From the NCBI RefSeq assembly GCF_000188155.2, contig NZ_KE124774.1, positions 1,494,356-1,558,355 of the forward strand: a DNA stretch of 64,000 nt, read 5' to 3'. The position numbers and the translations under genes are program-made. The notes under the pieces are model-generated. The model worked only from the letters and a program-made list of their open reading frames with translations, did no database searches and was not told the origin of the DNA. Position 1 is the first letter of the stretch; each line of letters opens with the position of its first letter. Of this stretch, positions 1 to 64,000 are shown one piece after another. The stretch is from Methylocystis sp. ATCC 49242 (GTDB lineage: Bacteria; Pseudomonadota; Alphaproteobacteria; Rhizobiales; Beijerinckiaceae).

Positions 1-357
1 GCCCGCAAACGCGCGGCGGACCGGGAAGTCCTTTCACCGGAATGCGGTTCGTCACGTCGCGTCATCGCCGAGACGCCTCCGCTCGCGCACATTCCAGCCT
101 GCATGTCATGATTACCGGTCTCCACGGTCGATTGCGGGTGCTCTTCACAACAACGCCGTAGGCGGACACCGCGACGAACGCGCAAACGCCGCCTGAAAAG
201 ACGCGGGCCGTGCGCGTGATCTCCGGGGAGGAGACAAGCGGCTCGCAACTGAAACTCTGCTGAAGCCGGTTCGGTGACGCGCCGTACGAATCACCCCAAT
301 CTAGAACGCAAGCGACCAAAACGGAATCGTGTTTCTCGATGTAATTTCGCAGTCGTG
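1..357. other. left edge, no supported gene
   Basis: I see no gene I can support here. The only open frame of any size, on the minus strand at 62-319, has no ribosome binding site I can see and no recognisable protein character. The stretch probably lies downstream of ahcY and upstream of whatever gene lies beyond the left edge. Confidence 0.4.
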
Positions 358-394
358 AAAAAAAGACGGCCCCGCTCCAGCGAAGGAGGGGGCC
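358..394 (-). terminator. rho-independent terminator of ahcY
   Basis: On the minus strand an arm at 385-394 pairs with 368-378, both GC-rich with one bulged base, and is followed by a run of T (A at 358-364 on the plus strand). It sits about 45 bases past the ahcY stop codon, the expected place for its terminator. Confidence 0.8.
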
Positions 395-436
395 GCGAAG
401 TCTGGTTTGGGAAAACGAAAGCCGGGGAGGCTCGTA

Positions 437-1846
437 TCAGTAGCGGTAATGCTCGGGCTTGAACGGGCCGTTCTTCGGCAGGTTCAGATATTTGGCCTGC
501 TCGTCCGTCATCTCCGTGAGCTTGACGCCGATCTTGTCGAGGTGGAGCGCCGCGACCTTTTCGTCGAGCTGCTTGGGCAGCGTGTAGACGCCGACAGGAT
601 ACTGGCCCTGCTTGGTCCACAGCTCGATCTGCGCCAGCGTCTGGTTGGTGAAGGACGCCGACATCACGAAGGACGGATGGCCCGTCGCGCAGCCGAGGTT
701 CACGAGACGGCCTTCAGCCAGCAGGATGATGCGCTTGCCGTCCTGGAACTCGATCTCGTCGACCTGCGGCTTCACATTGTGCCACTTGAGGTTGCGCAGG
801 CCGGCGACCTGAATCTCCGAGTCGAAGTGGCCGATGTTGCAGACGATGGCGCGATCCTTCATGGCGCGCATGTGCTCGGTCGTAATGACGTCGACGTTGC
901 CCGTCGCGGTGCAGAAGATGTCGGCGCGCGAGGCGGCGTCTTCCATCGTCGTCACTTCATAGCCTTCCATCGCCGCCTGCAAGGCGCAGATCGGGTCGAT
1001 TTCGGTCACGAGCACGCGGCAGCCGGCGTTGCGCAGCGAGGCGGCCGAGCCCTTGCCCACGTCGCCATAACCGGCGATGCACGCGACCTTGCCGGCCATC
1101 ATCACGTCGGTCGCGCGGCGGATGCCGTCGACGAGCGACTCGCGGCAGCCATAGAGATTGTCGAACTTCGACTTGGTGACCGAGTCGTTGACGTTGATCG
1201 CCGGCCAGAGGAGCTTGCCCTCCTTGTGCATCACATAGAGGCGATGCACGCCCGTGGTCGTCTCTTCGGTGACGCCCTTGATGGCGGTGGCGTTGCGGCC
1301 GTACCAGCCCGGATTGGCCTTCAGGCGCTTCTTGATCGCGGCGAAGAGGACTTCCTCTTCCTCATTGGTCGCCTTGTCGAGGAAAGCGGTGTCGCCCTGC
1401 TCGGCGCGCAGGCCGAGATGGATGAGGAGCGTGGCGTCGCCGCCGTCGTCCAGGATCATGTTCGGGCAGCCGCCGTCGCCCCACTCGAAGATCTTGTGGG
1501 TGTAGTCCCAATAATCTTCGAGGCTCTCGCCCTTGACGGCGAAGACCGGCGTGCCGGTGGCGGCGATGGCCGCGGCGGCGTGGTCCTGCGTCGAATAGAT
1601 GTTGCAGGAGGCCCAGCGGACGTCGGCGCCCAGCGCCTTCAGCGTCTCGATGAGGACCGCCGTCTGAATGGTCATGTGCAGCGAGCCGGCGATGCGCGCG
1701 CCCTTGAGCGGCTGCGACGGGCCATATTCGGCGCGGGTCGCCATCAGGCCCGGCATTTCGGTCTCGGCGATGTTGAGTTCCTTGCGGCCCCAGTCGGCCA
1801 GCGAAATATCGGCGATGGCGTAATCGTTGAAGTGATGAGCGGTCAT
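437..1846 (-). CDS. ahcY: adenosylhomocysteinase (SAH hydrolase)
   Basis: Cytosolic, NAD-dependent enzyme that splits S-adenosylhomocysteine into adenosine and homocysteine, relieving product inhibition of methyltransferases and feeding the methionine cycle. The 469 residues are full family length. The NAD-binding glycine motif GYGDVGKG lies at about 259-266, and the C-terminus carries the family's Lys-Pro-Glu-His-Tyr-Arg-Tyr tail. A charged insertion near 150-175 (EEEE) is typical of bacterial long-form enzymes. The ATG at 1846 starts the family's usual N-terminus. The gene stands alone, with a terminator downstream and a palindrome upstream at 1926-1947 that could bind a SAH- or methionine-responsive repressor. 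Confidence 0.97.
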
Positions 1847-1925
1847 GAGAATCCTCTGCTCGGGAAGGCCGCCGGCGCCCCGGCGCTGAGGGGGCTATAG
1901 CAGGGGTGGAGACAGAAGGCAATAA

Positions 1926-1947
1926 ACATATAAAGATTTGTTTATGT
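1926..1947. promoter_or_regulatory. palindromic operator candidate upstream of ahcY
   Basis: A 22-bp AT-rich imperfect palindrome stands in GC-rich DNA, with half-sites ACATATAAA on the left and TTTATGT on the right; 8 of 11 positions match between the half-sites. It lies 80 bases upstream of the ahcY start. ArsR-type regulators of the SAH/methionine cycle (the SahR class) bind AT-rich palindromes before ahcY in other Proteobacteria. Assignment to that class is inference. Confidence 0.5.
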
Positions 1948-2103
1948 CAATTCCAGATCCTTTTACCCATACCGATCGTGGGGAGAAGGGGCCGGCAAAC
2001 GCGTCAGGCTCCATGATTTCGCCTGAAGCCGTCCAGGGCCGCGTGAGCGGGCGCTGAATGGTCGTGTCGACAGGTCTTTCGCCCAAATTGTGATGCGGCG
2101 CCC

Positions 2104-3750
2104 TCACGCCACCCGCTTTCTCGGCGCCAGCGGATGCGCGGAGGTCGAGGCGTGGTTGTCCAGCCCGCCGACCTTGGCGCGGCCGCCGGCGCGCTCGTAG
2201 TCCTGACAATAATTGTGCAGGAACTCCATCACCGTATGATCCACCGTCGCCGCGTCGGACAGATCGAAGACCACGGTCTTGCCGGGAGGAATGAGCGCGA
2301 GGTCCTTCTTGAGCGCGATGACATTGGCGAAGAAGGCCGCGCCGACGAGCTTCACGCTATAGACGCCTTCTTCCGTCGCCGTGATGTCGAGCCGCAGCCG
2401 TAGAACCTCACTCCAGTTCACGCTGCGCCAGAAGTGCAGGACGAACTCCGCCACAACGCCGATCGCGACGCCGATGAGGAGATCCGTCGCGAGCACGCCG
2501 AGGATGGTGATGACAAAGACGCCGAGTTGGTCCCAGCCGATCGCCAGCGTCTTCCTGAACTCGCTTGGAGAGGCGAGCCGATAGCCCGTGAACACCAGCA
2601 GCGCGGCGAGCGAAGCCAGCGGGATCTCATGGATAAGCTTCGGGAAAAGGGCCACGAAGATCAGCATGAAGACGCCATGGAAGAAGTTCGACCAGCCCGT
2701 GCGCGCGCCATTGTTGCAGTTCGCGGAGCTGCGAACGATCTCCGCAATCATCGGCAGGCCGCCAATCATGCCGCAGATGACATTGCCGACGCCGACGGCG
2801 GCGAGGTCGCGGTTGAGGTCCGAGGTCCGCTTCCAGGGATCGAGCTTGTCCACCGCCGCCGCGCTGAGCAGGCTCTCGAGGCTGCCGACGAGACAGAGGG
2901 CGATCACCTGCTGCCAGAAACGGAGCGAGAAGATCAGCGAGAAATCCGGAAAGGCGAAACCGGCGAAGAAGTTCTCGGGGATCGCCACGAGGAATTTCGG
3001 GCCGATCGTGAATTCGTGATGCGGCAGGAAAGGCGTGTCGGGCAGGAAGAGGAAGATGTGCTCGTCCTCGAGATCGAAATATTGCCCGAGCGCCATGCCG
3101 ACGATGACGACGACAAGCGGCGCCGGGATCATCTTCACGTAACGATTCTTGACGAGCGACCAGGCGAACAGAATGGCGAGGCCAACGCCGCCGATCGTCG
3201 CAACCTCGGGGTTCATGTCCCGCAAGGTCGAGGGAATGGCGCCGATGGTCTGGAACAGCGTTTCCGCTTCCGGCTTCACGCCCATCATCACATGGAACTG
3301 CTTCGCCATGATAATGATGCCGATGGCGGCGAGCATGCCGTGGACGGCGGATGAAGGGAAAAAGGCGCTGAGCTTGCCGGCCTTGAAATAGCCGAGCAGC
3401 GTCTGAGCGACGCTGGCGCAGACGATGGCCGCGAGCGTGTAGCGATAGCCCGCCATGGCGTCGCCCTGCCCCAGCTCCTGCACTGAGGCCAGCACGACCA
3501 CGATGAGGCCCGCCGCCGGGCCGTTGATCGTGACGAAGGACCCGTTGATGCGGGAAACGAGGAGACCGCCGACGATGGCGGTGATGATGCCTGCTTGCGG
3601 CGGAAACCCTGAGGCCATCGCGATGCCCAGACAGAGCGGCAGGGCGATGAGAAAAACGAGAAAGCCCGCGGCCGCGTCCGCTCGCCAGTTCTGCCTGAGC
3701 CCGGCAAGGCCCATGCGAGGCGGCTCGGCGTCGCGAATATTGCTGTTCAT
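2104..3750 (-). CDS. SulP-family anion transporter with STAS domain
   Basis: Inner-membrane transporter of the SulP (SLC26) family, moving sulfate, bicarbonate or a similar anion. The 548-residue protein has a hydrophobic core of many helices beginning at about residue 25 (FLVFLIALPLCLGIAMASG) and a C-terminal STAS domain near 450-530 (VVFDLSDAATVDH). I chose the ATG at 3750 because the family fold begins just after it and a GGAG lies 12 bases upstream. The frame stays open to 4113, but that would overlap the divergent TerB gene. Substrate cannot be read from sequence; a second SulP at 49994-51565 sits beside a carbonic anhydrase, while this one has no such partner. Confidence 0.88.
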   Translation of the reverse strand: MNSNIRDAEPPRMGLAGLRQNWRADAAAGFLVFLIALPLCLGIAMASGFPPQAGIITAIVGGLLVSRINGSFVTINGPAAGLIVVVLASVQELGQGDAMAGYRYTLAAIVCASVAQTLLGYFKAGKLSAFFPSSAVHGMLAAIGIIIMAKQFHVMMGVKPEAETLFQTIGAIPSTLRDMNPEVATIGGVGLAILFAWSLVKNRYVKMIPAPLVVVIVGMALGQYFDLEDEHIFLFLPDTPFLPHHEFTIGPKFLVAIPENFFAGFAFPDFSLIFSLRFWQQVIALCLVGSLESLLSAAAVDKLDPWKRTSDLNRDLAAVGVGNVICGMIGGLPMIAEIVRSSANCNNGARTGWSNFFHGVFMLIFVALFPKLIHEIPLASLAALLVFTGYRLASPSEFRKTLAIGWDQLGVFVITILGVLATDLLIGVAIGVVAEFVLHFWRSVNWSEVLRLRLDITATEEGVYSVKLVGAAFFANVIALKKDLALIPPGKTVVFDLSDAATVDHTVMEFLHNYCQDYERAGGRAKVGGLDNHASTSAHPLAPRKRVA

Positions 3751-4054
3751 TGTCGTTGCAAACTCCGTCCGGGAAGGATGAGCGCCCGTCACAAATTCAA
3801 CCGGCGGACCACCCCGCAGCTTTGCTTTCAGGTGGTCGCGCTGATCCGCTCTTATATTCATCCGCTGGTCCCATAGGGAGAGCAGGCGCCCAAATTTTGT
3901 CCTTCCGGAAAATCCCTGCGCCCGGCCGGGAGGCGACGACGCCGGAAAAATCGGCGACGCCATTTCCGAGGCGCATGTTTCCGTGGCTACCCATTCGCCC
4001 TCGGCTCCTCTATAGCAAGGCCGACGCCACCTTCCGCCTCCGAGCCGAGAAGCC
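3751..4054. other. divergent intergenic region
   Basis: About 300 bases between the leftward SulP gene and the rightward TerB gene. It must contain both promoters. I recognise no conserved operator or RNA element in it. Confidence 0.4.
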
Positions 4055-4552
4055 ATGCTGACCGCCCTGAAAAATTTCATCAACGAACTCACCGGCGAGG
4101 CCGAGCGGCCCAAGCCCTTGGAGGCCGCCGATTATCAACTGGCCGCCGCCGCCCTGCTGGTCCACATCGCCTCGATCGACGGCGAGTTCGACGACAGTGA
4201 GCGCGCCCGCATCCAGCAGCTCGTGGAGGCGCGCTTCGGGCAGTCGCCGGAGGAAGCGCGCGAACTGATCGACGCCGCGCGCGAAAGCGAGGCCGACGCC
4301 GTCGACCTCTATCGCTTCACCAGCGTGCTGAAACGACGTCTCGACGAAGACGGCCGCCGTCAGGTCATCGGCATGTTGTGGGACATGGCCCACGCCGACG
4401 GCGCGGTGCATGAATTCGAAGAGAATGTCGTGTGGCGCGTCGCCGAGCTTCTCGGCGTCTCGACGCGCGACCGCGTCGAGCTGCGGCGCGAGGTCCGCGA
4501 CAGTCTTGCCGCGCCTCCCGCGGAAGGCCCCTGGTCGCGGCCAAAGGAGTGA
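4055..4552 (+). CDS. TerB-family protein
   Basis: A 165-residue all-helical soluble protein with the TerB fold. Two acidic helix repeats are visible: HIASIDGEFDDSERARIQ at about 36-53 and MAHADGAVHEFEENVVWRV at about 109-127. These Asp/Glu clusters are the metal-binding signature of TerB. TerB domains take part in tellurite resistance and membrane-linked stress complexes, but stand-alone copies are common and mostly uncharacterised, so no specific role is claimed. The stop codon is five bases before the next gene, so the two are probably cotranscribed. Confidence 0.8.
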   Translation: MLTALKNFINELTGEAERPKPLEAADYQLAAAALLVHIASIDGEFDDSERARIQQLVEARFGQSPEEARELIDAARESEADAVDLYRFTSVLKRRLDEDGRRQVIGMLWDMAHADGAVHEFEENVVWRVAELLGVSTRDRVELRREVRDSLAAPPAEGPWSRPKE

Positions 4553-4557
4553 GGCCG

Positions 4558-5358
4558 ATGAGCGACTGTTCAACGATCCGCCCCGCCGCGATCGTCACCG
4601 GCGCGTCGGAGGGCATTGGAGCCGAGCTTGCCCGTGTTTTCGCCGCAAAGGGCCATGAGGTCGCGCTCGTCGCCCGTCGTCGCGACCGGCTGGAGACGCT
4701 CGCCGATGAAATCGAGGGCGGGGGCGCGAAGCGGCCGACCGTCATCGATCTCGATCTTCTGGCGGAGGGCGCCGTCGAGGCGCTGGCCGCGCAACTCGCC
4801 GAATCCGGCCTTGCGCCCCAGTATCTCGTCAACAACGCCGGGTTCGGGCTGATCGGCCGCGCGGCTGAGCTCGATCAGTCGGAACAGCTGGCCATGATCG
4901 ACCTCAATATTCGCGCGCTAACCGCGCTGACGCTTCGATTCTTGCCCGACCTCGCGGCGACGAGGGGCGGCGTTCTCAACGTCGCCTCGGTCGCATCCTT
5001 CATGCCGGGGCCCGGTTTCGCGGTCTATTACGCGACCAAGGCCTTCGTGCGCTCCTTCAGCGAGGCCATCGCGCAGGAGTTGAAGCCGCAGGGCGTGAAG
5101 GTTTCCTGCCTGTGCCCCGGACCCGTGCAGACGGGATTCCAGGCGCGCGCCGGCTTCGATTTCAGCGGCGCGATGGGGGCGATGAAGCCCGCCATGCTCC
5201 CGGCGGAAGAAGTCGCCCGGCAGGGCTATGACGGGCTGATGGCCGGCAAACGCGTCGTCGTGCCGGGGACGATCAACAAGCTGCTCGTCTGGAGCGCAGG
5301 GGTAACGCCGCGCGCGATCCTGCTGCCGATTCTGGCGACGGCGCAGCAACGCCGCTGA
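4558..5358 (+). CDS. short-chain dehydrogenase/reductase (DltE-like)
   Basis: Classical SDR of 266 residues using NAD(P). The cofactor motif GASEGIG is at about 15-21, the NNAG motif at 92-95, the catalytic Ser near 144, and the YxxxK pair at Tyr157/Lys161. The C-terminal third is hydrophobic, as in the group annotated DltE or YqjQ, whose substrates are unknown. I took the ATG at 4558, preceded by AAGGAGTGAGG, a good ribosome binding site overlapping the end of the TerB gene; the open frame continues further upstream inside that gene without a better start. Confidence 0.9.
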   Translation: MSDCSTIRPAAIVTGASEGIGAELARVFAAKGHEVALVARRRDRLETLADEIEGGGAKRPTVIDLDLLAEGAVEALAAQLAESGLAPQYLVNNAGFGLIGRAAELDQSEQLAMIDLNIRALTALTLRFLPDLAATRGGVLNVASVASFMPGPGFAVYYATKAFVRSFSEAIAQELKPQGVKVSCLCPGPVQTGFQARAGFDFSGAMGAMKPAMLPAEEVARQGYDGLMAGKRVVVPGTINKLLVWSAGVTPRAILLPILATAQQRR

Positions 5359-5440
5359 GTCGCTCGCCGAAATCGGGAGGACGCGCCGCGCGCCCCTCCG
5401 CTGAAAAAAATGCGGCTGCAGGCGGGTGAAACGCGCAAAC

Positions 5441-5469
5441 AAAAAAGCGAGCCGACCCGGCCCGCTTTT
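5441..5469 (-). terminator. terminator downstream of rpmF
   Basis: Arms at 5443-5454 and 5458-5469 form a 12-bp stem with one mismatch around a three-base loop, ending in T on the minus strand. It lies 25 bases past the rpmF stop and may also end transcription of the convergent SDR gene. Confidence 0.75.
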
Positions 5470-5494
5470 CATAATCCTGTTCCTGAAGTCAGTC

Positions 5495-5683
5495 TTACTC
5501 TTCCGCAGACTTGACCTTGAGCACCTGACGGCCGCGATACATGCCGGTCTTCAGGTCGACATGGTGCGGACGGCGCAGCTCGCCCGAGTCCTTGTCCTCG
5601 ACATAGGTCGGCGCCTTGAGCGCGTCGGCGGAACGGCGGAAGCCCCGCTTCATGGGCGAGGTTTTTCTCTTCGGAACGGCCAT
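5495..5683 (-). CDS. rpmF: 50S ribosomal protein L32
   Basis: A 62-residue basic protein of the large ribosomal subunit. The N-terminus [18 protein letters not shown] is the L32 signature, followed by the conserved RPHH-DLKTGMY segment at about 39-49. No zinc-binding cysteines are present, so this is the C-minus form. The gene is monocistronic with its own terminator; in many alphaproteobacteria rpmF stands alone in this way. Confidence 0.97.
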
Positions 5684-5772
5684 TTTCTATTTCTCCAAAC
5701 CGCGAAGGCCGCGAGCGAAGCGCGCGCGGCGGAAACAGGTGGGGTGCGGATACACGAAAAAACCCGCGCTGG

Positions 5773-6156
5773 CTAGTCTTCTGCAAGCGCGTCGGCGTTC
5801 ACGACGGCGTCGCGCCACAAGCTGGACATCGCAGTTGCGAGCCGGGTGGAGGCGGCTTCATAGGCCGTCGCGGGGTTGAGGGCAAATTCCGCTTCGGCGT
5901 AACGGCGCTGATTGACGAGAAGCGCGATCTTGCCCGCCTCGAGGTGAAAAATCGCATGGGCGCCGGCGCATTCCCGATAGGCGGAGAGATGACCGTATTT
6001 TTCCCTGGCCGGGCCATGAAGCCATTGACCCAGGGGGCAGCGGTCGTGCTTTCCGATGGTCGCCGCGTCGAGTTCTTCCTGGGCGACGATCGCCCTGCGC
6101 AGCGTGCGCTTCCAGGCGCCATGCGCCGCGATCGCCTGATTGAGATCAAAATCCAT
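5773..6156 (-). CDS. CZB-domain zinc-binding protein
   Basis: A 127-residue protein that is essentially one chemoreceptor zinc-binding (CZB) domain. The features are an N-terminal His in AAHGAWK at about 10-16, the core HDRCPLGQWLHG at about 38-49 with the zinc Cys, and a later His-containing helix CAGAHAIFH near 63-71. In the family these residues hold one zinc ion and sense zinc or oxidants such as HOCl. There is no transmembrane or signalling domain attached, so it acts as a soluble single-domain form; its partner is not evident nearby. Confidence 0.85.
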   Translation of the reverse strand: MDFDLNQAIAAHGAWKRTLRRAIVAQEELDAATIGKHDRCPLGQWLHGPAREKYGHLSAYRECAGAHAIFHLEAGKIALLVNQRRYAEAEFALNPATAYEAASTRLATAMSSLWRDAVVNADALAED

Positions 6157-6251
6157 GACGCGTCTACCCTGGCTTTGATCGACGCGAGACGCGCCTTTCG
6201 AAGCGAAGCGTAGAAGCGGAGGCTTTTGCGCGCCTTGCGCGCTGACGCCGG

Positions 6252-7277
6252 CTATCCCTTGTCTGGCGGATTATCGACGGCGGCCGGCGGCGTCGGAGCC
6301 GCCGAGGCGCCGGCGCCCTTGTCGGCCGCGGGCAGCATGGCGGGATCTTCCTCGATCAGCTGCTTGGCGCCGCGATCGTCGACCGGCTTCGCAACCGCGG
6401 CCATTGGCGCGGCCTTCAGCCCCGTCTGCGAGGCGAGCCAGCTGCGCCACTGGTCGTAGCTGCCGTTGAAGGTGTTCTGGTCCACCGCGCCGGGGATGCC
6501 GGGCACTCGGCCATCCGAACGATACTGCCAGAACGTCCACTTCCGGTCGCCGTAACGGACCTTCGGGTGATATTTCGTCGAGCGCACCCAGATCGGATAT
6601 TCGGACAACGCGTCCGAGTGCAGGATCGCCTGATAGAAGTCGACCGAGGAATAGATGATCGGCCGCTTGCCGTAATGGCGCTCCATCTGCTCCAGCATGG
6701 CGCGCATGTCGCGCAGCGCTTCCTCGCGATAGAGCGTGCGCTTGCAGCTCTTCGATTCGGGGGTCGCCTCGACGTCGAGCACCGGCGGGAGCGCGTCCGG
6801 GTCGTTCGGAACGACGGAAGCGAAATTGCCGATCTCCTCATGCGGCGGGCGACACCAGTAGACGAAGTGATAGGCGCCGCGCGGAACGCCGGCGGCCTTG
6901 GCGGCGGCCCAGTTGTATTGAAACTTGGAGTCGGTGCGGTCGCCGCCCTCGGTCGCCTTGATGAAGGCGAAGGCGACGCCGGAATCCTTCACCGCCTGCC
7001 AGTCGATGTCGCCCTGATATTTGGAGACGTCGATCCCGTGAACGGCGAACTCGGCGCTGCGGGTGGCCGGGAAATTATGCAGCTCCGACTCGGGCACCGC
7101 ATAAGCGAGGAAGCTCGGGTCCCGCTTGGCGTTCATCAGGGGGGCGCTGGTGGCGAAGCGGGGACGACGGGCGTAGCCGGGATCGACGGCGCTGCCGCAA
7201 GCGACGAGAGACGCGCCGCTCGCCGCAACGCAGGCGAGCGCAAAAAGGCGCGAAAGAGAACATTTCAACGAGCGCAT
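6252..7277 (-). CDS. glycoside hydrolase family 25 lysozyme-like lipoprotein
   Basis: A 341-residue exported protein that should cleave peptidoglycan between MurNAc and GlcNAc. It begins with a lipoprotein signal peptide ending in the lipobox LVAC (Cys at about residue 27). The GH25 barrel follows at about 78-265: GIDVSKYQGDIDW carries the catalytic-site Asp, VLDVEATP carries the catalytic Glu, and IKATEG and WQYR are family motifs. The C-terminal 60 residues are rich in Ala, Pro and Asp and look disordered. The lipobox predicts membrane anchoring, so a role in wall remodelling is more likely than secretion; this is inference. Confidence 0.9.
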   Translation of the reverse strand: MRSLKCSLSRLFALACVAASGASLVACGSAVDPGYARRPRFATSAPLMNAKRDPSFLAYAVPESELHNFPATRSAEFAVHGIDVSKYQGDIDWQAVKDSGVAFAFIKATEGGDRTDSKFQYNWAAAKAAGVPRGAYHFVYWCRPPHEEIGNFASVVPNDPDALPPVLDVEATPESKSCKRTLYREEALRDMRAMLEQMERHYGKRPIIYSSVDFYQAILHSDALSEYPIWVRSTKYHPKVRYGDRKWTFWQYRSDGRVPGIPGAVDQNTFNGSYDQWRSWLASQTGLKAAPMAAVAKPVDDRGAKQLIEEDPAMLPAADKGAGASAAPTPPAAVDNPPDKG

Positions 7278-7330
7278 TCCGTCAAATTATCCCCTCAGCC
7301 GGTAACGAAGCGTTAATGCGCCGCCGCGAC

Positions 7331-8737
7331 TCAGTTCAGATGGAACCACAAACTGGCAATTGTGAGGAAGGCGCCGTAGCCGACGACGTCGGTGATTGTC
7401 GTCACGAAGGGGCCCGACGAAACCGCCGGATCGAATTTCAGCCGGTCGAACGCCAGCGGCACGATGATGCCCCCCAGCGCCCCGGCGACGAGATTCGTGA
7501 ACATCGCCAAGGCCATGACAGGCCCGAGCCCGACATTCTGGAACCAGTTGGCGGCGACGAGGCCGGTGACGAGTCCGAACGCCGCGCCATTGACGGCGCC
7601 GATCGCAAGCTCACGAAAAATAATGCGCCAAGCATTGGCGGGGGTGAGCTCCCGGGTCGCGAGCGCGCGCACGGCGACGGTCATGGTCTGCGTCGCCGAA
7701 CTTCCGCCCTGCCCTGCGACAATCGGCCCCAGCACGGCGAGCGCCACCATCTGCTCGAGTTGCGACTGGAAGCTCTTGAGCACGCTCGAGGTGATGAAGG
7801 CGGTGAGCATGTTGACGAACAGCCAGGTGAAGCGGCTGCGCGCGATCCACCAGAAATCGTCGGTCAGCTCCTCCTCCGGATTCACGCCGCCGAGCGCCTT
7901 GATTTCTTCCGACGCCTGTTCCTGGATGACGTCGACGATGTCGTCGATGGTCAGCACGCCGACGAGCCGCTCGGATTCGTCGACGACGGGAACCGAAACC
8001 AGATTGTAGCGCTCGAACAGCCGCGCCGCCTCGGCGCCGTCCTCGGTCGCCTTCACCCGCCGCCGGTCGGCCTGCATGATCTCGTCGAGCCGCGCCGACG
8101 GTTTCGCGCGCACCAGCGCGTCGAGGAACACCGTGCCGAGCAGATGGTAGCCGGGATCGACGACGAAGACCTCGAAGAAGCTGTCGGGCAGGATCTCGGC
8201 GTCGGTCTCGCGGAAGAAATCGAGCACGCGGCCCGCCGTCCAGAAGGGCGGAACGGCGATGAGCGTCGTCTGCATGAGACGGCCGGCCGAATCCTCCGGA
8301 TAATCCAGCGAACGGCGCAGAACGATGCGCTCATGCGCCGGCAGCGCCTCCAGAACCTCGGCCTGCTCTTCCGGCTCGAGCGTCTCCAGAATGGCGACGG
8401 CGTCGTCGCTTTCGAGGTCGCGCACGCCTTCGACGAGCGTTTCGACGGGCAGTTCCTCGAGAATGTCCTCGCGGGTCGCCTCGCCGACCTCCATCAGCGC
8501 GGTGAAGTCGAAGTCGCTGCCCATCAGCTCGACAAGGCGCGGGCGAGCCTCGTGACTGAGCAGTTCGAGCAGCGCGCCGAGATCGGCCTCGTGCATGTCG
8601 CCGATAAGCTCGTGCACACGCTCGGAATTGCCGAGCGCAACCGCCGCCTCGACCTCGAAAACGAATTCGGAACCGAATCCGCCGCCCTGACGGAAACCTT
8701 CGGCGGCCGTCGCCGTTTCTTCCTGGTCGAATGGCAT
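7331..8737 (-). CDS. mgtE: magnesium transporter MgtE
   Basis: Homodimeric Mg2+ channel of the inner membrane, 468 residues. The order is the family's: an N-terminal helical superhelix domain (about 30-145), a pair of CBS domains (about 150-275, including VVDESERLVGVLTIDDI), a connecting helix, and five membrane helices from about 300 to the end. The pore-helix segment GQGGSSATQTMT lies near 350-361. The acidic CBS and N domains sense cytoplasmic Mg2+ and close the channel. It is transcribed away from the polysaccharide deacetylase gene. Confidence 0.95.
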   Translation of the reverse strand: MPFDQEETATAAEGFRQGGGFGSEFVFEVEAAVALGNSERVHELIGDMHEADLGALLELLSHEARPRLVELMGSDFDFTALMEVGEATREDILEELPVETLVEGVRDLESDDAVAILETLEPEEQAEVLEALPAHERIVLRRSLDYPEDSAGRLMQTTLIAVPPFWTAGRVLDFFRETDAEILPDSFFEVFVVDPGYHLLGTVFLDALVRAKPSARLDEIMQADRRRVKATEDGAEAARLFERYNLVSVPVVDESERLVGVLTIDDIVDVIQEQASEEIKALGGVNPEEELTDDFWWIARSRFTWLFVNMLTAFITSSVLKSFQSQLEQMVALAVLGPIVAGQGGSSATQTMTVAVRALATRELTPANAWRIIFRELAIGAVNGAAFGLVTGLVAANWFQNVGLGPVMALAMFTNLVAGALGGIIVPLAFDRLKFDPAVSSGPFVTTITDVVGYGAFLTIASLWFHLN

Positions 8738-8807
8738 GACCGAATCCCGCTATAAGGCTGAAGGCTCTTAACCCGCGCAGGCGCGTAAGCAAACCGGCAA
8801 AACCCAC

Positions 8808-9725
8808 ATGACAAGATTTTCGCTTGCTCTCCTCTTCGCTCTCGCGACGCTCATGCCGGCCGGAAGCTTCGCCTTGGCCCGCGAGGGCTGCGGGCCGGAG
8901 TCGCTGGGCGTCTCCCGCACGATCACGATAAACCGCGGCAAGGGAAGCGCCGTCGGCCTGCAAAGCTACCCCCGCACGCTCGATTTGCAGGACCATGAGG
9001 TCGTGCTCACCTTCGACGACGGTCCGGCCCCGACCACGGCCCGCGTGCTGGACGCGCTCGCGAAGGAATGCGCCAAGGCGACCTTTTTCGTCATCGGCCA
9101 CAGCGCCGAAGAGTCGCCCGCGCTGGTGAAACGCGCCGCCGCCGAGGGGCACAGCATCGGCCATCATTCATTCAGTCATCCCGGCAAGACCCTACGGCTG
9201 ATGACCGACGCCGCCGCAAAGGCCGACATCAACAAGGGGATCGCGGCGGTCGAGAAAGCCGCGGGCGGGAAGACGGCGCCCTTCTTCCGTTTTCCTGGCT
9301 TCGCTGACACGCCTGAGCTCGTCGCGGACCTCAATGGTCGCGGCTACACGGTTTTCGGCTCCGACGTCTGGGCCTCGGACTGGAAGGAGATGACGCCAAA
9401 GGCCCAGCTCGACCTCGTGCTGTCGCGGCTGGAGAAGGCCGGGAAGGGAATCGTGCTTTTCCACGATTCGAAGGCGACCACCGCGCAGATGCTGCCGGAC
9501 TTCCTGCGCGAACTGAAATCGCGGGGGTACCGACTCGTCCATATGGTTCCCGGGGACGGCGAGACGCCCATCGTCGCGGCGGGCGCGGGCTGGACCTCGA
9601 CGACGGAGCCGATCATCGAGAAGGTGCTGGGAACAAAGGCGAAGTCGGCGCCGCACGCGCATGATCACGACGCCGAGGGCGGGCACACGCATGGGCTGGA
9701 CGACACGCCGGATGGGGGGAAGTGA
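8808..9725 (+). CDS. exported polysaccharide deacetylase (NodB homology)
   Basis: A 305-residue protein with an N-terminal signal peptide (about 1-24). The carbohydrate esterase family 4 motifs are all present: TFDDGP at about 66-71 (catalytic Asp and metal Asp), HSFSHPG near 125 (metal His pair), FFRFPGF near 165, DVWASDW near 185 and VLFHD near 220 (catalytic His). It probably removes acetyl groups from peptidoglycan or another amino-sugar polymer in the periplasm. The last 25 residues form a His/Asp-rich tail (HAHDHDAEGGHTHG), unusual for the family and perhaps metal-binding. Confidence 0.9.
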   Translation: MTRFSLALLFALATLMPAGSFALAREGCGPESLGVSRTITINRGKGSAVGLQSYPRTLDLQDHEVVLTFDDGPAPTTARVLDALAKECAKATFFVIGHSAEESPALVKRAAAEGHSIGHHSFSHPGKTLRLMTDAAAKADINKGIAAVEKAAGGKTAPFFRFPGFADTPELVADLNGRGYTVFGSDVWASDWKEMTPKAQLDLVLSRLEKAGKGIVLFHDSKATTAQMLPDFLRELKSRGYRLVHMVPGDGETPIVAAGAGWTSTTEPIIEKVLGTKAKSAPHAHDHDAEGGHTHGLDDTPDGGK

Positions 9726-9919
9726 AGGCGCGTCTGGAGCCTTACGCTACGACGTGAATTGGACGATCCCATCTCGGAGACGGACCCGCCGTTCGCGTGC
9801 TCAGCACGTTGGTGGGGCGGATGCTTCCCGCCCGTCCGCGACCAGACCTCTCCCCCCATGCCGCGCGCCCTATATGTTTCGGGAGCGCCAATCCGCGCTC
9901 GACGAGAAGGAGCGAATCC

Positions 9920-10102
9920 ATGGAAGGGCCCGAGCTTTACGATTACGCCCGTCAATTACTTGCGGCGCGGGGGGACAAGGCCGTTGCAGAGGCGGCCCAG
10001 AAAGCCCGCGCTCTGGAGGAAGAGGGCAAGACCGACGAGGCCAAGACCTGGCGCAGTGTCGAAGCGGCGTTGAAGGAGATGCTCGGGCCGCACCAGAGCT
10101 GA
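9920..10102 (+). CDS. small conserved-looking protein, unknown function
   Basis: A 60-residue charged helical protein starting MEGPELYDYARQ, with an Ala/Glu/Lys-rich amphipathic middle. The ATG at 9920 has GAAGGAGCG just upstream, a strong ribosome binding site, which supports it as real and fixes the start; the frame is open further upstream without such a site. No domain is recognised. It is followed at once by a hairpin and tRNA-Leu on the other strand. Confidence 0.65.
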   Translation: MEGPELYDYARQLLAARGDKAVAEAAQKARALEEEGKTDEAKTWRSVEAALKEMLGPHQS

Positions 10103-10148
10103 GCGAGCCTGTGCGTTGATATGAAGCTGACGCCGTCAATCGCACACA

Positions 10149-10170
10149 AAGATTTCACGTGAGAAATCTT
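10149..10170 (-). terminator. hairpin downstream of tRNA-Leu
   Basis: Perfect 8-bp arms AAGATTTC (10149-10156) and GAAATCTT (10163-10170) around a six-base loop, nine bases beyond the tRNA 3' end. The T-tract is weak, so it may be a terminator or a processing hairpin. Confidence 0.5.
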
Positions 10171-10178
10171 GCGTGAAA

Positions 10179-10263
10179 TGGTGCGGTCGAGAGGACTCGA
10201 ACCTCCACTGGTTGCCCAACTAGCACCTCAAGCTAGCGCGTCTACCAATTCCGCCACGACCGC
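10179..10263 (-). tRNA. tRNA-Leu(GAG)
   Basis: An 85-base class II tRNA on the minus strand. The acceptor arm GCGGTCG pairs with CGACCGC, the anticodon stem CTAGC/GCTAG encloses loop TTGAGGT with anticodon GAG (reads CUC/CUU), there is a long variable arm, and GGTTCGAGTCC forms the T loop. The 3' CCA is encoded at 10179-10181. Confidence 0.97.
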
Positions 10264-10418
10264 ACGGGGCTGCTTCGCTAGCTGCGAAGCGCCGGCGCGC
10301 AGCCTCTAACAAATTGACTGGACGATGACAAGAGCGCCGCGAACATGTGCGGCCCCGCAAGCCCGCAGGCGCGAAAAATGCTGTAGAAAACCGTCATTGC
10401 CAGAAATAGGAGGCTGCA

Positions 10419-10769
10419 TTGCCGATTTTCAAGCTACCGCTGTCCGGGGACGTCACGCAGACCATCAATCCCTGGACGGCTTTTTTCAGCCCTTTCGGCA
10501 ATCAATACGGGCTCATAAATATCAGTCTCGGGCGCTCGAGCGCCCCGGAGGTCGAGGAAGAAGTGCTCGAAAACGTCGGCAGCTATGGCAAGCAGCTCGG
10601 CCGCATGGGCGACGCCCTCGGCGTGCTGCTCGATCATTTCCGGCCCGAGCGACCGCTGACCCGCGCCGAGAAGAAGGCGATTCGGGCGCTGCGGGACATG
10701 CTGGAGGAGATCGACGACATCAAGCGCGCCCGCGGCCGGTCGCCTGCGCCGGATAATTCGACGGAATGA
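10419..10769 (+). CDS. hypothetical protein upstream of lipB
   Basis: A 116-residue soluble protein I do not recognise. The start is a TTG at 10419 supported by a perfect AGGAGG five bases upstream. The N-terminal part is hydrophobic and Gly/Pro-containing ([17 protein letters not shown]); the C-terminal half is a charged helix pair ending [12 protein letters not shown] at about 94-105. The stop overlaps the lipB start in an ATGA, so the two are translationally coupled. Confidence 0.75.
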
Positions 10770-11500
10770 CCGCGCCCTGCCCCCTGCCCCGCGGCTCGCT
10801 CGCCGCCGCCATGCGCCTCGATACCGGCGCGGAGCCGGTCGAATGGCGGACGCGGGAGGGGCTTGTCGATTATCCACAGGTTGTCGCGGAGATGGAGGCG
10901 CGCGTGGAGCGAATCGCCTCCGGGAACGCGCGCGAATGCGTCTGGCTTCTCGAACATCCGCCGATCTATACGGCGGGCTCCTCGGCCAGGGACGTCGATC
11001 TGCTGGAGGCGAGATTCCCCGTGCATCGCACCGGGCGCGGCGGGCAATTCACCTATCACGGCCCTGGCCAGCGCGTGGCCTATGTCATGCTGGACCTTAC
11101 GCGCCGCCAGCGCGACGTGCGCGCCTATGTCTGCGCCCTTGAGTCCTGGCTCATAGGGACGCTGGCGGATTTCGGCGTCGCGGGCGAGCGGCGCGAGGCG
11201 CGCGTCGGCGTCTGGGTCCAGCGCCCTGACAAGCCGCGCGGGCTCGCCGGCGAAACCGCCGAAGACAAGATCGCCGCCATCGGCGTCCGCCTGCGCCAAT
11301 GGGTGAGCTTTCACGGAATCGCGCTCAATGTCGCGCCGGATTTGACCCATTTTTCCGGAATTGCGCCCTGCGGAGTGCGCGAATCGCATCTCGGCGTCAC
11401 CAGCCTCGCCGATTTGGACGCAGGCGCGGACATGGCCGCTGTCGACGCCGCGCTGCGGCGGAATTTCGAAGCGGTGTTCGGTCCGACGATCGACGGTTAA
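10766..11500 (+). CDS. lipB: octanoyl-[ACP]:protein N-octanoyltransferase LipB
   Basis: Cytosolic enzyme moving octanoate from acyl carrier protein to the lipoyl domains of pyruvate and 2-oxoglutarate dehydrogenases and GcvH, the first step of lipoate synthesis. The 244 residues are normal for alphaproteobacterial LipB. The acyl-binding [12 protein letters not shown] motif is at about 91-102, the catalytic Lys lies in DKIAAIGVR near 170, and the catalytic Cys is in SGIAPCGV near 200. Start ATG overlaps the upstream gene's stop; the stop overlaps the end of convergent acyP by four bases. Confidence 0.96.
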
Positions 11501-11790
11501 AGCGTCGGCGCGACGACGAAGCCTTCAGCCTCGAAAATCTCCGCCTCCTCCGCCGCCTCCTCGCGAAGCGCGACGACGTGCGCAGAACGAGGCCCGCGCC
11601 TTGCTGCGTCGATCAGCGCCGCGATGGCGACGGCGGGGCCAGCCGCGACCGCCTCCACCGACCCGTCGGACCGGTTGCGCGCCCAGCCCGCGAGGCCGAG
11701 CCCATTCGCCTCGCGGACCAGAAAGGCGCGATAACCCACGCCCTGCACACGTCCCTCGACGTATATGCGGACGAGCCTGCGCTCGCTCAT
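11497..11790 (-). CDS. acyP: acylphosphatase
   Basis: Small cytosolic enzyme hydrolysing acyl phosphates such as acetyl phosphate. The 97 residues carry both signatures: [13 protein letters not shown] at about 10-22 with the phosphate-binding Arg, and [15 protein letters not shown] at about 31-45 with the catalytic Asn. The ATG overlaps the panC stop in ATGA, making it the third gene of a compact ggct-panC-acyP unit. The C-terminal tail is acidic and Ala/Glu-rich. Confidence 0.95.
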
Positions 11791-12647
11791 GACGCGGGAA
11801 CGGCTACATTGTCGATGAGCCGCGTCGCGCCGAGCCGCGCGGCCGCCAGAATGCGAATCGGTCCCTCGTGGCGACGGGCGATGCGGGCCAGCGTATCGGC
11901 GTGGCGCGCCTCGACGTAGTCGATGTCGAAACCGGCGCCGACGATCGCCTCGCGCGCCTCGGCCATCACGTGGCCGATCGCCTCGCCCGCCGCGATCCGC
12001 GCCGCAGCGTCGGACAGGGCGCGATACAGCGCGGGCGCGCGGGCGCGATCTTCCGCCGAGAGGTAGACATTGCGCGAGGACATGGCGAGGCCGTCCGGAT
12101 CGCGCAGCGTCGGCCCGGCGAGAATGCGCGTCGCCATATCGAGATCTCGCGCCATGTGATGGATCACCAGCAACTGCTGATAGTCCTTCTCGCCGAAAAC
12201 CGCGATGTCCGCCTGCGCCTGGTTGAGGAGCTTCGCCACCACCGTCGCAACGCCGGCGAAATGGGCGGGACGGAAACGGTCCTCCAGGTCGGCCTTCGCC
12301 GGTCCTTCGAGGGTCACCGTGGTCGCGAAGCCCTTCGGATACATCACTTCAACGGTCGGCGCGAAGACGAGATCCGCCGCGACGGTCCCGAGCTTCTCGC
12401 AATCGGTCGCCAGCGTGCGCGGGTAGCGCAGGAAATCCTCATTGGGGCCGAACTGCGTGGGATTGACGAAAATTGTAACGATCACCCGCTCCGCATGGCG
12501 GCGCGCCTCCTCGACGAGCGAGAGATGCCCGGCATGCAGCGCGCCCATGGTCGGCACGAGGCCGATCCGCTCGCCGTCCGCCCGTCGCGCGCGCACGAAG
12601 CTGCGCAAATCCTCGATAGTGGCGACGACGGGAACCTCAAAGCTCAT
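11787..12647 (-). CDS. panC: pantothenate synthetase
   Basis: ATP-dependent ligase joining pantoate and beta-alanine, the last step of vitamin B5 synthesis and so of coenzyme A. The 286 residues contain the nucleotidyltransferase HIGH-type motif in TMGALHAGHLSLVEEA (about 33-48), GEKDYQQ near 153-159 and the KMSKS-like AMSSRNVYLS near 188-197. panB is not in the window. The start overlaps the stop of the upstream gamma-glutamylcyclotransferase-like gene (ATGA). Confidence 0.96.
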   Translation of the reverse strand: MSFEVPVVATIEDLRSFVRARRADGERIGLVPTMGALHAGHLSLVEEARRHAERVIVTIFVNPTQFGPNEDFLRYPRTLATDCEKLGTVAADLVFAPTVEVMYPKGFATTVTLEGPAKADLEDRFRPAHFAGVATVVAKLLNQAQADIAVFGEKDYQQLLVIHHMARDLDMATRILAGPTLRDPDGLAMSSRNVYLSAEDRARAPALYRALSDAAARIAAGEAIGHVMAEAREAIVGAGFDIDYVEARHADTLARIARRHEGPIRILAAARLGATRLIDNVAVPAS

Positions 12648-13090
12648 TCGCGCAAGCCTTTCCGTTGAGCCGCCGACAGGCTCGATAGATATTCGACATA
12701 TTTGGGCGGCAGACCGAGCGCATGCGCCGCCGCGACGATGTCGGCCATATATCCCGGCCAGGCGGAGCCCTGTTCCGGTTCGGCCCCGACGTATACCAGA
12801 GCCGGAGCCGCGCCAAAGGGCTCCCGCAAAACGTGCATAATTTTTTTGATGTAGAGTCCCTGACCGATCTGCTCATAGCGATCGAGCGCCGCGACGTCGG
12901 CGACGGCGACATCCCAGAGCGCGCCATGGACATTGGCGCGCGGGTCGGGCGCGATGCTGACGAATCCGGATGACATGACGACGAGGCGCCATCGGGCGAG
13001 CCGCGCGCGTCCGAGCAGACGCGAATGCGGGCATCGTCGCGCCATGGCGGCGCCGTCCATATTGGAGCCATAAGCAAAATGCAGGGGCAC
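12644..13090 (-). CDS. gamma-glutamylcyclotransferase-family protein
   Basis: A 148-residue cytosolic protein of the GGCT/AIG2-like fold. The N-terminal YGSNMD at about 7-12 is the family's substrate-binding YGSN loop; GALWDV near 56-61 and the acidic region around Glu73 in RYEQIGQGLY supply the expected catalytic carboxylate. Members cyclise gamma-glutamyl-amines or act on glutathione products, but specificity cannot be read here. It is the first gene of the ggct-panC-acyP cluster, with four-base overlaps throughout. Confidence 0.85.
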   Translation of the reverse strand: MPLHFAYGSNMDGAAMARRCPHSRLLGRARLARWRLVVMSSGFVSIAPDPRANVHGALWDVAVADVAALDRYEQIGQGLYIKKIMHVLREPFGAAPALVYVGAEPEQGSAWPGYMADIVAAAHALGLPPKYVEYLSSLSAAQRKGLRE

Positions 13091-13240
13091 GCGTGTGTCT
13101 CTCGCTGGTTTATGCGCGAGCTATATCACGCCTTCGCGAACGGCATGGCCGGAGCCGATCGCCACCGGCGGGATTTCAGGCCCGGCGGCGCCGACGCGAC
13201 TTGCGCGCGGATTACGCGTCACGCCACGCAGCGCCCCGGC

Positions 13241-14191
13241 CTAAGGCCGATAGAAATCCTGTCGCCAGTTGGGCGACGCTCCTGTCCGCACCGCGATCGC
13301 CGGCAGCGCGTCTTCCGCCGCCTGCTGGATCGCGGCCGCGATTTCGGGATGATTTCGATATGTGTCCTCGCGAATGGCGATCACGGCGGGCGAAGTGATG
13401 GTCTTGAGCGCGCTGAACCAGCGTTTTTCGATCGTCGCGACGCCATAAAGACCGAGGCGCCGCAGATCGACCAGCATTTTATCGTCCGGCCGGAAATCGA
13501 TGAATTTGTAGACGCGCTGCTTTGTTTTCGGGTCGGTGGTTTCCCGCACCTGGTTGAGAAGCGGGGATTGCGGCCCGTCCATCACGAAAAAAGCGTCGAT
13601 CCCGCGGTTGCGCAATCTTTCCAGCGCCGTCGACGGACCATCCGGCTCAATGTCGACAAGCGGTTTCCACTTTGGCGCGGCGGCGAGAATGTTACGGAGC
13701 GTCAGCTCGCCGCCCGAGTTCGGTCCGCCCGCGGCGATGCGCAGGATGTTGCCGTCCTTCAAATTCTTGACCATATCGGCGAAGCTGGCGCCGCGCGTGT
13801 CGGCGCGCACGACCAAAAAACCTTCGTACGGATACAGCGGCGCGCCGATCATCCGTATCTGTCCGGCGCAGTCCGCCTTGCCCATGCGCGCGACCAGCGC
13901 GTCCTCCTGCACAACCGCCATTGTCACGACGCCTGCGCAGAGGCCATTCAGAGATTCGGCGCTTCCCCCCGATTCCAGGGGTTTCAGTTGAACGCCGCGC
14001 AGCGCGGTCCTCGAACCCAGCTCAGGAACGACGATCTCGCAGTTTTCCTTGTCCCGCGCCCCGCAGGCCACCTCGATGGTTTCGACCTTCCCCCGAGACG
14101 GGAGGCGCTCGGACAACGACTGCGCAAAAGCCCCCGGCGTCGCCAGAAAAGCGACGATCAGGATGACGGCGGCGGGCAATTGGAAGGTCAC
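13241..14191 (-). CDS. TAXI/TRAP-type periplasmic binding protein
   Basis: A 316-residue protein with a cleavable signal peptide ending near AFA-QS at about 23. The rest resembles solute-binding proteins of the TAXI (TRAP-associated) and phosphonate-like type II class: VVQEDAL, the repeated lobes GAPLYPYEGFLVVRADT at about 115-131 and AAGGPNSGGELTLRN near 155-169. No transporter membrane gene lies beside it, so it may be an orphan binding protein or a sensor partner. Ligand unknown. Confidence 0.75.
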   Translation of the reverse strand: MTFQLPAAVILIVAFLATPGAFAQSLSERLPSRGKVETIEVACGARDKENCEIVVPELGSRTALRGVQLKPLESGGSAESLNGLCAGVVTMAVVQEDALVARMGKADCAGQIRMIGAPLYPYEGFLVVRADTRGASFADMVKNLKDGNILRIAAGGPNSGGELTLRNILAAAPKWKPLVDIEPDGPSTALERLRNRGIDAFFVMDGPQSPLLNQVRETTDPKTKQRVYKFIDFRPDDKMLVDLRRLGLYGVATIEKRWFSALKTITSPAVIAIREDTYRNHPEIAAAIQQAAEDALPAIAVRTGASPNWRQDFYRP

Positions 14192-14536
14192 GATGAATTT
14201 TCCTTACTGTTTGCCCGGCCAAGATGAGGTCGCCCGAACCAGCCTGTCCAGATGTATTTTTTGCGTCGGCCCGACCCGTGCGCCTCCTCCGCCCCTTCAA
14301 CGCCGCGCCACACGCCCGTCCGCGCCCCGGGCGCCTTGGCAGGTCTCGCTACCTTCGATGCAAGACGCCGTCTCCTACGACCTGAAAGCTACACAGGAAC
14401 TGGAGCGCCGCGGGTTGACGCCGCCATCCGAACGGCCTTAGACAAAAAGTCGTAATCGAAGCGCCGCAAGGTCTCACTGCGCAGTTCGCCGGGCAGATGT
14501 TTCGCCGGATCGTACGACACAATTTTTCAATAAGAT
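14192..14536. other. intergenic region before tRNA-Ser
   Basis: About 345 bases with no gene I can support. Short open frames overlap each other, lack good ribosome binding sites and show no recognisable protein features. The tRNA-Ser promoter must lie at the right end. Confidence 0.4.
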
Positions 14537-14626
14537 GGAAGGGTGGCCGAGTGGTTTAAGGCAGCGGTCTTGAAAACCGCCGTGGGGGCAACTCCACCGT
14601 GGGTTCGAATCCCACCTCTTCCGCCA
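14537..14626 (+). tRNA. tRNA-Ser(UGA), integration target
   Basis: A 90-base class II tRNA. Acceptor GGAAGGG pairs with CTCTTCC, the anticodon stem GCGGT/ACCGC encloses loop CTTGAAA with anticodon TGA, and CCA is encoded at 14624-14626. The 3' end from 14613 is the crossover core of the integrated element to its right, which leaves the tRNA intact. Confidence 0.97.
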
Positions 14627-14627
14627 G
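14613..14627 (+). repeat. attL core (15-bp direct repeat)
   Basis: The 15 bases CACCTCTTCCGCCAG at the tRNA 3' end are repeated exactly at 28534-28548 in the same orientation. A tyrosine integrase gene starts about 140 bases to the right. Together these define the left attachment site. Confidence 0.9.
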
Positions 14628-14725
14628 CTAAGCACTCGCCTCCGTTCGCCACCGTTCGTTTTTCCCTGTTTTTCCTGTGTTTTCTTTCCCTGCTCGTCCT
14701 TGCGTGTTCATTTTTGTTCGTTACA

Positions 14726-14758
14726 ATCCGCCGCCAACTGGCGGATCAACTGGCGGAT
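14726..14758 (+). repeat. left GGCGGAT repeats, candidate arm-type sites
   Basis: GGCGGAT occurs at 14740-14746 and 14752-14758 with a 12-bp period, plus an inverted copy at 14726-14732. The same arrangement recurs at the right end (28384-28470). They lie between attL and the integrase gene, where integrase or excisionase arm sites are expected. Confidence 0.5.
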
Positions 14759-14764
14759 CGGACT

Positions 14765-15979
14765 TTGTTCGGCGGAAGACTCAATGCGCGCAAGGTCTCG
14801 ACGGCCGCCCCCGGCGAATATGCCGATGGTGGCGGTTTGTATTTGCGTGTCGCCGAATCGGGATCGCGCACATGGGTTTATCGCTTCTCGTGGCAAGGCC
14901 GGCGTCCAGAAATGGGCCTCGGCGCCGTCGCCGATGGCGTCGGGCTCGCCGATGCACGCGCGGCGCGAGACGAAGCCCGCAAGCTCGTCAGGGCCGGCAT
15001 TAATCCGATCGAGGCGCGTCGCGATGCGAAGCGCGCCGGTGAGAAAAATAAGACGTTCGGCGCCGTCGCAGATGATTTTGTGGCCGCCAAGTCGCCCCAG
15101 TGGCGCAATGAGAAGCACCTGGCGCAATGGGCGATGACGCTGGAAAAATACGCTGCGCCCATTCGCCACAAGCCCGTGGACGAAATCACAACGGAAGACG
15201 TTTTGACCGTCCTCCAGCCCCTATGGGCGACGCGACCGGAAACCGCCTCGCGCCTACGGGGGCGGATCGAATCAGTTCTAGACGCCGCAAAGGCGCTCGG
15301 GTTGCGCGAGGGCGAAAATCCCGCCCGCTGGCGCGGCCATCTTTCTCACCTCCTGCCAAAGCGGCAAAAATTGGCGAGAGGCCATCACGCCGCGATGCCC
15401 TATGCGGAGGTTCCGGCCTTCGTCCGTCGATTGCGTGAGCATCGTTCCGCATCGGCGCTGGCGCTTGAATTTTGCATTTTGACGGCGGCTCGAACGGGAG
15501 AAGTTATCGGCGCCCAATGGGGCGAAATCGACATGGCGGGCAAGGTTTGGACGGTCCCGGCGGCGCGCATGAAGGCCGCACGCCCCCACCGCATACCGCT
15601 TTCCGGCCGGGCGACGGCAATCCTCGAAAAGCTCCACGTGATCCGGTTTTCTGAATATGTCTTTCCGGGCCAGCGGCGCGGCAAACCTCTGTCCAATATG
15701 GCGATGGAAATGGTTTTGCGCCGCATGTGTGTCGAGGACGCGACCGTTCACGGTTTCCGTAGCGCCTTTCGTGACTGGGCCGGGAACGAAACACATTTCC
15801 CCCGCGAGATCGTCGAGGCGGCGCTGGCGCATGTCGTAGGCGACAAGGCCGAGCAAGCCTACCGGCGCGGCGACGCGCTGGAGAAGCGGCGGGCGCTCAT
15901 GGACGCATGGTCCGCGTTCTGCGAGGCGAAGGAAGCGGGCGGCGCGGAAGTGATTGCTTTCAAGAGATCTGGCGAATGA
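14765..15979 (+). CDS. int: tyrosine-type site-specific integrase (P4-like, DUF4102)
   Basis: Catalyses integration at tRNA-Ser and, with an excision factor, excision. About 404 residues. The N-terminal DUF4102 arm-binding segment is visible (YADGGGLYLRV, then EMGLGAV), then a SAM-like core-binding domain, then the catalytic domain with Arg in AARTGEVIGAQW, HGFRSAFRDW with His-x-x-Arg, and the Tyr in KAEQAYRR near the end. No in-frame ATG exists before the conserved region; TTG at 14765 is my choice, TTG at 14714 the alternative. The frame runs back through the tRNA, which is not coding. Confidence 0.93.
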   Translation: MFGGRLNARKVSTAAPGEYADGGGLYLRVAESGSRTWVYRFSWQGRRPEMGLGAVADGVGLADARAARDEARKLVRAGINPIEARRDAKRAGEKNKTFGAVADDFVAAKSPQWRNEKHLAQWAMTLEKYAAPIRHKPVDEITTEDVLTVLQPLWATRPETASRLRGRIESVLDAAKALGLREGENPARWRGHLSHLLPKRQKLARGHHAAMPYAEVPAFVRRLREHRSASALALEFCILTAARTGEVIGAQWGEIDMAGKVWTVPAARMKAARPHRIPLSGRATAILEKLHVIRFSEYVFPGQRRGKPLSNMAMEMVLRRMCVEDATVHGFRSAFRDWAGNETHFPREIVEAALAHVVGDKAEQAYRRGDALEKRRALMDAWSAFCEAKEAGGAEVIAFKRSGE

Positions 15980-16560
15980 GCGATACCGATCACGAATACG
16001 CCGCGACATTCGAGGCGCAAGGGCGGTGCGCCGAAGAAGCTACCGGGCTCCCATTGGTCGCGTGCACGCATTATGCGTTCGGCGAGCACTGCGGCCATCT
16101 CGTTGCCGAGGCGCAACGGATAAAATTTCGAGTGCAACAGGGGGCGCAATCGGAGCGACGGGACGCTGCACGGCGCATCGAAAAACAGGCGGCGGCGCTG
16201 GCGAAGGATTTGAGAGTATTCGTCGATACTTACGGCTACGCGCCGTCTCTTGGCGACTATTCGGCATTGCGCGCGGGCGAAATGCTCGCCGCGCTCGCAA
16301 AAGTCGAAAACCAATTTCGCCAAGAGGCGGAGAGCGCTGCGATTGCAATGTTATCCGATCGGGGATTTGCGCATTTCGCGCGCCAGATATTGGCGAGCGT
16401 TTTTCACACCCGCTTCGGGCAATGCGCGGTTGTTAATTACAATCCATCGACCGAAGTTTATTCGAGTCCATTTCTCAATTTTTGTCGCCACATTTTCGAG
16501 GCGGCAGGCGTCGAAATTTCCGACGCCGCAATTGCTAAGGCATTGCAAAGAAAGAACTAA
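15976..16560 (+). CDS. hypothetical protein coupled to integrase
   Basis: A 194-residue soluble protein I do not recognise. Its ATG overlaps the integrase stop (ATGA), so it is translated with the integrase. A charged, probably coiled helix runs from about 50 to 85 (Arg/Glu/Ala-rich), and the second half has aromatic Phe/His/Tyr-rich segments (FAHFARQILASVFHTRF near 130-146). There are several Cys but no clear metal motif. Confidence 0.7.
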   Translation: MSDTDHEYAATFEAQGRCAEEATGLPLVACTHYAFGEHCGHLVAEAQRIKFRVQQGAQSERRDAARRIEKQAAALAKDLRVFVDTYGYAPSLGDYSALRAGEMLAALAKVENQFRQEAESAAIAMLSDRGFAHFARQILASVFHTRFGQCAVVNYNPSTEVYSSPFLNFCRHIFEAAGVEISDAAIAKALQRKN

Positions 16561-16665
16561 GACAAAACGCCAATTTTCATGGGGCTGTGTCCCTTAGACG
16601 CGACACGAAAAGCGCGCCAGTTTTTGCTCACGTTCGGAATTGTCCGGACGAAAGGAGCAAGAGAA

Positions 16666-16872
16666 ATGGAAAGCGGCGCTTTCACGGTTACCGAATTTTG
16701 CGCTTGGGCAAAGATCGGCAAAACCCTCACTTACGAACTGATCAATTCCGGCGATCTTCCCGTCGTGAAGATCGCGTCGAAAACTCTTATCCGTCGCCAG
16801 GACGCCGAGGCTCTACTCGAGAAGTATTTGAAGAAGGCCGGCGACGCCGATAAGACGGCGAAGGTCGCTTGA
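16666..16872 (+). CDS. AlpA/excisionase-like helix-turn-helix protein
   Basis: A 68-residue DNA-binding protein of the MerR-like AlpA/excisionase group. The helix-turn-helix is FCAWAKIGKTLTYELINSG (about 11-29), followed by the wing PVVKIASKTLIRR and a short Lys-rich helix. The ATG at 16666 has AAAGGAG ten bases upstream. In P4 and PICIs such proteins switch on the integrase or replication operon. Position right after int and before the primase fits that role. Confidence 0.82.
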   Translation: MESGAFTVTEFCAWAKIGKTLTYELINSGDLPVVKIASKTLIRRQDAEALLEKYLKKAGDADKTAKVA

Positions 16873-16874
16873 GA

Positions 16875-17294
16875 ATGGCGCCTCCGAATGCGGAGACGCC
16901 CGCAACCCGGCGGAATGCGGGAAGCGGGCGTCGAAACGAGCTGCTTGGCGGCGGGCTCACGGCATCAAATAGCACTGCGACGCGGAGCCTGCAATCTGTC
17001 GCCGATCGCCGGCTCTACAGGCTCCGCCCCGTCTCGCGCGACCCGGCCGACGGTGAGCTGGTGGACCCCCGATACCCCGCGTGGTGGGCGACGATTGTGC
17101 GGCTTACGGACGGTCAGCGTCGCGTCATCTTCAGGTATGGCCGCTGGTCTGCCGGGCCGCCCCGCGACCGGGACAGCGTGCTTCACGCCATTTGGCTGGA
17201 AGGCGACCGCGCGGCGGCGCGAGCGCCTGACGGTCCAGGATGGCTCTTGGACTTTTTGCGCGGCGTCGTCTTGCCGGCGAGGCCGCGCCGATGA
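16875..17294 (+). CDS. hypothetical protein upstream of primase
   Basis: A 139-residue basic protein with no domain I recognise. The ATG lies two bases after the AlpA-like gene's stop, and its own stop overlaps the primase start (ATGA), which supports it as a real gene in a coupled operon. The N-terminal 40 residues look disordered; the rest contains Trp/Arg-rich segments (RYPAWWATIVRL at about 68-79). Confidence 0.65.
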   Translation: MAPPNAETPATRRNAGSGRRNELLGGGLTASNSTATRSLQSVADRRLYRLRPVSRDPADGELVDPRYPAWWATIVRLTDGQRRVIFRYGRWSAGPPRDRDSVLHAIWLEGDRAAARAPDGPGWLLDFLRGVVLPARPRR

Positions 17295-19417
17295 CGCTTG
17301 CGCCCTCGCCCCCCTGGCGTCGCCAGCCGTCGCCGCCTCCCGCCCCCACTGGCGACGCCCCGTCGCCGCTCGCTGTCGCGCTCGACTACATCGAGCGGGG
17401 CTGGTCGCCGATCCCGATTGGTTTCCGATCGAAAGCGCCATCACTCCCCGGCTGGACGGACCTCCGGATCAGCGCCGACGAGGCGTCACGCTATTTTAAC
17501 GGCGCGCCGGCCAACATCGGAGTTGTATTAGGCCAAAACTCATCGGGCCTGAGCGACGTTGACCTTGACTGTCCCGAGGCCATCGCGGCCGCGCCGTATT
17601 TCCTTCCAAAAACCGCAGCGATCTTCGGCCGCGAGACGGCGCGCGCGTCGCATTGGCTCTATTACACTAACTCAGCTAGTGTAAATCTTTCCGCCAACGT
17701 CTACTTTGACGATCCGATCGCCAAGGAGCGTGGCGCGAAAGCCCGCATTGTCGATTTGCGTCTTGGTCCGAAAGTCCAGACAGTCTTTCCGGGCTCAGCA
17801 CACGAAGACACAAGCGAGCCGATCGCTTGGGAGCCCGGCTGTGACGGCGAGCCGGCGCGCGTCGAATGCGACGACCTTTTTCGTCGCGTCGAGCGCCTCG
17901 CCGCATGCAGCTTGTTGGCGCGGCATTGGCCCGCGCATGGCGCGCGCCATGATGCGCGCCTCGCCGTCGCTGGCGTCCTAGTCCGCGCCGGATTTTCGGA
18001 GAGCGAGAGCAAACTTTTTGCCGAGGCGCTCGCCCGCGCTGTCGGCGACGAAGATGCGAGAGACTTCGCGGCGGCGATCCGAAGCACGTATGCGCGGGCG
18101 AGCTCGGGCGAAAAATTCTCGGGTTTGCCGAGGGCGTGTGACGTCTTCGGCGATGCGATCGGGCGCGCCGTGGCGGATTGGCTTCGCCTTGACGAGAGCG
18201 GCGCCGATTTTGGGCAATCTCTTCTCGGGCCGAAACCGCGCGCGACGATCGTCGAGAACGGCGTGGTGGCCGACGCCGAGACGGGCGAAATTCTGCGGCA
18301 ACCGGCGGGAGAGAGTGGACGCATCGGCCGCCTCGGCATTCTCACAAGCGCGCAATTCGTGGCCGGCTTCACGCCGCCAGACTACTTCCTCGACGGCGTT
18401 TGCCAACGCGGCTTCCTCTATTCACTCACAGCCGCCACGGGCGCCGGAAAGACCGCCGTCGCGCTCACCATTGCGGCGACGGCCGGGGGCGGCGGGGGAA
18501 CGCTCGGCGGCCGTGAGGTGATGGGCGGAAAAGTCCTATTCCTTGCCGGAGAAAACCCGGACGATGCGCGAATGCGCTGGATCGCGATGGCGCATCATTT
18601 CGACTTCGATATCGCCACGATTGGCGTCCGCTTCCGCCCGACCGCTTTCGATATCTCGAAATCGCTTCCAGACCTTCGGGCCGAGGCAGAGGCCGCCGGC
18701 GAGTTTTCGCTGATTATCTGCGACACGTCGGCGGCGTTCTTTCAGGGCGACGACGAAAATTCAAACACACAGCTTGGCGCCTATGCGCGCACACAGTTGA
18801 GAAAGCTGACCGAACTTCCCGGCCGGCCGTGCGTCATCGTTCTTTGTCATCCGACCAAAAACGCATCGGCTGACAACCTCCTGCCGCGGGGAGGCGGCGC
18901 GTTTCTCGCCGAAGTGGACGGCAACCTCACGGCGGCAAACGCGGGCGGCGTCGTGACGTTGCACTGGCAAGGCAAGTTCCGTGGCCCCGACTTCGAGCCG
19001 CTCCGCTTCGCGCTCGAAAAGGTCTCGACACCGAGCCTTGTGGATTCGCGCGGCCGGGAAATTCCATCGGTCATCGCCCGGCCGCTCGACATGCGCGAGG
19101 CAGGCGCCCTGGCCGCTGACGAGCGGCGTGAAGAGGACATTCTCCTTGAGCTAATGCTTGACCACGAGGCCGCGTCGATTGCCGAGCTGGCGAGGTTGGC
19201 CGGATGGGCTACCGGCGACGGCGACACGCCTCACAAGTCAAAGGTCGCGCGTATCCTTCAATCTTTCGCGGCGGAACGACCGCCCCTCGCAAAGAAAATT
19301 CGCGCGCATTGGACACTGACCGGTAACGGCCAAGAAGAAGCCGCGCGCGTCCGCGATGAGCGAAGGAAGGCCGAGCAAAACGCCGCCCGATTTTCTCGAT
19401 TGGGAGAGCCCGAATGA
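17291..19417 (+). CDS. bifunctional primase-polymerase/RepA-like helicase
   Basis: The likely replication initiator of the element, 708 residues. The N-terminal half is a prim-pol (AEP) domain: ALDYIERGWSPIPIG near 30-44, NIGVVLGQ near 75, and DVDLDCPEA near 88-96 with the metal-binding Asp residues. The second half is a RecA/RepA-type ATPase with Walker A GATGAGKT at about 380-388, GENPDD near 420, Walker B LIICDTSAAF near 475 and ALEKV near the end, then a winged-helix-like C-terminus. Such fusions prime and unwind at iteron origins in satellites and plasmids. The iteron array starts 24 bases after its stop. Confidence 0.88.
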   Translation: MTLAPSPPWRRQPSPPPAPTGDAPSPLAVALDYIERGWSPIPIGFRSKAPSLPGWTDLRISADEASRYFNGAPANIGVVLGQNSSGLSDVDLDCPEAIAAAPYFLPKTAAIFGRETARASHWLYYTNSASVNLSANVYFDDPIAKERGAKARIVDLRLGPKVQTVFPGSAHEDTSEPIAWEPGCDGEPARVECDDLFRRVERLAACSLLARHWPAHGARHDARLAVAGVLVRAGFSESESKLFAEALARAVGDEDARDFAAAIRSTYARASSGEKFSGLPRACDVFGDAIGRAVADWLRLDESGADFGQSLLGPKPRATIVENGVVADAETGEILRQPAGESGRIGRLGILTSAQFVAGFTPPDYFLDGVCQRGFLYSLTAATGAGKTAVALTIAATAGGGGGTLGGREVMGGKVLFLAGENPDDARMRWIAMAHHFDFDIATIGVRFRPTAFDISKSLPDLRAEAEAAGEFSLIICDTSAAFFQGDDENSNTQLGAYARTQLRKLTELPGRPCVIVLCHPTKNASADNLLPRGGGAFLAEVDGNLTAANAGGVVTLHWQGKFRGPDFEPLRFALEKVSTPSLVDSRGREIPSVIARPLDMREAGALAADERREEDILLELMLDHEAASIAELARLAGWATGDGDTPHKSKVARILQSFAAERPPLAKKIRAHWTLTGNGQEEAARVRDERRKAEQNAARFSRLGEPE

Positions 19418-19440
19418 CCCATTTCGAGCCCCAAAAAGCT

Positions 19441-19680
19441 GGAACGACGGCTGGAACGGCAAGAGCGAAAAACACCCCCTATCGTTCCAGAAATCGTTCC
19501 GGGAACGAAAAGCTGGAACGATTGCCCCTCAAAACAGCCTTTATGCCAATAAAATCAAGCCGTTCCATTGGAACGATCTGGATAGGCAAAACAGTAGGGA
19601 AGGGGGGGTGTTTACACCCCCTCCCCTGTTCGGAACGTTCCACACCCTTCCTAGGAAGGGAACGCTGGAACGATGGAACG
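19441..19680. repeat. GGAACG iteron array, candidate replication origin
   Basis: Thirteen copies of GGAACG or its complement in 240 bases: plus at 19441, 19453, 19502, 19515, 19570, 19632, 19659, 19667 and 19675; minus at 19483, 19495, 19561 and 19636. Several extend to CTGGAACGAT. One pair forms the palindrome GGAACGTTCC at 19632-19641. Chance would give about 0.1 copy. A GC hairpin with arms at 19604-19611 and 19614-19621 sits inside. Placement directly after the primase-helicase is the classic iteron origin layout. Confidence 0.82.
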
Positions 19681-19722
19681 ATTTTCACGGCATGACCTTA
19701 ACAATAAAACAAGGAGCCGCCG

Positions 19723-20004
19723 ATGAGCTGCAAAGCTGAAGTTACAGCCTTCGTCCACTCCCCCGCACGCATCGAGTCCCGTTTCGACGGACGCCCATTC
19801 GCCAAACTCGCAGCGCGTGAGAAGCACGGGCGCGCCTGGAACGTGGTCGCGGTCGAAGACGCGGTGCGCGCCGCCGCCATGGCCCTGCGCCCCGGCCAGC
19901 GCATTCGCGTCGTCGGCGTCCCGAGCTTCCGTATCGACGACAGCTCTCATAGTCCGCGAATGAGGCTCGACCTTCGCGCCGACAAGATTGAGGTGCTCGG
20001 ATGA
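19723..20004 (+). CDS. SSB-like OB-fold protein (putative)
   Basis: A 93-residue protein whose layout resembles a short OB-fold, possibly a single-stranded-DNA-binding protein: a beta-rich N-terminus, AWNVVAVEDAVRAAAMAL (about 46-63), then GQRIRVVGV and a final strand LRADKIEVLG, matching the strand-helix-strand order of SSB. ATG at 19723 follows AAGGAGCCGCCG. Location just after the iteron array suits replication. No direct family match can be shown by eye. Confidence 0.5.
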   Translation: MSCKAEVTAFVHSPARIESRFDGRPFAKLAAREKHGRAWNVVAVEDAVRAAAMALRPGQRIRVVGVPSFRIDDSSHSPRMRLDLRADKIEVLG

Positions 20005-20234
20005 CCCGCCGGCCGCCGCTCACGCGCGACCTCTTGTCGAGCCTCGGCTTCCGCCTCCGCGTTATCGAGACGATCGGCTCGCGCCTCCCGCCGGACGCCC
20101 CGCCCGAAGCTGTCGCCGCCGCCGCCCGATCGCTCGCGCGCGAGCTGCTCGCCGACTTCGACCGGCCGGACGGCGACACCCTTCGCGAACTTCAACAGGC
20201 GGTCATGACCGTCGTCGAGGAGGAACTGAAATGA
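20001..20234 (+). CDS. small hypothetical protein
   Basis: A 77-residue helical protein, Arg/Leu/Ala-rich, starting in an ATGA overlap with the previous gene and ending in an ATGA overlap with the next. The overlaps on both sides are the main evidence that it is coding. No domain recognised. Confidence 0.65.
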   Translation: MTRRPPLTRDLLSSLGFRLRVIETIGSRLPPDAPPEAVAAAARSLARELLADFDRPDGDTLRELQQAVMTVVEEELK

Positions 20235-20455
20235 TCCTTCACGAACTCGCCCGGCGCGTGGAGCGCCTCTCCCCGTCTCGCCGCGATCCGCATTCCTTTT
20301 TCGAGGAGCGCGCCGAGATCGCTCACGCCCTGCGCCAGCTCGCCAGAAACGACCCGCCCATGCGCGAAACGCGAGCGCCAGCTACCACGCTAGCGCACAC
20401 ATCGAAAAGCGCGCCAGCGGGCTTCTGTGGCCCGCAGAGAGGAAAGGCACGATGA
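20231..20455 (+). CDS. small hypothetical protein
   Basis: A 74-residue basic protein, helical in the first 45 residues (ELARRVERLSPSRRDP) and disordered after. Both ends overlap neighbouring genes by four bases. Function unknown; it belongs to the string of coupled early-type genes downstream of the iterons. Confidence 0.6.
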   Translation: MILHELARRVERLSPSRRDPHSFFEERAEIAHALRQLARNDPPMRETRAPATTLAHTSKSAPAGFCGPQRGKAR

Positions 20456-20775
20456 CCGCCGATGAACTTCGAGAGCTGGCCCGCCTCGCCGCGCAGCTCG
20501 CCGACGAACTCGAAGCGAGGGAAAAGTCTACCGCGAAGCCGGATCGCACGCTCTCAACTAACGAGGCCTCGAGGATCGCTAAACGATCGTTCTCATCACT
20601 CTACCGCGACGCACGTCAGCACGGTTTCGGATGGAAACTACCGACCGGTAGTTGGCAGTTTTCGGAACGAGGCTTGCGTGCGTTTCTTAGAAAAAATCCG
20701 GCGTTGGCGAATTTGGCGAATTTGGCGAGCGCGACGGGGTTTTCTTGGCGATGGAGTCGGCGCAAGTTGATGTGA
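20452..20775 (+). CDS. putative helix-turn-helix protein
   Basis: A 107-residue protein with a charged helix at about 1-25, then a likely HTH of the excisionase type: TNEASRIAKRSFSSLYRDAR (about 39-58) followed by a wing with WKLPTGSWQF. Ser/Thr and Arg in the recognition helix and the wing strand are consistent with DNA binding. Starts in an ATGA overlap. A regulator or excision factor is possible; not proven. Confidence 0.55.
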   Translation: MTADELRELARLAAQLADELEAREKSTAKPDRTLSTNEASRIAKRSFSSLYRDARQHGFGWKLPTGSWQFSERGLRAFLRKNPALANLANLASATGFSWRWSRRKLM

Positions 20776-20790
20776 ACTAACGAGGCCCAC

Positions 20791-21813
20791 ATGAACTTTC
20801 TCAACCCCTTCCGCACCGAGTCCGCCGAAGTCCGCGAGCCCGGCAAGGGCTCCAATCCGACATTCGTCGCCGATCCGATCGACCGCCTTCCTCCTCCCGC
20901 CGCAGACAAGCTCCGATCAATCCGGCGTGAGGCGTCCGACGCGCACGCGGTGTTGCGACCTTTGCAAGACGAGCTGACCGAATTGCGCGAAAAGCGCCAG
21001 CGCTCTGAAGTGTGGATCGGCTCTTACATTAACGGGCGCCATGATGGTCGCGCACATCGCGAAGACGACCCCGCGATCGTCCGCGAACGCGAAAAAATCG
21101 CGAAACTGACAGCGGAAATCGATCGCTTGCAGGCCGCGTATGACGAGCGCGCGGCGAAATGGCGTCACCTCGCCGCCGTGCGCGAGACCCTCGAAAGTTA
21201 TATCAAGCGCCTGAGCGACCCGGTCGAGGCAGCTCCGCCTGTTGCCGCGACGCTCGGCAAGGGCGAGACTCATCAGCAGGCGGTCGCGCGCGTGCGCAAG
21301 CAATTGGAAAAATTGCGCGAGGACGCCCAGGCGATCGAAGACGCGCCGTATCACTCCAGCCACGCAAAAAAGCTCGCGCGCGAAAAAATCGAAGCGCTCG
21401 CCGAGCGGGGCCGGCCGAATGTTTTGGTCTCAATTGAGGCCGGGCGCGATTTCGAGTTTGCATCCAAAATCGAAGGCGGCGGGGCCGTCGCGATCGCGGG
21501 TGAGATGCACGCGCTCCCGTTCAACCGAGCCGTTGACATCGAGGCGACTTTCGCTTGGCTCCATCGTGACGCGCTCATCGCCGCGATTGAACGCGAGATT
21601 GACGAAAATTCGGACGACGCGAGTGCGCTTTCCGACGAAACCCGTCAGAAGAAAAGCCTGCAAATCCGCGCGCAAATTCTCGAAACCGAGAGGCAGGAAG
21701 AAGCGATTGTCTGCATGGCCGCCGAGTCCGGCCTCGTCATCGCCCGCCGCGCCGACGCCGATCCTCGCGCGGTTCTTGGATTGAGCGACGCCGCCCCGGC
21801 GCCGCGAAACTAA
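20791..21813 (+). CDS. coiled-coil hypothetical protein
   Basis: A 340-residue protein that I cannot place in a family. Two long Glu/Lys/Arg-rich heptad stretches, about 42-75 and 90-130, predict coiled coils; a third helical block lies at about 160-200. The middle (about 208-260) is more globular, with EGGGAVAIAGEMHALPFNRA. No membrane segment or enzyme motif. In length and position it could be a scaffold, capsid-interfering or DNA-packaging accessory protein, but nothing shows this directly. Confidence 0.65.
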   Translation: MNFLNPFRTESAEVREPGKGSNPTFVADPIDRLPPPAADKLRSIRREASDAHAVLRPLQDELTELREKRQRSEVWIGSYINGRHDGRAHREDDPAIVREREKIAKLTAEIDRLQAAYDERAAKWRHLAAVRETLESYIKRLSDPVEAAPPVAATLGKGETHQQAVARVRKQLEKLREDAQAIEDAPYHSSHAKKLAREKIEALAERGRPNVLVSIEAGRDFEFASKIEGGGAVAIAGEMHALPFNRAVDIEATFAWLHRDALIAAIEREIDENSDDASALSDETRQKKSLQIRAQILETERQEEAIVCMAAESGLVIARRADADPRAVLGLSDAAPAPRN

Positions 21814-21823
21814 GGGCGAGGCG

Positions 21824-22192
21824 ATGAGCGCGAAGGAAAGCCAAAACGTATCGTTCTATGCTGGCGACCGCGTCACCCTTCGCTTTCCCCTTGCCGACGC
21901 CACAGCGCTCGCCCCTGCGGCTCTCACAAGCCCGGTCGGGCATTTCAGGATGGCGGGGACGCTTGCGGGCGTTCCTGTCCTGTCGAAATCGTCTCCAGCT
22001 TCCGGCGCGTCCGTCCTGCAAGAGAACATCGGCGACGTGTCGTGGTGGGTGCTTTATGTCTATTTTGAAGAAGAAGACACGAAGACGATCCCCGGCCGAT
22101 ATTTCTATCAGATCAGGGTTGTTCCGACTGAAGGACCGTCCGTGGTCGCCGCTGGAATGATCAACATCAAGCAACTGATCAAGACACACTAG
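21824..22192 (+). CDS. phage-like beta-rich protein, unknown function
   Basis: A 122-residue protein dominated by beta strands (VTLRFPLADATAL, WWVLYVYFEEEDTK, GRYFYQIRVVPTEG). Phages carry similar small immunoglobulin-like or tail-associated proteins ahead of packaging or head genes, but I recognise no specific family. ATG at 21824 is ten bases after the previous stop with GGGCGAGGCG upstream. Confidence 0.55.
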   Translation: MSAKESQNVSFYAGDRVTLRFPLADATALAPAALTSPVGHFRMAGTLAGVPVLSKSSPASGASVLQENIGDVSWWVLYVYFEEEDTKTIPGRYFYQIRVVPTEGPSVVAAGMINIKQLIKTH

Positions 22193-22202
22193 GAGATACC
22201 TA

Positions 22203-22553
22203 ATGAACCTAAATCCCGAAGCGTTTGCCAAAGAGCCGCCGGATTATGACCCGGCAATCTCGCCCATGTCGAAGCGGGGCGAATACGAAGCGGCGCTCGC
22301 CGCTGGGCGCGAGCCCGTCGTTCCGTCCGGTGACTTCTGGCACTGGTTAGGAGAGACATATCCGGCGCCGAAGCAAGCCGCCGTCAAAGCTCCCGATGCG
22401 TCGGCGCGCGCGTTATGGGCGAAGGCCGTCGCCGCGCAGAACGCCATGACGGCGCAGACGCAGGGCGAGACGTCAAAGCCCGCCGCGGCTAACAACCACG
22501 GGTGGGACGAGGTCGTCGCCAAGATCAACGCGGAAGCGCGAGGAAGGCGCTAA
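22203..22553 (+). CDS. hypothetical protein
   Basis: A 116-residue Ala/Pro-rich protein, mostly helical at the C-terminus (HGWDEVVAKINAEARGRR) with a Pro-rich, Trp-containing middle. ATG at 22203 has AGGAGATACCTA upstream, a strong ribosome binding site. Last gene of the run that starts with the primase; a 320-base gap follows. No family recognised. Confidence 0.6.
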   Translation: MNLNPEAFAKEPPDYDPAISPMSKRGEYEAALAAGREPVVPSGDFWHWLGETYPAPKQAAVKAPDASARALWAKAVAAQNAMTAQTQGETSKPAAANNHGWDEVVAKINAEARGRR

Positions 22554-22875
22554 TCGAGATTCGCCGCGCGAGTTCTTTTCCCTACTCGCGTGGCGAAGGC
22601 GGCGACCGGGCGCGCTCATCCGGTCGCCGCTCCATAGAGAAATCCTATAGACGCCGCACAAGCATTGCCTTTGCCATTGCAAGCCTATGCTGAGCCATTC
22701 CGCAACGCAGCATCGGCTAAGTAATTGAAAAAATTGACTAAGGTTCCTTTTGCAGTGCAGCGAGGCGGACGCGGGCGGCGACCCCGACCTTTGATTATAT
22801 TAGATTTTTCGATTTTTCCGGTTCCGTTCCGGTCTAGTCTATCGAAAAGCCCTATAAATCAAGGAAAAATGACCC
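22554..22875. other. intergenic region with hairpin and AT-rich promoter-like DNA
   Basis: No gene seen. A hairpin with 9-bp arms GGCGACCGG (22601-22609) and CCGGTCGCC (22620-22628) follows the previous gene without a T-tract. From about 22725 to 22870 the DNA becomes AT-rich, likely the promoter of the Nu1-like gene. Confidence 0.45.
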
Positions 22876-23400
22876 ATGACGACACGAAAAAGAGGGGCGA
22901 CGGGACCGGCGGAACGGGCCGTTTCGACGATCGACGACCGCACGCTCGTGAGCGTCCAGAGCGCCGCCGATTTGCTTGGCGTGACCCCCCGCTGGGTGCG
23001 CCAGCTCTGCGCAGATGGCCGCGTTGCGAAGGCGGCTCCCGGCGTCGTCCCTCTCGCCGAAGTTATCCGCGCCTATATCGCGTCTCTCAAAGACGAGTCG
23101 AAGAAGACGACGAAATCGGAAGCGGCCGCCGAAGTTCAACGAGCCCGCGCCGAAGAAATCCGCCTCCGCGTCGCCATCAAACAAGGCGAGCTCATCCCTA
23201 TGACGGAAATCGAGCCTGTCTTTTCCGACATCCTTGGAGAGTTGCGGTCGCGCCTTGCCGGCGTGCCGGCGGCGTGCACACGCGACCTGGCCTTGCGCGA
23301 GACGATCGAGGCGCGGCTTGAAGAGGCTCTCGACGAGGCACGCGGCGATTTTGACAGGCGCGCCGAAGAGCTGGCCAGCCCCGGAGGGAGCAAGAAATGA
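22876..23400 (+). CDS. Nu1/TerS-like terminase small subunit-type protein
   Basis: A 174-residue protein. The N-terminal winged HTH is of the Nu1/MerR type: SVQSAADLLGVTPRWVRQLC (about 26-45) followed by a wing and the helix VPLAEVIRAYI. A long Glu/Arg/Lys-rich helix (about 70-105, SEAAAEVQRARAEEIRLRV) leads to MTEIEPVFSDILGELRSRLAGVP, the segment typical of phage lambda Nu1 and related small terminases. No large terminase gene lies in the element. In satellites, an own TerS redirects a helper's packaging motor; that role is inference. Confidence 0.75.
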   Translation: MTTRKRGATGPAERAVSTIDDRTLVSVQSAADLLGVTPRWVRQLCADGRVAKAAPGVVPLAEVIRAYIASLKDESKKTTKSEAAAEVQRARAEEIRLRVAIKQGELIPMTEIEPVFSDILGELRSRLAGVPAACTRDLALRETIEARLEEALDEARGDFDRRAEELASPGGSKK

Positions 23401-23606
23401 ACAGTCAGGTTCCCCCCGGCATGACGACCAAAGCCGACGTGCGCGCGCGGCTAGATGCGTATCTTGAAGACGTGTCGGCCTCGATCCTGGCGTCGCTTGA
23501 CGTGACGGAGATGACCGAGGGCGAGCGGGCTGAGGCTGAGGCGGGCGTCGGGCGCGCGATCGCGGCCGCGCGCCTGAACTTCAACCGCAAGATCGCGAAC
23601 GGGTGA
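23397..23606 (+). CDS. small hypothetical protein after TerS-like gene
   Basis: A 69-residue acidic helical protein whose ATG overlaps the preceding stop by four bases. Sequence is Ala/Glu/Arg-rich (DVSASILASLDVTEMTEG). Coupled translation suggests a partner of the TerS-like protein. Unknown family. Confidence 0.6.
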   Translation: MNSQVPPGMTTKADVRARLDAYLEDVSASILASLDVTEMTEGERAEAEAGVGRAIAAARLNFNRKIANG

Positions 23607-23614
23607 CGGGCCTG

Positions 23615-23947
23615 CTACGCGACCTCTTCGAGGCGCTCGGCGATGAACTGGTTTATGCTCTCGCCGGCCTTTGCCGCCAGCTCCGCAACCCGCTTGTGAA
23701 GCTCGGGGGTGATGCGAATGGAAAGCGTGCCGGAATAAGGCCTTTCGGGTTCAACGCCGCGCTCTTTGCACCAATCGCGGTAATCTTCGATCGTGTCTGC
23801 GAATGCCTGGCGCAGTTCGGCAAGCGTCTCGCCCTCGAATGTGAGCATTGCACGGGCGTTGATGACGCGGCCGTGCATTATGCCGGCGTCTTCGTCGATT
23901 TCGACTGTCGCCAGATATCCGTCATGCGTCATCGTCGTCATGGCCAT
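23615..23947 (-). CDS. hicB: HicB-family antitoxin
   Basis: A 110-residue antitoxin. The N-terminal HicB domain (TMTHDGYLATVEIDEDAG onward, with FADTIEDYRDWCKERG near 52-67) resembles a degenerate RNase-H-like fold, and the C-terminus is a ribbon-helix-helix DNA-binding unit (SGTLSIRITPELHKRVAELA near 76-95). It binds HicA and should repress the operon through the palindrome at 24200-24220. It overlaps the upstream hicA gene by ten bases. Confidence 0.9.
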   Translation of the reverse strand: MAMTTMTHDGYLATVEIDEDAGIMHGRVINARAMLTFEGETLAELRQAFADTIEDYRDWCKERGVEPERPYSGTLSIRITPELHKRVAELAAKAGESINQFIAERLEEVA

Positions 23948-24192
23948 ACACCCGCCATCTTCAGAAACTCTCGGACTGAAGCGACGGCGCCCTTATTGGT
24001 TTCCGGCTTCGGGTGCGGGCGATGAAAAACCGCCTCAACGCCGTTTAGCAGGAACCGAACGCGGGAGCCGCGTCCTTCCGAACGCTCTGCGCCGAGCGCG
24101 ACCAAGAGGCTTTCGATTTCCGTCCATCGAATGTCCGACGGGACGGGGCGGGCGAATATCGCCTCAATGGTGCGCCGGTGCTTGGCGTTCAT
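23938..24192 (-). CDS. hicA: HicA-family mRNA interferase toxin
   Basis: An 84-residue toxin with the dsRBD-like HicA fold, longer than the minimal form. WTEIESLLVALGAERSEGRGSRV lies at about 23-45, and the catalytic His is in AVFHRPHP (about 54-61). HicA cleaves mRNA and tmRNA when free of HicB. It is the first gene of a toxin-first hicAB operon; on an integrated element this normally acts as an addiction or anti-phage module. Confidence 0.88.
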   Translation of the reverse strand: MNAKHRRTIEAIFARPVPSDIRWTEIESLLVALGAERSEGRGSRVRFLLNGVEAVFHRPHPKPETNKGAVASVREFLKMAGVWP

Positions 24193-24199
24193 ATGGGTC

Positions 24200-24220
24200 T
24201 GCTACCACGAAATGGTAGCA
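24200..24220. promoter_or_regulatory. hicAB operator palindrome
   Basis: Perfect 8-bp arms TGCTACCA and TGGTAGCA around a five-base spacer, seven bases upstream of the hicA start codon. Position and symmetry fit binding by the ribbon-helix-helix domain of HicB. Confidence 0.7.
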
Positions 24221-24247
24221 TACGGAAGTGAACGGAAGTGAACGTGA

Positions 24248-24598
24248 GCGGAAAAAGCCACCCTCGGCCTGATTGCGTCCCATGTCGGAGCGGTTCTCCG
24301 CTGCGGCGACTTGGCTATTCGCGAGACGGGTGGCATCCCTGTCGTCAACTCCCGCGACGTGGCGGAGAAGTTCGGGAAGCGGCATAGCGACGTTTTGCGC
24401 GATGTTGATACGATTTTAACGAACGCAGATTTGCGTTCGTCGAATTGGTTCCGAGAGACAGATTATCTCGACGTCAAGGGCGAAAGTCGCCGTTCATTCG
24501 ACCTGACACGCCAGGGGGTCACCTTGCTCGTCATGGGCAGGACTGGCAAAGAGCGCGAGAACTGCGCTGATTTTTGCTTTAGGGATTCCGGCGGATGA
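24248..24598 (+). pseudogene. Rha-family phage regulator fragment
   Basis: An open frame beginning after a stop at 24245 encodes a Rha-type N-terminal domain: VNSRDVAEKFGKRHSDVLRD, then NWFRETDYLDVKGES and FDLTRQGVTLLVMG, all characteristic of this phage regulatory family. There is no ATG before the conserved region (TTG at 24311 is possible) and the sequence leaves the family pattern after VMG, so the C-terminal part is lost, probably by a frameshift near 24540. The 3' end overlaps a minus-strand gene. Confidence 0.65.
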
Positions 24599-25072
24599 GA
24601 GTTGCGCAACCAAAGCCTCGCGCTGCTCTTTTTCGAATTGAATTTTATACTCTGGATCAACGGCGGCGACAGCGCGCTTTGCATCATTGATGCACGCCTG
24701 ACGACGCGCAGGGACAGATTTACCTTTCGAGTTCAGTTGCATCGCGCGCGATGGGTTAATCCGTTCTGGCTTTTCGTCCAGACGTAATCTCTTCAGCGCG
24801 GAACTAACCGGGCAGGAAGCATCGTAGAGGTGCAGGGGCGTTCGCCCCTTTCCGCCGGCGAGCGCGTATTGATTTGATTTGCGGCATATCGCGTGCATCG
24901 CCCGCAAGACGGAGTTTGTTTCCGCCCGTGTCGGAGGACGCTCGAATAGCTGAAATCCGTAGCATTCCGCTGCTAGTTGAGCCGCGGGAAAAAAGACGCA
25001 GCCATGCGTTTTCTGCGCGATCTCGATTTGCCCTAGAATACAATTCATTACGCGCCCGTGACCCTTGCTCAT
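24494..25072 (-). CDS. hypothetical protein
   Basis: A 192-residue protein with no recognised domain. The N-terminal half has alternating hydrophobic helices (CVFFPAAQLAAECYGFQLF at about 25-43), the C-terminal half is Lys/Arg/Glu-rich and helical. Base composition of the region is lower in GC than the host genes. The 3' end overlaps the Rha-like fragment. The ribosome binding site is weak, so confidence is moderate. Confidence 0.5.
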   Translation of the reverse strand: MSKGHGRVMNCILGQIEIAQKTHGCVFFPAAQLAAECYGFQLFERPPTRAETNSVLRAMHAICRKSNQYALAGGKGRTPLHLYDASCPVSSALKRLRLDEKPERINPSRAMQLNSKGKSVPARRQACINDAKRAVAAVDPEYKIQFEKEQREALVAQLSSAGIPKAKISAVLALFASPAHDEQGDPLACQVE

Positions 25073-25133
25073 AGCGATAACCCGCCCGTAAGTGTTGCCT
25101 CAAACGCTATATTTAGGGCGCTTGTCGCAACAT

Positions 25134-25358
25134 TTAAGCCTTCTTCAGCCGCACGCCCGGCCCGCCGCCATTTTCGGCAATGAACTCGACCCCCGCCGCC
25201 TCGAGGGCGGCGCGGATGGCGGCGACAGTGCGGGGCTTCAGGTCTTCCCCGGCTTCGAGGCGGGAGATCGTGTCTGTGGAAACGCCGGAAATCTTTGCCA
25301 AGTCTCGCACGCCGATCCCGAGGGCGACCCTGGCCATCTTGCATTGAACCGCGAGCAT
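25134..25358 (-). CDS. Xre/Cro-type helix-turn-helix repressor
   Basis: A 74-residue protein that is one HTH_3 domain: LGIGVRDLAKISGVSTDTISRLEAG (about 13-37) has the canonical helix-turn-helix, followed by TVAAIRAALEAAGVEF. Short Xre proteins like this are common phage or plasmid repressors. It is transcribed away from the second replication module, and two direct CGTTCCGATT repeats sit just upstream in the shared promoter region. Confidence 0.85.
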   Translation of the reverse strand: MLAVQCKMARVALGIGVRDLAKISGVSTDTISRLEAGEDLKPRTVAAIRAALEAAGVEFIAENGGGPGVRLKKA

Positions 25359-25368
25359 TTCTAGACAC

Positions 25369-25399
25369 CGTTCCGATTTTTCTTGACTACGTTCCGATT
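25369..25399. promoter_or_regulatory. direct repeats between Xre gene and replication module
   Basis: CGTTCCGATT occurs at 25369-25378 and 25390-25399, exactly 21 bases apart, two helical turns. They lie ten bases upstream of the Xre start in the divergent promoter region. They contain the GGAACG core of the 19441-19680 array in its complementary orientation. Repressor operators are the simplest reading. Confidence 0.5.
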
Positions 25400-25487
25400 C
25401 ATTGCTTATCGTATCCGCGTTCTGATTTCTGAACAAGGTAAAGCAACGCGGAAACCACCATTTCCGCGAACGCCGGAGGCTTGCCCA

Positions 25488-25604
25488 ATGGACCCCGCTT
25501 TCTTCTTCGCCCTCGCCCCCTTCGCCGCCTTGTGGCTGGCCTTTGTCGCCCATGAGGCGAGCAAGGCCGTTTCCGCGATCCGGGGAGGCCGCCGCCATGG
25601 CTGA
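25488..25604 (+). CDS. small membrane protein
   Basis: A 38-residue peptide with one hydrophobic segment (AFFFALAPFAALWLAFVA, about 4-21) and a basic C-terminus. CGGAGG lies eight bases upstream of the ATG. It overlaps the next gene. Likely coding; role unknown. Confidence 0.5.
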   Translation: MDPAFFFALAPFAALWLAFVAHEASKAVSAIRGGRRHG

Positions 25605-25914
25605 CCCGATCTTTGCGGCCATCGCCGAGTGGGAGCGCCTCGAAGCGCTTCACATTGAAGCAATCAATGCGGCGGACGCAATCGACGACGAAGACAGCGC
25701 CGAATTTGCCGCGGCGGACCATGCGCAAGACGTGGCCTGTTCGGCCGTCGCCGATCACGAGCGGAGGATTCTCGACATGCGCCCGCAGACGGTCGCGGGG
25801 GCGCTGGCGCTCCTGCGCTTCATTGCGACGATCGAGCAGGACTACCTCGGCAATGAGTGGAAGAAGGGCGACGCCATTCGCGCCTGCGCCGATCTGATCG
25901 AGGCGGCGCCATGA
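25597..25914 (+). CDS. hypothetical protein of second replication module
   Basis: A 105-residue acidic, helical protein (IAEWERLEALHIEAINAADAI at the start; FIATIEQDYLGNEWKKGD near 73-90). GGGGAGGCCGCC precedes the ATG. Its stop overlaps the next start (ATGA). Similar small acidic genes precede RepA-like ATPases in alphaproteobacterial phages, but I cannot name a family. Confidence 0.6.
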   Translation: MADPIFAAIAEWERLEALHIEAINAADAIDDEDSAEFAAADHAQDVACSAVADHERRILDMRPQTVAGALALLRFIATIEQDYLGNEWKKGDAIRACADLIEAAP

Positions 25915-26051
25915 GCCAGCGCCTATTTGTCGAACTGGACGGCAACCTCCGCCACCGCCTCGAAGCCGTGGTCGATATGCTGATTGACCTTCTCGACCAG
26001 TTGGACGGCGACCCAGACCTGGAAGACGACGACGCGGAGGAAGTCGCTTGA
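25911..26051 (+). CDS. small acidic protein
   Basis: A 46-residue peptide, strongly acidic at the C-terminus (DGDPDLEDDDAEE). Both ends overlap neighbouring genes by four bases (ATGA and TTGA), the main support for it. Acidic small proteins can mimic DNA, but nothing else points that way. Confidence 0.5.
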   Translation: MSQRLFVELDGNLRHRLEAVVDMLIDLLDQLDGDPDLEDDDAEEVA

Positions 26052-27166
26052 CCGTTGACCCCGCAATTCTCGCGGCCGCCGCCGCCGAATATCACGAGCA
26101 ACGCGGCGACCGGTCGCGCATCGTCGTCGGGCTTCCGGCCGCGCCACAAGTCGAACTGGTCCGCGCCGACGCAATCGAGCCAGAGCCCATTCGTTGGCTC
26201 TGGCTCGGCTGGATGGCGAAGGGCAAGCTGCACATCATCGGCGGCTCGCCCGGCGCCGGAAAGACGACCATCTGCCTGCGGATGGGGGCGACTGTTTCGA
26301 AGGGCGGCGCATGGCCCGACGGCTCACACGCGCCCATTGGCAACGTCGTCATCTGGTCCGGCGAGGATGACCCCGCCGACACTCTTGTTCCCCGCCTGAT
26401 CGCCTCGGGCGCGGATATGCGGCGCATCTTCTTCGTCGGCGGCGTCTACAGCGGCGATATCGCCCGCGCCTTCGACCCTTCCCGCGACATTGGCCCCTTG
26501 CAGGCGGCGATCGAACGGGCGGGAGGCGCGGCGTTGATAATCGTGGACCCTATCGTGAACGCCGTGACCGGCGACAGCCACAAGAATACGGAAACCCGGC
26601 GCGGCCTTCAGCCTCTCGTGGACCTCGCGGCGGCGACGGACGCGGCCCTGATCGGGGTGACGCATGTCGCGAAAGGCTCGGCGGGACGGGAGCCCCTGGA
26701 GCGCCTCTCCGGCTCGCTGGCCTTCGGCGCCGTGGCGCGAATTGTCCTGATGGCGGCGAAGAAGGCAGAGGACGACGGGCCAGCGCCGCGCATCGTCTGT
26801 CGCGTGAAATCGAACATCGGTCCCGACGGCAATGGCTTCACCTATGAAATATGCCAGACGGGCATTGTCGGGCATCCGGGCGTCGAAACGTCCTATGTCG
26901 AATGGGGCGAGGCGGTGAAGGGAAGCCCGCGCGAGCTGCTTGGCGAGCCCGACGGCGACAAGGGGCGCGCCGAAAGCGACGCCGAGACGTTCCTGAAGGC
27001 GTTGCTTGCCGACGGGCCGATGGCGGCGAAGGACGTGAAGGAAGCCGCCGAGGCGAATGGGCTGGCGTGGCGGACAGTGAGGCGGGCGCAGAAGGCGCTT
27101 GGCGTGAAGGTGGCCCGCTCTGGATTCGGACCGGAAGGGCAATGGACGTGGAGCCTTCAACCATAG
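26048..27166 (+). CDS. RepA-like AAA ATPase (replicative helicase)
   Basis: A 372-residue hexameric-helicase-type ATPase of the RepA/AAA_25 group. Walker A GGSPGAGKTT lies at about 65-74, then VVIWSGEDDPADTLVPRL near 100-117, Walker B ALIIVDPIVNAV near 161-172, and GVTHVAKG near 201-208. A winged-helix-like C-terminal region (PMAAKDVKEAAEANG) could bind the iterons 3' of the gene. The start is a TTG overlapping the upstream stop (TTGA). It lacks the primase domain of the first initiator, so it may rely on that protein or the host for priming. Confidence 0.85.
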   Translation: MTVDPAILAAAAAEYHEQRGDRSRIVVGLPAAPQVELVRADAIEPEPIRWLWLGWMAKGKLHIIGGSPGAGKTTICLRMGATVSKGGAWPDGSHAPIGNVVIWSGEDDPADTLVPRLIASGADMRRIFFVGGVYSGDIARAFDPSRDIGPLQAAIERAGGAALIIVDPIVNAVTGDSHKNTETRRGLQPLVDLAAATDAALIGVTHVAKGSAGREPLERLSGSLAFGAVARIVLMAAKKAEDDGPAPRIVCRVKSNIGPDGNGFTYEICQTGIVGHPGVETSYVEWGEAVKGSPRELLGEPDGDKGRAESDAETFLKALLADGPMAAKDVKEAAEANGLAWRTVRRAQKALGVKVARSGFGPEGQWTWSLQP

Positions 27167-27281
27167 GTGGCCAAAGATGGCCACGCGAAAAACCTGGCCA
27201 CCTATGGCCACCTATGAGCGAGACCACCAAAGATGGCCATAGGTGGCCAAAAAAAGAGATAGACGGCTTTGGCCACCTATG
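27162..27281. repeat. TGGCCACCTATG iteron array, second origin candidate
   Basis: Five perfect copies of the 12-mer TGGCCACCTATG in 120 bases: direct at 27195, 27205 and 27270, inverted at 27162-27173 and 27238-27249. Two further TGGCCA cores are at 27178 and 27234. The array overlaps the last codons of the RepA-like gene and runs into the gap after it, as iteron origins do. Confidence 0.82.
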
Positions 27282-27312
27282 GGCCGGAGGCTCAACCAGA
27301 GGACAATAGACG

Positions 27313-27462
27313 ATGACCATTCACGATAAGACCGTGCTCGAGCTGGCCGCGTTATTGTGGCGAATCCGGCTCGCCGGATGGGCACTTAAAGTCGGGACGC
27401 GCACCATATCCGCAGGCCGGGCGCTCGTGGCGCTCGGGGAGCGGCTCACCCCGAGGACGTGA
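27313..27462 (+). CDS. small hypothetical protein
   Basis: A 49-residue amphipathic helical peptide (LELAALLWRIRLAGWALKVG near 9-28). The next ATG is four bases after its stop. No clear ribosome binding site for this gene. Tentative. Confidence 0.4.
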   Translation: MTIHDKTVLELAALLWRIRLAGWALKVGTRTISAGRALVALGERLTPRT

Positions 27463-27465
27463 GAC

Positions 27466-27744
27466 ATGGCGACGCCCGCTGGCGGATATGACCGGGCCGC
27501 GATCCTCCGCGACGCTCACAAGCGCTACAGGGACGGCAAGCGCCTCGGGCTCGGGTGGAGCTGGTCGCAATGCCTCTCGACAGCATGGGCGGCGGCAAAG
27601 CAACGGCGGGCCCTCGCCGAAGACGCGAAGAAAAGGCAGGGACAGCGGAATGACCTGAAGCCGCATAACATTCGGGCAGATCTGCCCAGAAGTTCAGAGG
27701 CGGACCGTCCACGCGAACAGGCTGCGAAGGTCGTCGCCACCTGA
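27466..27744 (+). CDS. hypothetical protein, 3' part in tandem repeat
   Basis: A 92-residue protein. The first 45 residues (YDRAAILRDAHKRYRDGK, then GWSWSQCLSTAWAAAKQ) look like an independent small helical domain. The last 45 fall in the first unit of the repeat region that follows, which resembles a piece of a replication or ParB-linked protein (EDAKKRQ, then REQAAKVV). So this ORF may be a fusion created by the duplications. Confidence 0.5.
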   Translation: MATPAGGYDRAAILRDAHKRYRDGKRLGLGWSWSQCLSTAWAAAKQRRALAEDAKKRQGQRNDLKPHNIRADLPRSSEADRPREQAAKVVAT

Positions 27745-28145
27745 GCGCCGGCCAGCTTGCCCTCATCGCCCTCGATCTCGAAAAACTCTTCGCCGAAGAC
27801 GCGAAGAAAAGGCAGGTCGAAGCCGGAAAGCAATTCGGGCGAGGGCAAGAAAAGCTTGTCGCAGACCTGCGACAAGCTAAGGACGGCAAGTCCACGCGAA
27901 CAGGCTGCGAAGGTCGTCGCCACCTGAGCGCCGGCCAGCTTGCCCTCATCGCCCTCGATCTCGAAAAACTCTTCGCCAAAGACGCGAAGAAAAGGCAGGG
28001 ACAGCGGAATGACCTGAAGTCGCAGAACATTCCGGCAGACTTGCCGGAATGTCGCCAACGTGAGTCCCGCGAACAGGCTGCGAAGGTCGTCGGCGCTTCC
28101 GGGCGCGGCGTGAGTTGCCTTGCGGATTGCGGCTTGCCTGTTTAG
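27616..28145 (+). pseudogene. decayed tandem duplication of a gene fragment with three hairpins
   Basis: A 110-bp segment at 27707-27816 is repeated at 27890-27999 with one mismatch, and a 46-bp segment at 27616-27660 recurs at 27974-28019. Translated, the units read GQLALIALDLEKLFAEDAKK, then a variable part, then REQAAKVVG, like the ARDQAAK region of phage/plasmid proteins with ParB-like context. Frameshifts and missing starts mark decay. Each variable part holds its own palindrome: 27674-27687, 27853-27878 (12-bp arms) and 28027-28052 (11-bp arms). Confidence 0.65.
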
Positions 28146-28188
28146 GTTGAGCAAACGCCGGCGTCGTCCATTCGCCGGAACACGAGAG

Positions 28189-28224
28189 CCCCGCGACCAC
28201 GGATGAACTGGCGCGGGGTTTTTT
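28189..28224 (+). terminator. rho-independent terminator
   Basis: CCCCGCG (28189-28195) pairs with CGCGGGG (28212-28218), followed by six T. It ends transcription of the second replication module and repeat region, and excludes an upstream start for the GcrA-like gene. Confidence 0.75.
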
Positions 28225-28241
28225 CTATCGAGGGCCTCGAT

Positions 28242-28493
28242 ATGATCGGCGTTCCCTTCCTCGATCTGAAGCACGGCCAGTGCAAGTTCGCCCTGGGGAG
28301 CATTGACGATCCGCCGGCGCTCTTCTGTGGCGAGGCTTCCGCCACGGGCTCGCCCTACTGCGCGGCGCATCATGCCATCTGCTATCCGCCCAGGGCGAAG
28401 AATGAGAGGGGCGGCTTGTTCGCCATCGTTCGCCGACAATCGCGACAAAATGGCGGATTGGATGGCGGATTGGCTCCGCTGCAACATTCATAA
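28242..28493 (+). CDS. GcrA-like cell-cycle regulator domain protein
   Basis: An 83-residue protein matching the C-terminal part of GcrA: LDLKHGQCKFALGS (about 7-20), then LFCGEASATGSPYCAAHH near 28-45, the Cys/His pattern by which GcrA contacts sigma-70. The N-terminal DNA-binding HTH of full GcrA (about 45 residues) is absent. The ATG at 28242 lies after the terminator hairpin; the frame is open to 28203. A truncated GcrA on an element could act on host methylation-dependent transcription; this is inference. Confidence 0.7.
   Translation: MIGVPFLDLKHGQCKFALGSIDDPPALFCGEASATGSPYCAAHHAICYPPRAKNERGGLFAIVRRQSRQNGGLDGGLAPLQHS
28384..28470 (+). repeat. right GGCGGAT repeats, candidate arm-type sites
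   Basis: GGCGGAT at 28452-28458 and 28464-28470, 12 bp apart, with an inverted copy at 28384-28390. This repeats the arrangement found beside attL (14726-14758). The sites lie 60-150 bases inside attR. Confidence 0.5.
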
Positions 28494-28533
28494 ATTCTTT
28501 GAATACAAAGATTTATGCACAGAAAATGGCGGA

Positions 28534-28548
28534 CACCTCTTCCGCCAG
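28534..28548 (+). repeat. attR core (15-bp direct repeat)
   Basis: Exact copy of the tRNA-Ser 3' end at 14613-14627, in the same orientation. Flanking bases differ on both sides, so the identity is limited to the crossover core. Marks the right end of the integrated element. Confidence 0.88.
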
Positions 28549-28878
28549 TTTGCAGTCGCAAACCCAAAACGCCTTCCCCTCAGAGCCGAAAAACCTCGTT
28601 ATTTCCGAAGGGTTTGCGGCCGATATCTCCACGTCAGAGACGACCGAAGACCGAATTTTCGGTCTCTGAACGGCTTTTGTCTCAGGAGGTCACCACGCCC
28701 CCCATTTCGGTGGAGATAAACAACTTCAATGAGTTGCATGCATTTTAGATGTTTCTGTTTTGCAACCCTTTTCGCCGCCCGGATGACTTAGCAACCCGGC
28801 GTGGAGGGCGCGACTCGACGCTCACCAATGTTCCTGCTATGTTCTATCAATCAGAGGCGACCTTTCGAGGCGAGCGCC
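28549..28878. other. intergenic region right of the element
   Basis: No gene I can support. A perfect palindrome AGACCGAA/TTCGGTCT separated by two bases (28649-28666) is the only clear structure. In the empty chromosome this DNA would follow tRNA-Ser directly. Confidence 0.4.
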
Positions 28879-29133
28879 ATGGCGAGCATCACCTACTTCG
28901 TCGTGCTGTCATTCATTCGAGACGAGGACGGCGACCTCATTCCAGAACGCCCGGTCGAGCGTCAAAGCGCGCAGTCGGCCAAGTCATATGCCAAGGCGCT
29001 GGTCACCGCCGGCAAGGCGGGCGCGATCGCATTCCAAAGAACCGGAGATCCAAGCGTCGGCGAATTCGATGAGGCTGAAATCCTTGCGCGAGAAGGCAAC
29101 GTCCCCGACGATCTTTTTGATTTGGCCCTCTAA
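28879..29133 (+). CDS. conserved-looking hypothetical protein
   Basis: An 84-residue protein: a strand-rich start (ITYFVVLSFIRDEDGDLIPE) then helices (SAKSYAKALVTAGKAG) and an acidic tail (FDEAEILAREGNVPDDLFD). The layout suggests a compact alpha/beta domain. CGAGGCGAGCGCC precedes the ATG. Similar short genes occur in rhizobial accessory regions; function unknown. Confidence 0.65.
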   Translation: MASITYFVVLSFIRDEDGDLIPERPVERQSAQSAKSYAKALVTAGKAGAIAFQRTGDPSVGEFDEAEILAREGNVPDDLFDLAL

Positions 29134-29154
29134 CGCTGCCTGCATCGGTAGGCT

Positions 29155-29535
29155 TCACATTCGATCCCACAAGTCCTCTGGCCACGCCTCAGGGGCGTAA
29201 ACGAGTGGCAATTCCAGCTCAGGCGTGTAGAGGAGAGACAGCCGTTCATCCTCAATCGGACAATCGCCATCCCAAGCATACGACACTGAGCCATCCTCGC
29301 GAGACGATACCCACGCCGGCCAGTATGTTGGATCAAGCTCAAATTTGCGCGCGAAACCGCGTAATTTATAAAGTCCACTATAGTTTTTCATTTCGACTAT
29401 CAGTCGACGCCCATGCAACTCTACTTCTACTGTTCCAAGGTACAGCCTCTTTATTGCGCCGTTCTGCCATTTCTCGATCGGCTCAATGCTTTTCGCTGTA
29501 TCCCGGAGAACTACCAGCATTGGGTTAAACTCCAA
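29155..29535 (-). CDS. hypothetical protein
   Basis: A 126-residue protein, mixed alpha/beta, with many Trp/Tyr residues (YWPAWVSSREDG near 72-83, PLVYAPEAWPEDLWD near 109-123). No recognised domain. Convergent with the preceding gene, separated by 21 bases. Lower GC than core genes. Confidence 0.6.
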   Translation of the reverse strand: MEFNPMLVVLRDTAKSIEPIEKWQNGAIKRLYLGTVEVELHGRRLIVEMKNYSGLYKLRGFARKFELDPTYWPAWVSSREDGSVSYAWDGDCPIEDERLSLLYTPELELPLVYAPEAWPEDLWDRM

Positions 29536-29731
29536 GATAATTTAGTTGTGAACATCACGTTACCCATGGGCGACCTGTGACCACGCTATAACTCCGTTCA
29601 TTCTAAGGCAATTACGCTGATCGCCGCGGTCCACACTTACCGCGATCAAGACTCGATGCGAGATTAAAGCAATTGATCCCTCGCGGGATTAGGTTCCAGT
29701 TTCCATGGCACCTGAGCCCCGCCAGCTTAGT

Positions 29732-30121
29732 CTAGCGGTCACCCGAAACGGCGATATTCTGCTCGATCCACGGCAGAGTGGCAGTCTCGGTTAGCGCCTC
29801 AAGCGAAACCCGACACGGTCGCTGCTCAATCACCAACGCCTGCAGCACGTCGGGCGCGAGATAAGCAAGGCGGAAATAGCGGCTGACGAAAGAGAGGCCG
29901 AGATTCTCCGTCTTCGCGATCTCCGTCAAAGTCGCCACTTCTCCCCTATCCAATTTCCTCCGCCAACCCCACGCCCGACCGATCGCTCGCAGCACATGCG
30001 GATCCTGCCGTCTGGCGGTCAGCGCCTCGACGTTCTCTGGCGGCAGGATCTTCGGCCGGCCATTCCGCTTCTTGAACGTCAGCGGAATGAACACCCGGAT
30101 CGTGGCGGGTTGACCGGTCAT
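29732..30121 (-). CDS. recombinase-associated hypothetical protein
   Basis: A 129-residue basic protein. It contains a probable helix-turn-helix, VATLTEIAKTENLGLSFVSR (about 62-81), preceded by an Arg-rich region (RAIGRAWGWRRKLDRG) that could also touch DNA. The start overlaps the recombinase stop (ATGA). Members of this group sit directly after large serine recombinases in Rhizobiales; probably a directionality or accessory DNA-binding factor, which is inference. Confidence 0.7.
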   Translation of the reverse strand: MTGQPATIRVFIPLTFKKRNGRPKILPPENVEALTARRQDPHVLRAIGRAWGWRRKLDRGEVATLTEIAKTENLGLSFVSRYFRLAYLAPDVLQALVIEQRPCRVSLEALTETATLPWIEQNIAVSGDR

Positions 30122-31452
30122 GCAATGGCTTCCTTTCCTTCCGGCGAGAGCATTTCGCGAACGATGGCGCCGACGTCGTGATTGCAAAGATCAACGGCGA
30201 CGCCGCCGCTGCCCACCGTGACGCGCTCGACAACCAGCTGGACGATACGGGCCTGCTCGGCGGGAAATAGCGATCCCCAGAGCTCGTCGAAGCCCGCGAG
30301 AGCCGAGACCACCGCCTTCTCGTCGGGCTCCTGCCCGGCGTTGCGCAACGCCTCGATCGCGCGCGCCGCCACCTCCGGCGTGCGCAGCATGCGTCGCATC
30401 TCCCCGATCACCACACCCTCGACCATGCCTGCAGGGAGCCGCTGTGGGCCCGTGGGCGCGCTCGTGGCGCGGTTCTTTATGAGGTCCATGGAGGTGTTGT
30501 AGCGGTAGAGTTTTGCGCCCTTCCGGGCCGCCGTGGGCGTCATGGCGACTCCGCTCTCCATGAAGATCAGCCCCTTCAGCAGCGCCGGGGTCGACGTGCG
30601 GGTATTGGCGGCGCGGGCGCGCGGGCTCTCGCCCAGAATGGCGTGAGCCTTGTCCCAGAGATCCGCTCCGATGATCGCCTCGTGCTCCCCCGGGTAGGAC
30701 GCTCCCTTGTGGCAGGCCTCGCCGAGATAGACCCGGTTGTTGAGAACTCGATACAGGAAGCCCTTGTCGATTAATGCGCCACGCTTGTTTCGCAGCCCCT
30801 TCTCGGAGAACTCCTTCGCAAGAATTGTCGCCGAGCCCAGTTCGACGAAACGCTCGAAGATCATGCGGACTGTCGCAGCCTCCGTCTCATTGATCACGAG
30901 TTTGCGGTCTTTTGCATCGTAGCCCATCGGCACGAATCCGCCCATCCACATCCCGCGTTTGCGAGAGGCGGCGAACTTGTCACGGATGCGTTCGCCGATG
31001 ACCTCCCGCTCGAACTGGGCGAAGGAGAGCAGAATGTTCAGCGTCAGCCTGCCCATGGAGGTCGTGGTGTTGAACGACTGGGTCACGCTCACAAACGTGA
31101 CGTTGTGCCGGTCGAAAATCTCGACCAGCTTAGCGAAGTCTATCAAGGAGCGCGACAGGCGATCGATCTTGTAGACGACGATCACGTCGATTAGGCCGGC
31201 CTCAATGTCGGCGATCAGCTGCCGGAGTGCGGGCCGGTCGAGATTACCCCCGGAGTAACCGCCGTCGTCGTAGCGGTCGCGGGCGACCCAACCCTCGGCC
31301 TTCTGGCTGGCGACATAGGCCTCGCAGGCCTCGCGCTGGGCGTCGAGGGAGTTGAATTGCATGTCCAACCCTTCCTCCGAGCTTTTCCTCGTGTAGATCG
31401 CGCAGCGCTGGCGCTTGGGCATGGCGATGACGGAAGCGGACTTGCCTTTCAT
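30118..31452 (-). CDS. large serine recombinase
   Basis: A 444-residue site-specific recombinase. The resolvase catalytic domain opens with CAIYTRKSSEEG (about 17-28, nucleophile probably Ser24), continues with DRYDDGGYSGGNLDRPALRQ near 58-77 and KIDRLSRS near 96-103. The Recombinase domain (TILAKEFSEKGLRNKRG near 210-226) and a C-terminal DNA-binding region follow. I used ATG 31452, which overlaps the DUF2924 stop; longer reading into DUF2924 is not justified. May mobilise its own module or invert DNA. Confidence 0.93.
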   Translation of the reverse strand: MKGKSASVIAMPKRQRCAIYTRKSSEEGLDMQFNSLDAQREACEAYVASQKAEGWVARDRYDDGGYSGGNLDRPALRQLIADIEAGLIDVIVVYKIDRLSRSLIDFAKLVEIFDRHNVTFVSVTQSFNTTTSMGRLTLNILLSFAQFEREVIGERIRDKFAASRKRGMWMGGFVPMGYDAKDRKLVINETEAATVRMIFERFVELGSATILAKEFSEKGLRNKRGALIDKGFLYRVLNNRVYLGEACHKGASYPGEHEAIIGADLWDKAHAILGESPRARAANTRTSTPALLKGLIFMESGVAMTPTAARKGAKLYRYNTSMDLIKNRATSAPTGPQRLPAGMVEGVVIGEMRRMLRTPEVAARAIEALRNAGQEPDEKAVVSALAGFDELWGSLFPAEQARIVQLVVERVTVGSGGVAVDLCNHDVGAIVREMLSPEGKEAIA

Positions 31453-31955
31453 TTGCGCCCCCGCGACTCGCGAATGCCGAAGAAGCGCCAGCCGTTCCAT
31501 TGCACGTCGGTGATGGCTCGGGCGATGGCGGAGAGGGATTTGTATTTGCGCCCCTGCCACTCGAAGCCGTCCGTCAGAACGGTGACGGTGTGCGCGATAC
31601 CCTCCCACTCGCGCACGAAGCGCGTTCCGGCGACAGGGCTACGCGGGTCGCTGATATTTGAGCGCGCTGGAGCCTTCCCCTCGACCTCATCGGCCAGCGC
31701 ATCCAGCATCCGCCGTGTCTCACGGCCGAGGCCGCCATAGGTCAGTTCCTGGATGCGATAGCCAATCCGCATCTCCAGGTTGCTGCGGCTGTAACTGATT
31801 GGCGGCGCGTCGAACAGCGCCTCCCACTTCTCCCGCAACTCCTTCACCGACATCTTCTTCAGCGCCGTCAGCTGAGACAGAACCGACCTGTCCAGCGCCG
31901 GGTCGTCGCCCGGCGCCGGCAGTCTATCGATCTCTTTAGTCGCACCTCTCATCAT
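31449..31955 (-). CDS. DUF2924 protein
   Basis: A 168-residue basic protein of the DUF2924 family, nearly always found upstream of serine recombinases in alphaproteobacteria. Typical segments are ELREKWEALFDAPP (about 40-53), GYRIQELTYGGL near 65-76, GTRFVREWEG near 109-118, and the C-terminal FEWQGRKYKSLSAIARAIT motif near 131-149. Role unknown; the fixed pairing suggests recombination. Start ATG at 31955 (or 31952); overlaps the small gene upstream. Confidence 0.9.
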   Translation of the reverse strand: MMRGATKEIDRLPAPGDDPALDRSVLSQLTALKKMSVKELREKWEALFDAPPISYSRSNLEMRIGYRIQELTYGGLGRETRRMLDALADEVEGKAPARSNISDPRSPVAGTRFVREWEGIAHTVTVLTDGFEWQGRKYKSLSAIARAITDVQWNGWRFFGIRESRGRK

Positions 31956-32176
31956 CGCCCTCCAACTCGGTTGCGCCGTTTGCGACCGTCACACCGGTGT
32001 TCCGGGGCGAGAATGTCCACTAAACTGTCTCCGGTTTCGGGAGATAAAGAACTCGACTTCTGAGACCACATGCGCCTCAGGCCGGCGGCGAGGATCTGGC
32101 CGAGTTCGGACAGGCGTTCATGATGCGACAAGCAACTTGGCGCAACCGCATTGGGGCCGGAGGAGGGTGCAGGCAT
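31952..32176 (-). CDS. small protein heading the DUF2924-recombinase module
   Basis: A 74-residue basic protein (RLSELGQILAAGLRRMWSQK near 23-42, then a Ser/Asp-rich linker and an Arg-rich tail). It overlaps DUF2924 by four bases. Similar 70-100-residue proteins head this module elsewhere. No domain recognised. GGAGGAGGGTGC precedes it, near the ATG. Confidence 0.6.
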   Translation of the reverse strand: MPAPSSGPNAVAPSCLSHHERLSELGQILAAGLRRMWSQKSSSLSPETGDSLVDILAPEHRCDGRKRRNRVGGR

Positions 32177-32346
32177 CAAGACCGCTCGCGTGCGTTTCGG
32201 AATTCACGAACGGTAGGCAAATCACGCTGGTTATGCAAATAATTCAATGTCTTATCGAATTTCCAAGAGTCGCATAGAAGTGCTTCGCAATTCCGAGAAA
32301 TAGAAAATCACCCCATGGGCGGCGGGGCCCGCGAATCATTACGCGG

Positions 32347-32784
32347 TTATGTGAGGTGCTGGACCTGGACGTCGCCCCAACGCTGGCTCAGATATTGAGC
32401 GACTAGGCGGCGATGGCAGTGGTGAGGTTTATCCTCACTGCAGAGGAGACAACCATCATTTATCGCCTCTTTGGGAATGGACTTCTCTATCTGACGCTTG
32501 TCCATGAGTTCAAGGAACTCGCACTCATATTTGCTCCAGTTTTTATGCTCCTTTCGGTAATCATCTAGCATCTTCTGGGTCGGTGCCAAGTCCGGGAAAT
32601 GCACATAACCGATTCCACAAATTTCCTTCAGGAAATATTCAAGGTCGTCACGCTTGGCGAAGCCCGCTAGCTGCGAGACATTGTTTAGCCGTACGTCGAC
32701 AATTCGCTTTGCTCCAGAAGATCGCAACAATTCGAAAAATTTTTTGGCACTTTTCTTCGTGAAGCCGATCGTAAATATCTTCAT
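32347..32784 (-). CDS. DUF488 protein, intact copy
   Basis: A 145-residue DUF488 protein. The N-terminal KIFTIGFTKKSAKKFFELL (about 2-20) and VDVRLN near 30-35 are the family start, and the C-terminal CLLCSEDKPHHCHRRLVAQYL (beginning at about 115) carries the conserved Cys/His-Cys-His-Arg cluster. Function is unknown; the cluster suggests a metal or nucleotide site. GGAGTAGC lies just before the ATG, inside the end of the truncated DUF488 gene upstream. Confidence 0.85.
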   Translation of the reverse strand: MKIFTIGFTKKSAKKFFELLRSSGAKRIVDVRLNNVSQLAGFAKRDDLEYFLKEICGIGYVHFPDLAPTQKMLDDYRKEHKNWSKYECEFLELMDKRQIEKSIPKEAINDGCLLCSEDKPHHCHRRLVAQYLSQRWGDVQVQHLT

Positions 32785-32785
32785 G

Positions 32786-33289
32786 CTACTCCTCCGACTC
32801 AGCATTGTCGTCATTCGTATATGCGACCCGACTCTCCTGGACCGCTAAAGCTTCTCGTAATAAATCCTCTTTGTCCCGGAACAAATCTTCGCGCGGCAGC
32901 CCAACCAGATCCAACAGCCGCTCCATGGCTTCAGCATGTGGCTCCAGCTTCCCGTTCGCGTGAATATGCTTTATGTCGAATGCTTCACTTTCCAGGGCGC
33001 GCGAGACCAGCAAGGTTCTATGACACTCGAGTGGCTCACGCTCAGCACACATCAGCGCAATTCTGTGGGTGCTCGCGCCTCTCTTTAAACGCTCGATTCC
33101 TTCGTGGAACTCCGCTCTCTGGGCAAGGCGTGAATACTGTACGCGCCCCTTCACATAGCAACTGGGATCATCCGAACGCGCGCCCAACTCCTTGCCCAAG
33201 AAAACATATTTGATACCGTGCTCTTTGAGATACTCGCCGAGGGCCGCGCGATTGAATTGAGGTGTCAATGGCGGGGACAAAATGTGCAT
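32786..33289 (-). pseudogene. DUF488 protein, N-terminus lost at IS21 border
   Basis: The 167-residue frame begins at an ATG whose last base (plus-strand 33289) coincides with the first base of the IS element. Family members start about 35-40 residues earlier with a TIGHS motif; here only TPQFNRAALGEYL onward is present, followed by KYVFLGKELGAR and the Cys-His-Arg motif ECHR near 95. The missing N-terminus is not found beyond the far end of the IS. It may still be expressed from the accidental ATG. Confidence 0.75.
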
Positions 33290-33416
33290 GAAGGCGGGGT
33301 AAAAGTGTACCGGTCTGGTTTCGAGAAAAGGGCCGCACGGCCCTTGTAGTTTAGTTGACGCGGGCGTTGAGGCGCGCGGAGCGTAGCGCAGCGCGGTTCA
33401 ACGCGCGCGACGGCGA

Positions 33417-34259
33417 TCAGTTCGTCGTGTCGGCGCCTCCTTTGTCGATTGCGGGCGCGTCGGGGAGATCGCGGTTTCGCCGTTGCGCTTTCTTTGCGGT
33501 CGAGAGGCGATAGCTCCCGCCGTTCATTTCCAGAATGTGGACATGATGGGTGAGCCGGTCGAGCAATGCGCCGGTGAGACGCTCGGAGCCAAACACCGAC
33601 GTCCATTCATCAAAGGGCAGATTGCTGGTCACCAGCGTCGCACCGCGTTCATAGCGCTGGCTGAAGACCTCGAAGAGCAGCTCTGAGCCGACCGCCGTGA
33701 ACGGCGCATAGCCCAGTTCGTCGACGATCAGCAGTTTGACGGTGTTGAGATGCTTTTGCAGCGCGCGCAGGCGGCGCTCGTCGCGCGCCTCCATCAGTTC
33801 GTGCACAAGAGCCGCGGCGGTCGTGAACGCGACGCTGAACCCCTTCTGGCAGGCGGCGAGCCCCAGGGCGAGCGCGACGTGGGTCTTCCCCGTTCCGCTT
33901 GGCCCAAGGGCGATGCAGTTCTGTCGCTTCTCGATCCATTCGCACCGCGCCAGCTCCAGCACGAGCGGCTTGTTGAGTGAAGGCTGGGCGGTAAAGTCAA
34001 ATGTGTCGAGGCTTTTGACCTGCGTAAAGCGCGCCAGCCGGATGCGGCGCTCGACATTGCGCCGCTCGCGATCAATGCGCTCCAGTTCGCACAGGCGTAG
34101 CAGATAGCGCGGGTAATCGGCGCGGTCCTGCGCCGACTCCAGCGCCACCTTCTCATATTCGCGCGCGAAGGTGGGAAGCTTCAGCGCCTTGAGATGATTA
34201 CCCAGCAGCACCTGCGGCGCGACGATCGTCTGCGAACCTGGCTCATGCGAGGTGGTCAT
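33417..34259 (-). CDS. istB: IS21-family helper ATPase IstB
   Basis: A 280-residue DnaA/DnaC-like AAA ATPase that remodels target DNA for the IstA transposase. Walker A LGPSGTGKTH is at about 117-126, Walker B LLIVDELGYAPF near 170-181, and VTSNLPFDEW near 204-213 carries sensor residues. Full length and intact. Its start overlaps the istA stop by four bases. The C-terminal 15 residues are polar and Gly/Asp-rich. Confidence 0.95.
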   Translation of the reverse strand: MTTSHEPGSQTIVAPQVLLGNHLKALKLPTFAREYEKVALESAQDRADYPRYLLRLCELERIDRERRNVERRIRLARFTQVKSLDTFDFTAQPSLNKPLVLELARCEWIEKRQNCIALGPSGTGKTHVALALGLAACQKGFSVAFTTAAALVHELMEARDERRLRALQKHLNTVKLLIVDELGYAPFTAVGSELLFEVFSQRYERGATLVTSNLPFDEWTSVFGSERLTGALLDRLTHHVHILEMNGGSYRLSTAKKAQRRNRDLPDAPAIDKGGADTTN

Positions 34260-35794
34260 GCCGGACCTCCCGCGGTCGTCTCCATGACGCCCGCGATGAC
34301 GCTCGCGCCGGCGACGAGCCCGAGATAGGCGCGCGGATCCGTCGCGCCGACCGTAGCCGCCGGCAGGTAGGGGTAGAATGTCAGATCGAGCCGCGCGGGC
34401 CGGTTCTCCAGCCTGGCCAGCAGCAGCATCTTCACTGCGTCAAAGCTGATCGCGCCAAGACGCAGCGCCTCCGCGACCGCCTGTTCGACCTGATGCTGAT
34501 GAAAGTCCTCCATCAGCCGCAGCACCTGGATGAACTCGCGGCGCCCGCTATTCCCCATGCGCGCCTCCATCAGCCGCCGCAGACGATGCACGCAGTCGGC
34601 CAGACGCCAGTCGTCGAGCGGCGCGGCCTGATCGAGCGCGCGGCTCTTGTGTTCGAGCAGGGCGAGATAATGCAGCGGGTTGTAGATGAACTCGGCCTTG
34701 CCGTAGCTGCGCGCATGCACGGCGATGGTCTCCCCGCCGCAGACAATCTCGACCCGATCGACATAGCCCTTGGCCAGCACCTCCCGATGGCCGAAGCGCG
34801 TCGGGACCGAGTAATCGTTGTTGCGGTAGCGCACCAGCGCCATCGACGACACGCGCGTCGCGACCTTGTGACAGGCGTCATAGGGAGCCGGCGGCGCCGG
34901 CAGGAATGCCGCCATATCCGCCTGCATGCGTTCGCCGATCGGCGTCGACTGGCCGCGCAGGATCGCCCGCCGTCGTTTCGTGCAGGCGTCCAGGAACCTC
35001 GCGTTCAGCGCCTCGAAACTCTCCGCCACGGGCAGTGGCGTCATGAAGTTGCGCCGGACATAGCCGACAAGCCCCTCGACCTTGCCCTTGTCATTCCCCT
35101 TGCCGGGCCGGCCAAAGCGATCAGCAAAAAGGTAATGGCTCTGGAGTTCCGCAAACATTTGCGAACGCAGACGCTCTCCACCCTTCACGATCCTGGCGAC
35201 CGCGAGACGCGTATTGTCGTAAAGAATGGACTGGGGGACGCCGCCAAAGAAGGCGAAGGCCGCGACATGGCCGTCGCAGAAGGCTTCCGCCGTCTCCGCC
35301 GGATAGGCCTTGACGAAGCAGCCGTCCGAATGCGGCAGGTCCATGCAAAAATAATGAAAGCGGACCTTCCTGCCGGCGATATAGGCGTCCGCCTCGCCAA
35401 AATCCGCCTGCGCATTCCCCGGTCGATGGCTGAGTGGAATAAACATCTCGCGCGACCGCAACTGCGCCTGCGCGACATATTCCCGGACGATCGTGTAACC
35501 GCCGGAAAACCCTTCTTCGTCCCGCAGCCGTTCGAATATCCGCTGTGCCGTATGACGCTGCTTGGCGTGAACAAGCCGATCATCCGCCAGGACCTTGTCG
35601 ATCCAGGCCATATACGGCCCCAGCTTCTTCGAGATCGGCCGCTCCCGACGCCGATACCCCGGCGGAACCGAATATTGAAGCATCTTCGTGATCGTATTGC
35701 GGTGCACGCCGAAGCGCCTGGCCGCTTCCCGCCGGCTCAGCCCTTCCGCCATCACCGCGCGTCTCACCCGGGCATAGAGTTCCACTGTGAACAT
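34256..35794 (-). CDS. istA: IS21-family transposase IstA
   Basis: A 512-residue DDE transposase. The N-terminal HTH is LSRREAARRFGVHRNTITK (about 19-37). The RNase-H-like catalytic core has Asp in QADFGEAD near 130-137, Asp in ILYDNT near 190-195, and Glu in GKVEGLVGYVRR near 235-246. A Mu-type C-terminal beta domain follows (YSVPTRFGHREVL near 330). Appears intact, so the element may be active. Confidence 0.95.
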   Translation of the reverse strand: MFTVELYARVRRAVMAEGLSRREAARRFGVHRNTITKMLQYSVPPGYRRRERPISKKLGPYMAWIDKVLADDRLVHAKQRHTAQRIFERLRDEEGFSGGYTIVREYVAQAQLRSREMFIPLSHRPGNAQADFGEADAYIAGRKVRFHYFCMDLPHSDGCFVKAYPAETAEAFCDGHVAAFAFFGGVPQSILYDNTRLAVARIVKGGERLRSQMFAELQSHYLFADRFGRPGKGNDKGKVEGLVGYVRRNFMTPLPVAESFEALNARFLDACTKRRRAILRGQSTPIGERMQADMAAFLPAPPAPYDACHKVATRVSSMALVRYRNNDYSVPTRFGHREVLAKGYVDRVEIVCGGETIAVHARSYGKAEFIYNPLHYLALLEHKSRALDQAAPLDDWRLADCVHRLRRLMEARMGNSGRREFIQVLRLMEDFHQHQVEQAVAEALRLGAISFDAVKMLLLARLENRPARLDLTFYPYLPAATVGATDPRAYLGLVAGASVIAGVMETTAGGPA

Positions 35795-35919
35795 CCTTTC
35801 GGCCTCTCCATGCCAGTCGATGACATCGAGTTCGGCCTATCAGGACCGGTACACTTTTGCGCCGCCGTCAAAGCAGCCCCCAAAGCCGGTTCAGTGGTAC
35901 ACTTTGCCGCCGCTGTTCA

Positions 35920-36251
35920 TAGGCGTCGCAATAGAAATCCGCTCCACGCCTTTCGGGGGTCCGTAACCTTCTTCGTCGCCGCCGAAGAAACGATCTTTAG
36001 TCGCCATCCGCCCTGCCCGAGCGCCCCGTCAGATCGGACGGGCGTCCCCGGTAGGACGCAGACCGCGCTTTGCCCCGCGATACGCCGCGCCTCACCTGCC
36101 TTGGAAAACAATGGCGCATGTCGAATAAAAAATGCATTTGCGAGCAAATCATGACCTCCGGCAGGCATGTTTGATCCGAATAGGCCCGTCGCGGCAAGTC
36201 CTGCGCAGTCGCGCGGCCGGCTGCGGGGTCGATCCATTCAATGACTTTTCT
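35920..36251. other. stretch between the IS21 and IS5 elements
   Basis: Holds the 5' part (from 36132) of a small ORF split by the IS5 element. The first 210 bases contain no gene I recognise; they presumably derive from DNA once further right of the truncated DUF488 gene. Confidence 0.4.
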
Positions 36252-36252
36252 A

Positions 36253-37117
36253 GAGGGTGTTATGTACTTTGGTGATTGATTGTCTTAGTAGAATCGGATG
36301 TCTCCGATTCGCAAACCTTATCCGTCTGACGTCAGCGACGAAGAATGGTCGCTGGTTGCGCCTTATCTGACGCTCATGGACGAAGGCGCGCCGCAGCGTC
36401 AACATTCGCTGCGCGAGCTGTTCAACGGCCTGCGTTACGTGCTGCGCTACGGCATCGCCTGGCGCGCCATGCCCAACGATCTGCCGCCATGGTTCGCCGT
36501 GTATCAGCAATCGCAGCGCTGGCTGTCGGCGGGCGTGTTCGAGGCGCTTGCGCAGGATCTGCGCGCCCAGTTGCGCGTCGCTTCCGGGCGGGCGGCGGAG
36601 CCGACGGCGGCGATCATCGACAGCCGCACCTTGCGCTCGACCCCTGAGAGCGGCCCACGAGCGGGCTATGACGGCGCGAAGCGAAAGCGCGGCTCGAAGC
36701 TGCACATGGCAGTCGACACATTGGGCCATTTGCTGGCGTTGCATGTCACGCCGGCGAATGTCGATGACCGCGCCGAGGTCGGCAAGCTCATCGCAGCCGT
36801 GCAGGATGTGACAGGCGAAAGCGTCGAACTCGTTTATGTCGATCAGGGCTACACCGGCGAAAAGGCGTCCGAGGCGGCGAAGGCGCAAGGCGCCGAACTG
36901 TGCGTCGTCAAACTTGCCGAAGCGAAGTAGGGCTTCGTGCTGTTGCCCAAGCGATGGGTGGTCGAGCGTTCATTCGCCTGGGCGACGCGATGCAGGCGGC
37001 TCGTCAAAGACTACGAGCGCTATGCTCAGACCCTCGCAGGACTCCACGTCGTCGCCTTCGCATGTCTCATGCTCAAGCGCGCAGCAGATTTCATGATCCA
37101 AGGTGCATAACACCCTC
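36253..37117 (+). mobile_element. IS5-family element (IS427-type)
   Basis: An 865-bp element with perfect 12-bp terminal inverted repeats GAGGGTGTTATG (36253-36264) and CATAACACCCTC (37106-37117), flanked by TA on both sides (36251-36252 and 37118-37119). A 2-bp TA duplication is the habit of the IS427 group. It carries one transposase frame broken by an amber codon. Confidence 0.88.
36298..37110 (+). pseudogene. IS5-family transposase with internal amber stop
   Basis: The 271-codon frame encodes a DDE transposase: SDEEWSLVAPYL near 14-25, IIDSRTLRSTPE with the first Asp near 105-116, VYVDQGYTGEKASE with the second Asp near 178-191, and [16 protein letters not shown] with the catalytic Glu near 219-234. 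Codon 211 is TAG (36928-36930), between the second Asp and the Glu. The usual residue there is Lys, one substitution away (AAG to TAG). The truncated product lacks the Glu and should be inactive unless the stop is read through. Confidence 0.88.
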
Positions 37118-37415
37118 TAACAAATTCCGCGGCTTTACTCCCGGCTTCGATGTCGTGGCTGTCGGCGCCTACAAGACCCAAGCGCGCGCCCAGTCCGTTC
37201 TTCGTCGCGTAGCCGCATGCGTGCCCGACGCCTACGTCAAATACGGCGAACATCTGGGAGAATAGCCCCGCGTCCAGTCGACGCTTCAAGGCGTCCACGG
37301 CAAATCGCATCGACGTTGTACCGGCGATCAACGACGAGGGGCCCGCGCCTGCGAAAAGCGCGACCGGAACCGTTTTGGAAACTCAATGATTTCAGGGCTC
37401 CCTTTACATTAGCGA

Positions 37416-37904
37416 TTACTGAAGTTGCTTCCAGTTCTCGGCAATGAAGCCGCGTGCGTCGATCGTCGTGACCTGTTCATCGACGCGCGCCTCGCGTCCC
37501 ACGCATTTCCAGGAATAAACCGTATCGTGACCCGTAGCGAACATCGGCACATTCTCCGCATCAGGATTATCTTTGCAAAACGCAGACGCGCCACTGGACG
37601 TTCGACTGGCGTTCGCCTTGTCGCAAACAAGATTGGCTCCGTAGTTGCAGAGCCATGCCTTGCCGCCCATGCAACGATATCTCGTGCTCGTTCGAATAAA
37701 GCGGTCTGAAACATCCGATGACAGGCCAAAAATTTGCCGCGCTGGTTGCACGAGTTCAGCGGGCAACCCCTTCAGATGATCATCATCGCCTTTCTTCGCG
37801 CAATAGGCGCGAACATTTTCCGCGCGCGCGGCCGTAAATGGTGAAAGGCCGAAAACGCCGATGGTCAATAGCAGGCTCAGGCGGCAGATGCGTCGAAATT
37901 TCAT
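37416..37904 (-). CDS. secreted cysteine-containing protein, unknown
   Basis: A 162-residue protein with an N-terminal signal peptide (LSLLLTIGVFGLSPFTAARA, cleavage near residue 28). The mature part has six Cys (YRCMGGKAWLCNYGANLVC, then FCKD and WKC), consistent with periplasmic disulfides. It resembles hypothetical exported proteins of Hyphomicrobiales without assigned role. ATG at 37904 is preceded by AGGAGAGAG, a strong ribosome binding site. Predicted periplasmic. Confidence 0.75.
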   Translation of the reverse strand: MKFRRICRLSLLLTIGVFGLSPFTAARAENVRAYCAKKGDDDHLKGLPAELVQPARQIFGLSSDVSDRFIRTSTRYRCMGGKAWLCNYGANLVCDKANASRTSSGASAFCKDNPDAENVPMFATGHDTVYSWKCVGREARVDEQVTTIDARGFIAENWKQLQ

Positions 37905-38035
37905 CTTCTCTCTCCTTTCGCGAGCGCTGCGACATCGGCCCATGGCGGCCGCGAAGCTCTGCTGGATGTCGGCCAAGGTCGTCAAACGCCGTATCATATC
38001 ACGTCGACAAGCGTCGTCCGACACGCAAATGCGGT

Positions 38036-39349
38036 TTAGAATTTCGTCTGCATTCGCAGCGCTGCAAAAGTAGCACGCGACGTCGTCGCATACCACGGAT
38101 CTATAATTTGCAGATCGGCGGTGAGCCGCAGCCACGGCGTGACCGCATAATTATAAAAAGCCTCTACGCCGCTCTCACTGCGTCGATAAACGCCCGATGC
38201 GGCAAGTCCACTCAGCAACGATTCGGAAAGCCCATAGTGGAAATAGCCGACCCCCCAACGGTCGAGTTCGCGGCCCGGGAGCAGATTATTTCCCGCGAGG
38301 CCGCCGAGCACGGTCCATTTGACCGGATTCGGGTTGCCGTCCGTAAGCGTAATCAGTGAAAACAGTCCCCAGCCGATCGAAGGATCATCGCTGCTTTGGA
38401 AAAGATACTGCTGCAAGGCGTAGGATATGAACCAGTACCCTTTCTTCGTCACGGACGCGCCGCCCACCAGACGTCTCCGCAGCCCCTGAATATCGTCGAG
38501 ATCGAAGCCGCGAGCATTACTGTAAGCGCCGCGCACAGTGTGGTATCCGCGCAAGCCGGAAACGTCGATCGGAATGGTCGCCGTGCCGGAAACGACGACG
38601 CCCCGCTCGAAAGGGTTTTCGATCACTCTGGAATTTTGCGCGTTGCGCGGATCAGCGACCGCCAGCGTGAATTTTCCTACCTGCGTCTTCAATGTCGCCG
38701 TCGCGCCCAGCGTGTAGGTCGGCGAAACAACGACTCGGTCGGCAAGCGTTCCCGGCGACGTCACGCCAATTCCTGTCGCCGGCGCCGCGAAGGCGCGGTT
38801 CATGAAGGTCTCGACGCCGCCTCCGCCAATGAGTGGCGTTTGCGAAGCGAGCGTCATCGTATTGACCTTGCCCGCGCCGATGGAGAAGCTCTCGCCGAAA
38901 TCCTGCGTCACCGCAATCGACAACGCGGAGTGATAGCCGTCGCGCTGCACGAACGCCTGCGCGGCGCTGACCGGAAGCAAAGTAAGGTCAGTATTATTTA
39001 TCGTTCGCCCGAAATAGTGCTCATATTGCGCATTCAAATGTAGACCCTGCCAGAGACCCAGTTTGTGCGCGTCTACCTTCAAGAAGGCATCCAGCTTGCC
39101 GCCATAGCGCCAGGTCTTCGAGGCGTCGCCCGCGATCTCGCCCTGATATATCTGCGTGATCCAGACATCGGGCATGATGCCGATTTTGCGCAATTGCGCC
39201 TTGGGACCGTCCGGCGTGTCGGTCAAGGAGCCTTGCTTGAGCAAGGACGATTTGGCGTCCTCGGCGAATGCGGCGCTCGTCAAGCCGACGACGAGAAATG
39301 AGGCTGCGGCGATAGCTTTCTTCTCTGAGGTGACGCCTGCCCGATGCAA
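38036..39349 (-). CDS. OprB-type carbohydrate porin
   Basis: A 437-residue outer-membrane beta-barrel protein with a signal peptide (FLVVGLTSAAFA, cleavage near 29). The barrel region alternates polar and hydrophobic strands from about 70, and the chain ends in Phe (LRMQTKF), the outer-membrane insertion signal. LHLNAQYEHYFG and the spacing of aromatic girdles match the OprB family, which admits sugars and other small solutes. It lies just after the hydrogenase operon, but the 150-base gap suggests separate transcription. Confidence 0.88.
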   Translation of the reverse strand: MHRAGVTSEKKAIAAASFLVVGLTSAAFAEDAKSSLLKQGSLTDTPDGPKAQLRKIGIMPDVWITQIYQGEIAGDASKTWRYGGKLDAFLKVDAHKLGLWQGLHLNAQYEHYFGRTINNTDLTLLPVSAAQAFVQRDGYHSALSIAVTQDFGESFSIGAGKVNTMTLASQTPLIGGGGVETFMNRAFAAPATGIGVTSPGTLADRVVVSPTYTLGATATLKTQVGKFTLAVADPRNAQNSRVIENPFERGVVVSGTATIPIDVSGLRGYHTVRGAYSNARGFDLDDIQGLRRRLVGGASVTKKGYWFISYALQQYLFQSSDDPSIGWGLFSLITLTDGNPNPVKWTVLGGLAGNNLLPGRELDRWGVGYFHYGLSESLLSGLAASGVYRRSESGVEAFYNYAVTPWLRLTADLQIIDPWYATTSRATFAALRMQTKF

Positions 39350-39502
39350 GGGAATTCCAATTTACTCGATGTCTCGACGCCAGCATGAAATACTGACGAG
39401 CGTTGAAGCGGATGAATCAAGATTGCTTCATTCGAGCGGTCCGCGCAATGTGGCGCAGTTACAACAGTTCGCGCAGCGACGTCCCGAAAAGCCGATATCA
39501 AC

Positions 39503-39991
39503 CTATCCGGTGATGAGCTTTCGCCGGAGCGCGGCGATTTCTGCGCCCAATCCCGCAACTACCTGGTCCACACTGCGCGCTACGGCGTTGGAGAGAGGCG
39601 CGCCGATTTCAAAATTTTCAGCCTCAATGGCGTAAACGATGCATTGGGGCGGCATTTGACCGAGCGCGCGCGCAAGTTCGAGCGCCTCGGCAAGGCCAAT
39701 TCCATGTGACGATAGGCCGAAGCGCACCCGGGGGATTTGCGTTTCGGAAGCGTCGAGGCGCAGAATGGCGCCCGGCGTGGCGCCCGAGACACAGGCGTCG
39801 ATCATGAATGCGGCATGCGCGCCTTCGAGATGCGCGAGCAATGTCGTCGCCTCCCCGTCGATCTCGACGATTTGGACGCCCTCGAGAATTGTTTCGCAAA
39901 GGCGTCTCGCCACTTCCCGTCCGGCTGCGTCATCTCCACGGTCAGGATTGCCAATTCCGATGACGATGATCGAGCTCGCCTCGCTCGGCAT
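39503..39991 (-). CDS. [NiFe] hydrogenase maturation protease
   Basis: A 162-residue HycI/HoxW-type endopeptidase that removes the C-terminal tail of the large subunit once nickel is in place. Motifs: GIGNPDRGDDAAG (about 12-24) with the nickel-sensing Asp, MIDACVSG near 63-70 with the second Asp, and SSHGIGLAEAL near 93-103 with the His. It lies four bases after hydA, so it probably processes that subunit. I used ATG 39991; the open frame extends upstream inside hydA. Confidence 0.93.
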   Translation of the reverse strand: MPSEASSIIVIGIGNPDRGDDAAGREVARRLCETILEGVQIVEIDGEATTLLAHLEGAHAAFMIDACVSGATPGAILRLDASETQIPRVRFGLSSHGIGLAEALELARALGQMPPQCIVYAIEAENFEIGAPLSNAVARSVDQVVAGLGAEIAALRRKLITG

Positions 39992-39995
39992 CGAG

Positions 39996-41288
39996 TCACG
40001 CCCTGTCGATATCGAGGCGAAGGAAATGCGTTGCGCAGGAAATGCACGGATCGTAATTGCGAACGGTCTGTTCACAACGATGACGCAGTTCTTCCTTCGG
40101 AAGGTCAAGGAAGGATCCCACGAAGTCTGTCAGATCCTCTTCGACGCTCGGCTGATTTTGCGAGGTGGGCGGCACGATCTGCGCATCGGCGATTTCGCCG
40201 TCCGCTTCGAGGCGGTAGCGGTGATAGAGCAGCCCGCGCGGAGCTTCTGTCGCCGCGTAGCCGACGCCGGCGCGCGGTTCGTATTCGACGAAGGCGCGGT
40301 CTGGTTGGTCGTAATTTTCGATTATACGCAACGCCTCGTCACAGGCGTAAAGCACTTCGATCGCACGGATGACGATGCTGCGAAAGGGATTGCGGCAGAT
40401 GACGCCCAGGCCGGCTTCGACCGCAGCTTGTTTCGCAAGCGGAGAGAGCCGATCGTAATTTAGGCTATAACGCGCGAGCGGACCAACTAGATAGGCGTCT
40501 CCATTGTCACGGAGGCGAGAGTGCAGCGCTGTCGAATGTTCTTCATGCCGCTCCTCGAAATGCTCGTCATATTCAGTCGCTGGGATATCGAGCCCCCGGT
40601 TCGAGACAATGCGTCCCTCGTTGAAGGGATATTCCTGCGGATGCCTGAGGGAGACGAAAGTGTAATCCCGCTCTCGGTCGGGAAAGTCGAAAGTAGATGT
40701 CCAGCGCACCGTCTCGAGCGCTGCATCACGCGCCCATTTCAGCTTTTCGGCGAGCGGCAGTAGCTCGCGCTTCCGCGGCGCGCGGTGAAACCCCCCGACC
40801 CGCACATTGATCGGATGGATCTCACGTCCGCCGAGCAATTTCAGGATATCATTGCCGGCCTTCTTCAACTGGAGACCGCGGCGCACAACATCGCCGTGAT
40901 CACGCGCCATGTCGATCGAACCCTCATAACCGAGGAAATCCGGCGCGTGCAGCATATAGATGTGCAAGGTGTGAGACTCGATCCACTCGCCGCAATAGAG
41001 GAGCCTTCGCAACTCACGAAGGGGTCCGTCCACTGTCACGCCGAGGAGGTTCTCGAGCGCATGCACGCCGCTCATCTGATAGGCGACGGGACAGATGCCG
41101 CATATTCGCGCGACAATGTCGGGCACTTCGGCAAAGTCGCGGCCACGTAAAAATGCTTCGAAAAACCGGGGCGGCTCGAAGATCTTGAGCTCGGCGCGCT
41201 GCACTTTCCCGTCGCGAACGACGACTTTCAGACCGCCTTCGCCCTCAACGCGAGCGAGATAGTCAACCTTGATCGTCTTTTGCGCCAT
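39996..41288 (-). CDS. hydA: group 3b [NiFe] hydrogenase large subunit (HydA type)
   Basis: A 430-residue catalytic subunit holding the Ni-Fe(CN)2CO site. The four ligands are Cys63 and Cys66 in [13 protein letters not shown] and Cys415 and Cys418 in DPCISCATH. Protease cleavage is predicted after His421, removing nine residues. The L1 motif ending CPVAYQ rather than CxxxH is typical of group 3 enzymes. It overlaps hydD by 26 bases. With hydD, hydG and hydB it should form a soluble NAD(P)-linked bidirectional hydrogenase (sulfhydrogenase type). Confidence 0.94.
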
Positions 41289-42060
41289 GGCGCTCGCTCT
41301 CCTCGCGAAACGGCTGTGCGTTTGCATTGAATGTGCGATAAACGCGCTCCAGCGAGGGCGCATCCATTCCAAGCCCTGCGAGCCATTGACTCAACGATGG
41401 CGCATTGGGCGTTTCTTTGGGCCCAAAGCATCCGTAGCAGCCACGGTCATAGGACGGACACAAGGCGCCGCATCCGGCATGAGTGACCGGCCCGAGACAG
41501 GGTGTCCGATGCGCCACCATCACGCAGACATTGCCTTTCAGTTTGCACTCGATGCAAACGCTGTGCGCCGGCGTCGCGGGACGCCTTCCCGCGAGAAAGG
41601 CTGAAATCACTTCCACAAGCTGCGTCTTGTCGATCGGACAGCCCCGCAATTCGAAATCTACCGGGACGTGATCAGAAATCGGCGTCGAGGCGGCGAGAGT
41701 ATCGATGTAGTCGGGCCGCGCATAAACGATCGACACATATTCCTTGACGTCGGCGAAATTGCGCAACGCCTGGATGCCGCCCGATGTCGCGCAGGCCCCG
41801 ATCGTGATGAGTTTCGAAGAACGCCGTCGCACTTCGTATATGCGTTCGGCGTCATGGGGCGTCGTGATCGATCCTTCGACGAGCGAGATGTCGTAATGGC
41901 CGCTTATCGCCGCGCGCGTGGCCTCGGGGAAATAGGCGATCTCCACAGCATCGGCCACGGCGAGGATCTCATCCTCACAGTCGAGAAGGCTGAGCTGGCA
42001 GCCGTCGCAGGAGGCGAATTTCCAGACCGCGAGTCTTGGCCTTGCGCTTCTCGCGCTCAT
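41263..42060 (-). CDS. hydD: group 3b [NiFe] hydrogenase small subunit (HydD type)
   Basis: A 265-residue electron-transfer subunit binding three Fe-S clusters. The proximal cluster ligands begin with Cys18 and Cys21 in [10 protein letters not shown] and include GACATSGG near 95 and LRGCPIDK near 140. The medial and distal clusters lie in the Cys-rich C-terminal half: [13 protein letters not shown] near 169-181, then [17 protein letters not shown] near 190-206 and RGCYGCFGP near 209-217. No signal peptide, so the enzyme is cytoplasmic. One base separates its start from the hydG stop. Confidence 0.94.
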
Positions 42061-42061
42061 T

Positions 42062-42913
42062 TCAGATTTCCTTTACCCCGATAAGGCGCCGCAGTCGATC
42101 ATAGCTGAAAACTGGTCCATCGCGACAGATGAACACTGGCCCGAATTGACAATGCCCGCAATGTCCGATGGCGCATTTCATATTGCGCTCCATCGACAGA
42201 TAGATCGCTTCGTCTCCAACGCCCGCCTCACGAAGCGAAGATGCGACGACGCGCATCATCACCTCGGGACCGCACACCATCGCGATGGTTTCCTGCGGAT
42301 TGATTTGCGTTCGCGAGATGAGCTTGGTGACGGCGCCGACATGCCCGTACCATTCGGAGGCGGCATGATCGACCGTCGCCTCGACGTCGATATCGAAACG
42401 GCCACGCCAGCTCTCGACCTCACGCCGGTACAGAATGTCCTCTGGCGTTCGCGAACCATAAAGGAGCGTGACCTTGCCGTAGTTTCCCCGTTCGCGAAGG
42501 AGGTGATAAATCGCGGGGCGCAACGGCGCCAGACCCAGTCCGCCAGCCACGAGAATGACGTCCTTGCCGCGCGCCTCAATCAACGGCCAGCCTACGCCGA
42601 ATGGTCCGCGCACGCCCATCGGATCGCCGGGTTTGAGCTGCGTCAACGCCGTGGACACCGGCCCGACAGCGCGAATGGTATGAATGAGGCCGCCATCCGC
42701 TGGATCGCCGCTGATGCTGATCGCAGCCTCACCGACGCCAAACGCCGTAAGCATATTGAACTGGCCGGGCGAAAAGATTTCAGGCGCTCCGCCTTCCATT
42801 TCGAGTTCCAGCGTCCATGCCTGCGGCGCGTCACGACGCCGGCGCAAGACATGGGCCACTCGCGGAATCATTGCCGTTGCGGCGTCCGCCGCGCGTGTCG
42901 CGACGTCAGACAT
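42062..42913 (-). CDS. hydG: hydrogenase FAD/NAD(P)-binding subunit (HydG type)
   Basis: A 283-residue flavoprotein linking the hydrogenase to NAD(P)H. The ferredoxin-reductase-like FAD domain is at about 15-105 ([27 protein letters not shown]), the NAD(P) domain at about 110-230 ([41 protein letters not shown]). A [2Fe-2S] site at the C-terminus uses Cys247, Cys252, Cys255 and Cys263. The same architecture occurs in PyrK and the gamma subunit of Pyrococcus sulfhydrogenase. Overlaps the CNB gene by eight bases. Confidence 0.93.
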
Positions 42914-43382
42914 GGGAGCCGTAGATGTCCAGCATTTGCATACGCGTCGAATGCAGCCGCTCGATCAGCACCGCCATGAGGCGCTTCGACAATTCATAAC
43001 CGAGATCATGATCCGCCTCACATTTGTTGCGCAGACACGCAGCGTCTATCGCGATGGCGCGGGTGAGCTCGAGCGCCTTGGCGTCATATGTCCATTGGTA
43101 GGGCGGAACGAGCCATGTTACGCCGAACACCTCCCCGGCGCCGAGCGTCAGAAATGTCGCGGCGCTACGGCCAGGCGCCGATATCTGGAGCGCGATGCGG
43201 CCTTGCCGGACCAGATAGAGTTGATCGGCGGGTTCGCCTTCGTGGAAGATATATTGGCCGGCCTCGAAGCGGACATTCTTGGCGCAGCCGCAAGCGAGCT
43301 TGCAAAAGCCCTCGTCGAGATCGGCGAAAAACGGGTGCTCGTGAAGAATGCGTTCGAGTGTCTCCAAGGCCTCGCTCCTCAA
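42906..43382 (-). CDS. cyclic-nucleotide-binding-fold protein in hydrogenase operon
   Basis: A 158-residue protein with the CNB beta-roll and no DNA-binding domain. FADLDEGFCKLACGC leads into EAGQYIFHEGEPADQLYLVRQGRIAL (about 42-67) and TFLTLGAGEVFGVTWL near 78-93. The phosphate cassette departs from the cAMP-binding consensus: the FGE, small residue and Arg are replaced (FGVTWLVPPYQW), so it may not bind cAMP. It overlaps both hydB and hydG, so it is made with the enzyme. A structural or redox-sensing subunit is more likely than a transcription factor; this is inference. Confidence 0.88.
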   Translation of the reverse strand: MRSEALETLERILHEHPFFADLDEGFCKLACGCAKNVRFEAGQYIFHEGEPADQLYLVRQGRIALQISAPGRSAATFLTLGAGEVFGVTWLVPPYQWTYDAKALELTRAIAIDAACLRNKCEADHDLGYELSKRLMAVLIERLHSTRMQMLDIYGSHV

Positions 43383-44500
43383 ATTTGCTCACTATCGTGG
43401 ATTGCGTGCGCTTCTTCGGTAATATCGATCCCCACCGGACACCATGTGATGCAACGGCCACATCCGACACATCCGGAGGAACCAAACTGGTCGAACCATG
43501 TCGAAAGCTTGTGCGTCATCCATTGGCGATATCTCGCCGCAACGCTAGAACGGACGCTTCCACCATGGATATATGAAAAATCCATCGTAAAACAGGAATC
43601 CCATCGCCGCTCCCGTGCGGATTCCACGCCTTTCAGATCGCTGACTTCATCGACCGACGTGCAAAAACAGGTAGGACACGCCATTGTGCAATTGGCGCAG
43701 GAGAGACAGCGCTCCGCAACCTCGTTCCAACGCGGATGTTGGAGATTGCGCGAGAGGAGCTGATGCAGGTCGACGGCGGGCATTTCGCGTCCCATGTTCG
43801 CCGCGGTCCGCTGAACAACGGCCCGCGCCCCGTCGACTTCCGCTGCACTCGCGGGACGATTAGGCAATTCCTCAAGAATCTCCCGCCCCGCCTGCGAACC
43901 GGCTTCGATCACAAATGAATGTCCGTCGTCGGAGATGAGTTCCGTAAGGGCGAGATCGAAATCGCCGTCGACTTCCGGCCCCGTTCCCATGGAGGCGCAG
44001 AAACAGGAGCCTCCCGCCTTCCCGCAATTCACCGCCACAAGAAAAGCGCCCTCGCGTCGCGCACGATAATGCGGGTCGACATATTCGCCGCCCAGCATCA
44101 CCCGGTCCTGAATGGCGATTGCGTGAAGTTCACAGGCGCGAACGCCGATGAACGCCAGTTCCTGCGCCGCAGTCTCGGCCGGCTCGACCTTGACCTGATC
44201 GCCGTATCTTTCGGCCCGCCAAAGACGCAGCTTCGGCGGATGGAGAAAACTCTTCCAAGAGTGCGGACCGACCGCATAGCCGAACAATGCGCCGTCGTCG
44301 CGGCGCCTCAGGTGATAGCGGCCCGCGTCCTGATCGTCGGTGAAGCCGGCGGGGAGATCATCGACAGCGGCAATGTCGTCATATGCGATGACTTTGTCGC
44401 GAAGCGTCGGACCGATCACGCGGCGCCCGCGGCGTTGCAACGCGTCTATCAACGCCTGCAAACCCTCTATCGTCATGACGTAGTGTTCAGTCGGCCGCAT
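43379..44500 (-). CDS. hydB: hydrogenase Fe-S subunit (HydB type)
   Basis: A 373-residue electron-transfer subunit. Two [4Fe-4S] motifs lie near the C-terminus: CLSCANCTMACPTCFC at about 266-281 and CVGCGRCITWCPVGID at about 341-356. The N-terminal domain resembles anaerobic sulfite reductase subunit A. It heads the leftward operon hydB-CNB-hydG-hydD-hydA-protease, the BGDA order of the Pyrococcus group 3b enzyme with CNB inserted. AAGGAAAG lies three bases before the ATG. No nickel-insertion genes (hyp) are in the window, so they must lie elsewhere. Confidence 0.93.
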   Translation of the reverse strand: MRPTEHYVMTIEGLQALIDALQRRGRRVIGPTLRDKVIAYDDIAAVDDLPAGFTDDQDAGRYHLRRRDDGALFGYAVGPHSWKSFLHPPKLRLWRAERYGDQVKVEPAETAAQELAFIGVRACELHAIAIQDRVMLGGEYVDPHYRARREGAFLVAVNCGKAGGSCFCASMGTGPEVDGDFDLALTELISDDGHSFVIEAGSQAGREILEELPNRPASAAEVDGARAVVQRTAANMGREMPAVDLHQLLSRNLQHPRWNEVAERCLSCANCTMACPTCFCTSVDEVSDLKGVESARERRWDSCFTMDFSYIHGGSVRSSVAARYRQWMTHKLSTWFDQFGSSGCVGCGRCITWCPVGIDITEEAHAIHDSEQI

Positions 44501-44925
44501 CTTCTTTCCTTGAAGGCATTATTGATGGAACCCCGGTTGCGCTTCAAAGCGGTTCTTTGTCGCTGCTTCTAACCGTGGCGAAACGCCAATTTCCCGGAGC
44601 TTAGATCACGAATTTGAAATTCCAATATCAGCGGGCTTCGGAAGGCGCGGAGATGCGACGCTCGGGCCGCTGCGGCTCCCGTCCGGCCACGATCGAAAAA
44701 CGCTGGCACAACGAGACGAAAGCTGAGCGCATGTATTCGAGTGACACGAGGCTGTGTTCTATAATCAATCCTTGCATACCATGCCCACGCTCTGGTTATT
44801 GGCTCCGATTTTAGCGCCGGTCACTGGTCCCCTCGCTTTTTTCAATTTTGGCGCTTTTCATCAATCCAAATATCATTAGCTTTGACTTGCATCTTTACCG
44901 TAACCCAAGCATGAGGGACAATGAA
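44501..44925. other. region upstream of the hydrogenase operon
   Basis: About 425 bases with no supported gene. It must contain the hydrogenase promoter. I looked for a sigma-54 -24/-12 site and for an FNR-type palindrome reading towards hydB and saw neither in good form. GC falls towards the right. Confidence 0.4.
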
Positions 44926-45033
44926 ATGATCCAACATAGCGGGACTTCTATGTTCAAAGCAGTCGGGTTTGTTGTCGCAATATTGGCGTTTTTTCTTGTC
45001 GTTATGCATCAGGCAGCTCAGATATTCCGCTAG
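44926..45033 (+). CDS. short single-pass membrane peptide
   Basis: A 35-residue peptide with one membrane helix (AVGFVVAILAFFLVVMHQAA, about 12-31) and a short Arg-ended tail. AGGGA lies eight bases before the ATG at 44926, better than the two upstream ATGs at 44911 and 44921. Too short for any family call; the tail and helix pattern recall small accessory peptides. Confidence 0.5.
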   Translation: MIQHSGTSMFKAVGFVVAILAFFLVVMHQAAQIFR

Positions 45034-45453
45034 AAATACGTAAACAAAAATATATTCAGGGTTTAAGCTTCTACAGCCGAGGGTTCAGGATATTCGTCGA
45101 TAAAGACGTTGTGGCGACTCCAGCCTGCGGTCGCCATATCCGGTGACGGCGGAGACGTGGTTGGACATTGTTTAGTCTCCGCCGTCACAAAATATTTCTG
45201 CATTTCTCATATTTTTAACCTTCCCGGAAAGTGAACGGACAGTTCCACCCGCCGCTGCATTCGCGCCGTTCGCGCGTCAATTCGACGCCCCATGCGAACG
45301 ATTGCTCGAATGTCCCAGCTTTGCAGTCACCAAAAACCATGCATTAAGTCCGTCGCCGCCCGCGCGGTCGCCGCGGTGTCGTCCGCCGCAGGGCGGGCCG
45401 CAGCGGCGTGAAAGACGCCGGCGAATTTCACGGGAGGCGCAGGAAATCGGCGG
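45034..45453. other. intergenic region with long hairpin
   Basis: About 420 bases without a supported gene. The left half is AT-rich and holds the 14-bp hairpin described at 45143-45188. The right half is GC-rich and overlaps short open frames that show no coding character. Confidence 0.4.
45143..45188. repeat. 14-bp perfect inverted repeat
   Basis: GTGACGGCGGAGAC at 45143-45156 is matched perfectly by GTCTCCGCCGTCAC at 45175-45188, with an 18-base AT-rich loop and AAAATATTT following. A bidirectional terminator is possible, but the loop is long and there is no continuous T-run; an operator or RNA stem is the alternative. Confidence 0.6.
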
Positions 45454-46593
45454 ATGCGGAACACAGTTCAGCAAGAAAAAACGCAGTGCCCGAGCCAGGG
45501 GGATTGCGCGAGCCCATCGGCCGCCGAACAGCCTCCGAAGGGCATGAACATTCTCCTGCTCGGCGGCTCCAATGCGGGCCTGAGGGACGGCTGGGCCACG
45601 CAACTGCAGATGCGGGCGGGTGCGCATGTCGTGGAAAACAGATTCCTCGGCGCGGTGGGTTCGCTTTACGGCCTCATGGCGCTGCTGAAGCATCTGCGCG
45701 AGGGCGCCGCTCTTCCGGACCTTGTCGTCTTCGAATATTGCCTCAACGATGTGCTTCTGGTCGACGCCGGCGTTCTCAGGGAGCCGCTGATCGTCGATAC
45801 GCTCGACGCGATCGTGAATCTCTGCGCGGACGCGCGTCTTCCACTGCTGTTTCTCTGCCTCGAACCCCGGCCCGACGGCCCGAGACAATCGCGTAAAGCG
45901 CTCGCGCGCGTGCAGCCGCTTTACATGGCGGCGGCGCGGCGCGCGGGCGCGCCCTGTCTCTGGCTCAACGAAATCTTCAACGACGAATTGACGAAAGCGG
46001 ACTACCAGGACGAGAACCATCTCACGCCGGCGGCTTCCGCGCGCGTCGCGGAAGCCGTGCTGGCGTCGATCGGCGCGGGCGCCTCGACCCCGCGGCGGAT
46101 CTCCGTGGAATCGCCGCGTTTCGATTACGTCGACGCGACGCAGGCGCGCACGCAGGGACCCTGTCATTTGCGGCCTCTCACGACGCGCGTATTCGCCGGG
46201 CCTTTTCTCGACATCGCGCGCGGCGGCGCGAGCTTCTGGACAGGTGACGGACGACTTGTCGGATTGATGCTGCAATCGACCGAAACGAGCGGCGTTTATC
46301 TCATTCGCGCGCAGAGCGGGACCTATCGCAAGAATCCCTGCTCCCGGATGCAAGAGATCGTAAGGAATCTGGTGCTGCTTCATTACACGTCGCGCGTCAT
46401 TTCAGTTCACGGCGAAGTGGAAATCTCCATGCCGGACAATGAAGCGCGTCTCATGAACGTTGCCGAGGACCGCACATTGCTTGCGGTCCCCCCTGCTGCG
46501 CCCTTCGCGGCGCAAAGGCTCGAGATTCACGGCGTGATGTTCTGGCGCCCGCGTTCGATGCTTCATCGCCTGCGCGCGTATTTTTCACGCTGA
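45454..46593 (+). CDS. SGNH/GDSL-family hydrolase
   Basis: A 379-residue protein with an SGNH hydrolase domain in its first 210 residues: LLLGGSNAGLRDG (about 33-45) has the block I Ser, EYCLNDVLL near 92-100 the Asn of block III, and DENHLTPAASARV near 190-202 the catalytic Asp and His. The C-terminal 170 residues lack a recognised domain and may bind carbohydrate. Start: ATG 45454 with AGGAAA upstream; ATG 45544 directly before the domain is the alternative. Substrate, perhaps an acylated polysaccharide, unknown. Confidence 0.78.
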   Translation: MRNTVQQEKTQCPSQGDCASPSAAEQPPKGMNILLLGGSNAGLRDGWATQLQMRAGAHVVENRFLGAVGSLYGLMALLKHLREGAALPDLVVFEYCLNDVLLVDAGVLREPLIVDTLDAIVNLCADARLPLLFLCLEPRPDGPRQSRKALARVQPLYMAAARRAGAPCLWLNEIFNDELTKADYQDENHLTPAASARVAEAVLASIGAGASTPRRISVESPRFDYVDATQARTQGPCHLRPLTTRVFAGPFLDIARGGASFWTGDGRLVGLMLQSTETSGVYLIRAQSGTYRKNPCSRMQEIVRNLVLLHYTSRVISVHGEVEISMPDNEARLMNVAEDRTLLAVPPAAPFAAQRLEIHGVMFWRPRSMLHRLRAYFSR

Positions 46594-46595
46594 AG

Positions 46596-47396
46596 CTACA
46601 TCAGCCGGTTGGCGTTCTGCAGTCGCAGGATGAGGCTGAAATCGACGCCGACCGGCCCATCCGCCCCGAGCAGCGAGGCGCCGTAGAGAATGGCGTTTGA
46701 CGACGCCGTCGCCGACGATACCGTTCCCTGATTCTGCATGTCGTACATCGCCGAAAAACGCGCGATGAAGGCGGTTAGCTTCTTGGGGTCCTTGAAGTCC
46801 TCAACGTTCACCTTGGCTTTCAGCAGCCGCGCCTGCGTATCGATATTCTGCGCGGAGGTTCTCGGCGAAATGTCGAGCGCGGTCTGCACGACCTGCACCA
46901 GCTTCTTGTCGGCGAGAACGCCATAAATGCTGGTCAGGCCCGGCGCCTTTTCGCGGAAATAGAGAGCAAGCTCCACGCCCGGATTCCGCTTGCCCTGCTC
47001 GGCCTGCATCGCCTGCTCGACGAAACGGGCGGTGACATCCTGGATGAGTGTGGCGGAAGGAACGCCGGCGCCCTTGGCCGAGAAATCGAATGCCTTGGCG
47101 AAAGCGAGGATGTTCGGGTTGTTGAGCGTTCTCGCGAGCGCCTTGGGATCATCGACGCCTTGCTCCATCACCTTGCGCATCAGGCCGATCGCAAATGTTC
47201 TGTCGCCGAGACCAAAGGCCTTCATGGCGTAGTTGAACAGGCGTCGATCCTTGAGAAAGGCCTCTATCGACGTCGCCTTGCCGATATTCTCCTTGAAATA
47301 TTTCGTCTCGAGCGCAACGTCCGGCGCCTTGGCGGTGATCGACCGCCACCTGCCGAGATCATTGGCGATGGAAAGATATGATGCAATCGTCGTCAT
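46596..47396 (-). CDS. DUF1217 protein
   Basis: A 266-residue soluble, mostly helical protein of the DUF1217 family, which occurs in flagellated alphaproteobacteria. TIASYLSIANDLGRW at the start is the family's N-terminus; IEAFLKDRRLFNYAMKAFGL near 45-64 and LNNPNILAFAKAFDF near 92-106 are further signatures. A link to flagellar or surface structures has been suggested for some members; no flagellar gene is near. I used ATG 47396 rather than the longer frame, since the family begins there. Confidence 0.8.
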   Translation of the reverse strand: MTTIASYLSIANDLGRWRSITAKAPDVALETKYFKENIGKATSIEAFLKDRRLFNYAMKAFGLGDRTFAIGLMRKVMEQGVDDPKALARTLNNPNILAFAKAFDFSAKGAGVPSATLIQDVTARFVEQAMQAEQGKRNPGVELALYFREKAPGLTSIYGVLADKKLVQVVQTALDISPRTSAQNIDTQARLLKAKVNVEDFKDPKKLTAFIARFSAMYDMQNQGTVSSATASSNAILYGASLLGADGPVGVDFSLILRLQNANRLM

Positions 47397-47552
47397 CGCA
47401 TGCGCCTTCGCAAAGGGCGCGCCGAACCACGCGCGCCCGTCTCGAAAGTCACGGTTAGCAGACAAGGCTTTACGGAAAACTACGAGACCAGATAAATACG
47501 GCTCATGTCGACATTAATACTGCGCTTTACTGCGCACGACGCACGGGGAGCG

Positions 47553-48380
47553 TCATTTCTTGCAGGGCGGCGTCGGCGAGATTGTCAACTCGCTCATCTC
47601 GCCCTTCAGGACGAAGTCCCCGTAATCGAGCTTCAGGGCGCGCGACACCCCGTTCTCGTAGAGGTCGAATGACAGAACGTAAATGGGCTGGCCGTCGCGT
47701 TTTCCGGGCTCGAAATAGGAAACCGCCACCGGCCAGCGGGCCATGCCCTTGAGCGCGTCCGCCTGCGCGGCCTTCTCCTGCGCGGGCGCCCCGATTGGCT
47801 TGCCGATGAGCGTCAATGTGTCGAAAGCCTTGTCGCCCTCGCCGGTGCCGTCATAGACGCGGGCCTCGATCAGCGTTTCGCCAGCGCGCGCGGCGGCTAT
47901 CACGCGGCGCAGATGTTCCGTAGGAAACAGCGTCGGACCATCGATCTGCAAATGAGCGCGTTTGGGCTTGGCGATGTCTATCGAAATGCCCGAATTCTTT
48001 GTTTTCTGCGCCTTGCCGTCGATCGCCTCGGTGGACGAGTTGTCGACCTTTGTTTCGATCTTGAAGCGATAATCCGCGCCGTCCGGCGCTTCGAAGGTCG
48101 CCGAACGCATGTCGGAGAGTTTCGCGGCCCCCTCAGCGGGCTGAAGTTCGGTGATCTGGCGGAAATTCTGCACGTATCCGTCACAGGCCGAGCCGGAGAA
48201 ATCGAAGGCGATTCGCCCGCGCGCCTGCGCCGGCGCCTTGGCGCCCGAGCCTTTCGCCAGGGTCAGATCGTAAACCGCGCGATGCGACGCAAGCGGAACC
48301 TGCGTCTCCGCCTTCGCGAAAGGAAGCGGCAGAAGCGTGAGTGCGCAGGCGCCGGCGGCAAACGCGCGAAAAAGGATCAT
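47553..48380 (-). CDS. EipB-like envelope integrity protein (DUF1849)
   Basis: A 275-residue periplasmic protein with a signal peptide (GACALTLLPLPFAKA, cleavage near 24). The family signature LASHRAVYDLTLAKG begins at about 30. Two conserved cysteines, in GSACDGY near 65 and PPCKK at the C-terminus, would form the single disulfide seen in Brucella EipB, whose spiral beta fold holds the envelope together. ATG 48380 gives a proper signal peptide; the longer frame does not. Confidence 0.87.
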   Translation of the reverse strand: MILFRAFAAGACALTLLPLPFAKAETQVPLASHRAVYDLTLAKGSGAKAPAQARGRIAFDFSGSACDGYVQNFRQITELQPAEGAAKLSDMRSATFEAPDGADYRFKIETKVDNSSTEAIDGKAQKTKNSGISIDIAKPKRAHLQIDGPTLFPTEHLRRVIAAARAGETLIEARVYDGTGEGDKAFDTLTLIGKPIGAPAQEKAAQADALKGMARWPVAVSYFEPGKRDGQPIYVLSFDLYENGVSRALKLDYGDFVLKGEMSELTISPTPPCKK

Positions 48381-48510
48381 GGAACTCGTCTCGATGCGGC
48401 GAACGCGCGCCTGGGGCCTGCGCGCGCAGCCATTGCGTCGCGCGCGCGACGAAATTAGGGTCGTGGCCGGCATGGAGCAAATGATTTTGTAGATGGGGGG
48501 CGCGCCAGGC

Positions 48511-48993
48511 ATGACGACTGCATCGGAAACCACGCCGCTCGCGCGGCTCGCCGCCCTCGGGCTGACCTTGCCGGCTGCGGCGGCGCCGGTCGCCAATTAT
48601 GTTCCCTGTTCGCGCGCGGGAAACCTGCTGTTCGTATCCGGGCAGTTGCCGATAGGCGCCGGCGGGATAGACCCCGCCCACAAAGGCAAGCTCGGCGCAG
48701 GCGTCTCTCTCGAAGCCGGACAGGCGGCGGCGCGCCAGGCGGCGCTCAATGTTCTGGCGCAGGCCGACGCCGCGGTCGGCGATCTCGCCCGGCTACGCGC
48801 GGTGCGCATCGGCGGCTACGTCAATTGTGCGCCGGATTTTGGTTCGGTCCCGCAGGTCGTCAACGGCGCCTCCGATCTCTTCGCCGCCGTCCTCGGCGAC
48901 AATGGCAGGCATGCGCGTTTCGCTGTCGGCGTGGCGCAACTTCCGCTCGACGCCGCTGTCGAAGTCGAAGGGATTTTCGAGATCCTCGCGTGA
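48511..48993 (+). CDS. RidA/YjgF-family protein
   Basis: A 160-residue trimeric protein of the RidA superfamily, a longer subgroup (YjgH/RutC-like). GNLLFVSGQLPIG at about 41-53 and VRIGGYVNCAPDFGSVPQVVNGASDL near 99-124 are typical; VEVEGIFEILA ends the chain. RidA proper deaminates reactive enamines made by PLP enzymes, but the Arg of true RidA is not evident at the expected position, so the role may differ. Start ATG 48511; the stop overlaps the GDPD start (GTGA). Confidence 0.85.
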   Translation: MTTASETTPLARLAALGLTLPAAAAPVANYVPCSRAGNLLFVSGQLPIGAGGIDPAHKGKLGAGVSLEAGQAAARQAALNVLAQADAAVGDLARLRAVRIGGYVNCAPDFGSVPQVVNGASDLFAAVLGDNGRHARFAVGVAQLPLDAAVEVEGIFEILA

Positions 48994-49757
48994 ACGCGCG
49001 CAACCACGCATGGATCGCCGCGCGACCCGTTGCGCATCGCGGCTTGCACGACGCGGCGCGGGGAATCATCGAAAATTCGATCGCCGCTGCGCGCTCGGCG
49101 GTCGCCGCAGGTTACGCCATTGAGTGCGACGTCCAGCGCACGAAGGACGGCGAGCTCGTGGTCTTCCACGATGAGCGCCTTGAGCGACTGACCGAAAGCG
49201 CCGGCAGGGTCTGCGATTTCACGGCCGACGCCTTGGCGCGGATCGCCTTGCGCGGCTCCAGCGAAAAGATCCCGCGTCTCGCCGACTTCCTCGCAGCGAT
49301 CGGCGGCAACACGCCGCTCGTCGTCGAGATCAAGAGCGACTTCGATGGCGATCTGACCGCGGCGCGGCGGGCGGCCGCACTGCTCGCGCATTATCATGGG
49401 CCGGTCGCCGTCGAAAGCTTCGATCCCGAGCCCATGTCATTCTTACGCGAAAACGCCGAAGCGCTCGGCGTCTCACATATACCGCTCGGCATGGTCGCGG
49501 AGGCGCGTTACGATGAAGACGATTGGCCTGCGCTGACAGCGGCGAAGCGCGCCGAACTGACGCATTTTCTGCATTATTCCCGCACGCGCCCCGACTTCAT
49601 TTCATGGAATGTCGCCGACCTGCCGCACGCTGTTCCGCTACTCGCGCGCGAAGGTCTCCATATTCCGGTTACGACCTGGACCGTGCGCTCGCGCGAGCAG
49701 GCCGGGCGCGCGAGACAATGGACCGATCAGATCATTTTCGAGGGCTTCGCGCCATAA
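48990..49757 (+). CDS. glycerophosphodiester phosphodiesterase
   Basis: A 255-residue GDPD-family enzyme that hydrolyses deacylated phospholipids to glycerol 3-phosphate and alcohol. The catalytic His pair is in VAHRG (about 14-18) and VVFHDERL near 57-64, and the metal Glu-Asp pair in ENSIAA and ECDVQRTKDG near 45-54; EIKSD near 112-116 supplies a further metal carboxylate. No signal peptide, so cytoplasmic. Start is GTG overlapping the RidA-like stop; cotranscribed. Confidence 0.9.
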   Translation: MNARNHAWIAARPVAHRGLHDAARGIIENSIAAARSAVAAGYAIECDVQRTKDGELVVFHDERLERLTESAGRVCDFTADALARIALRGSSEKIPRLADFLAAIGGNTPLVVEIKSDFDGDLTAARRAAALLAHYHGPVAVESFDPEPMSFLRENAEALGVSHIPLGMVAEARYDEDDWPALTAAKRAELTHFLHYSRTRPDFISWNVADLPHAVPLLAREGLHIPVTTWTVRSREQAGRARQWTDQIIFEGFAP

Positions 49758-49993
49758 AGCAGTAGAGGCGTCCGGCGGCGCCAATCACGCGGCGCATCTG
49801 CGCAATATCGCGCAAGGACAGGCTTCTGGCGCGCCGCTATTTTCACAAGGCCTGCAAGCTCGATCCGGATTTCGCGGCCTGTGATTTCGCCCGTTCGGAG
49901 CTTCACGAGATGGACAGGAAATGACGCTCGATATTTGAAATGACGTTCCCCGGGCGAGCGGCGCAAATGCGCCCGCCCGGGAAAGTTGGCAGG

Positions 49994-51565
49994 TCATGCG
50001 GCGACGAGGCCATTGTTGTTAGGCGTCAGACCACGCACGTTTTTCAATTCGACGCGGATGTTCTTGTCGCTCGCGGCTTTGATGAAGTCCTCGAGCGTCT
50101 CCATGATATCCTGATCGATGAAGGTCGCACGCGAGCCGTCGATCATCAGATAGCTGTCTTCGTCGATGCTCTCGAGATAGGTGCGCAGCGGCGCCTTGTT
50201 GAGGAAGGAAACGTCCTTCTGAAGCCGGAGCAGATAATTCTTGCCGTCGCGCGTCAGCGTGAAGGCCGAATGATAATTCGCCCGCAGCACGAAGAACAGC
50301 CCTACCGCCATGCCGATCGCCATGCCCTTCAGAAGATCCGTGACAAGGATCGCGGCGATGGTGACGGCGAAGGGCGCGAACTGATTGAAGCCCTTTTCAT
50401 ATTGCTCCTTCACCAGTTTCGGCTTCGCGAGCTTGTAACCGGTGAGCAGCAGCACCGCAGCAAGGCAGGCGAGCGGGATCATGTTGAGCACAGTCGCCAG
50501 AAACATCACGCTCAGCATCAGCAGCCAGCCATGGACGATGCAGGCCACCTTGGTGTGCGCGCCCGCGTTGATATTGGCCGAACTGCGCACGATCACCGCC
50601 GTGATCGGCAGGCCGCCGATCATTCCGCTGACGAAATTGCCGACGCCCTGCGCCTTCAGCTCCTGATTGGTCGGGGCCGTTCGCTTGAGCGGATCGAGCT
50701 TGTCCGCCGCCTCCAGGCTGAGCAGCGTCTCCAGGCTGCCCACAAGGGCCAGAGTCGCCCCGGTAACGTAAATTTGAGGATCGGTCAGCCGGCCAAAATC
50801 AGGAAATTTGAGCTGATGAGCGAAATCGATCGGCCCCGAAATCATCGGCAGAGTAACGAGATGTTGCGACGCAACCGCGAGAGACGGCAGGAGCGCTTGC
50901 GCGACCGCGTTATATGTCACACCGAAGATGACGGCGACGAGCGGACCCGGCACGAGCGAGAGGACGCGATGTTTCTTGATCCGGGACGTTTCCCAGAAAA
51001 GCAGGATGGCCATGGACGCGAGCGCCACGATCGTCGCGCCGGGCGAGACGGCCTTCAGCGACTCCCACACGAATGAGAATGTCGCGCCCTTGTCGTCCTC
51101 GACGAATGAAAGATCGCTTTCCGCATCCGCGTCGTACCCGACCGCATGCGGCAACTGCTTCATGATGAGGATGAGGCCGATCGCCGCCAGCATTCCCTTG
51201 ATGACGGCGGACGGAAAATAGGCGCCGATCAGGCCGGCGCCGAGAAAACCCATCGCAAGCTGGAAAATGCCGGAAATCGCGACGGCGAGAAGCACGCCGT
51301 CGTATCCGAATTTCTCGATCGCGACGGCCACGATCACGGTCAGGCCGGCCGCGGGGCCGGAGACGCTGAGCTGGGACCCGCTGACGACCGATACGATCAG
51401 GCCGCCCACGATGCCGGCGATGACGCCGGCGAAAGGCGGCGCCCCAGACGCCACGGCGATGCCGAGGCAAAGCGGCAACGCAACCAGAAACACGACGACG
51501 CCCGCCGGAATGTCATGGTCGAGGTAACGCAGGTAATAGTCGAAATGCTTCTTCAGCACGCTCAC
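49994..51565 (-). CDS. SulP-family transporter, probable bicarbonate importer
   Basis: A 523-residue SulP transporter with 12-14 membrane helices (VVVFLVALPLCLGIAVASG near 22-40) and a short C-terminal STAS segment (DSYLMIDGSRATFIDQD, about 465-481). It starts at GTG 51565 with AGGAG upstream. The gene sits 37 bases downstream of a beta-carbonic anhydrase on the same strand; this pairing suggests HCO3- uptake coupled to CO2 interconversion. Compared with the first SulP (2104-3750), the STAS is reduced. Sulfate uptake remains possible. Confidence 0.88.
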   Translation of the reverse strand: MSVLKKHFDYYLRYLDHDIPAGVVVFLVALPLCLGIAVASGAPPFAGVIAGIVGGLIVSVVSGSQLSVSGPAAGLTVIVAVAIEKFGYDGVLLAVAISGIFQLAMGFLGAGLIGAYFPSAVIKGMLAAIGLILIMKQLPHAVGYDADAESDLSFVEDDKGATFSFVWESLKAVSPGATIVALASMAILLFWETSRIKKHRVLSLVPGPLVAVIFGVTYNAVAQALLPSLAVASQHLVTLPMISGPIDFAHQLKFPDFGRLTDPQIYVTGATLALVGSLETLLSLEAADKLDPLKRTAPTNQELKAQGVGNFVSGMIGGLPITAVIVRSSANINAGAHTKVACIVHGWLLMLSVMFLATVLNMIPLACLAAVLLLTGYKLAKPKLVKEQYEKGFNQFAPFAVTIAAILVTDLLKGMAIGMAVGLFFVLRANYHSAFTLTRDGKNYLLRLQKDVSFLNKAPLRTYLESIDEDSYLMIDGSRATFIDQDIMETLEDFIKAASDKNIRVELKNVRGLTPNNNGLVAA

Positions 51566-51602
51566 GCACTCCTGTTGAGGGTCTTGCCGCCAGTCCCGCC
51601 GA

Positions 51603-52250
51603 TCAGAAGCCGTCGACGTCGTATTGCTGGTAGATAACGTCGACGTCGCTTCCAGCCGGAAGCGTCACCAATTGCTGCAGCACGCCGTCATCCAGCCCAT
51701 AGACCCAGCCGTGAAGCATTGGACGCTGGTCGTTCTTCCAGGCGGTCTGCACGATGGAAGTGTGCGACAGGCGGCGCACCTGTTCGATCACATTCAGTTC
51801 GACGAGCCGATTGGCCTTTTCGACGGACGTGTCCAGAGCGTCGATCTCCGCGCGATGCATCCGGTAGATGTCCTTGATGTGCATCAACCATTTGTTGAGC
51901 AGCACCAGATCCGGACGCTGGCGGTCGAGCGCGGCTTTCACGCCGCCGCAATTGTAATGGCCGCAGACGATGATGTGCTGAACCTTCAACACCTGCACCG
52001 CATATTGAATGACGCTGAGGCTGTTGAAATCCGTCGCGATCACCTGATTGGCGATATTGCGATGAGCGAAGATTTCGCCCGGCTCCGCATTCACGATGAT
52101 GTCGGCCGGCACGCGGCTGTCGGCGCAGCCGATCCACAGAAATTCGGGCTTCTGATCGGCAGCCAACCGCTCGAAAAAGTCAGGCTCGCGCAGCTTTTTT
52201 TCTTCGGCCCAGGCCTTGTTTTCGAGCAGCAGTCTCTCGTGTGATTTCAT
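51603..52250 (-). CDS. beta-class carbonic anhydrase
   Basis: A 215-residue zinc enzyme interconverting CO2 and bicarbonate. Zinc ligands are Cys42 in WIGCADSRVP and His98 and Cys101 in CGHYNCGG; the Asp44-Arg46 dyad is present. EPGEIFAHRNIAN near 56-68 is the family's third motif. I used ATG 52250 for the standard N-terminus (MKSHERLLLENKAWAEE). It precedes the SulP gene and both are read leftwards, so it likely feeds or uses the carrier's bicarbonate, important for carboxylations in a one-carbon metabolism. Confidence 0.94.
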   Translation of the reverse strand: MKSHERLLLENKAWAEEKKLREPDFFERLAADQKPEFLWIGCADSRVPADIIVNAEPGEIFAHRNIANQVIATDFNSLSVIQYAVQVLKVQHIIVCGHYNCGGVKAALDRQRPDLVLLNKWLMHIKDIYRMHRAEIDALDTSVEKANRLVELNVIEQVRRLSHTSIVQTAWKNDQRPMLHGWVYGLDDGVLQQLVTLPAGSDVDVIYQQYDVDGF

Positions 52251-52474
52251 TTGAAGCCCATCAAGTTTATGCTCACGGCGCAGCCGCAAGGCGACGTGCC
52301 CCCCGAATGTTACAGCATTGCGACTGGAAGCGTCGCTTATGCTCGCCTCCGGCTTCGCCACGTGTCAGCGGGCCTCGGGCGCCATATTTACACGGTTCGG
52401 AAACATTGCAGAAACGTGGCGTCGTCTCAAGAGCCAAATCGTTGATTCTATAGGTCCACTCTGAACTATTTGAA

Positions 52475-54052
52475 TTACGCCACACAGCTTTCGCTTGATG
52501 AGCGCGGACAGTAGCGCAGCTGCTTTCCCTGCAGTTCGCGCCACACCATCGGCAGGGTCGCGGTGATGTCGTCCGCAATCAATCCCGGGCCGAAGATTTC
52601 CGCGGCGCGCGCGTGCATCCAGGCGGCGCAGGACGCCGCTGCAAAAGCATCCATGCGTTGCGCAAGAAGGCCCGCGATAATTCCTGTCAGCACGTCGCCC
52701 GAGCCCGCGGTGGCGAGCCACGGCGTCGCCCAGGGCAGGATCGAGGCGCGTCCGTCGGGCGCCGCGACGACCGTGTCGGGCCCCTTGTAGAGCAAGACCG
52801 CACCGCTCACGCGCGCCGCATCGCGCGCCTTGTCGAGCTTCGAGCGAAGGGCGCGATCACTGTCGCACTCGGAAAAGAGGCGTCCGAATTCTCCGGCGTG
52901 AGGCGTCATCACAACGGGTCCGGGCGCCGCGCGCGTCGCGCGCCAAAGACGGAAAGGATCGTCAGCGAAACTCGTCAACGCGTCGGCGTCGAGCACCGCG
53001 GCGCGGCGATAGGCCTGCGGCGTGAGCGCCGTCTCGACCTGCCGGCAGCTTTCCTCGCTCACGCCGAGGCCGGGACCGATCGCCACGGCGTTCTTGCGCT
53101 CGTCCGACAGCACGGCCGCAAGGCCCTTCGCGCCATCCGCCGGACGCACCATGACCGATGTGAGCGCGCTGGCGTTGACCGCGAGCGCCTCGGTCGGGCT
53201 CGCGAGCGTGACGAGCCCGGCGCCTGCGCGCAAGGCCGCCGCCGCGGAAAGCCGCGCCGCGCCGGTGAAGGAAGCGCCGCCGGAAACCACGAGCGCGTGG
53301 CCGCGCGAATATTTGTGGCCCTCGATCTGCGGCAGCGGCAGTTCCTGCTGCCAGAGCGCCGGCATGTTCACGAAGGTCTTGACGTCGATCGTCGCGAGCG
53401 CCGAGGAGCGGATGCCGATATGGGCGCAGGTCAGCGCTCCGCAGCGCGAACGGCCCGGCAGCAGCAAATGGCCAGTCTTCACGCGAAAGAAGGTTACGGT
53501 CGCGTCGGCCTCGACGGCGGCGCCGCGAATCGCGCCGGTCGTGCCGTCGACGCCGCTCGGAATATCCACGCTGACGACATTCTGCTTCGTCTCGCGGCGC
53601 CACTGGTTCAGCCGCTTCACCAGCGCCTGCGCCTCGGGATCGAGATCGCGCGCGAGGCCGGTGCCGAACAGCGCGTCGATCACCAGATCGACCCCGGTGA
53701 AATCGCAGTCCTGCGCAGGAATCACCTCGCCGACCCAGCCCGCCGCCGCCCGCGCCGCGTCGCCGCGCAGCTGATTCGGCGGCACGAGAGACGCGACGCG
53801 CACCTTGTAGCGCTGCCCGCGAAGCAGCCGCGCCGCGACATAACCGTCACCACCGTTATTGCCCGGCCCGCAAAGCACCAGCACGCGACGGCCGCTCGTG
53901 CGTTGCAGAATCTGGCTGGTGACGCGCGCCAGCGCCGCCGCCGCCTTCTCCATCAGCGCCATGCCGGGCACGCCGCTTTCGATCGTCAAGCGATCGGCGC
54001 GCGCCATCTGCTCTGTCGTGAGAAGCTCGAGAGGAAAAGGACCATACGGCAT
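52475..54052 (-). CDS. nnr: bifunctional NAD(P)HX epimerase/dehydratase
   Basis: A 525-residue repair enzyme that converts damaged NAD(P)HX back to NAD(P)H. The N-terminal YjeF_N epimerase domain (about 1-215) shows LCGPGNNGGDGYVAARLL (about 60-77) and SVDIPSGVDGTTGA near 155-168. The C-terminal ADP/ATP-dependent dehydratase (about 235-510) shows HKYSRGHALVVSGGASFTGA, AIGPGLG, MTPHAGEFGRLF and the ATAGSGDVLTGIIAGLL motif near 464-480. Start is ATG 54052 (MPYGPFPLELL); an upstream extension of 33 residues is not family-like. Confidence 0.94.
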   Translation of the reverse strand: MPYGPFPLELLTTEQMARADRLTIESGVPGMALMEKAAAALARVTSQILQRTSGRRVLVLCGPGNNGGDGYVAARLLRGQRYKVRVASLVPPNQLRGDAARAAAGWVGEVIPAQDCDFTGVDLVIDALFGTGLARDLDPEAQALVKRLNQWRRETKQNVVSVDIPSGVDGTTGAIRGAAVEADATVTFFRVKTGHLLLPGRSRCGALTCAHIGIRSSALATIDVKTFVNMPALWQQELPLPQIEGHKYSRGHALVVSGGASFTGAARLSAAAALRAGAGLVTLASPTEALAVNASALTSVMVRPADGAKGLAAVLSDERKNAVAIGPGLGVSEESCRQVETALTPQAYRRAAVLDADALTSFADDPFRLWRATRAAPGPVVMTPHAGEFGRLFSECDSDRALRSKLDKARDAARVSGAVLLYKGPDTVVAAPDGRASILPWATPWLATAGSGDVLTGIIAGLLAQRMDAFAAASCAAWMHARAAEIFGPGLIADDITATLPMVWRELQGKQLRYCPRSSSESCVA

Positions 54053-54174
54053 GAGCCGGATGGTGACCGAAGGCGACGCCCGGCGCAATGGGCGGCGCCG
54101 CGAGAATGACGGAAACGCCTCAATATTTGGCGCCGCATTCCGTCGCGCCAAGCTTTACGCTATGTGTGCGGCTC

Positions 54175-54690
54175 ATGCTGACGGCTATCCTTCTCGCCTA
54201 TGACCCGCCTGCGCAGCCCCTGCGCGGCGACTCCGTGGCCCGCAGTCTCGGGTCGCTTGTCGAAGCCTGCGTTCAGGGGCTTGTCGCCGACGCCGTTCTC
54301 GTCGGGGCGCCGGAGCGCGGATTTGGCCGGATCGCCGATGACGCGGGCTGCGCGCTCGTCGAGACGTCGCGCCCGGACGAGGGGCTGGCGCAAGCGCTCA
54401 CGCTCGCGCGACATGACGATGTCCTGCTGATGCTCGCGGGTTATGCTGTCGAACGCGGTTTCATCGACGAAGTGCAGGACAATTTCGCCTATGGCGATCA
54501 CAAGCGCCCGCTCGTCCTTCGCGCGGCGCCGAATTCGTTGCTCACACGAGTTGCGCCGCAGCTCGCGGCGCCTGTCGGAATCATCGCCCGCAGAAGTGAC
54601 CTTCGCGGCGCCGCCTCGTCCGATCTTGCGCGACTGACAAAAAAAATGGTGGGCGTGGATCTGACGACCCGCGCCCGCCGCATTTTCTAG
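54175..54690 (+). CDS. glycosyltransferase-like protein, unassigned
   Basis: A 171-residue alpha/beta protein. The layout recalls small GT-A or MobA-type nucleotidyltransferase proteins: LTAILLAYDPPAQPLRGDSV at the start (strand 1 and a basic loop), VADAVLVGAPERGFGR near 36-51, and a C-terminal VGIIARRSDLRG near 137-148. No catalytic DxD is obvious. In Rhizobiales such proteins are often annotated transposase by mistake. I used ATG 54175; the frame is open upstream. Confidence 0.55.
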   Translation: MLTAILLAYDPPAQPLRGDSVARSLGSLVEACVQGLVADAVLVGAPERGFGRIADDAGCALVETSRPDEGLAQALTLARHDDVLLMLAGYAVERGFIDEVQDNFAYGDHKRPLVLRAAPNSLLTRVAPQLAAPVGIIARRSDLRGAASSDLARLTKKMVGVDLTTRARRIF

Positions 54691-54694
54691 AGCC

Positions 54695-55591
54695 TCAACG
54701 CGCGAAAGTGTTGCAGGCGTCGATGCTGCCGGTCTGAAGGCCCTTCAGCAGATATTGCGTGCGTTGCGCCGATGAGCCGTGCGTGAAGCTGTCGGGCACG
54801 ACATAGCCGCGCTGGGCTTTCTGCAGACGATCGTCGCCGATCGCCTGAGCGGCGGCGACCGCCTTTTCGATGTCGCCTTCCTCGAGGAACTGCCGGCGCG
54901 CATTGCCGTTATTGGCCCAGACGCCCGCGAGGCAGTCCGCCATCAGCTCCACGCGCACGGAGAGGTTGTTGGCCTCCGCGCGACTTGAGGCGCGAGCCTG
55001 GGCGCGCTGCACCTTGGGCAGGATGCCGAGCAGGTTCTCGATGTGATGCCCCATCTCATGCGAGATGACGTAAGCGTAAGCAAAATCGCCGCCGCCGCCG
55101 AAGCGCTGTTTCATGTCCCGGAAGAAGGAGGTGTCGAGATAGATGCGCTGGTCGATCGGGCAATAGAAAGGACCCATCGCCGACTGCGCCATGCCGCAAC
55201 GCGAGCTGGTGACGCCGTCGAAGAGGACGAGACGCGGCGGCTGGAACTGGATGCCCTTCTGCCGAGGCAGCACTTCCGACCAGACTTCCTCGTTGGAGCC
55301 CAGCACCTTGGAGACAAAGAGGCCCAGCTGATCCGTTGGCGCGCCCTGCTCCCCGCGCGGCGCCTCCTGACGCGTGACCTGGCTGGGCCCGCGCATCTTG
55401 TTCAGCATCTCGGCGCCGCCGATGAGAATGGCGGGATTGACGCCCAGCGCCCAGCCGATGATGCCCAGTATGACCATTGTGCCGAGGCCGATACCGCCCG
55501 CGCCCATGCCGGGTCCTCCGGCGACCATCGGTCCTTCCTGGCCGCGGCGGTCCTCAATGTTCTCGGATGTCTGTAAATCTTCCCATTTCAT
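54695..55591 (-). CDS. neutral zinc metallopeptidase (YpfJ family)
   Basis: A 298-residue membrane-anchored protease of the YpfJ/DUF6-like zinc peptidase family. One hydrophobic segment (MVILGIIGWALGVNPAILIGG, about 38-58) follows a cytoplasmic N-terminus. ISHEMGHHIENLLG near 177-190 holds the HExxH zinc motif, and ELMADCLAGVWA near 213-224 supplies the third ligand Glu. CPIDQRIYLDTSFF near 146-159 is also conserved. Substrate unknown. Full-length, starts MKWEDLQTSEN. Confidence 0.9.
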   Translation of the reverse strand: MKWEDLQTSENIEDRRGQEGPMVAGGPGMGAGGIGLGTMVILGIIGWALGVNPAILIGGAEMLNKMRGPSQVTRQEAPRGEQGAPTDQLGLFVSKVLGSNEEVWSEVLPRQKGIQFQPPRLVLFDGVTSSRCGMAQSAMGPFYCPIDQRIYLDTSFFRDMKQRFGGGGDFAYAYVISHEMGHHIENLLGILPKVQRAQARASSRAEANNLSVRVELMADCLAGVWANNGNARRQFLEEGDIEKAVAAAQAIGDDRLQKAQRGYVVPDSFTHGSSAQRTQYLLKGLQTGSIDACNTFAR

Positions 55592-55681
55592 ATTCGCTGG
55601 CTCCGCCGGGGCCGAACTCAGGGCCGCCCGAAAACCTATTTAATGGACGCGGGCGGGCCTGTGTAGGGGAATAGCGACGGC

Positions 55682-57460
55682 TCAGGCCTTCTCGGGCAGG
55701 TTGAGCCGGATGTGCAGCTCGCGCAGCTGCTTCATGGTGGCGTCCGAAGGGGCGCCCATCAGCAGGTCTTCCGCGCGCTGGTTCATCGGGAACAGCGTCA
55801 CCTCGCGCAGATTCTCCTCCTCCGCGAGCAGCATGACGATGCGATCCACGCCGGGCGCGATGCCGCCGTGAGGCGGCGCGCCATACTGGAAGGCGCGATA
55901 CATGCCGCCGAACTTCTCGATCAGCACGTCCTCGCCATAGCCCGCGATCTCGAACGCCTTCTTCATGATCTCGGGGCGGTGGTTTCGGATCGCGCCCGAG
56001 GACAGCTCCACGCCGTTGCAGACGATGTCGTATTGATAGGCGAGGATGTCGAGCGGATCCTTCTCCTCCAGCGCCTCCATGCCGCCTTGCGGCATCGAGA
56101 AGGGGTTGTGCGAGAAGTCGATCTTCTTGTCGTCCTCGTTCCACTCGTACATCGGGAAGTCGACGATCCAGCAGAATTCGAAGACGTCCTTCTTCGAGAG
56201 GCCGAGTTCATTGCCGATGCGGATGCGCGCCATGCCGGCGAGCTTGGCCGCCGCCGTCTCCTCGCCCGCCGAGAAGAACACGGCGTCGCCCGCCTTCACG
56301 CCCGCCTTGGCGGCGATCGCCGCCTGCGCGTCGGCCGGAATGAACTTGGCGATCGGCCCCTTGCCGACGAGCGCGCCGCCTTCGTCCTCGAAGATGATAT
56401 AGCCGAGGCCCGGCGCGCCTTCAGACCGCGCCCAGTCGTTGAGCTTGTCGAAGAAGCTGCGCGGCTGGCTTGCTGCGCCCGGCGCGGGGATGCCGCGCAC
56501 GGTCTTGCCGCGGAAGGCCTTGAAGGTGACGCCCTCCCCCTCGAACTCGGCGCTGAGATCGACGATGATCAGCGGATTGCGCAGATCGGGCTTGTCGGAG
56601 CCATATTTCAGCATCGCCTCGCGGAACGGAATGCGCGGGAATTTCTGCGTCACGGCCTTACCGTTCGCGAACTCCTCGAAGACGCCGCGCAGCACCGGCT
56701 CCATCGAGTCGAACACGTCCTCCTGCGTGACGAAGCTCATCTCGACGTCGAGCTGATAGAATTCGCCCGGCGAGCGGTCGGCGCGGGCGTCCTCGTCGCG
56801 GAAGCAGGGCGCGATCTGGAAATAGCGATCGAAGCCCGCAACCATCAAAAGTTGCTTGAATTGTTGCGGAGCCTGCGGGAGCGCGTAGAACTTGCCGGGA
56901 TGGAGGCGCGACGGCACGAGGAAGTCGCGCGCGCCCTCGGGGCTGGAGGCGGTGAGGATCGGCGTCTGAAACTCGAAGAAGCCGCCCTGCTTCATGCGTG
57001 TGCGGATCGAGTCGATGATACGGCCGCGCAGCATGATATTGTTGTGGAGCTTCTCGCGGCGCAGGTCGAGGAAGCGATATTTCAGACGGGTGTCCTCGGG
57101 ATACTGCTGGTCGCCGAAGACCGGCATTGGCAGTTCGCCGGCGGGGCCGAGGACCTCGATCTCCGCGACATAGATTTCGACGTGACCCGTCGGCATGTCG
57201 GGATTCTCGGTGCCGGCCGGGCGCTTGCGCACCTCGCCGTCGAGGCGCACGACCCATTCAGAGCGCAGCTTCTCGGCCTGCGCGAAGGCGGGCGAATCGG
57301 GATCGACCACGCATTGCGTGAGGCCGTAATGGTCGCGAAGGTCGATGAACAGCACGCCGCCGTGATCGCGGATGCGGTGGCACCAGCCCGAAAGGCGAAT
57401 CTTCTGGCCGGCGAGCGCCTCGGTCGGCTCTCCACAATTATGCGAACGGTAGCGATGCAT
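55682..57460 (-). CDS. aspS: aspartate--tRNA(Asp/Asn) ligase
   Basis: A 592-residue class II synthetase that charges tRNA-Asp (and often tRNA-Asn, for later amidation). The OB-fold anticodon domain is at about 1-105 ([24 protein letters not shown]), motif 2 near 215-230 ([21 protein letters not shown]), the GAD insertion near 290-420, and motif 3 [17 protein letters not shown] near 545-561. Bacterial length is 590, as here. Whether the enzyme is discriminating cannot be decided by eye. Start ATG 57460 has the usual [11 protein letters not shown]. Confidence 0.97.
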
Positions 57461-57585
57461 GGGCCGCTTTCGGTTGGGAATCTCGGGAAACGCCGGAGAG
57501 GCCCGGCGACGCGCGCGAGAAGAAGCGCAATGCGGTCGTCCCTGTCAAGCCAAGAGGCCCCCCGCCGCAAGTCCCACCCGGCGGC

Positions 57586-57774
57586 CTATTTCCTGAAAAA
57601 CGTCTCCGCCGTCGCGCTCGCCGCAACCTTGGCGGCGCGGCCATTCTCCAGCCGCGCGATCTCGTACTTCAGCGCGGCGATACGCGCGTCGATTTCCGCG
57701 ACAGACAGGAGGTCGAGCGGCTGGCCGATTTCGAACGACGGGCGGCGCGGCGGGTCTTCGTCTTCACTTTTCAT
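57586..57774 (-). CDS. DUF1192 protein
   Basis: A 62-residue soluble protein of the DUF1192 family: PRRPSFEIGQPLDLLSVAEI (about 9-28), then a single heptad-type helix DARIAALKYEIARLENGRAA. Present in most alphaproteobacteria, often near other small genes; function unknown. AT-rich DNA upstream holds its promoter. Confidence 0.85.
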   Translation of the reverse strand: MKSEDEDPPRRPSFEIGQPLDLLSVAEIDARIAALKYEIARLENGRAAKVAASATAETFFRK

Positions 57775-57914
57775 ATGTATACAACCCTCAGTTGTAATTT
57801 GACGTTAACTGTCGCGCTCTAGCCTGCTCCCCGCAAGCGCCCTTTCGGGCGTCAGCATGATTAATCGTCGAGGTCGTTCGCAAGAACGCGACTTCCATGC
57901 AGAGGCGCTGTCGG

Positions 57915-58475
57915 ATGGGCTATATTCTGTCGATCCTGCTCTCGATCTTCCCGCTTCTTGCGTGGAACAAGATCCGCGAACTGCTGACTCCGACCGGCTT
58001 CGAGACTGCGATGCGCGAAGGGGGAACGGGCCTTCGTGGCGACATGATGCGCTTTCTGGCGCTTCGTCTGGACGCGATGCAGATCACCGAAACGCAGTTC
58101 GTGGTCACGTCGCTGGTTATGGGACTGCTGCTGATTTTCATCGGCTTCCTGTGCGACGTCCTCCTCCACGACCGAGGATTCGGGCCGAAAGGGAACAGCG
58201 GCGTGCTGCTGTTCGGCGCCGCCATTTTCTCGACGGCCTGGGTGGCGCTGGCTCCGAAGGAATATATCACGATCTTCTCGGGCACGGTTCTGATCTCGGC
58301 GGTCGGCGGAGCCGTGACGCTGGTGGCGGCGGCCCTGTTGAAGCGCGCCCTCGCCGCGGCCTTCGACGGTTTCACGAGCAAGGGGCCGTCACGGCCCGAG
58401 GGCGTCTCCATGCGTCATGCGCGCGGCAATCCAATGACCGTCCTGAGACGTCGAGTGGGTTCCAGCGGACACTGA
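57915..58475 (+). CDS. membrane protein, unknown function
   Basis: A 186-residue inner-membrane protein. Four hydrophobic segments: about 2-17 (YILSILLSIFPLLAW), 57-79 (VVTSLVMGLLLIFIGFLCDVLL), 94-112 and 116-138 (FSGTVLISAVGGAVTLVAAALL). The C-terminus is basic and polar. No family recognised. ATG 57915 or 57897; the first gives the hydrophobic N-terminus at once. It ends 79 bases before the IS1182-like element. Confidence 0.6.
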   Translation: MGYILSILLSIFPLLAWNKIRELLTPTGFETAMREGGTGLRGDMMRFLALRLDAMQITETQFVVTSLVMGLLLIFIGFLCDVLLHDRGFGPKGNSGVLLFGAAIFSTAWVALAPKEYITIFSGTVLISAVGGAVTLVAAALLKRALAAAFDGFTSKGPSRPEGVSMRHARGNPMTVLRRRVGSSGH

Positions 58476-58554
58476 AAAACGCCGAGAAAGTTACAGGCCG
58501 ACCGGACGAAAGGCGTCCAGGCGAGCGCGACGGTCGCCGCCCGCGACGATAGGT

Positions 58555-60092
58555 AGTCACCCGTGAACTATCCATAAGGCGCTGTTGAGACACTGTTTTC
58601 CGTATTGGAAAAGTATCGTTTTTTGCAAGAAAGCGGGTGCTTTCGGTCTGTTTTCCGGCGATTTGATCTGGGCGGCATGGCGTGATTCTCTCCTTTTCGG
58701 GATCGAAAAGGGAGACGCTTTCGATGCGGCCGAAGGAGCGACGCGACAGCGGGCAGAGCGATCTTTTCCGGGCGCGGCTCGATCAGATCGTCGACAGGGC
58801 GCATCCGCTCGTAAAGCTCGCCGCGGCGATCGACTGGGGCTTTCTCGAGCAGCGCTTCGGCGCGGTTTATTCCGACGGTCCCGGCCAGCCGCCGCTGCCG
58901 ACGCGGCTCATGGCCGGCCTCGCGATTTTGAAGCACATGCACGACCTCTCCGACGAGGTTTTGTGCGACCGCTGGCTGGAAAACCCCTATTATCAGCTGT
59001 TCTGCGGCGAGGAGTTTTTCGCCCATCGGCTGCCGTTCGACCGCTCGTCGATCACCCGCTGGCGCCAACGCATGGGCGAGGAGAAGCTCGCGGCGCTATT
59101 GCAGGAGAGCCTGTCCGTCGCGACTCGCACCGGCGCAGCGAAGCCCGCCGACTTCACCAAGGTGATCGTCGACACGACGGTGCAGGAGAAGGCCGTCGCC
59201 TTCCCCACCGACGCGAAGCTCATGCACCGCGCGCGAGAGAGGCTTGTGCGGCTCGCCAAAAAGCATGGCGTCGCGCTGCGCCAGTCCTATGAGCGAATCG
59301 GCAAATACGCGCTCATCGACCATCAGCGCTACAAGCACGCCAAACAGCACAAGCGGGCGAACAAGGCGCTGCGCAAGATCAAAACATTCCTTGGCCGCGT
59401 CATGCGCGACATCGCCCGCAAGGCAAAGGGAAACGAGGCGCTCATCGATGTCTTTCGCCGCCCATTGTGGCTGGCCGAGCGCGTGCGCGAGCAGCGCCAG
59501 AACCAGAGGGGCAAGAAGGTCTACAGCCTGCATGCGCCGGAGGTGGAATGCATCGGCAAGGGCAAGGCCCACAAGCCCTATGAGTTTGGCGTGAAGGTGT
59601 CGGTGGCGACGACGCTGCATCGCTCGAAGGGCGGGCAGTTCATCGTTCACGCCAAGGCGCTGCCGGGCGCGCCTTACGACGGCCACACGCTGGCGACGGT
59701 CATCCCCGAGATGGAGCAAATGATCGGCGCGCCGATGCAGCGCATTCTCGCCGACCGCGGCTACCGCGGCCACAATGCCCCGCCAGAGCGCAAGTTCCGA
59801 GTGTTCATCGCCGGCCAGAAACGGCGCATGACCAAGGCGATCAAGCGCGAGATGAAGCGCCGCTCCGCTGTCGAGCCGGTGATCGGCCACGCCAAGACCG
59901 ACCACCGCATGGGCCGAAACTTCCTCGCCCACGCCATAGGCGACGCCGCCAACGCGGTGCTGGCCGCCGCCGGCTACAACTTCAGACGCCTGCTGGCCTG
60001 GCTGAAGTTTTTGCGCGCCTTCATCGACGCGCTCTTCTCAGCCTATGGCGAAGCCCTGTCCGCAGCTTCAAGCGCATTCTTCACGGGAGACT
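58555..60092 (+). mobile_element. IS1182/IS5-like insertion sequence
   Basis: A 1538-bp element. Terminal inverted repeats AGTCACCCGTGAA (58555-58567) and TTCACGGGAGACT (60080-60092) match at 12 of 13 positions. A 4-bp target duplication AGGT flanks it at 58551-58554 and 60093-60096. The transposase TAG stop begins with the last base of the IS and is completed by AG of the duplication. Confidence 0.85.
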
Positions 60093-60094
60093 AG
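58724..60094 (+). CDS. IS1182/IS5-like transposase
   Basis: A 456-residue DDE transposase. The N-terminal helix-turn-helix domain DWGFLEQRFGAVYSD (about 38-52) and LPTRLMAGLAILKHMHDLSD near 58-77 are typical. Catalytic Asp residues lie in VIVDTTVQEKAV (about 147-158) and ILADRGYRG near 341-349, and Glu in RRSAVEPVIGHAKTDHRMGRN near 380-400. A Lys/Arg-rich segment near 195-235 is DNA-binding. Start ATG 58724 was preferred; the frame is open to 58682. Intact, so it may be active. Confidence 0.92.
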   Translation: MRPKERRDSGQSDLFRARLDQIVDRAHPLVKLAAAIDWGFLEQRFGAVYSDGPGQPPLPTRLMAGLAILKHMHDLSDEVLCDRWLENPYYQLFCGEEFFAHRLPFDRSSITRWRQRMGEEKLAALLQESLSVATRTGAAKPADFTKVIVDTTVQEKAVAFPTDAKLMHRARERLVRLAKKHGVALRQSYERIGKYALIDHQRYKHAKQHKRANKALRKIKTFLGRVMRDIARKAKGNEALIDVFRRPLWLAERVREQRQNQRGKKVYSLHAPEVECIGKGKAHKPYEFGVKVSVATTLHRSKGGQFIVHAKALPGAPYDGHTLATVIPEMEQMIGAPMQRILADRGYRGHNAPPERKFRVFIAGQKRRMTKAIKREMKRRSAVEPVIGHAKTDHRMGRNFLAHAIGDAANAVLAAAGYNFRRLLAWLKFLRAFIDALFSAYGEALSAASSAFFTGD

Positions 60095-60218
60095 GTAACA
60101 GTGGAAAATCGGCGACGGCGCTTGTCGCGGCCGAGGTTTGCGCCACACTTGAAGGACGAGGCTCCGTTCGTCGGCGGCGGACCGCCGAAAGCGCGGCGCG
60201 GAGCCCGCGGAGACAGAA

Positions 60219-60785
60219 ATGTCCTTCTCTCCCTTCAGTCGCCCGACTGACATCGAGGCGGCGATTGCTCGTTTGCGCAGTCGCTGGGCATGGTTCGTCG
60301 CCTTCGGCGCCTTCGCCGTCGCGCTGGGGCTGGCGACTCTCGCGCTCGCCAATGTGGCGACGATCTTCTCGGTCTATCTCATCGCCCTGTTCGTCATCAT
60401 GGTCGGATGGTCGGAGATCATTCTGGGCGTCAACGCCCACATTTGGAGCCATCGGCTGCCGCTCATTCTGGTTGGCCTCCTTTATGTCGTCGCCGGCTCC
60501 TTCATGCTCGCCAATCCCCTCACCGGCGCGGCGGCCTTCACCCTCCTGCTCGGCGCCGCCCTGCTCGCGACCGGCGTCGCGCGGGCGGTCTTCGGCGCAA
60601 GCCTGCCGGAAGGGCCAAGCGTCTTCATCGTCCTTGCGGGGGCGCTGACCAGCGTGCTCGGCATGATCATTCTCTTCGACTGGCCCGATAATTCGAGCTA
60701 CGTGCTTGGACTGTTCCTCGGCGTCGATCTGCTATTCTACGGCGCGAGCTGGATCGGATTTGGCCTATTGGTCCGGGAGCGCTAA
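60219..60785 (+). CDS. HdeD-family membrane protein (DUF308)
   Basis: A 188-residue inner-membrane protein with six helices in three paired repeats typical of HdeD: WFVAFGAFAVALGLATLALA (about 24-43), VYLIALFVIMVGWSEIILG, LPLILVGLLYVVAGSFMLAN, AAFTLLLGAALLATGVARAV, FIVLAGALTSVLGMIILFD, YVLGLFLGVDLLFYGASWIG. HdeD is linked to acid stress in enterobacteria; the role here is unproven. It ends 67 bases before ppdK. Confidence 0.87.
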   Translation: MSFSPFSRPTDIEAAIARLRSRWAWFVAFGAFAVALGLATLALANVATIFSVYLIALFVIMVGWSEIILGVNAHIWSHRLPLILVGLLYVVAGSFMLANPLTGAAAFTLLLGAALLATGVARAVFGASLPEGPSVFIVLAGALTSVLGMIILFDWPDNSSYVLGLFLGVDLLFYGASWIGFGLLVRER

Positions 60786-60852
60786 AGCTGAGATAAGGCG
60801 CGCTCCGCCCATTATTCCAACCCGTAACCAAAGACGCGGGAAGAAGAAACAG

Positions 60853-63531
60853 ATGACGAAATGGGTCTATAGCTTCGGCGCGGGTCGATCCGAGGGCTCG
60901 GAGTCCATGAAAGACCTCCTGGGCGGCAAGGGCGCCAATCTCGCCGAGATGGCCTCCCTTGGGCTGCCGGTTCCGCCGGGCTTCACGATCACGACCGAGG
61001 TCTGCGCCTGGTTCTACGCCCACGGCCACACCTTCCCGGCGGACCTCGAGGCGCAGGTGGACGCGGCCCTCGCCGAAGTTGGCCGGGTCGCCGGGCACGC
61101 CTTCAACGACACGGAATGGCCGCTGCTCGTCTCCGTGCGCTCGGGCGCGCGCGCCTCCATGCCCGGCATGATGGACACGGTGCTCAATCTCGGGCTCAAC
61201 GACGAGACCGTCGAGCGGCTCGCCCGTTTCTCGGGCGATGACCGCTTCGCCTGGGACTGCTACCGCCGCTTCATCGAAATGTATTCCTCGGTCGTGCTCG
61301 GCGTGGAGCATCACATCTTCGAGGAGCGGCTCGAGGAGATGAAGGAAGAGAAGGGCCAGACGCTCGACACGCAGCTCTCCGCCAACGACTGGCGCGCGGT
61401 CGTCGCGGCCTTCAAGGCGATCGTGGAGGCGAATGCGGGCTGTGGCTTTCCGCAGGAGCCGCGCGAGCAGTTATGGGGCGCGATCAAGGCGGTATTCTCC
61501 TCCTGGATGAACCATCGCGCCATTGTCTATCGCCATCTGCACAACATCCCGGAGAGCTGGGGCACCGCCGTGAACGTGCAGGCCATGGTCTTCGGCAACA
61601 TGGACGCCAATTCCGCGACCGGCGTCGCCTTCACGCGAAATCCGTCGACCGGCGTGCGCGAGCTCTACGGCGAATATCTGATGAACGCGCAGGGCGAGGA
61701 CGTCGTGGCGGGGCTGCGCACGCCACAGCCTCTGACGGAAGTCGCAAGCCGCGCGTCGCCGGGCGAGAAGATTTCGCTCGAGGCGGCGATGCCAGCCGTC
61801 TTCGCGGAATTCAAGGAATATGCGGACCATCTCGAACGCCATTACCGCGACATGCAGGACATGGAGTTCACGGTCGAGCGCGGCAAATTATGGATGCTGC
61901 AGACGCGCAACGGCAAGCGCACGGCGCGCGCGGCCCTGAAGCTCGCAGTCGACATGGCCAATGAAGGGCTCATCACGAGGGCTGAGGCGCTGACCCGCGT
62001 CGAGCCGACTTCGCTCGAACAATTGCTGCATCCCACCATCGACCCGGCGGCCAAACGAGACATCCTCGTCACCGGCCTGCCCGCCTCGCCGGGCGCGGCC
62101 TTCGGCGAAATCGTCTTCAATCCGGAAGAGGCCGAGACGCTCGCGACCTCCGGCCGCAAGGTCATCCTCGTGCGCACCGAGACGAGCCCCGAGGACATCG
62201 GCGGCATGCACGCGGCCGAGGGCATCCTCACCGCGCGCGGCGGCATGACCTCTCACGCCGCGGTCGTCGCGCGCGGCATGGGCAAGCCCTGCGTGACCGG
62301 CGCGGGCGCATTGCGCATCGATTATGAGGACCAGAGCTTCACGGTCGCGGGCAAACGTTTCGTGAAAGGCGACCGCATTACCATCGACGGTTCGGCCGGC
62401 CATGTGATCGCCGGCGAAGTGAAAATGCAGCGCCCTGAACTCACCGGCGAATTCGCCGTGCTGATGGACTGGGCGGACGAAACGCGCCGGATGAAAGTGC
62501 GCGCAAATGCGGAAACGCCGTCGGACGCGAGAGCCGCCCGCCGCTTCGGCGCCGAGGGCATCGGCCTTGCGCGCACGGAGCACATGTTTTTCGAGGGAGA
62601 GCGCATTGTCGCCGTGCGCGAGATGATTCTCGCCGACGACGCCGCCGGCCGCCGCGCCGCGCTGGAAAAGCTTCTGCCGATGCAGCGCGAGGACTTCAAG
62701 CAGCTCTTCGAGATCATGTCGGGCCTTCCCGTAACCATCCGCCTGCTCGATCCGCCGCTGCACGAATTCCTGCCGCACTCCGATTCCGAGATCGCGACGG
62801 TGGCCAAGGCCATGGGCGCGGACCCCATCAAGCTGCGACGCCGCGCCATGCAGCTCTCGGAATTCAACCCGATGCTGGGATTTCGCGGCGTCCGCCTCGC
62901 GGTCGTGTTTCCCGAAATCGTGGACATGCAGGCGCGCGCGATCTTCGAGGCGGCTATCGAAGCGAGCATGATCACAGGCGCGCCGGCGCAGATCGAGATC
63001 ATGGCGCCGCTCGTCTTCGCCCGCGCCGAGCTCGATCTCGTCAAGGCGCGCGTCGCGGAGATGGCGAAACTCGTCGAGGACGAGACCGGCATCCGCCCGC
63101 GCTATCACGTCGGCACAATGATCGAACTGCCGCGCGCGGCGCTGCGCGCCGATGAAATCGCGCCCTCGGCGGATTTCTTCTCCTTCGGCACCAACGACCT
63201 CACACAGACCACGCTCGGCATTTCGCGCGACGACTCCGGCTCCTTCCTCGGCGTCTATGTCGAGAAAGGGATGCTGCCGCGCGACCCCTTCGTGTCGATC
63301 GACCAGGAGGGCGTCGGCGAACTCGTCGCCATCGGCTGCAAGCGCGCCCGCGCCGCAAACCCGAAGGTCACGCTCGGCGTCTGCGGCGAGCATGGCGGCG
63401 ACCCGGCGTCGGTGGCCTTCTTCGAGCGGGTGGGGCTCGACTACATCTCCTGCTCGCCCTTCCGCGTGCCGATCGCGCGTCTGGCCGCCGCACAGGCGGC
63501 GCTTGGAAAGAAGGCGGTGAGCACCGCGTAA
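60853..63531 (+). CDS. ppdK: pyruvate, phosphate dikinase
   Basis: An 892-residue cytosolic enzyme interconverting pyruvate, ATP and Pi with PEP, AMP and PPi. The nucleotide-binding domain starts LGGKGANLAEMASLGLPVPPG (about 17-37); the swivelling domain holds the catalytic His in GGMTSHAAVVARGMGKPCVTG (about 470-490); and the PEP/pyruvate domain carries the Mg ligand EH motif and the GTNDLTQ site near 780, ending with CGEHGGDP near 846. In one-carbon users of the serine cycle it supplies PEP. The ATG at 60853 follows AAGAAGAAAC. Strong terminator downstream. Confidence 0.96.
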   Translation: MTKWVYSFGAGRSEGSESMKDLLGGKGANLAEMASLGLPVPPGFTITTEVCAWFYAHGHTFPADLEAQVDAALAEVGRVAGHAFNDTEWPLLVSVRSGARASMPGMMDTVLNLGLNDETVERLARFSGDDRFAWDCYRRFIEMYSSVVLGVEHHIFEERLEEMKEEKGQTLDTQLSANDWRAVVAAFKAIVEANAGCGFPQEPREQLWGAIKAVFSSWMNHRAIVYRHLHNIPESWGTAVNVQAMVFGNMDANSATGVAFTRNPSTGVRELYGEYLMNAQGEDVVAGLRTPQPLTEVASRASPGEKISLEAAMPAVFAEFKEYADHLERHYRDMQDMEFTVERGKLWMLQTRNGKRTARAALKLAVDMANEGLITRAEALTRVEPTSLEQLLHPTIDPAAKRDILVTGLPASPGAAFGEIVFNPEEAETLATSGRKVILVRTETSPEDIGGMHAAEGILTARGGMTSHAAVVARGMGKPCVTGAGALRIDYEDQSFTVAGKRFVKGDRITIDGSAGHVIAGEVKMQRPELTGEFAVLMDWADETRRMKVRANAETPSDARAARRFGAEGIGLARTEHMFFEGERIVAVREMILADDAAGRRAALEKLLPMQREDFKQLFEIMSGLPVTIRLLDPPLHEFLPHSDSEIATVAKAMGADPIKLRRRAMQLSEFNPMLGFRGVRLAVVFPEIVDMQARAIFEAAIEASMITGAPAQIEIMAPLVFARAELDLVKARVAEMAKLVEDETGIRPRYHVGTMIELPRAALRADEIAPSADFFSFGTNDLTQTTLGISRDDSGSFLGVYVEKGMLPRDPFVSIDQEGVGELVAIGCKRARAANPKVTLGVCGEHGGDPASVAFFERVGLDYISCSPFRVPIARLAAAQAALGKKAVSTA

Positions 63532-63570
63532 GAGCCCGTCCGCGCCGCCGCTATTTACTGACGCAAAAAA

Positions 63571-63608
63571 GGACGGCGCCATTCTGGGAATGGCGCCGTC
63601 CTTTTTTT
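63571..63608. terminator. strong bidirectional terminator after ppdK
   Basis: Arms at 63571-63584 and 63588-63601 pair over 14 bp around the three-base loop TGG, followed by seven T (63602-63608) and preceded by six A. It can end ppdK transcription from the left and the small leftward gene from the right. Confidence 0.9.
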
Positions 63609-63671
63609 GCCTTGCGCTTTTCCTCGACCGCGGAGTTCGCGCAAGGGGCGACAAGCTCGCCTTTGGAGACG

Positions 63672-63839
63672 TTACTGGATCATCTTCACCGTGCGGCCGA
63701 CCTCGGGGGCGCCGACGTCGCCCTGGGGAGCGATCCAGTCGGGAACCCATGTGAGCGCCACGACGACGAAGGCCGCAAAAGCGATAACCCACATCAGGAT
63801 CTTGCCCATTTCGGCATTGCTGTGCACTGCGAGCGCCAT
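63672..63839 (-). CDS. small single-pass membrane protein
   Basis: A 55-residue protein with one transmembrane helix (ILMWVIAFAAFVVVALTWV, about 14-32) followed by a short polar tail. ATG 63839 has GGAGGTCTG upstream (AGACCTCC on the plus strand). It lies alone between the ppdK terminator and the window edge. Similar short helical proteins occur in respiratory and membrane complexes, but none is recognised here. Confidence 0.6.
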   Translation of the reverse strand: MALAVHSNAEMGKILMWVIAFAAFVVVALTWVPDWIAPQGDVGAPEVGRTVKMIQ

Positions 63840-64000
63840 ATCAGACCTCCACGATATGATGCGCCTCGACGCAACTGGCGTCTTCTGCGCCGTCGACTGT
63901 TGCGACGGGACGTATTGGGAGACGTGGGACCATTCCACCCGAAGGCAAGCAGTCCAGTGAGAAAAAATATAATTAAACCATTAGCTTGGCTGCGTGTCAG
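63840..64000. other. right edge
   Basis: Promoter region of the small membrane-protein gene and start of the next intergenic stretch. No feature seen. Confidence 0.35.

Follow-up and report, generated by a model that had tools for sequence, protein, structure and literature searches.

A 14-kb element at a tRNA-Ser gene of Methylocystis sp. ATCC 49242 as a probable member of a phage-satellite family with virion-type genes

The window analysed here is a stretch of 64,000 nucleotides from Methylocystis sp. ATCC 49242 (contig NZ_KE124774.1), and it contains a 13,921-bp element, W, bounded by exact 15-bp copies of the 3' end of a tRNA-Ser gene (Table 1). The 15-mer CACCTCTTCCGCCAG occurred in the window at these two sites and at no others with up to two mismatches, which confirms the border repeats given in a preliminary description of the locus; at least two matches (≤2 mismatches) were also obtained in 3 of 100 shuffles. 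The tandem arm-type site TGGCGGAT-N4-TGGCGGAT had two matches in the window, near both ends of W, and none in 100 shuffles, and it is a stronger border sign than the 15-mer. These sequence signs point to site-specific integration by the element's own recombinase.

The empty site, which the preliminary description had proposed to look for in relatives, was sought at 29 tRNA-Ser loci of the genus. The left neighbour genes were mostly common to these loci. To the right of the tRNA gene, none of the 29 loci matched the window and only six pairs matched each other (one locus being Ns), and the gene at 60706 lay 24-68 kb from the tRNA gene in loci with both on one contig stretch, or far away; for this reason, no empty site could be drawn.

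The ORFs of W were scanned with PHROGs (23 ORFs) and Pfam (22 ORFs), leaving aside a minus-strand ORF at 27525-28487 and shorter overlapping ORFs. The family matches bore out the P4-type integrase next to attL, the primase-helicase, the second RepA-like ATPase, the TerS/Nu1-like protein and HicAB of the preliminary description; the AlpA-like regulator and the SSB-like protein were recovered with weaker matches than claimed. The Rha fragment and the GcrA-like C-terminus were absent from its gene list. As had been stated there, no capsid, portal, tail, lysis, large-terminase or conjugation gene was above the cut-off among these ORFs, although sub-threshold matches of o9 to a tail assembly chaperone (E = 0.052) and of HicB to NikA-like (0.054) and Mob_Pre (0.17) families run against the absence of tail and conjugation genes, respectively. 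For o9, no match was found among 50,697 phage records, and its predicted fold (mean pLDDT 84) had no PDB or viral match at E ≤0.001. A search of 10 W proteins for defence genes with PADLOC gave weak matches only, to the HTH protein and the ATPase.

Table 1. Features of element W and its borders, in window coordinates
Feature	Position	Strand	Evidence or remark
tRNA-Ser(TGA), integration target	14537..14626	+	genus comparison
att core, left copy, 15 bp	14613..14627	+	15-mer search of window
P4-type tyrosine integrase	14714..15979	+	Phage_int_M 7e-30; start codon uncertain, open frame extends back into tRNA
Tandem arm-type site, left (TGGCGGAT twice)	14739..14758	+	pattern search
orf2	15976..16560	+	copy A homologue 73% identical
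AlpA-like HTH_17 regulator	16579..16872	+	E 1.9e-5, below cut-off
orf4	16869..17294	+	matched in copies A, B, C
Prim-Pol primase + AAA_25	17240..19417	+	Prim-Pol 6e-11, AAA_25 2e-18
SSB/OB-fold-like protein, weak	19723..20004	+	PF00436 E 0.094; 78-90% identical in A-D
o7, small protein	20001..20234	+	Pfam and sibling comparison
o8, HTH protein (weak)	20452..20775	+	family search
o9, helical hallmark protein	20791..21813	+	12/347 family genomes including its own
o10	21824..22192	+	A and D versions 89% identical
o11	22203..22553	+	occupies position of stand-alone scaffold domain of A-D
Nu1-type small terminase (TerS), without TerL	22876..23400	+	phrog_57 6e-26
o13	23397..23606	+	position-only counterpart of 84-aa gene between TerS and tape measure in L161
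HicB antitoxin	23615..23947	-	8e-21
HicA toxin	23938..24192	-	1e-11
Rha-type regulator, N-terminal fragment	24311..24598	+	1.9e-17
o16	24494..25072	-	sibling comparison
Cro/CI-type HTH regulator	25134..25622	-	kept across satellite family
o18	25543..25914	+	sibling comparison and family scans
o18b	25857..26051	+	identical in B and C
RepA-type AAA_25 ATPase (second)	26048..27166	+	2e-34; 98.9-99.7% identical to A-D
o20	27466..27744	+	matched in several relatives
Direct repeats, 110-nt and 73-nt	27614..28045	.	pattern varies among siblings
o21, GcrA-C-terminus-like	28203..28493	+	1.3e-8
Tandem arm-type site, right	28451..28470	+	pattern search
att core, right copy	28534..28548	+	15-mer search of window

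The same chromosome carries four further copies (A-D) at other sites, three of the four with other integrase types, and relatives of W were also found in other genomes and viral contigs. Direct repeats flank W and its siblings, which have integrases of their own and mostly sit at tRNA 3' ends. In sister elements elsewhere, the flanking repeats measured 14-62 bp (14 bp in G160), and in B, C, D and G002a a further exact repeat, specific to each element, was present close to the two ends. Similar end motifs, judged by eye, were seen in other elements. Ten elements, comprising eight with paired att repeats (W and A-C among them) and two circular contigs, measured 13,293-14,888 bp (mean 14,257), a set that excludes D (14,794 bp with an IS), G002b (16,340 bp, broken o9) and G160 (12,695 bp, 14-bp repeat). 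G061 and L161 had identical contig ends, as in circles (95 and 123 bp, respectively). Assembly artefacts can also give identical contig ends, and these virus records show neither end class nor completeness. A T-arm pattern search of these circular contigs for a tRNA-like attP gave no match in L161 and one unconvincing match in G061.

The best conserved protein was RepA, 98.9-100% identical across the five copies, and this, along with the sub-threshold matches of HicB, would suit an integrative plasmid-like element (Prim-Pol, RepA) moved by transformation, conjugal mobilisation in trans or generalized transduction, with TerS and tail genes as passengers. We consider such an element very improbable: no relaxase or conjugation family that would mark W as conjugative or mobilizable was above the cut-off among its 22 ORFs scanned with Pfam, the DNA-binding part of TerS differs between siblings, and many relatives have varied head and tail genes. 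Between W and A, 18 of 60 TerS residues differ in the DNA-binding part and 2 of 60 in the next part, with 15 and 12 third-position differences, respectively; the fast change is a feature of W and A, the DNA-binding part being the better conserved one when L161 or G037c41 is compared with phages.

Small terminase genes were present in W and A-C, and a large terminase gene was found in none of them. Family searches recovered a tape measure gene in A, B, L161, L163, L164, G061, G008, G010a and G037c19, and that of C was recognised by 93% identity; in W, HicAB, the Rha fragment and o16 fill the slot of this gene in A-C. A stand-alone scaffold domain was present in A-D, and several family members carried such a domain, a head protease, a baseplate hub (G225, G061) or a chaperone-like protein before the tape measure (G008, G061, G160), the last being a phrog_166 tail protein that we take to be a putative chaperone. 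Neither scaffold nor tape measure was found in W, neither TerS nor tape measure in D, and no tape measure in G037c41 or G019. The tape measure (A-C), scaffold (A-D) and TerS (W, A-C) genes are intact in sequence and evidently under purifying selection (dN/dS of 0.12-0.15 for tape measure, 0.16-0.37 for scaffold and 0.27-0.31 for TerS of W versus A-C). In the tape measure tree, eight of nine satellite sequences were split between two groups made up of satellites alone (support 89/90 and 99/99); the satellites formed no single clade in this tree or in the TerS tree. A uniform shortening of tails was rejected, as the nine satellite tape measures spanned 615-874 aa versus 697-743 aa for seven phage ones (L164, with 1,020 aa, excluded).

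Structural genes in close relatives had been named in the preliminary description as a sign against a satellite, and they do occur (tape measure and scaffold in A-C, scaffold in D). They might be what late-gene loss left of prophages: TerS, scaffold and tape measure all have phage homologues, and decay could be read from the Rha fragment of W, the broken o9 of G002b and an insertion in D that, by eye, is transposase-like. That W and its siblings are prophage remnants is nevertheless improbable in view of the purifying selection, the many copies with repeats at both ends, the narrow size despite different tRNAs and integrases, the relatives with identical contig ends, and the absence of o9 matches in the phage records. 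Furthermore, tblastn with queries from two complete phages (E 1e-4) found no TerL, portal, capsid, gpD, sheath or tube gene in the loci of W and A-D, the ORFs of A-D having been scanned with families in part; the same genes were absent from 14 scanned ORFs of the 13.5-kb circular L161, some small or overlapping ORFs being left out. W thus lacks a full virion gene set and is not a complete prophage, and because these genes are absent, the structural genes of the family are better read as putative hijacking tools (TerS in W, scaffold and tape measure in A-C) than as prophage wreckage. Among more distant relatives, a capsid was found in L163 and a portal in L164 and L162, and cut-down prophages may be among these.

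Most virion-type genes of the satellites resemble genes found in complete phages whose head is lambda-like and whose tail, read by eye, is contractile. The satellite TerS was 47-49% identical to the TerS adjoining TerL in G351 and G037:C18, and the scaffold domain was 47-50% identical to phage counterparts, the G351 match being the C-terminal part of a head protease (49-50%). The tape measure of G351 was 43-58% identical to those of the satellites over parts, and its capsid 69% identical to that of L163; unlike the satellites, both phages carry the set of head genes and a long series of tail genes. For G037:C18 and G351, the sheath, tube, gpU and most tail gene names are presumed by eye, as are the portal, capsid and gpD names of G351, which are backed only by phrog-named relatives in satellites. 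L161 shares its metagenome number with the 61.6-kb phage record G351. A search of the host genome for a lambda-type large terminase (PF05876) gave none, so that no matching helper resides there, a point that weighs against the satellite reading. The prophage seen there is Mu-like by eye, its genes (L114/L115) presumably being those of a Mu-like phage, and its tape measure is 51-59% identical over parts.

Taken together, the five copies, the narrow sizes, the two circular-looking relatives and a TerS without TerL akin to the TerS of phages make a satellite the best reading, and W is likely one of five co-resident members of a phage-satellite family of about 14 kb, which supports the earlier proposal of a phage satellite in an alphaproteobacterium. 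When a phage with a lambda-type head and a contractile tail infects the cell, W would excise through its integrase and AlpA-like factor, replicate via Prim-Pol and RepA, and be packaged by the large terminase of the phage, directed by its own TerS. In members with a fuller gene set (A-C, L161), a scaffold domain encoded by the element would additionally give a head sized for 14 kb and an element-encoded tape measure would yield chimeric tails, as in PLEs, whereas W, without both, would use proteins of the helper or of its siblings. HicAB may serve maintenance or defence. Alternatively, within a satellite, tape measure and scaffold might be decoys that poison helper assembly rather than particle parts; satellite-borne defence is known to target tail assembly (PMC12987554; PMC11364771), and the tape measure lacks a uniform shortening. 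We consider decoys unlikely, as the tape measure gene is intact, codes for a long protein and evolves under purifying selection, and PLE11 satellite particles contained the satellite's own tape measure (PMC12987554). Reading the genes as particle parts, we advance only as speculation that the family swaps TerS (cargo), scaffold (head size) and tape measure (tail length) one by one to yield head-and-tail chimeric particles, with the five copies sharing modules and W and D being second-order parasites on the helper and A-C.

According to a March 2026 study (PMC12987554), no other satellite had been reported with a tape measure protein before it; Vibrio PLEs give chimeric tails, and putative tape measure genes are listed there for PLE-like elements and cf-PICIs. 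A Hyphomicrobiales family with tape measure, hub, chaperone-like protein, scaffold and TerS would mean that tail piracy is not confined to one lineage and can be combined with piracy of the head and of packaging. It is in these very genes that the five siblings of one genome differ, which makes for a natural gene-by-gene comparison. The family would also place a phage parasite in a methane-oxidising bacterium; the host genome has two PF02461 (methane/ammonia monooxygenase) loci. As judged by titles and the starts of abstracts, literature searches on phage satellites in Rhizobiales or Methylocystis listed no work on such elements.

Integrase, AlpA-like regulator and primase are common to many satellites; because of this, and because o9 is unmatched in the phage collection, a PICI or P4-type label is not supported. 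SaPI-type PICIs are similar in size and have att repeats, integrase, AlpA-like regulator, primase and TerS without TerL in common with the W family, a likeness drawn from the functions present; the W family differs in its tail-type structural genes. P4-type satellites share the integrase type, primase-helicase and AlpA-like regulator, but P4 relies on the P2 terminase for packaging (PMC10690885), whereas W has its own TerS. No W ORF had a hit named P4 sid, psu or delta in Pfam or PHROGs, libraries that may not hold all models. The cf-PICIs carry a whole head and packaging module (PMC10690885); some relatives of W resemble them in having a capsid (L163), portal (L164) or head proteases, whereas no capsid, portal or TerL was found in W and A-D, and W, in which the set of capsid, portal, protease and both terminase subunits was not found, is not a cf-PICI. 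Closest in tail functions are the Vibrio cholerae PLEs, which encode tape measure, tail assembly chaperone and baseplate hub proteins (PMC12987554); the W family has a tape measure (A-C and others), a chaperone-like protein (G008, G061, G160) and a hub (G225, G061), spread over its members. By their description, PLE variants conserve tape measure and chaperone, whereas W and D gave no tape measure match. The PLEs also differ in the class of their host and the type of their helper, the likeness being drawn from gene functions and not from aligned PLE sequences. With a Nu1-type TerS, a stand-alone scaffold domain, head proteases with phage homologues and o9 in addition, the W family looks like a separate family from the PLEs.

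The ORFs of W, the tRNA-Ser-integrated element, were scanned with PHROGs (23 ORFs) and Pfam (22 ORFs), with the minus-strand ORF at 27525-28487 outside both scans. The named functions were an integrase, a Prim-Pol/AAA_25 protein, a Nu1-type small terminase (TerS), HicAB, a Rha fragment, a Cro/CI-type HTH protein, a second AAA_25 ATPase (RepA), and a GcrA-like end, which bears out the integrase, primase-helicase, TerS, HicAB, and RepA-like ATPase of the preliminary description. The AlpA-like regulator and SSB-like protein named there did find matches, but the AlpA-like HTH protein scored below the cut-off and the OB-fold match was weak; the HTH match of another W protein, o8, was also weak. No large terminase (TerL), portal, capsid, tail, lysis, or conjugation family was above the cut-off in the scanned ORFs, in line with the gene absences noticed earlier. 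Below threshold, o9, the helical hallmark protein of the W family, matched a tail assembly chaperone (0.052), and HicB matched the NikA-like (0.054) and Mob_Pre (0.17) families.

The host is an alphaproteobacterial methanotroph with a 4.7-Mb genome in six contigs and two PF02461 loci. Using W TerS as a query, we retrieved three further loci in this genome (83-84% identity), and o9 retrieved those three and a fourth; these sibling copies are designated A to D. ARAGORN found no tRNA at the direct repeat of A. The integrase of A is of the W type (66% identity), while those of B, C, and D are of other types: a search with the W integrase retrieved nothing in B and matched C and D weakly, and the integrases of B and C were 59 and 40% identical, respectively, to that of G002a, a related element. 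RepA is 98.9-100% identical among the five copies while their left modules are far less alike, which suggests that modules have been exchanged between them. D also has a polynucleotide-kinase-like gene and a transposase. By eye, a transposase-like ORF at 58682-60094 of the window has the same N-terminal sequence as one inside D (L145+L146, 23033-24709). Downstream of RepA in W, direct repeats 110 nt and 73 nt long lie at 27614-28045; their pattern varies among the siblings, some having an inverted copy beside the HTH gene, and they may serve as an origin or as sites of packaging or recombination.

Features around W in the window and sibling copies in the same genome
Feature	Position	tRNA at repeat	Direct repeat	Basis
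tRNA-Ser(TGA) gene	14537-14626
Serine recombinase	30118-31608			by eye
Two IS21-like genes	33417-35794			by eye
IS5-like fragment	36298-36930			by eye
Copy A	C6 ~330-345 kb		17 bp
Copy B	~1.317-1.332 Mb	tRNA-Val gac	55 bp
Copy C	~3.663-3.678 Mb	tRNA-Val cac	53 bp
Copy D	~396-411 kb	tRNA-Asn	51 bp

The 15-bp repeat CACCTCTTCCGCCAG consists of the final 14 bases of tRNA-Ser and the next base, and has an exact second copy at 28534-28548, confirming the border repeats first read from the sequence and giving W a length of 13,921 bp. Because at least two matches to this 15-mer (with at most two mismatches) occurred in 3 of 100 shuffles, the repeat by itself is evidence of modest weight, and a second border sign was therefore sought. 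A tandem TGGCGGAT pair occurs twice, ~110 bp inward of the left border and ~65 bp inward of the right one, and was found at no third place in the window and in none of 100 shuffles, lending further support to the borders. Copies B, C, and D and G002a have their own second exact repeat at the corresponding places, and further relatives have similar near-end motifs (by eye); these repeats look like arm-type integrase sites. In the genus, tRNA-Ser(TGA) resembles an integration hot spot (window 14627; loci L006-L034): among 29 loci, the DNA to its right was common to only 6 pairs, and no locus shared it with the window. A related 13,435-bp element occupies the same tRNA-Ser(TGA) in G001. To the right of W, 28549-37000 is a further mobile-looking stretch, with the serine recombinase and the IS-like genes of the table. 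Genes resembling a hydrogenase large subunit and an oxidoreductase (39996-42913, by eye) lie in the lower-GC stretch on this side of W.

Copies A, B, and C encode an 863-874-aa protein between TerS and the HTH repressor, which is, judged by sequence, a tape measure protein: it matched PF10145 in A (2.8e-24) and B (8.4e-24) and phrog_28 in A (8e-36), and that of C is 93% identical to that of A. A 124-aa protein, which precedes TerS in A, B, and C and is also present in D, aligns with phage head proteases over their C-terminal part (in A, phrog_17040, 3.7e-10; phrog_53, 3e-7; scaffolding phrog_8399, 0.014), the part that serves as the scaffold in lambda-type phages. Neither TerS nor the tape measure was found in D, and neither the scaffold nor the tape measure in W, which has HicAB, the Rha fragment, and the ORF o16 at the tape measure slot. 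Structural genes in close relatives, regarded in the preliminary description as speaking against a satellite, are present in part, as a tape measure and scaffold domain in A-C and a scaffold domain in D.

In wider searches, o9 was found in 4 viral contigs and in 12 of the 347 family genomes (own genome included), and tblastn at E 0.01 gave no match to it among 50,697 phage records. Of the 39 genomes of the genus, 6 had the tape measure, a count that takes in the own genome and prophages. ORFs were inspected in G001, G002a, G019, G225, G160, G061, G037c41, G037c64, G037c19 (a 5.6-kb contig), G008, two G010 regions, and the viral contigs L161-L164; G017, G149, G328, and G002b are known from protein matches alone. 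Tape measure family matches occurred in L161, L163, L164, G061, G008, G010a, and G037c19; no tape measure was found in G037c41 and G019. Large proteins of G001 and G160 had no PHROG match and were 23 and 28% identical to a prophage tape measure over 406 and 262 residues, respectively. A tail protein directly upstream of the tape measure in G008, G061, and G160 is read as a chaperone. Other phage-related genes were a head protease (L161, L163, L164, G061, and G225), a protease/head domain (G037c64 and G010a), a scaffold domain (L161, G001, G019, and, by similarity, G037c41), a capsid (L163), a portal (L164 and, by similarity, L162), a baseplate hub (G225, 8e-89; G061, by 43% identity), and TerS (G061, G001, G002a, G010a, and L161). 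L162 (27,950 bp) has further phage-like genes and may be a different kind of thing. Its o9 relative is separated by ~8 kb from the portal match and from an ORF that looks, by eye, protease/capsid-like; the contig would represent either a single satellite of the capsid-forming kind or a prophage and a neighbouring satellite.

Ten elements, delimited by repeats (W, A, B, C, G001, G002a, G019, and G225) or contigs (G061 and L161), measured 13,293-14,888 bp (mean 14,257), excluding D (IS), G002b (16,340 bp, broken o9), and G160 (12,695 bp, lying at a tRNA-Ala between repeats of 14 bp). Identical ends of 95 and 123 bp are present in the G061 contig and the L161 record, respectively, as expected of circular DNA; the two would therefore represent circles of 14,843 and 13,541 bp, although assembly can also yield identical ends. 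In the 14 scanned ORFs of L161, named functions were limited to protease, scaffold, TerS, tape measure, integrase, and regulators.

The dN/dS ratios (Nei-Gojobori) were 0.12-0.15 for the tape measure (A, B, and C), 0.16-0.37 for the scaffold domain (A-D), 0.19-0.44 for o9, and 0.27-0.31 for TerS (W versus A-C); all four look like working genes. When TerS of W and A are compared, with part boundaries picked by eye, residues 21-80 (the DNA-binding part) show 18 differences and residues 81-140 show 2 (60 residues each; Fisher p 0.0001), against 15 and 12 differences at third positions (p 0.66). This suggests a changed packaging-site choice between these siblings. The opposite pattern, a better conserved DNA-binding part, was observed between satellites L161 or G037c41 and two complete phages, so a fast-changing DNA-binding part is not general.

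These phages, G351 (a 61.6-kb virus record that shares its metagenome number with L161) and a prophage in G037:C18, have TerS adjoining a GpA-type TerL (PF05876 in G037:C18; the G351 protein is 76% identical), together with a portal, a protease with a scaffold end, a capsid, and a contractile tail set (by eye). Satellite TerS, scaffold, and tape measure were 43-58% identical to theirs over parts, and the L163 capsid 69% identical to that of G351. PF05876 had no match in the window's own genome, which contains a Mu-like prophage (by eye; L114 and L115, G000:C6 3,396,001-3,436,000) whose tape measure is 51-59% identical to that of A over parts. The tape measure tree (16 sequences, 9 from satellites and 7 from phages) placed eight satellite ones in two satellite-only groups, with G061 apart, two long branches (G061 and G037:C18) being unsafe; the satellite tape measures could still share one origin. 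Resolution was poor in the TerS tree, where support was good for 2 of 11 inner branches.

Satellites usually excise, replicate, and are packaged into the helper head, steered by TerS. A family element would likewise excise, replicate, and enter a helper head under its own TerS, and fuller members would also supply scaffold and tape measure, so that both head and tail would be chimeric. In W, these two genes were either lost or never present, and helper or sibling proteins may be used instead. Among openly licensed papers, searched by titles and abstract openings, none on the W family was found. PMC12987554 demonstrates incorporation of a satellite tape measure for PLEs, states that such a gene had been reported in no other satellite, and names PLE-like elements and cf-PICIs as putative carriers; the relevant passages of PMC4936722, on a helper-satellite pair, assign the tape measure to the helper (further satellite literature: PMC10690885, PMC8569155, PMC11364771). 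Satellites with TerS and head remodelling are already known, and chimeric tails have been known in PLEs since 2026.
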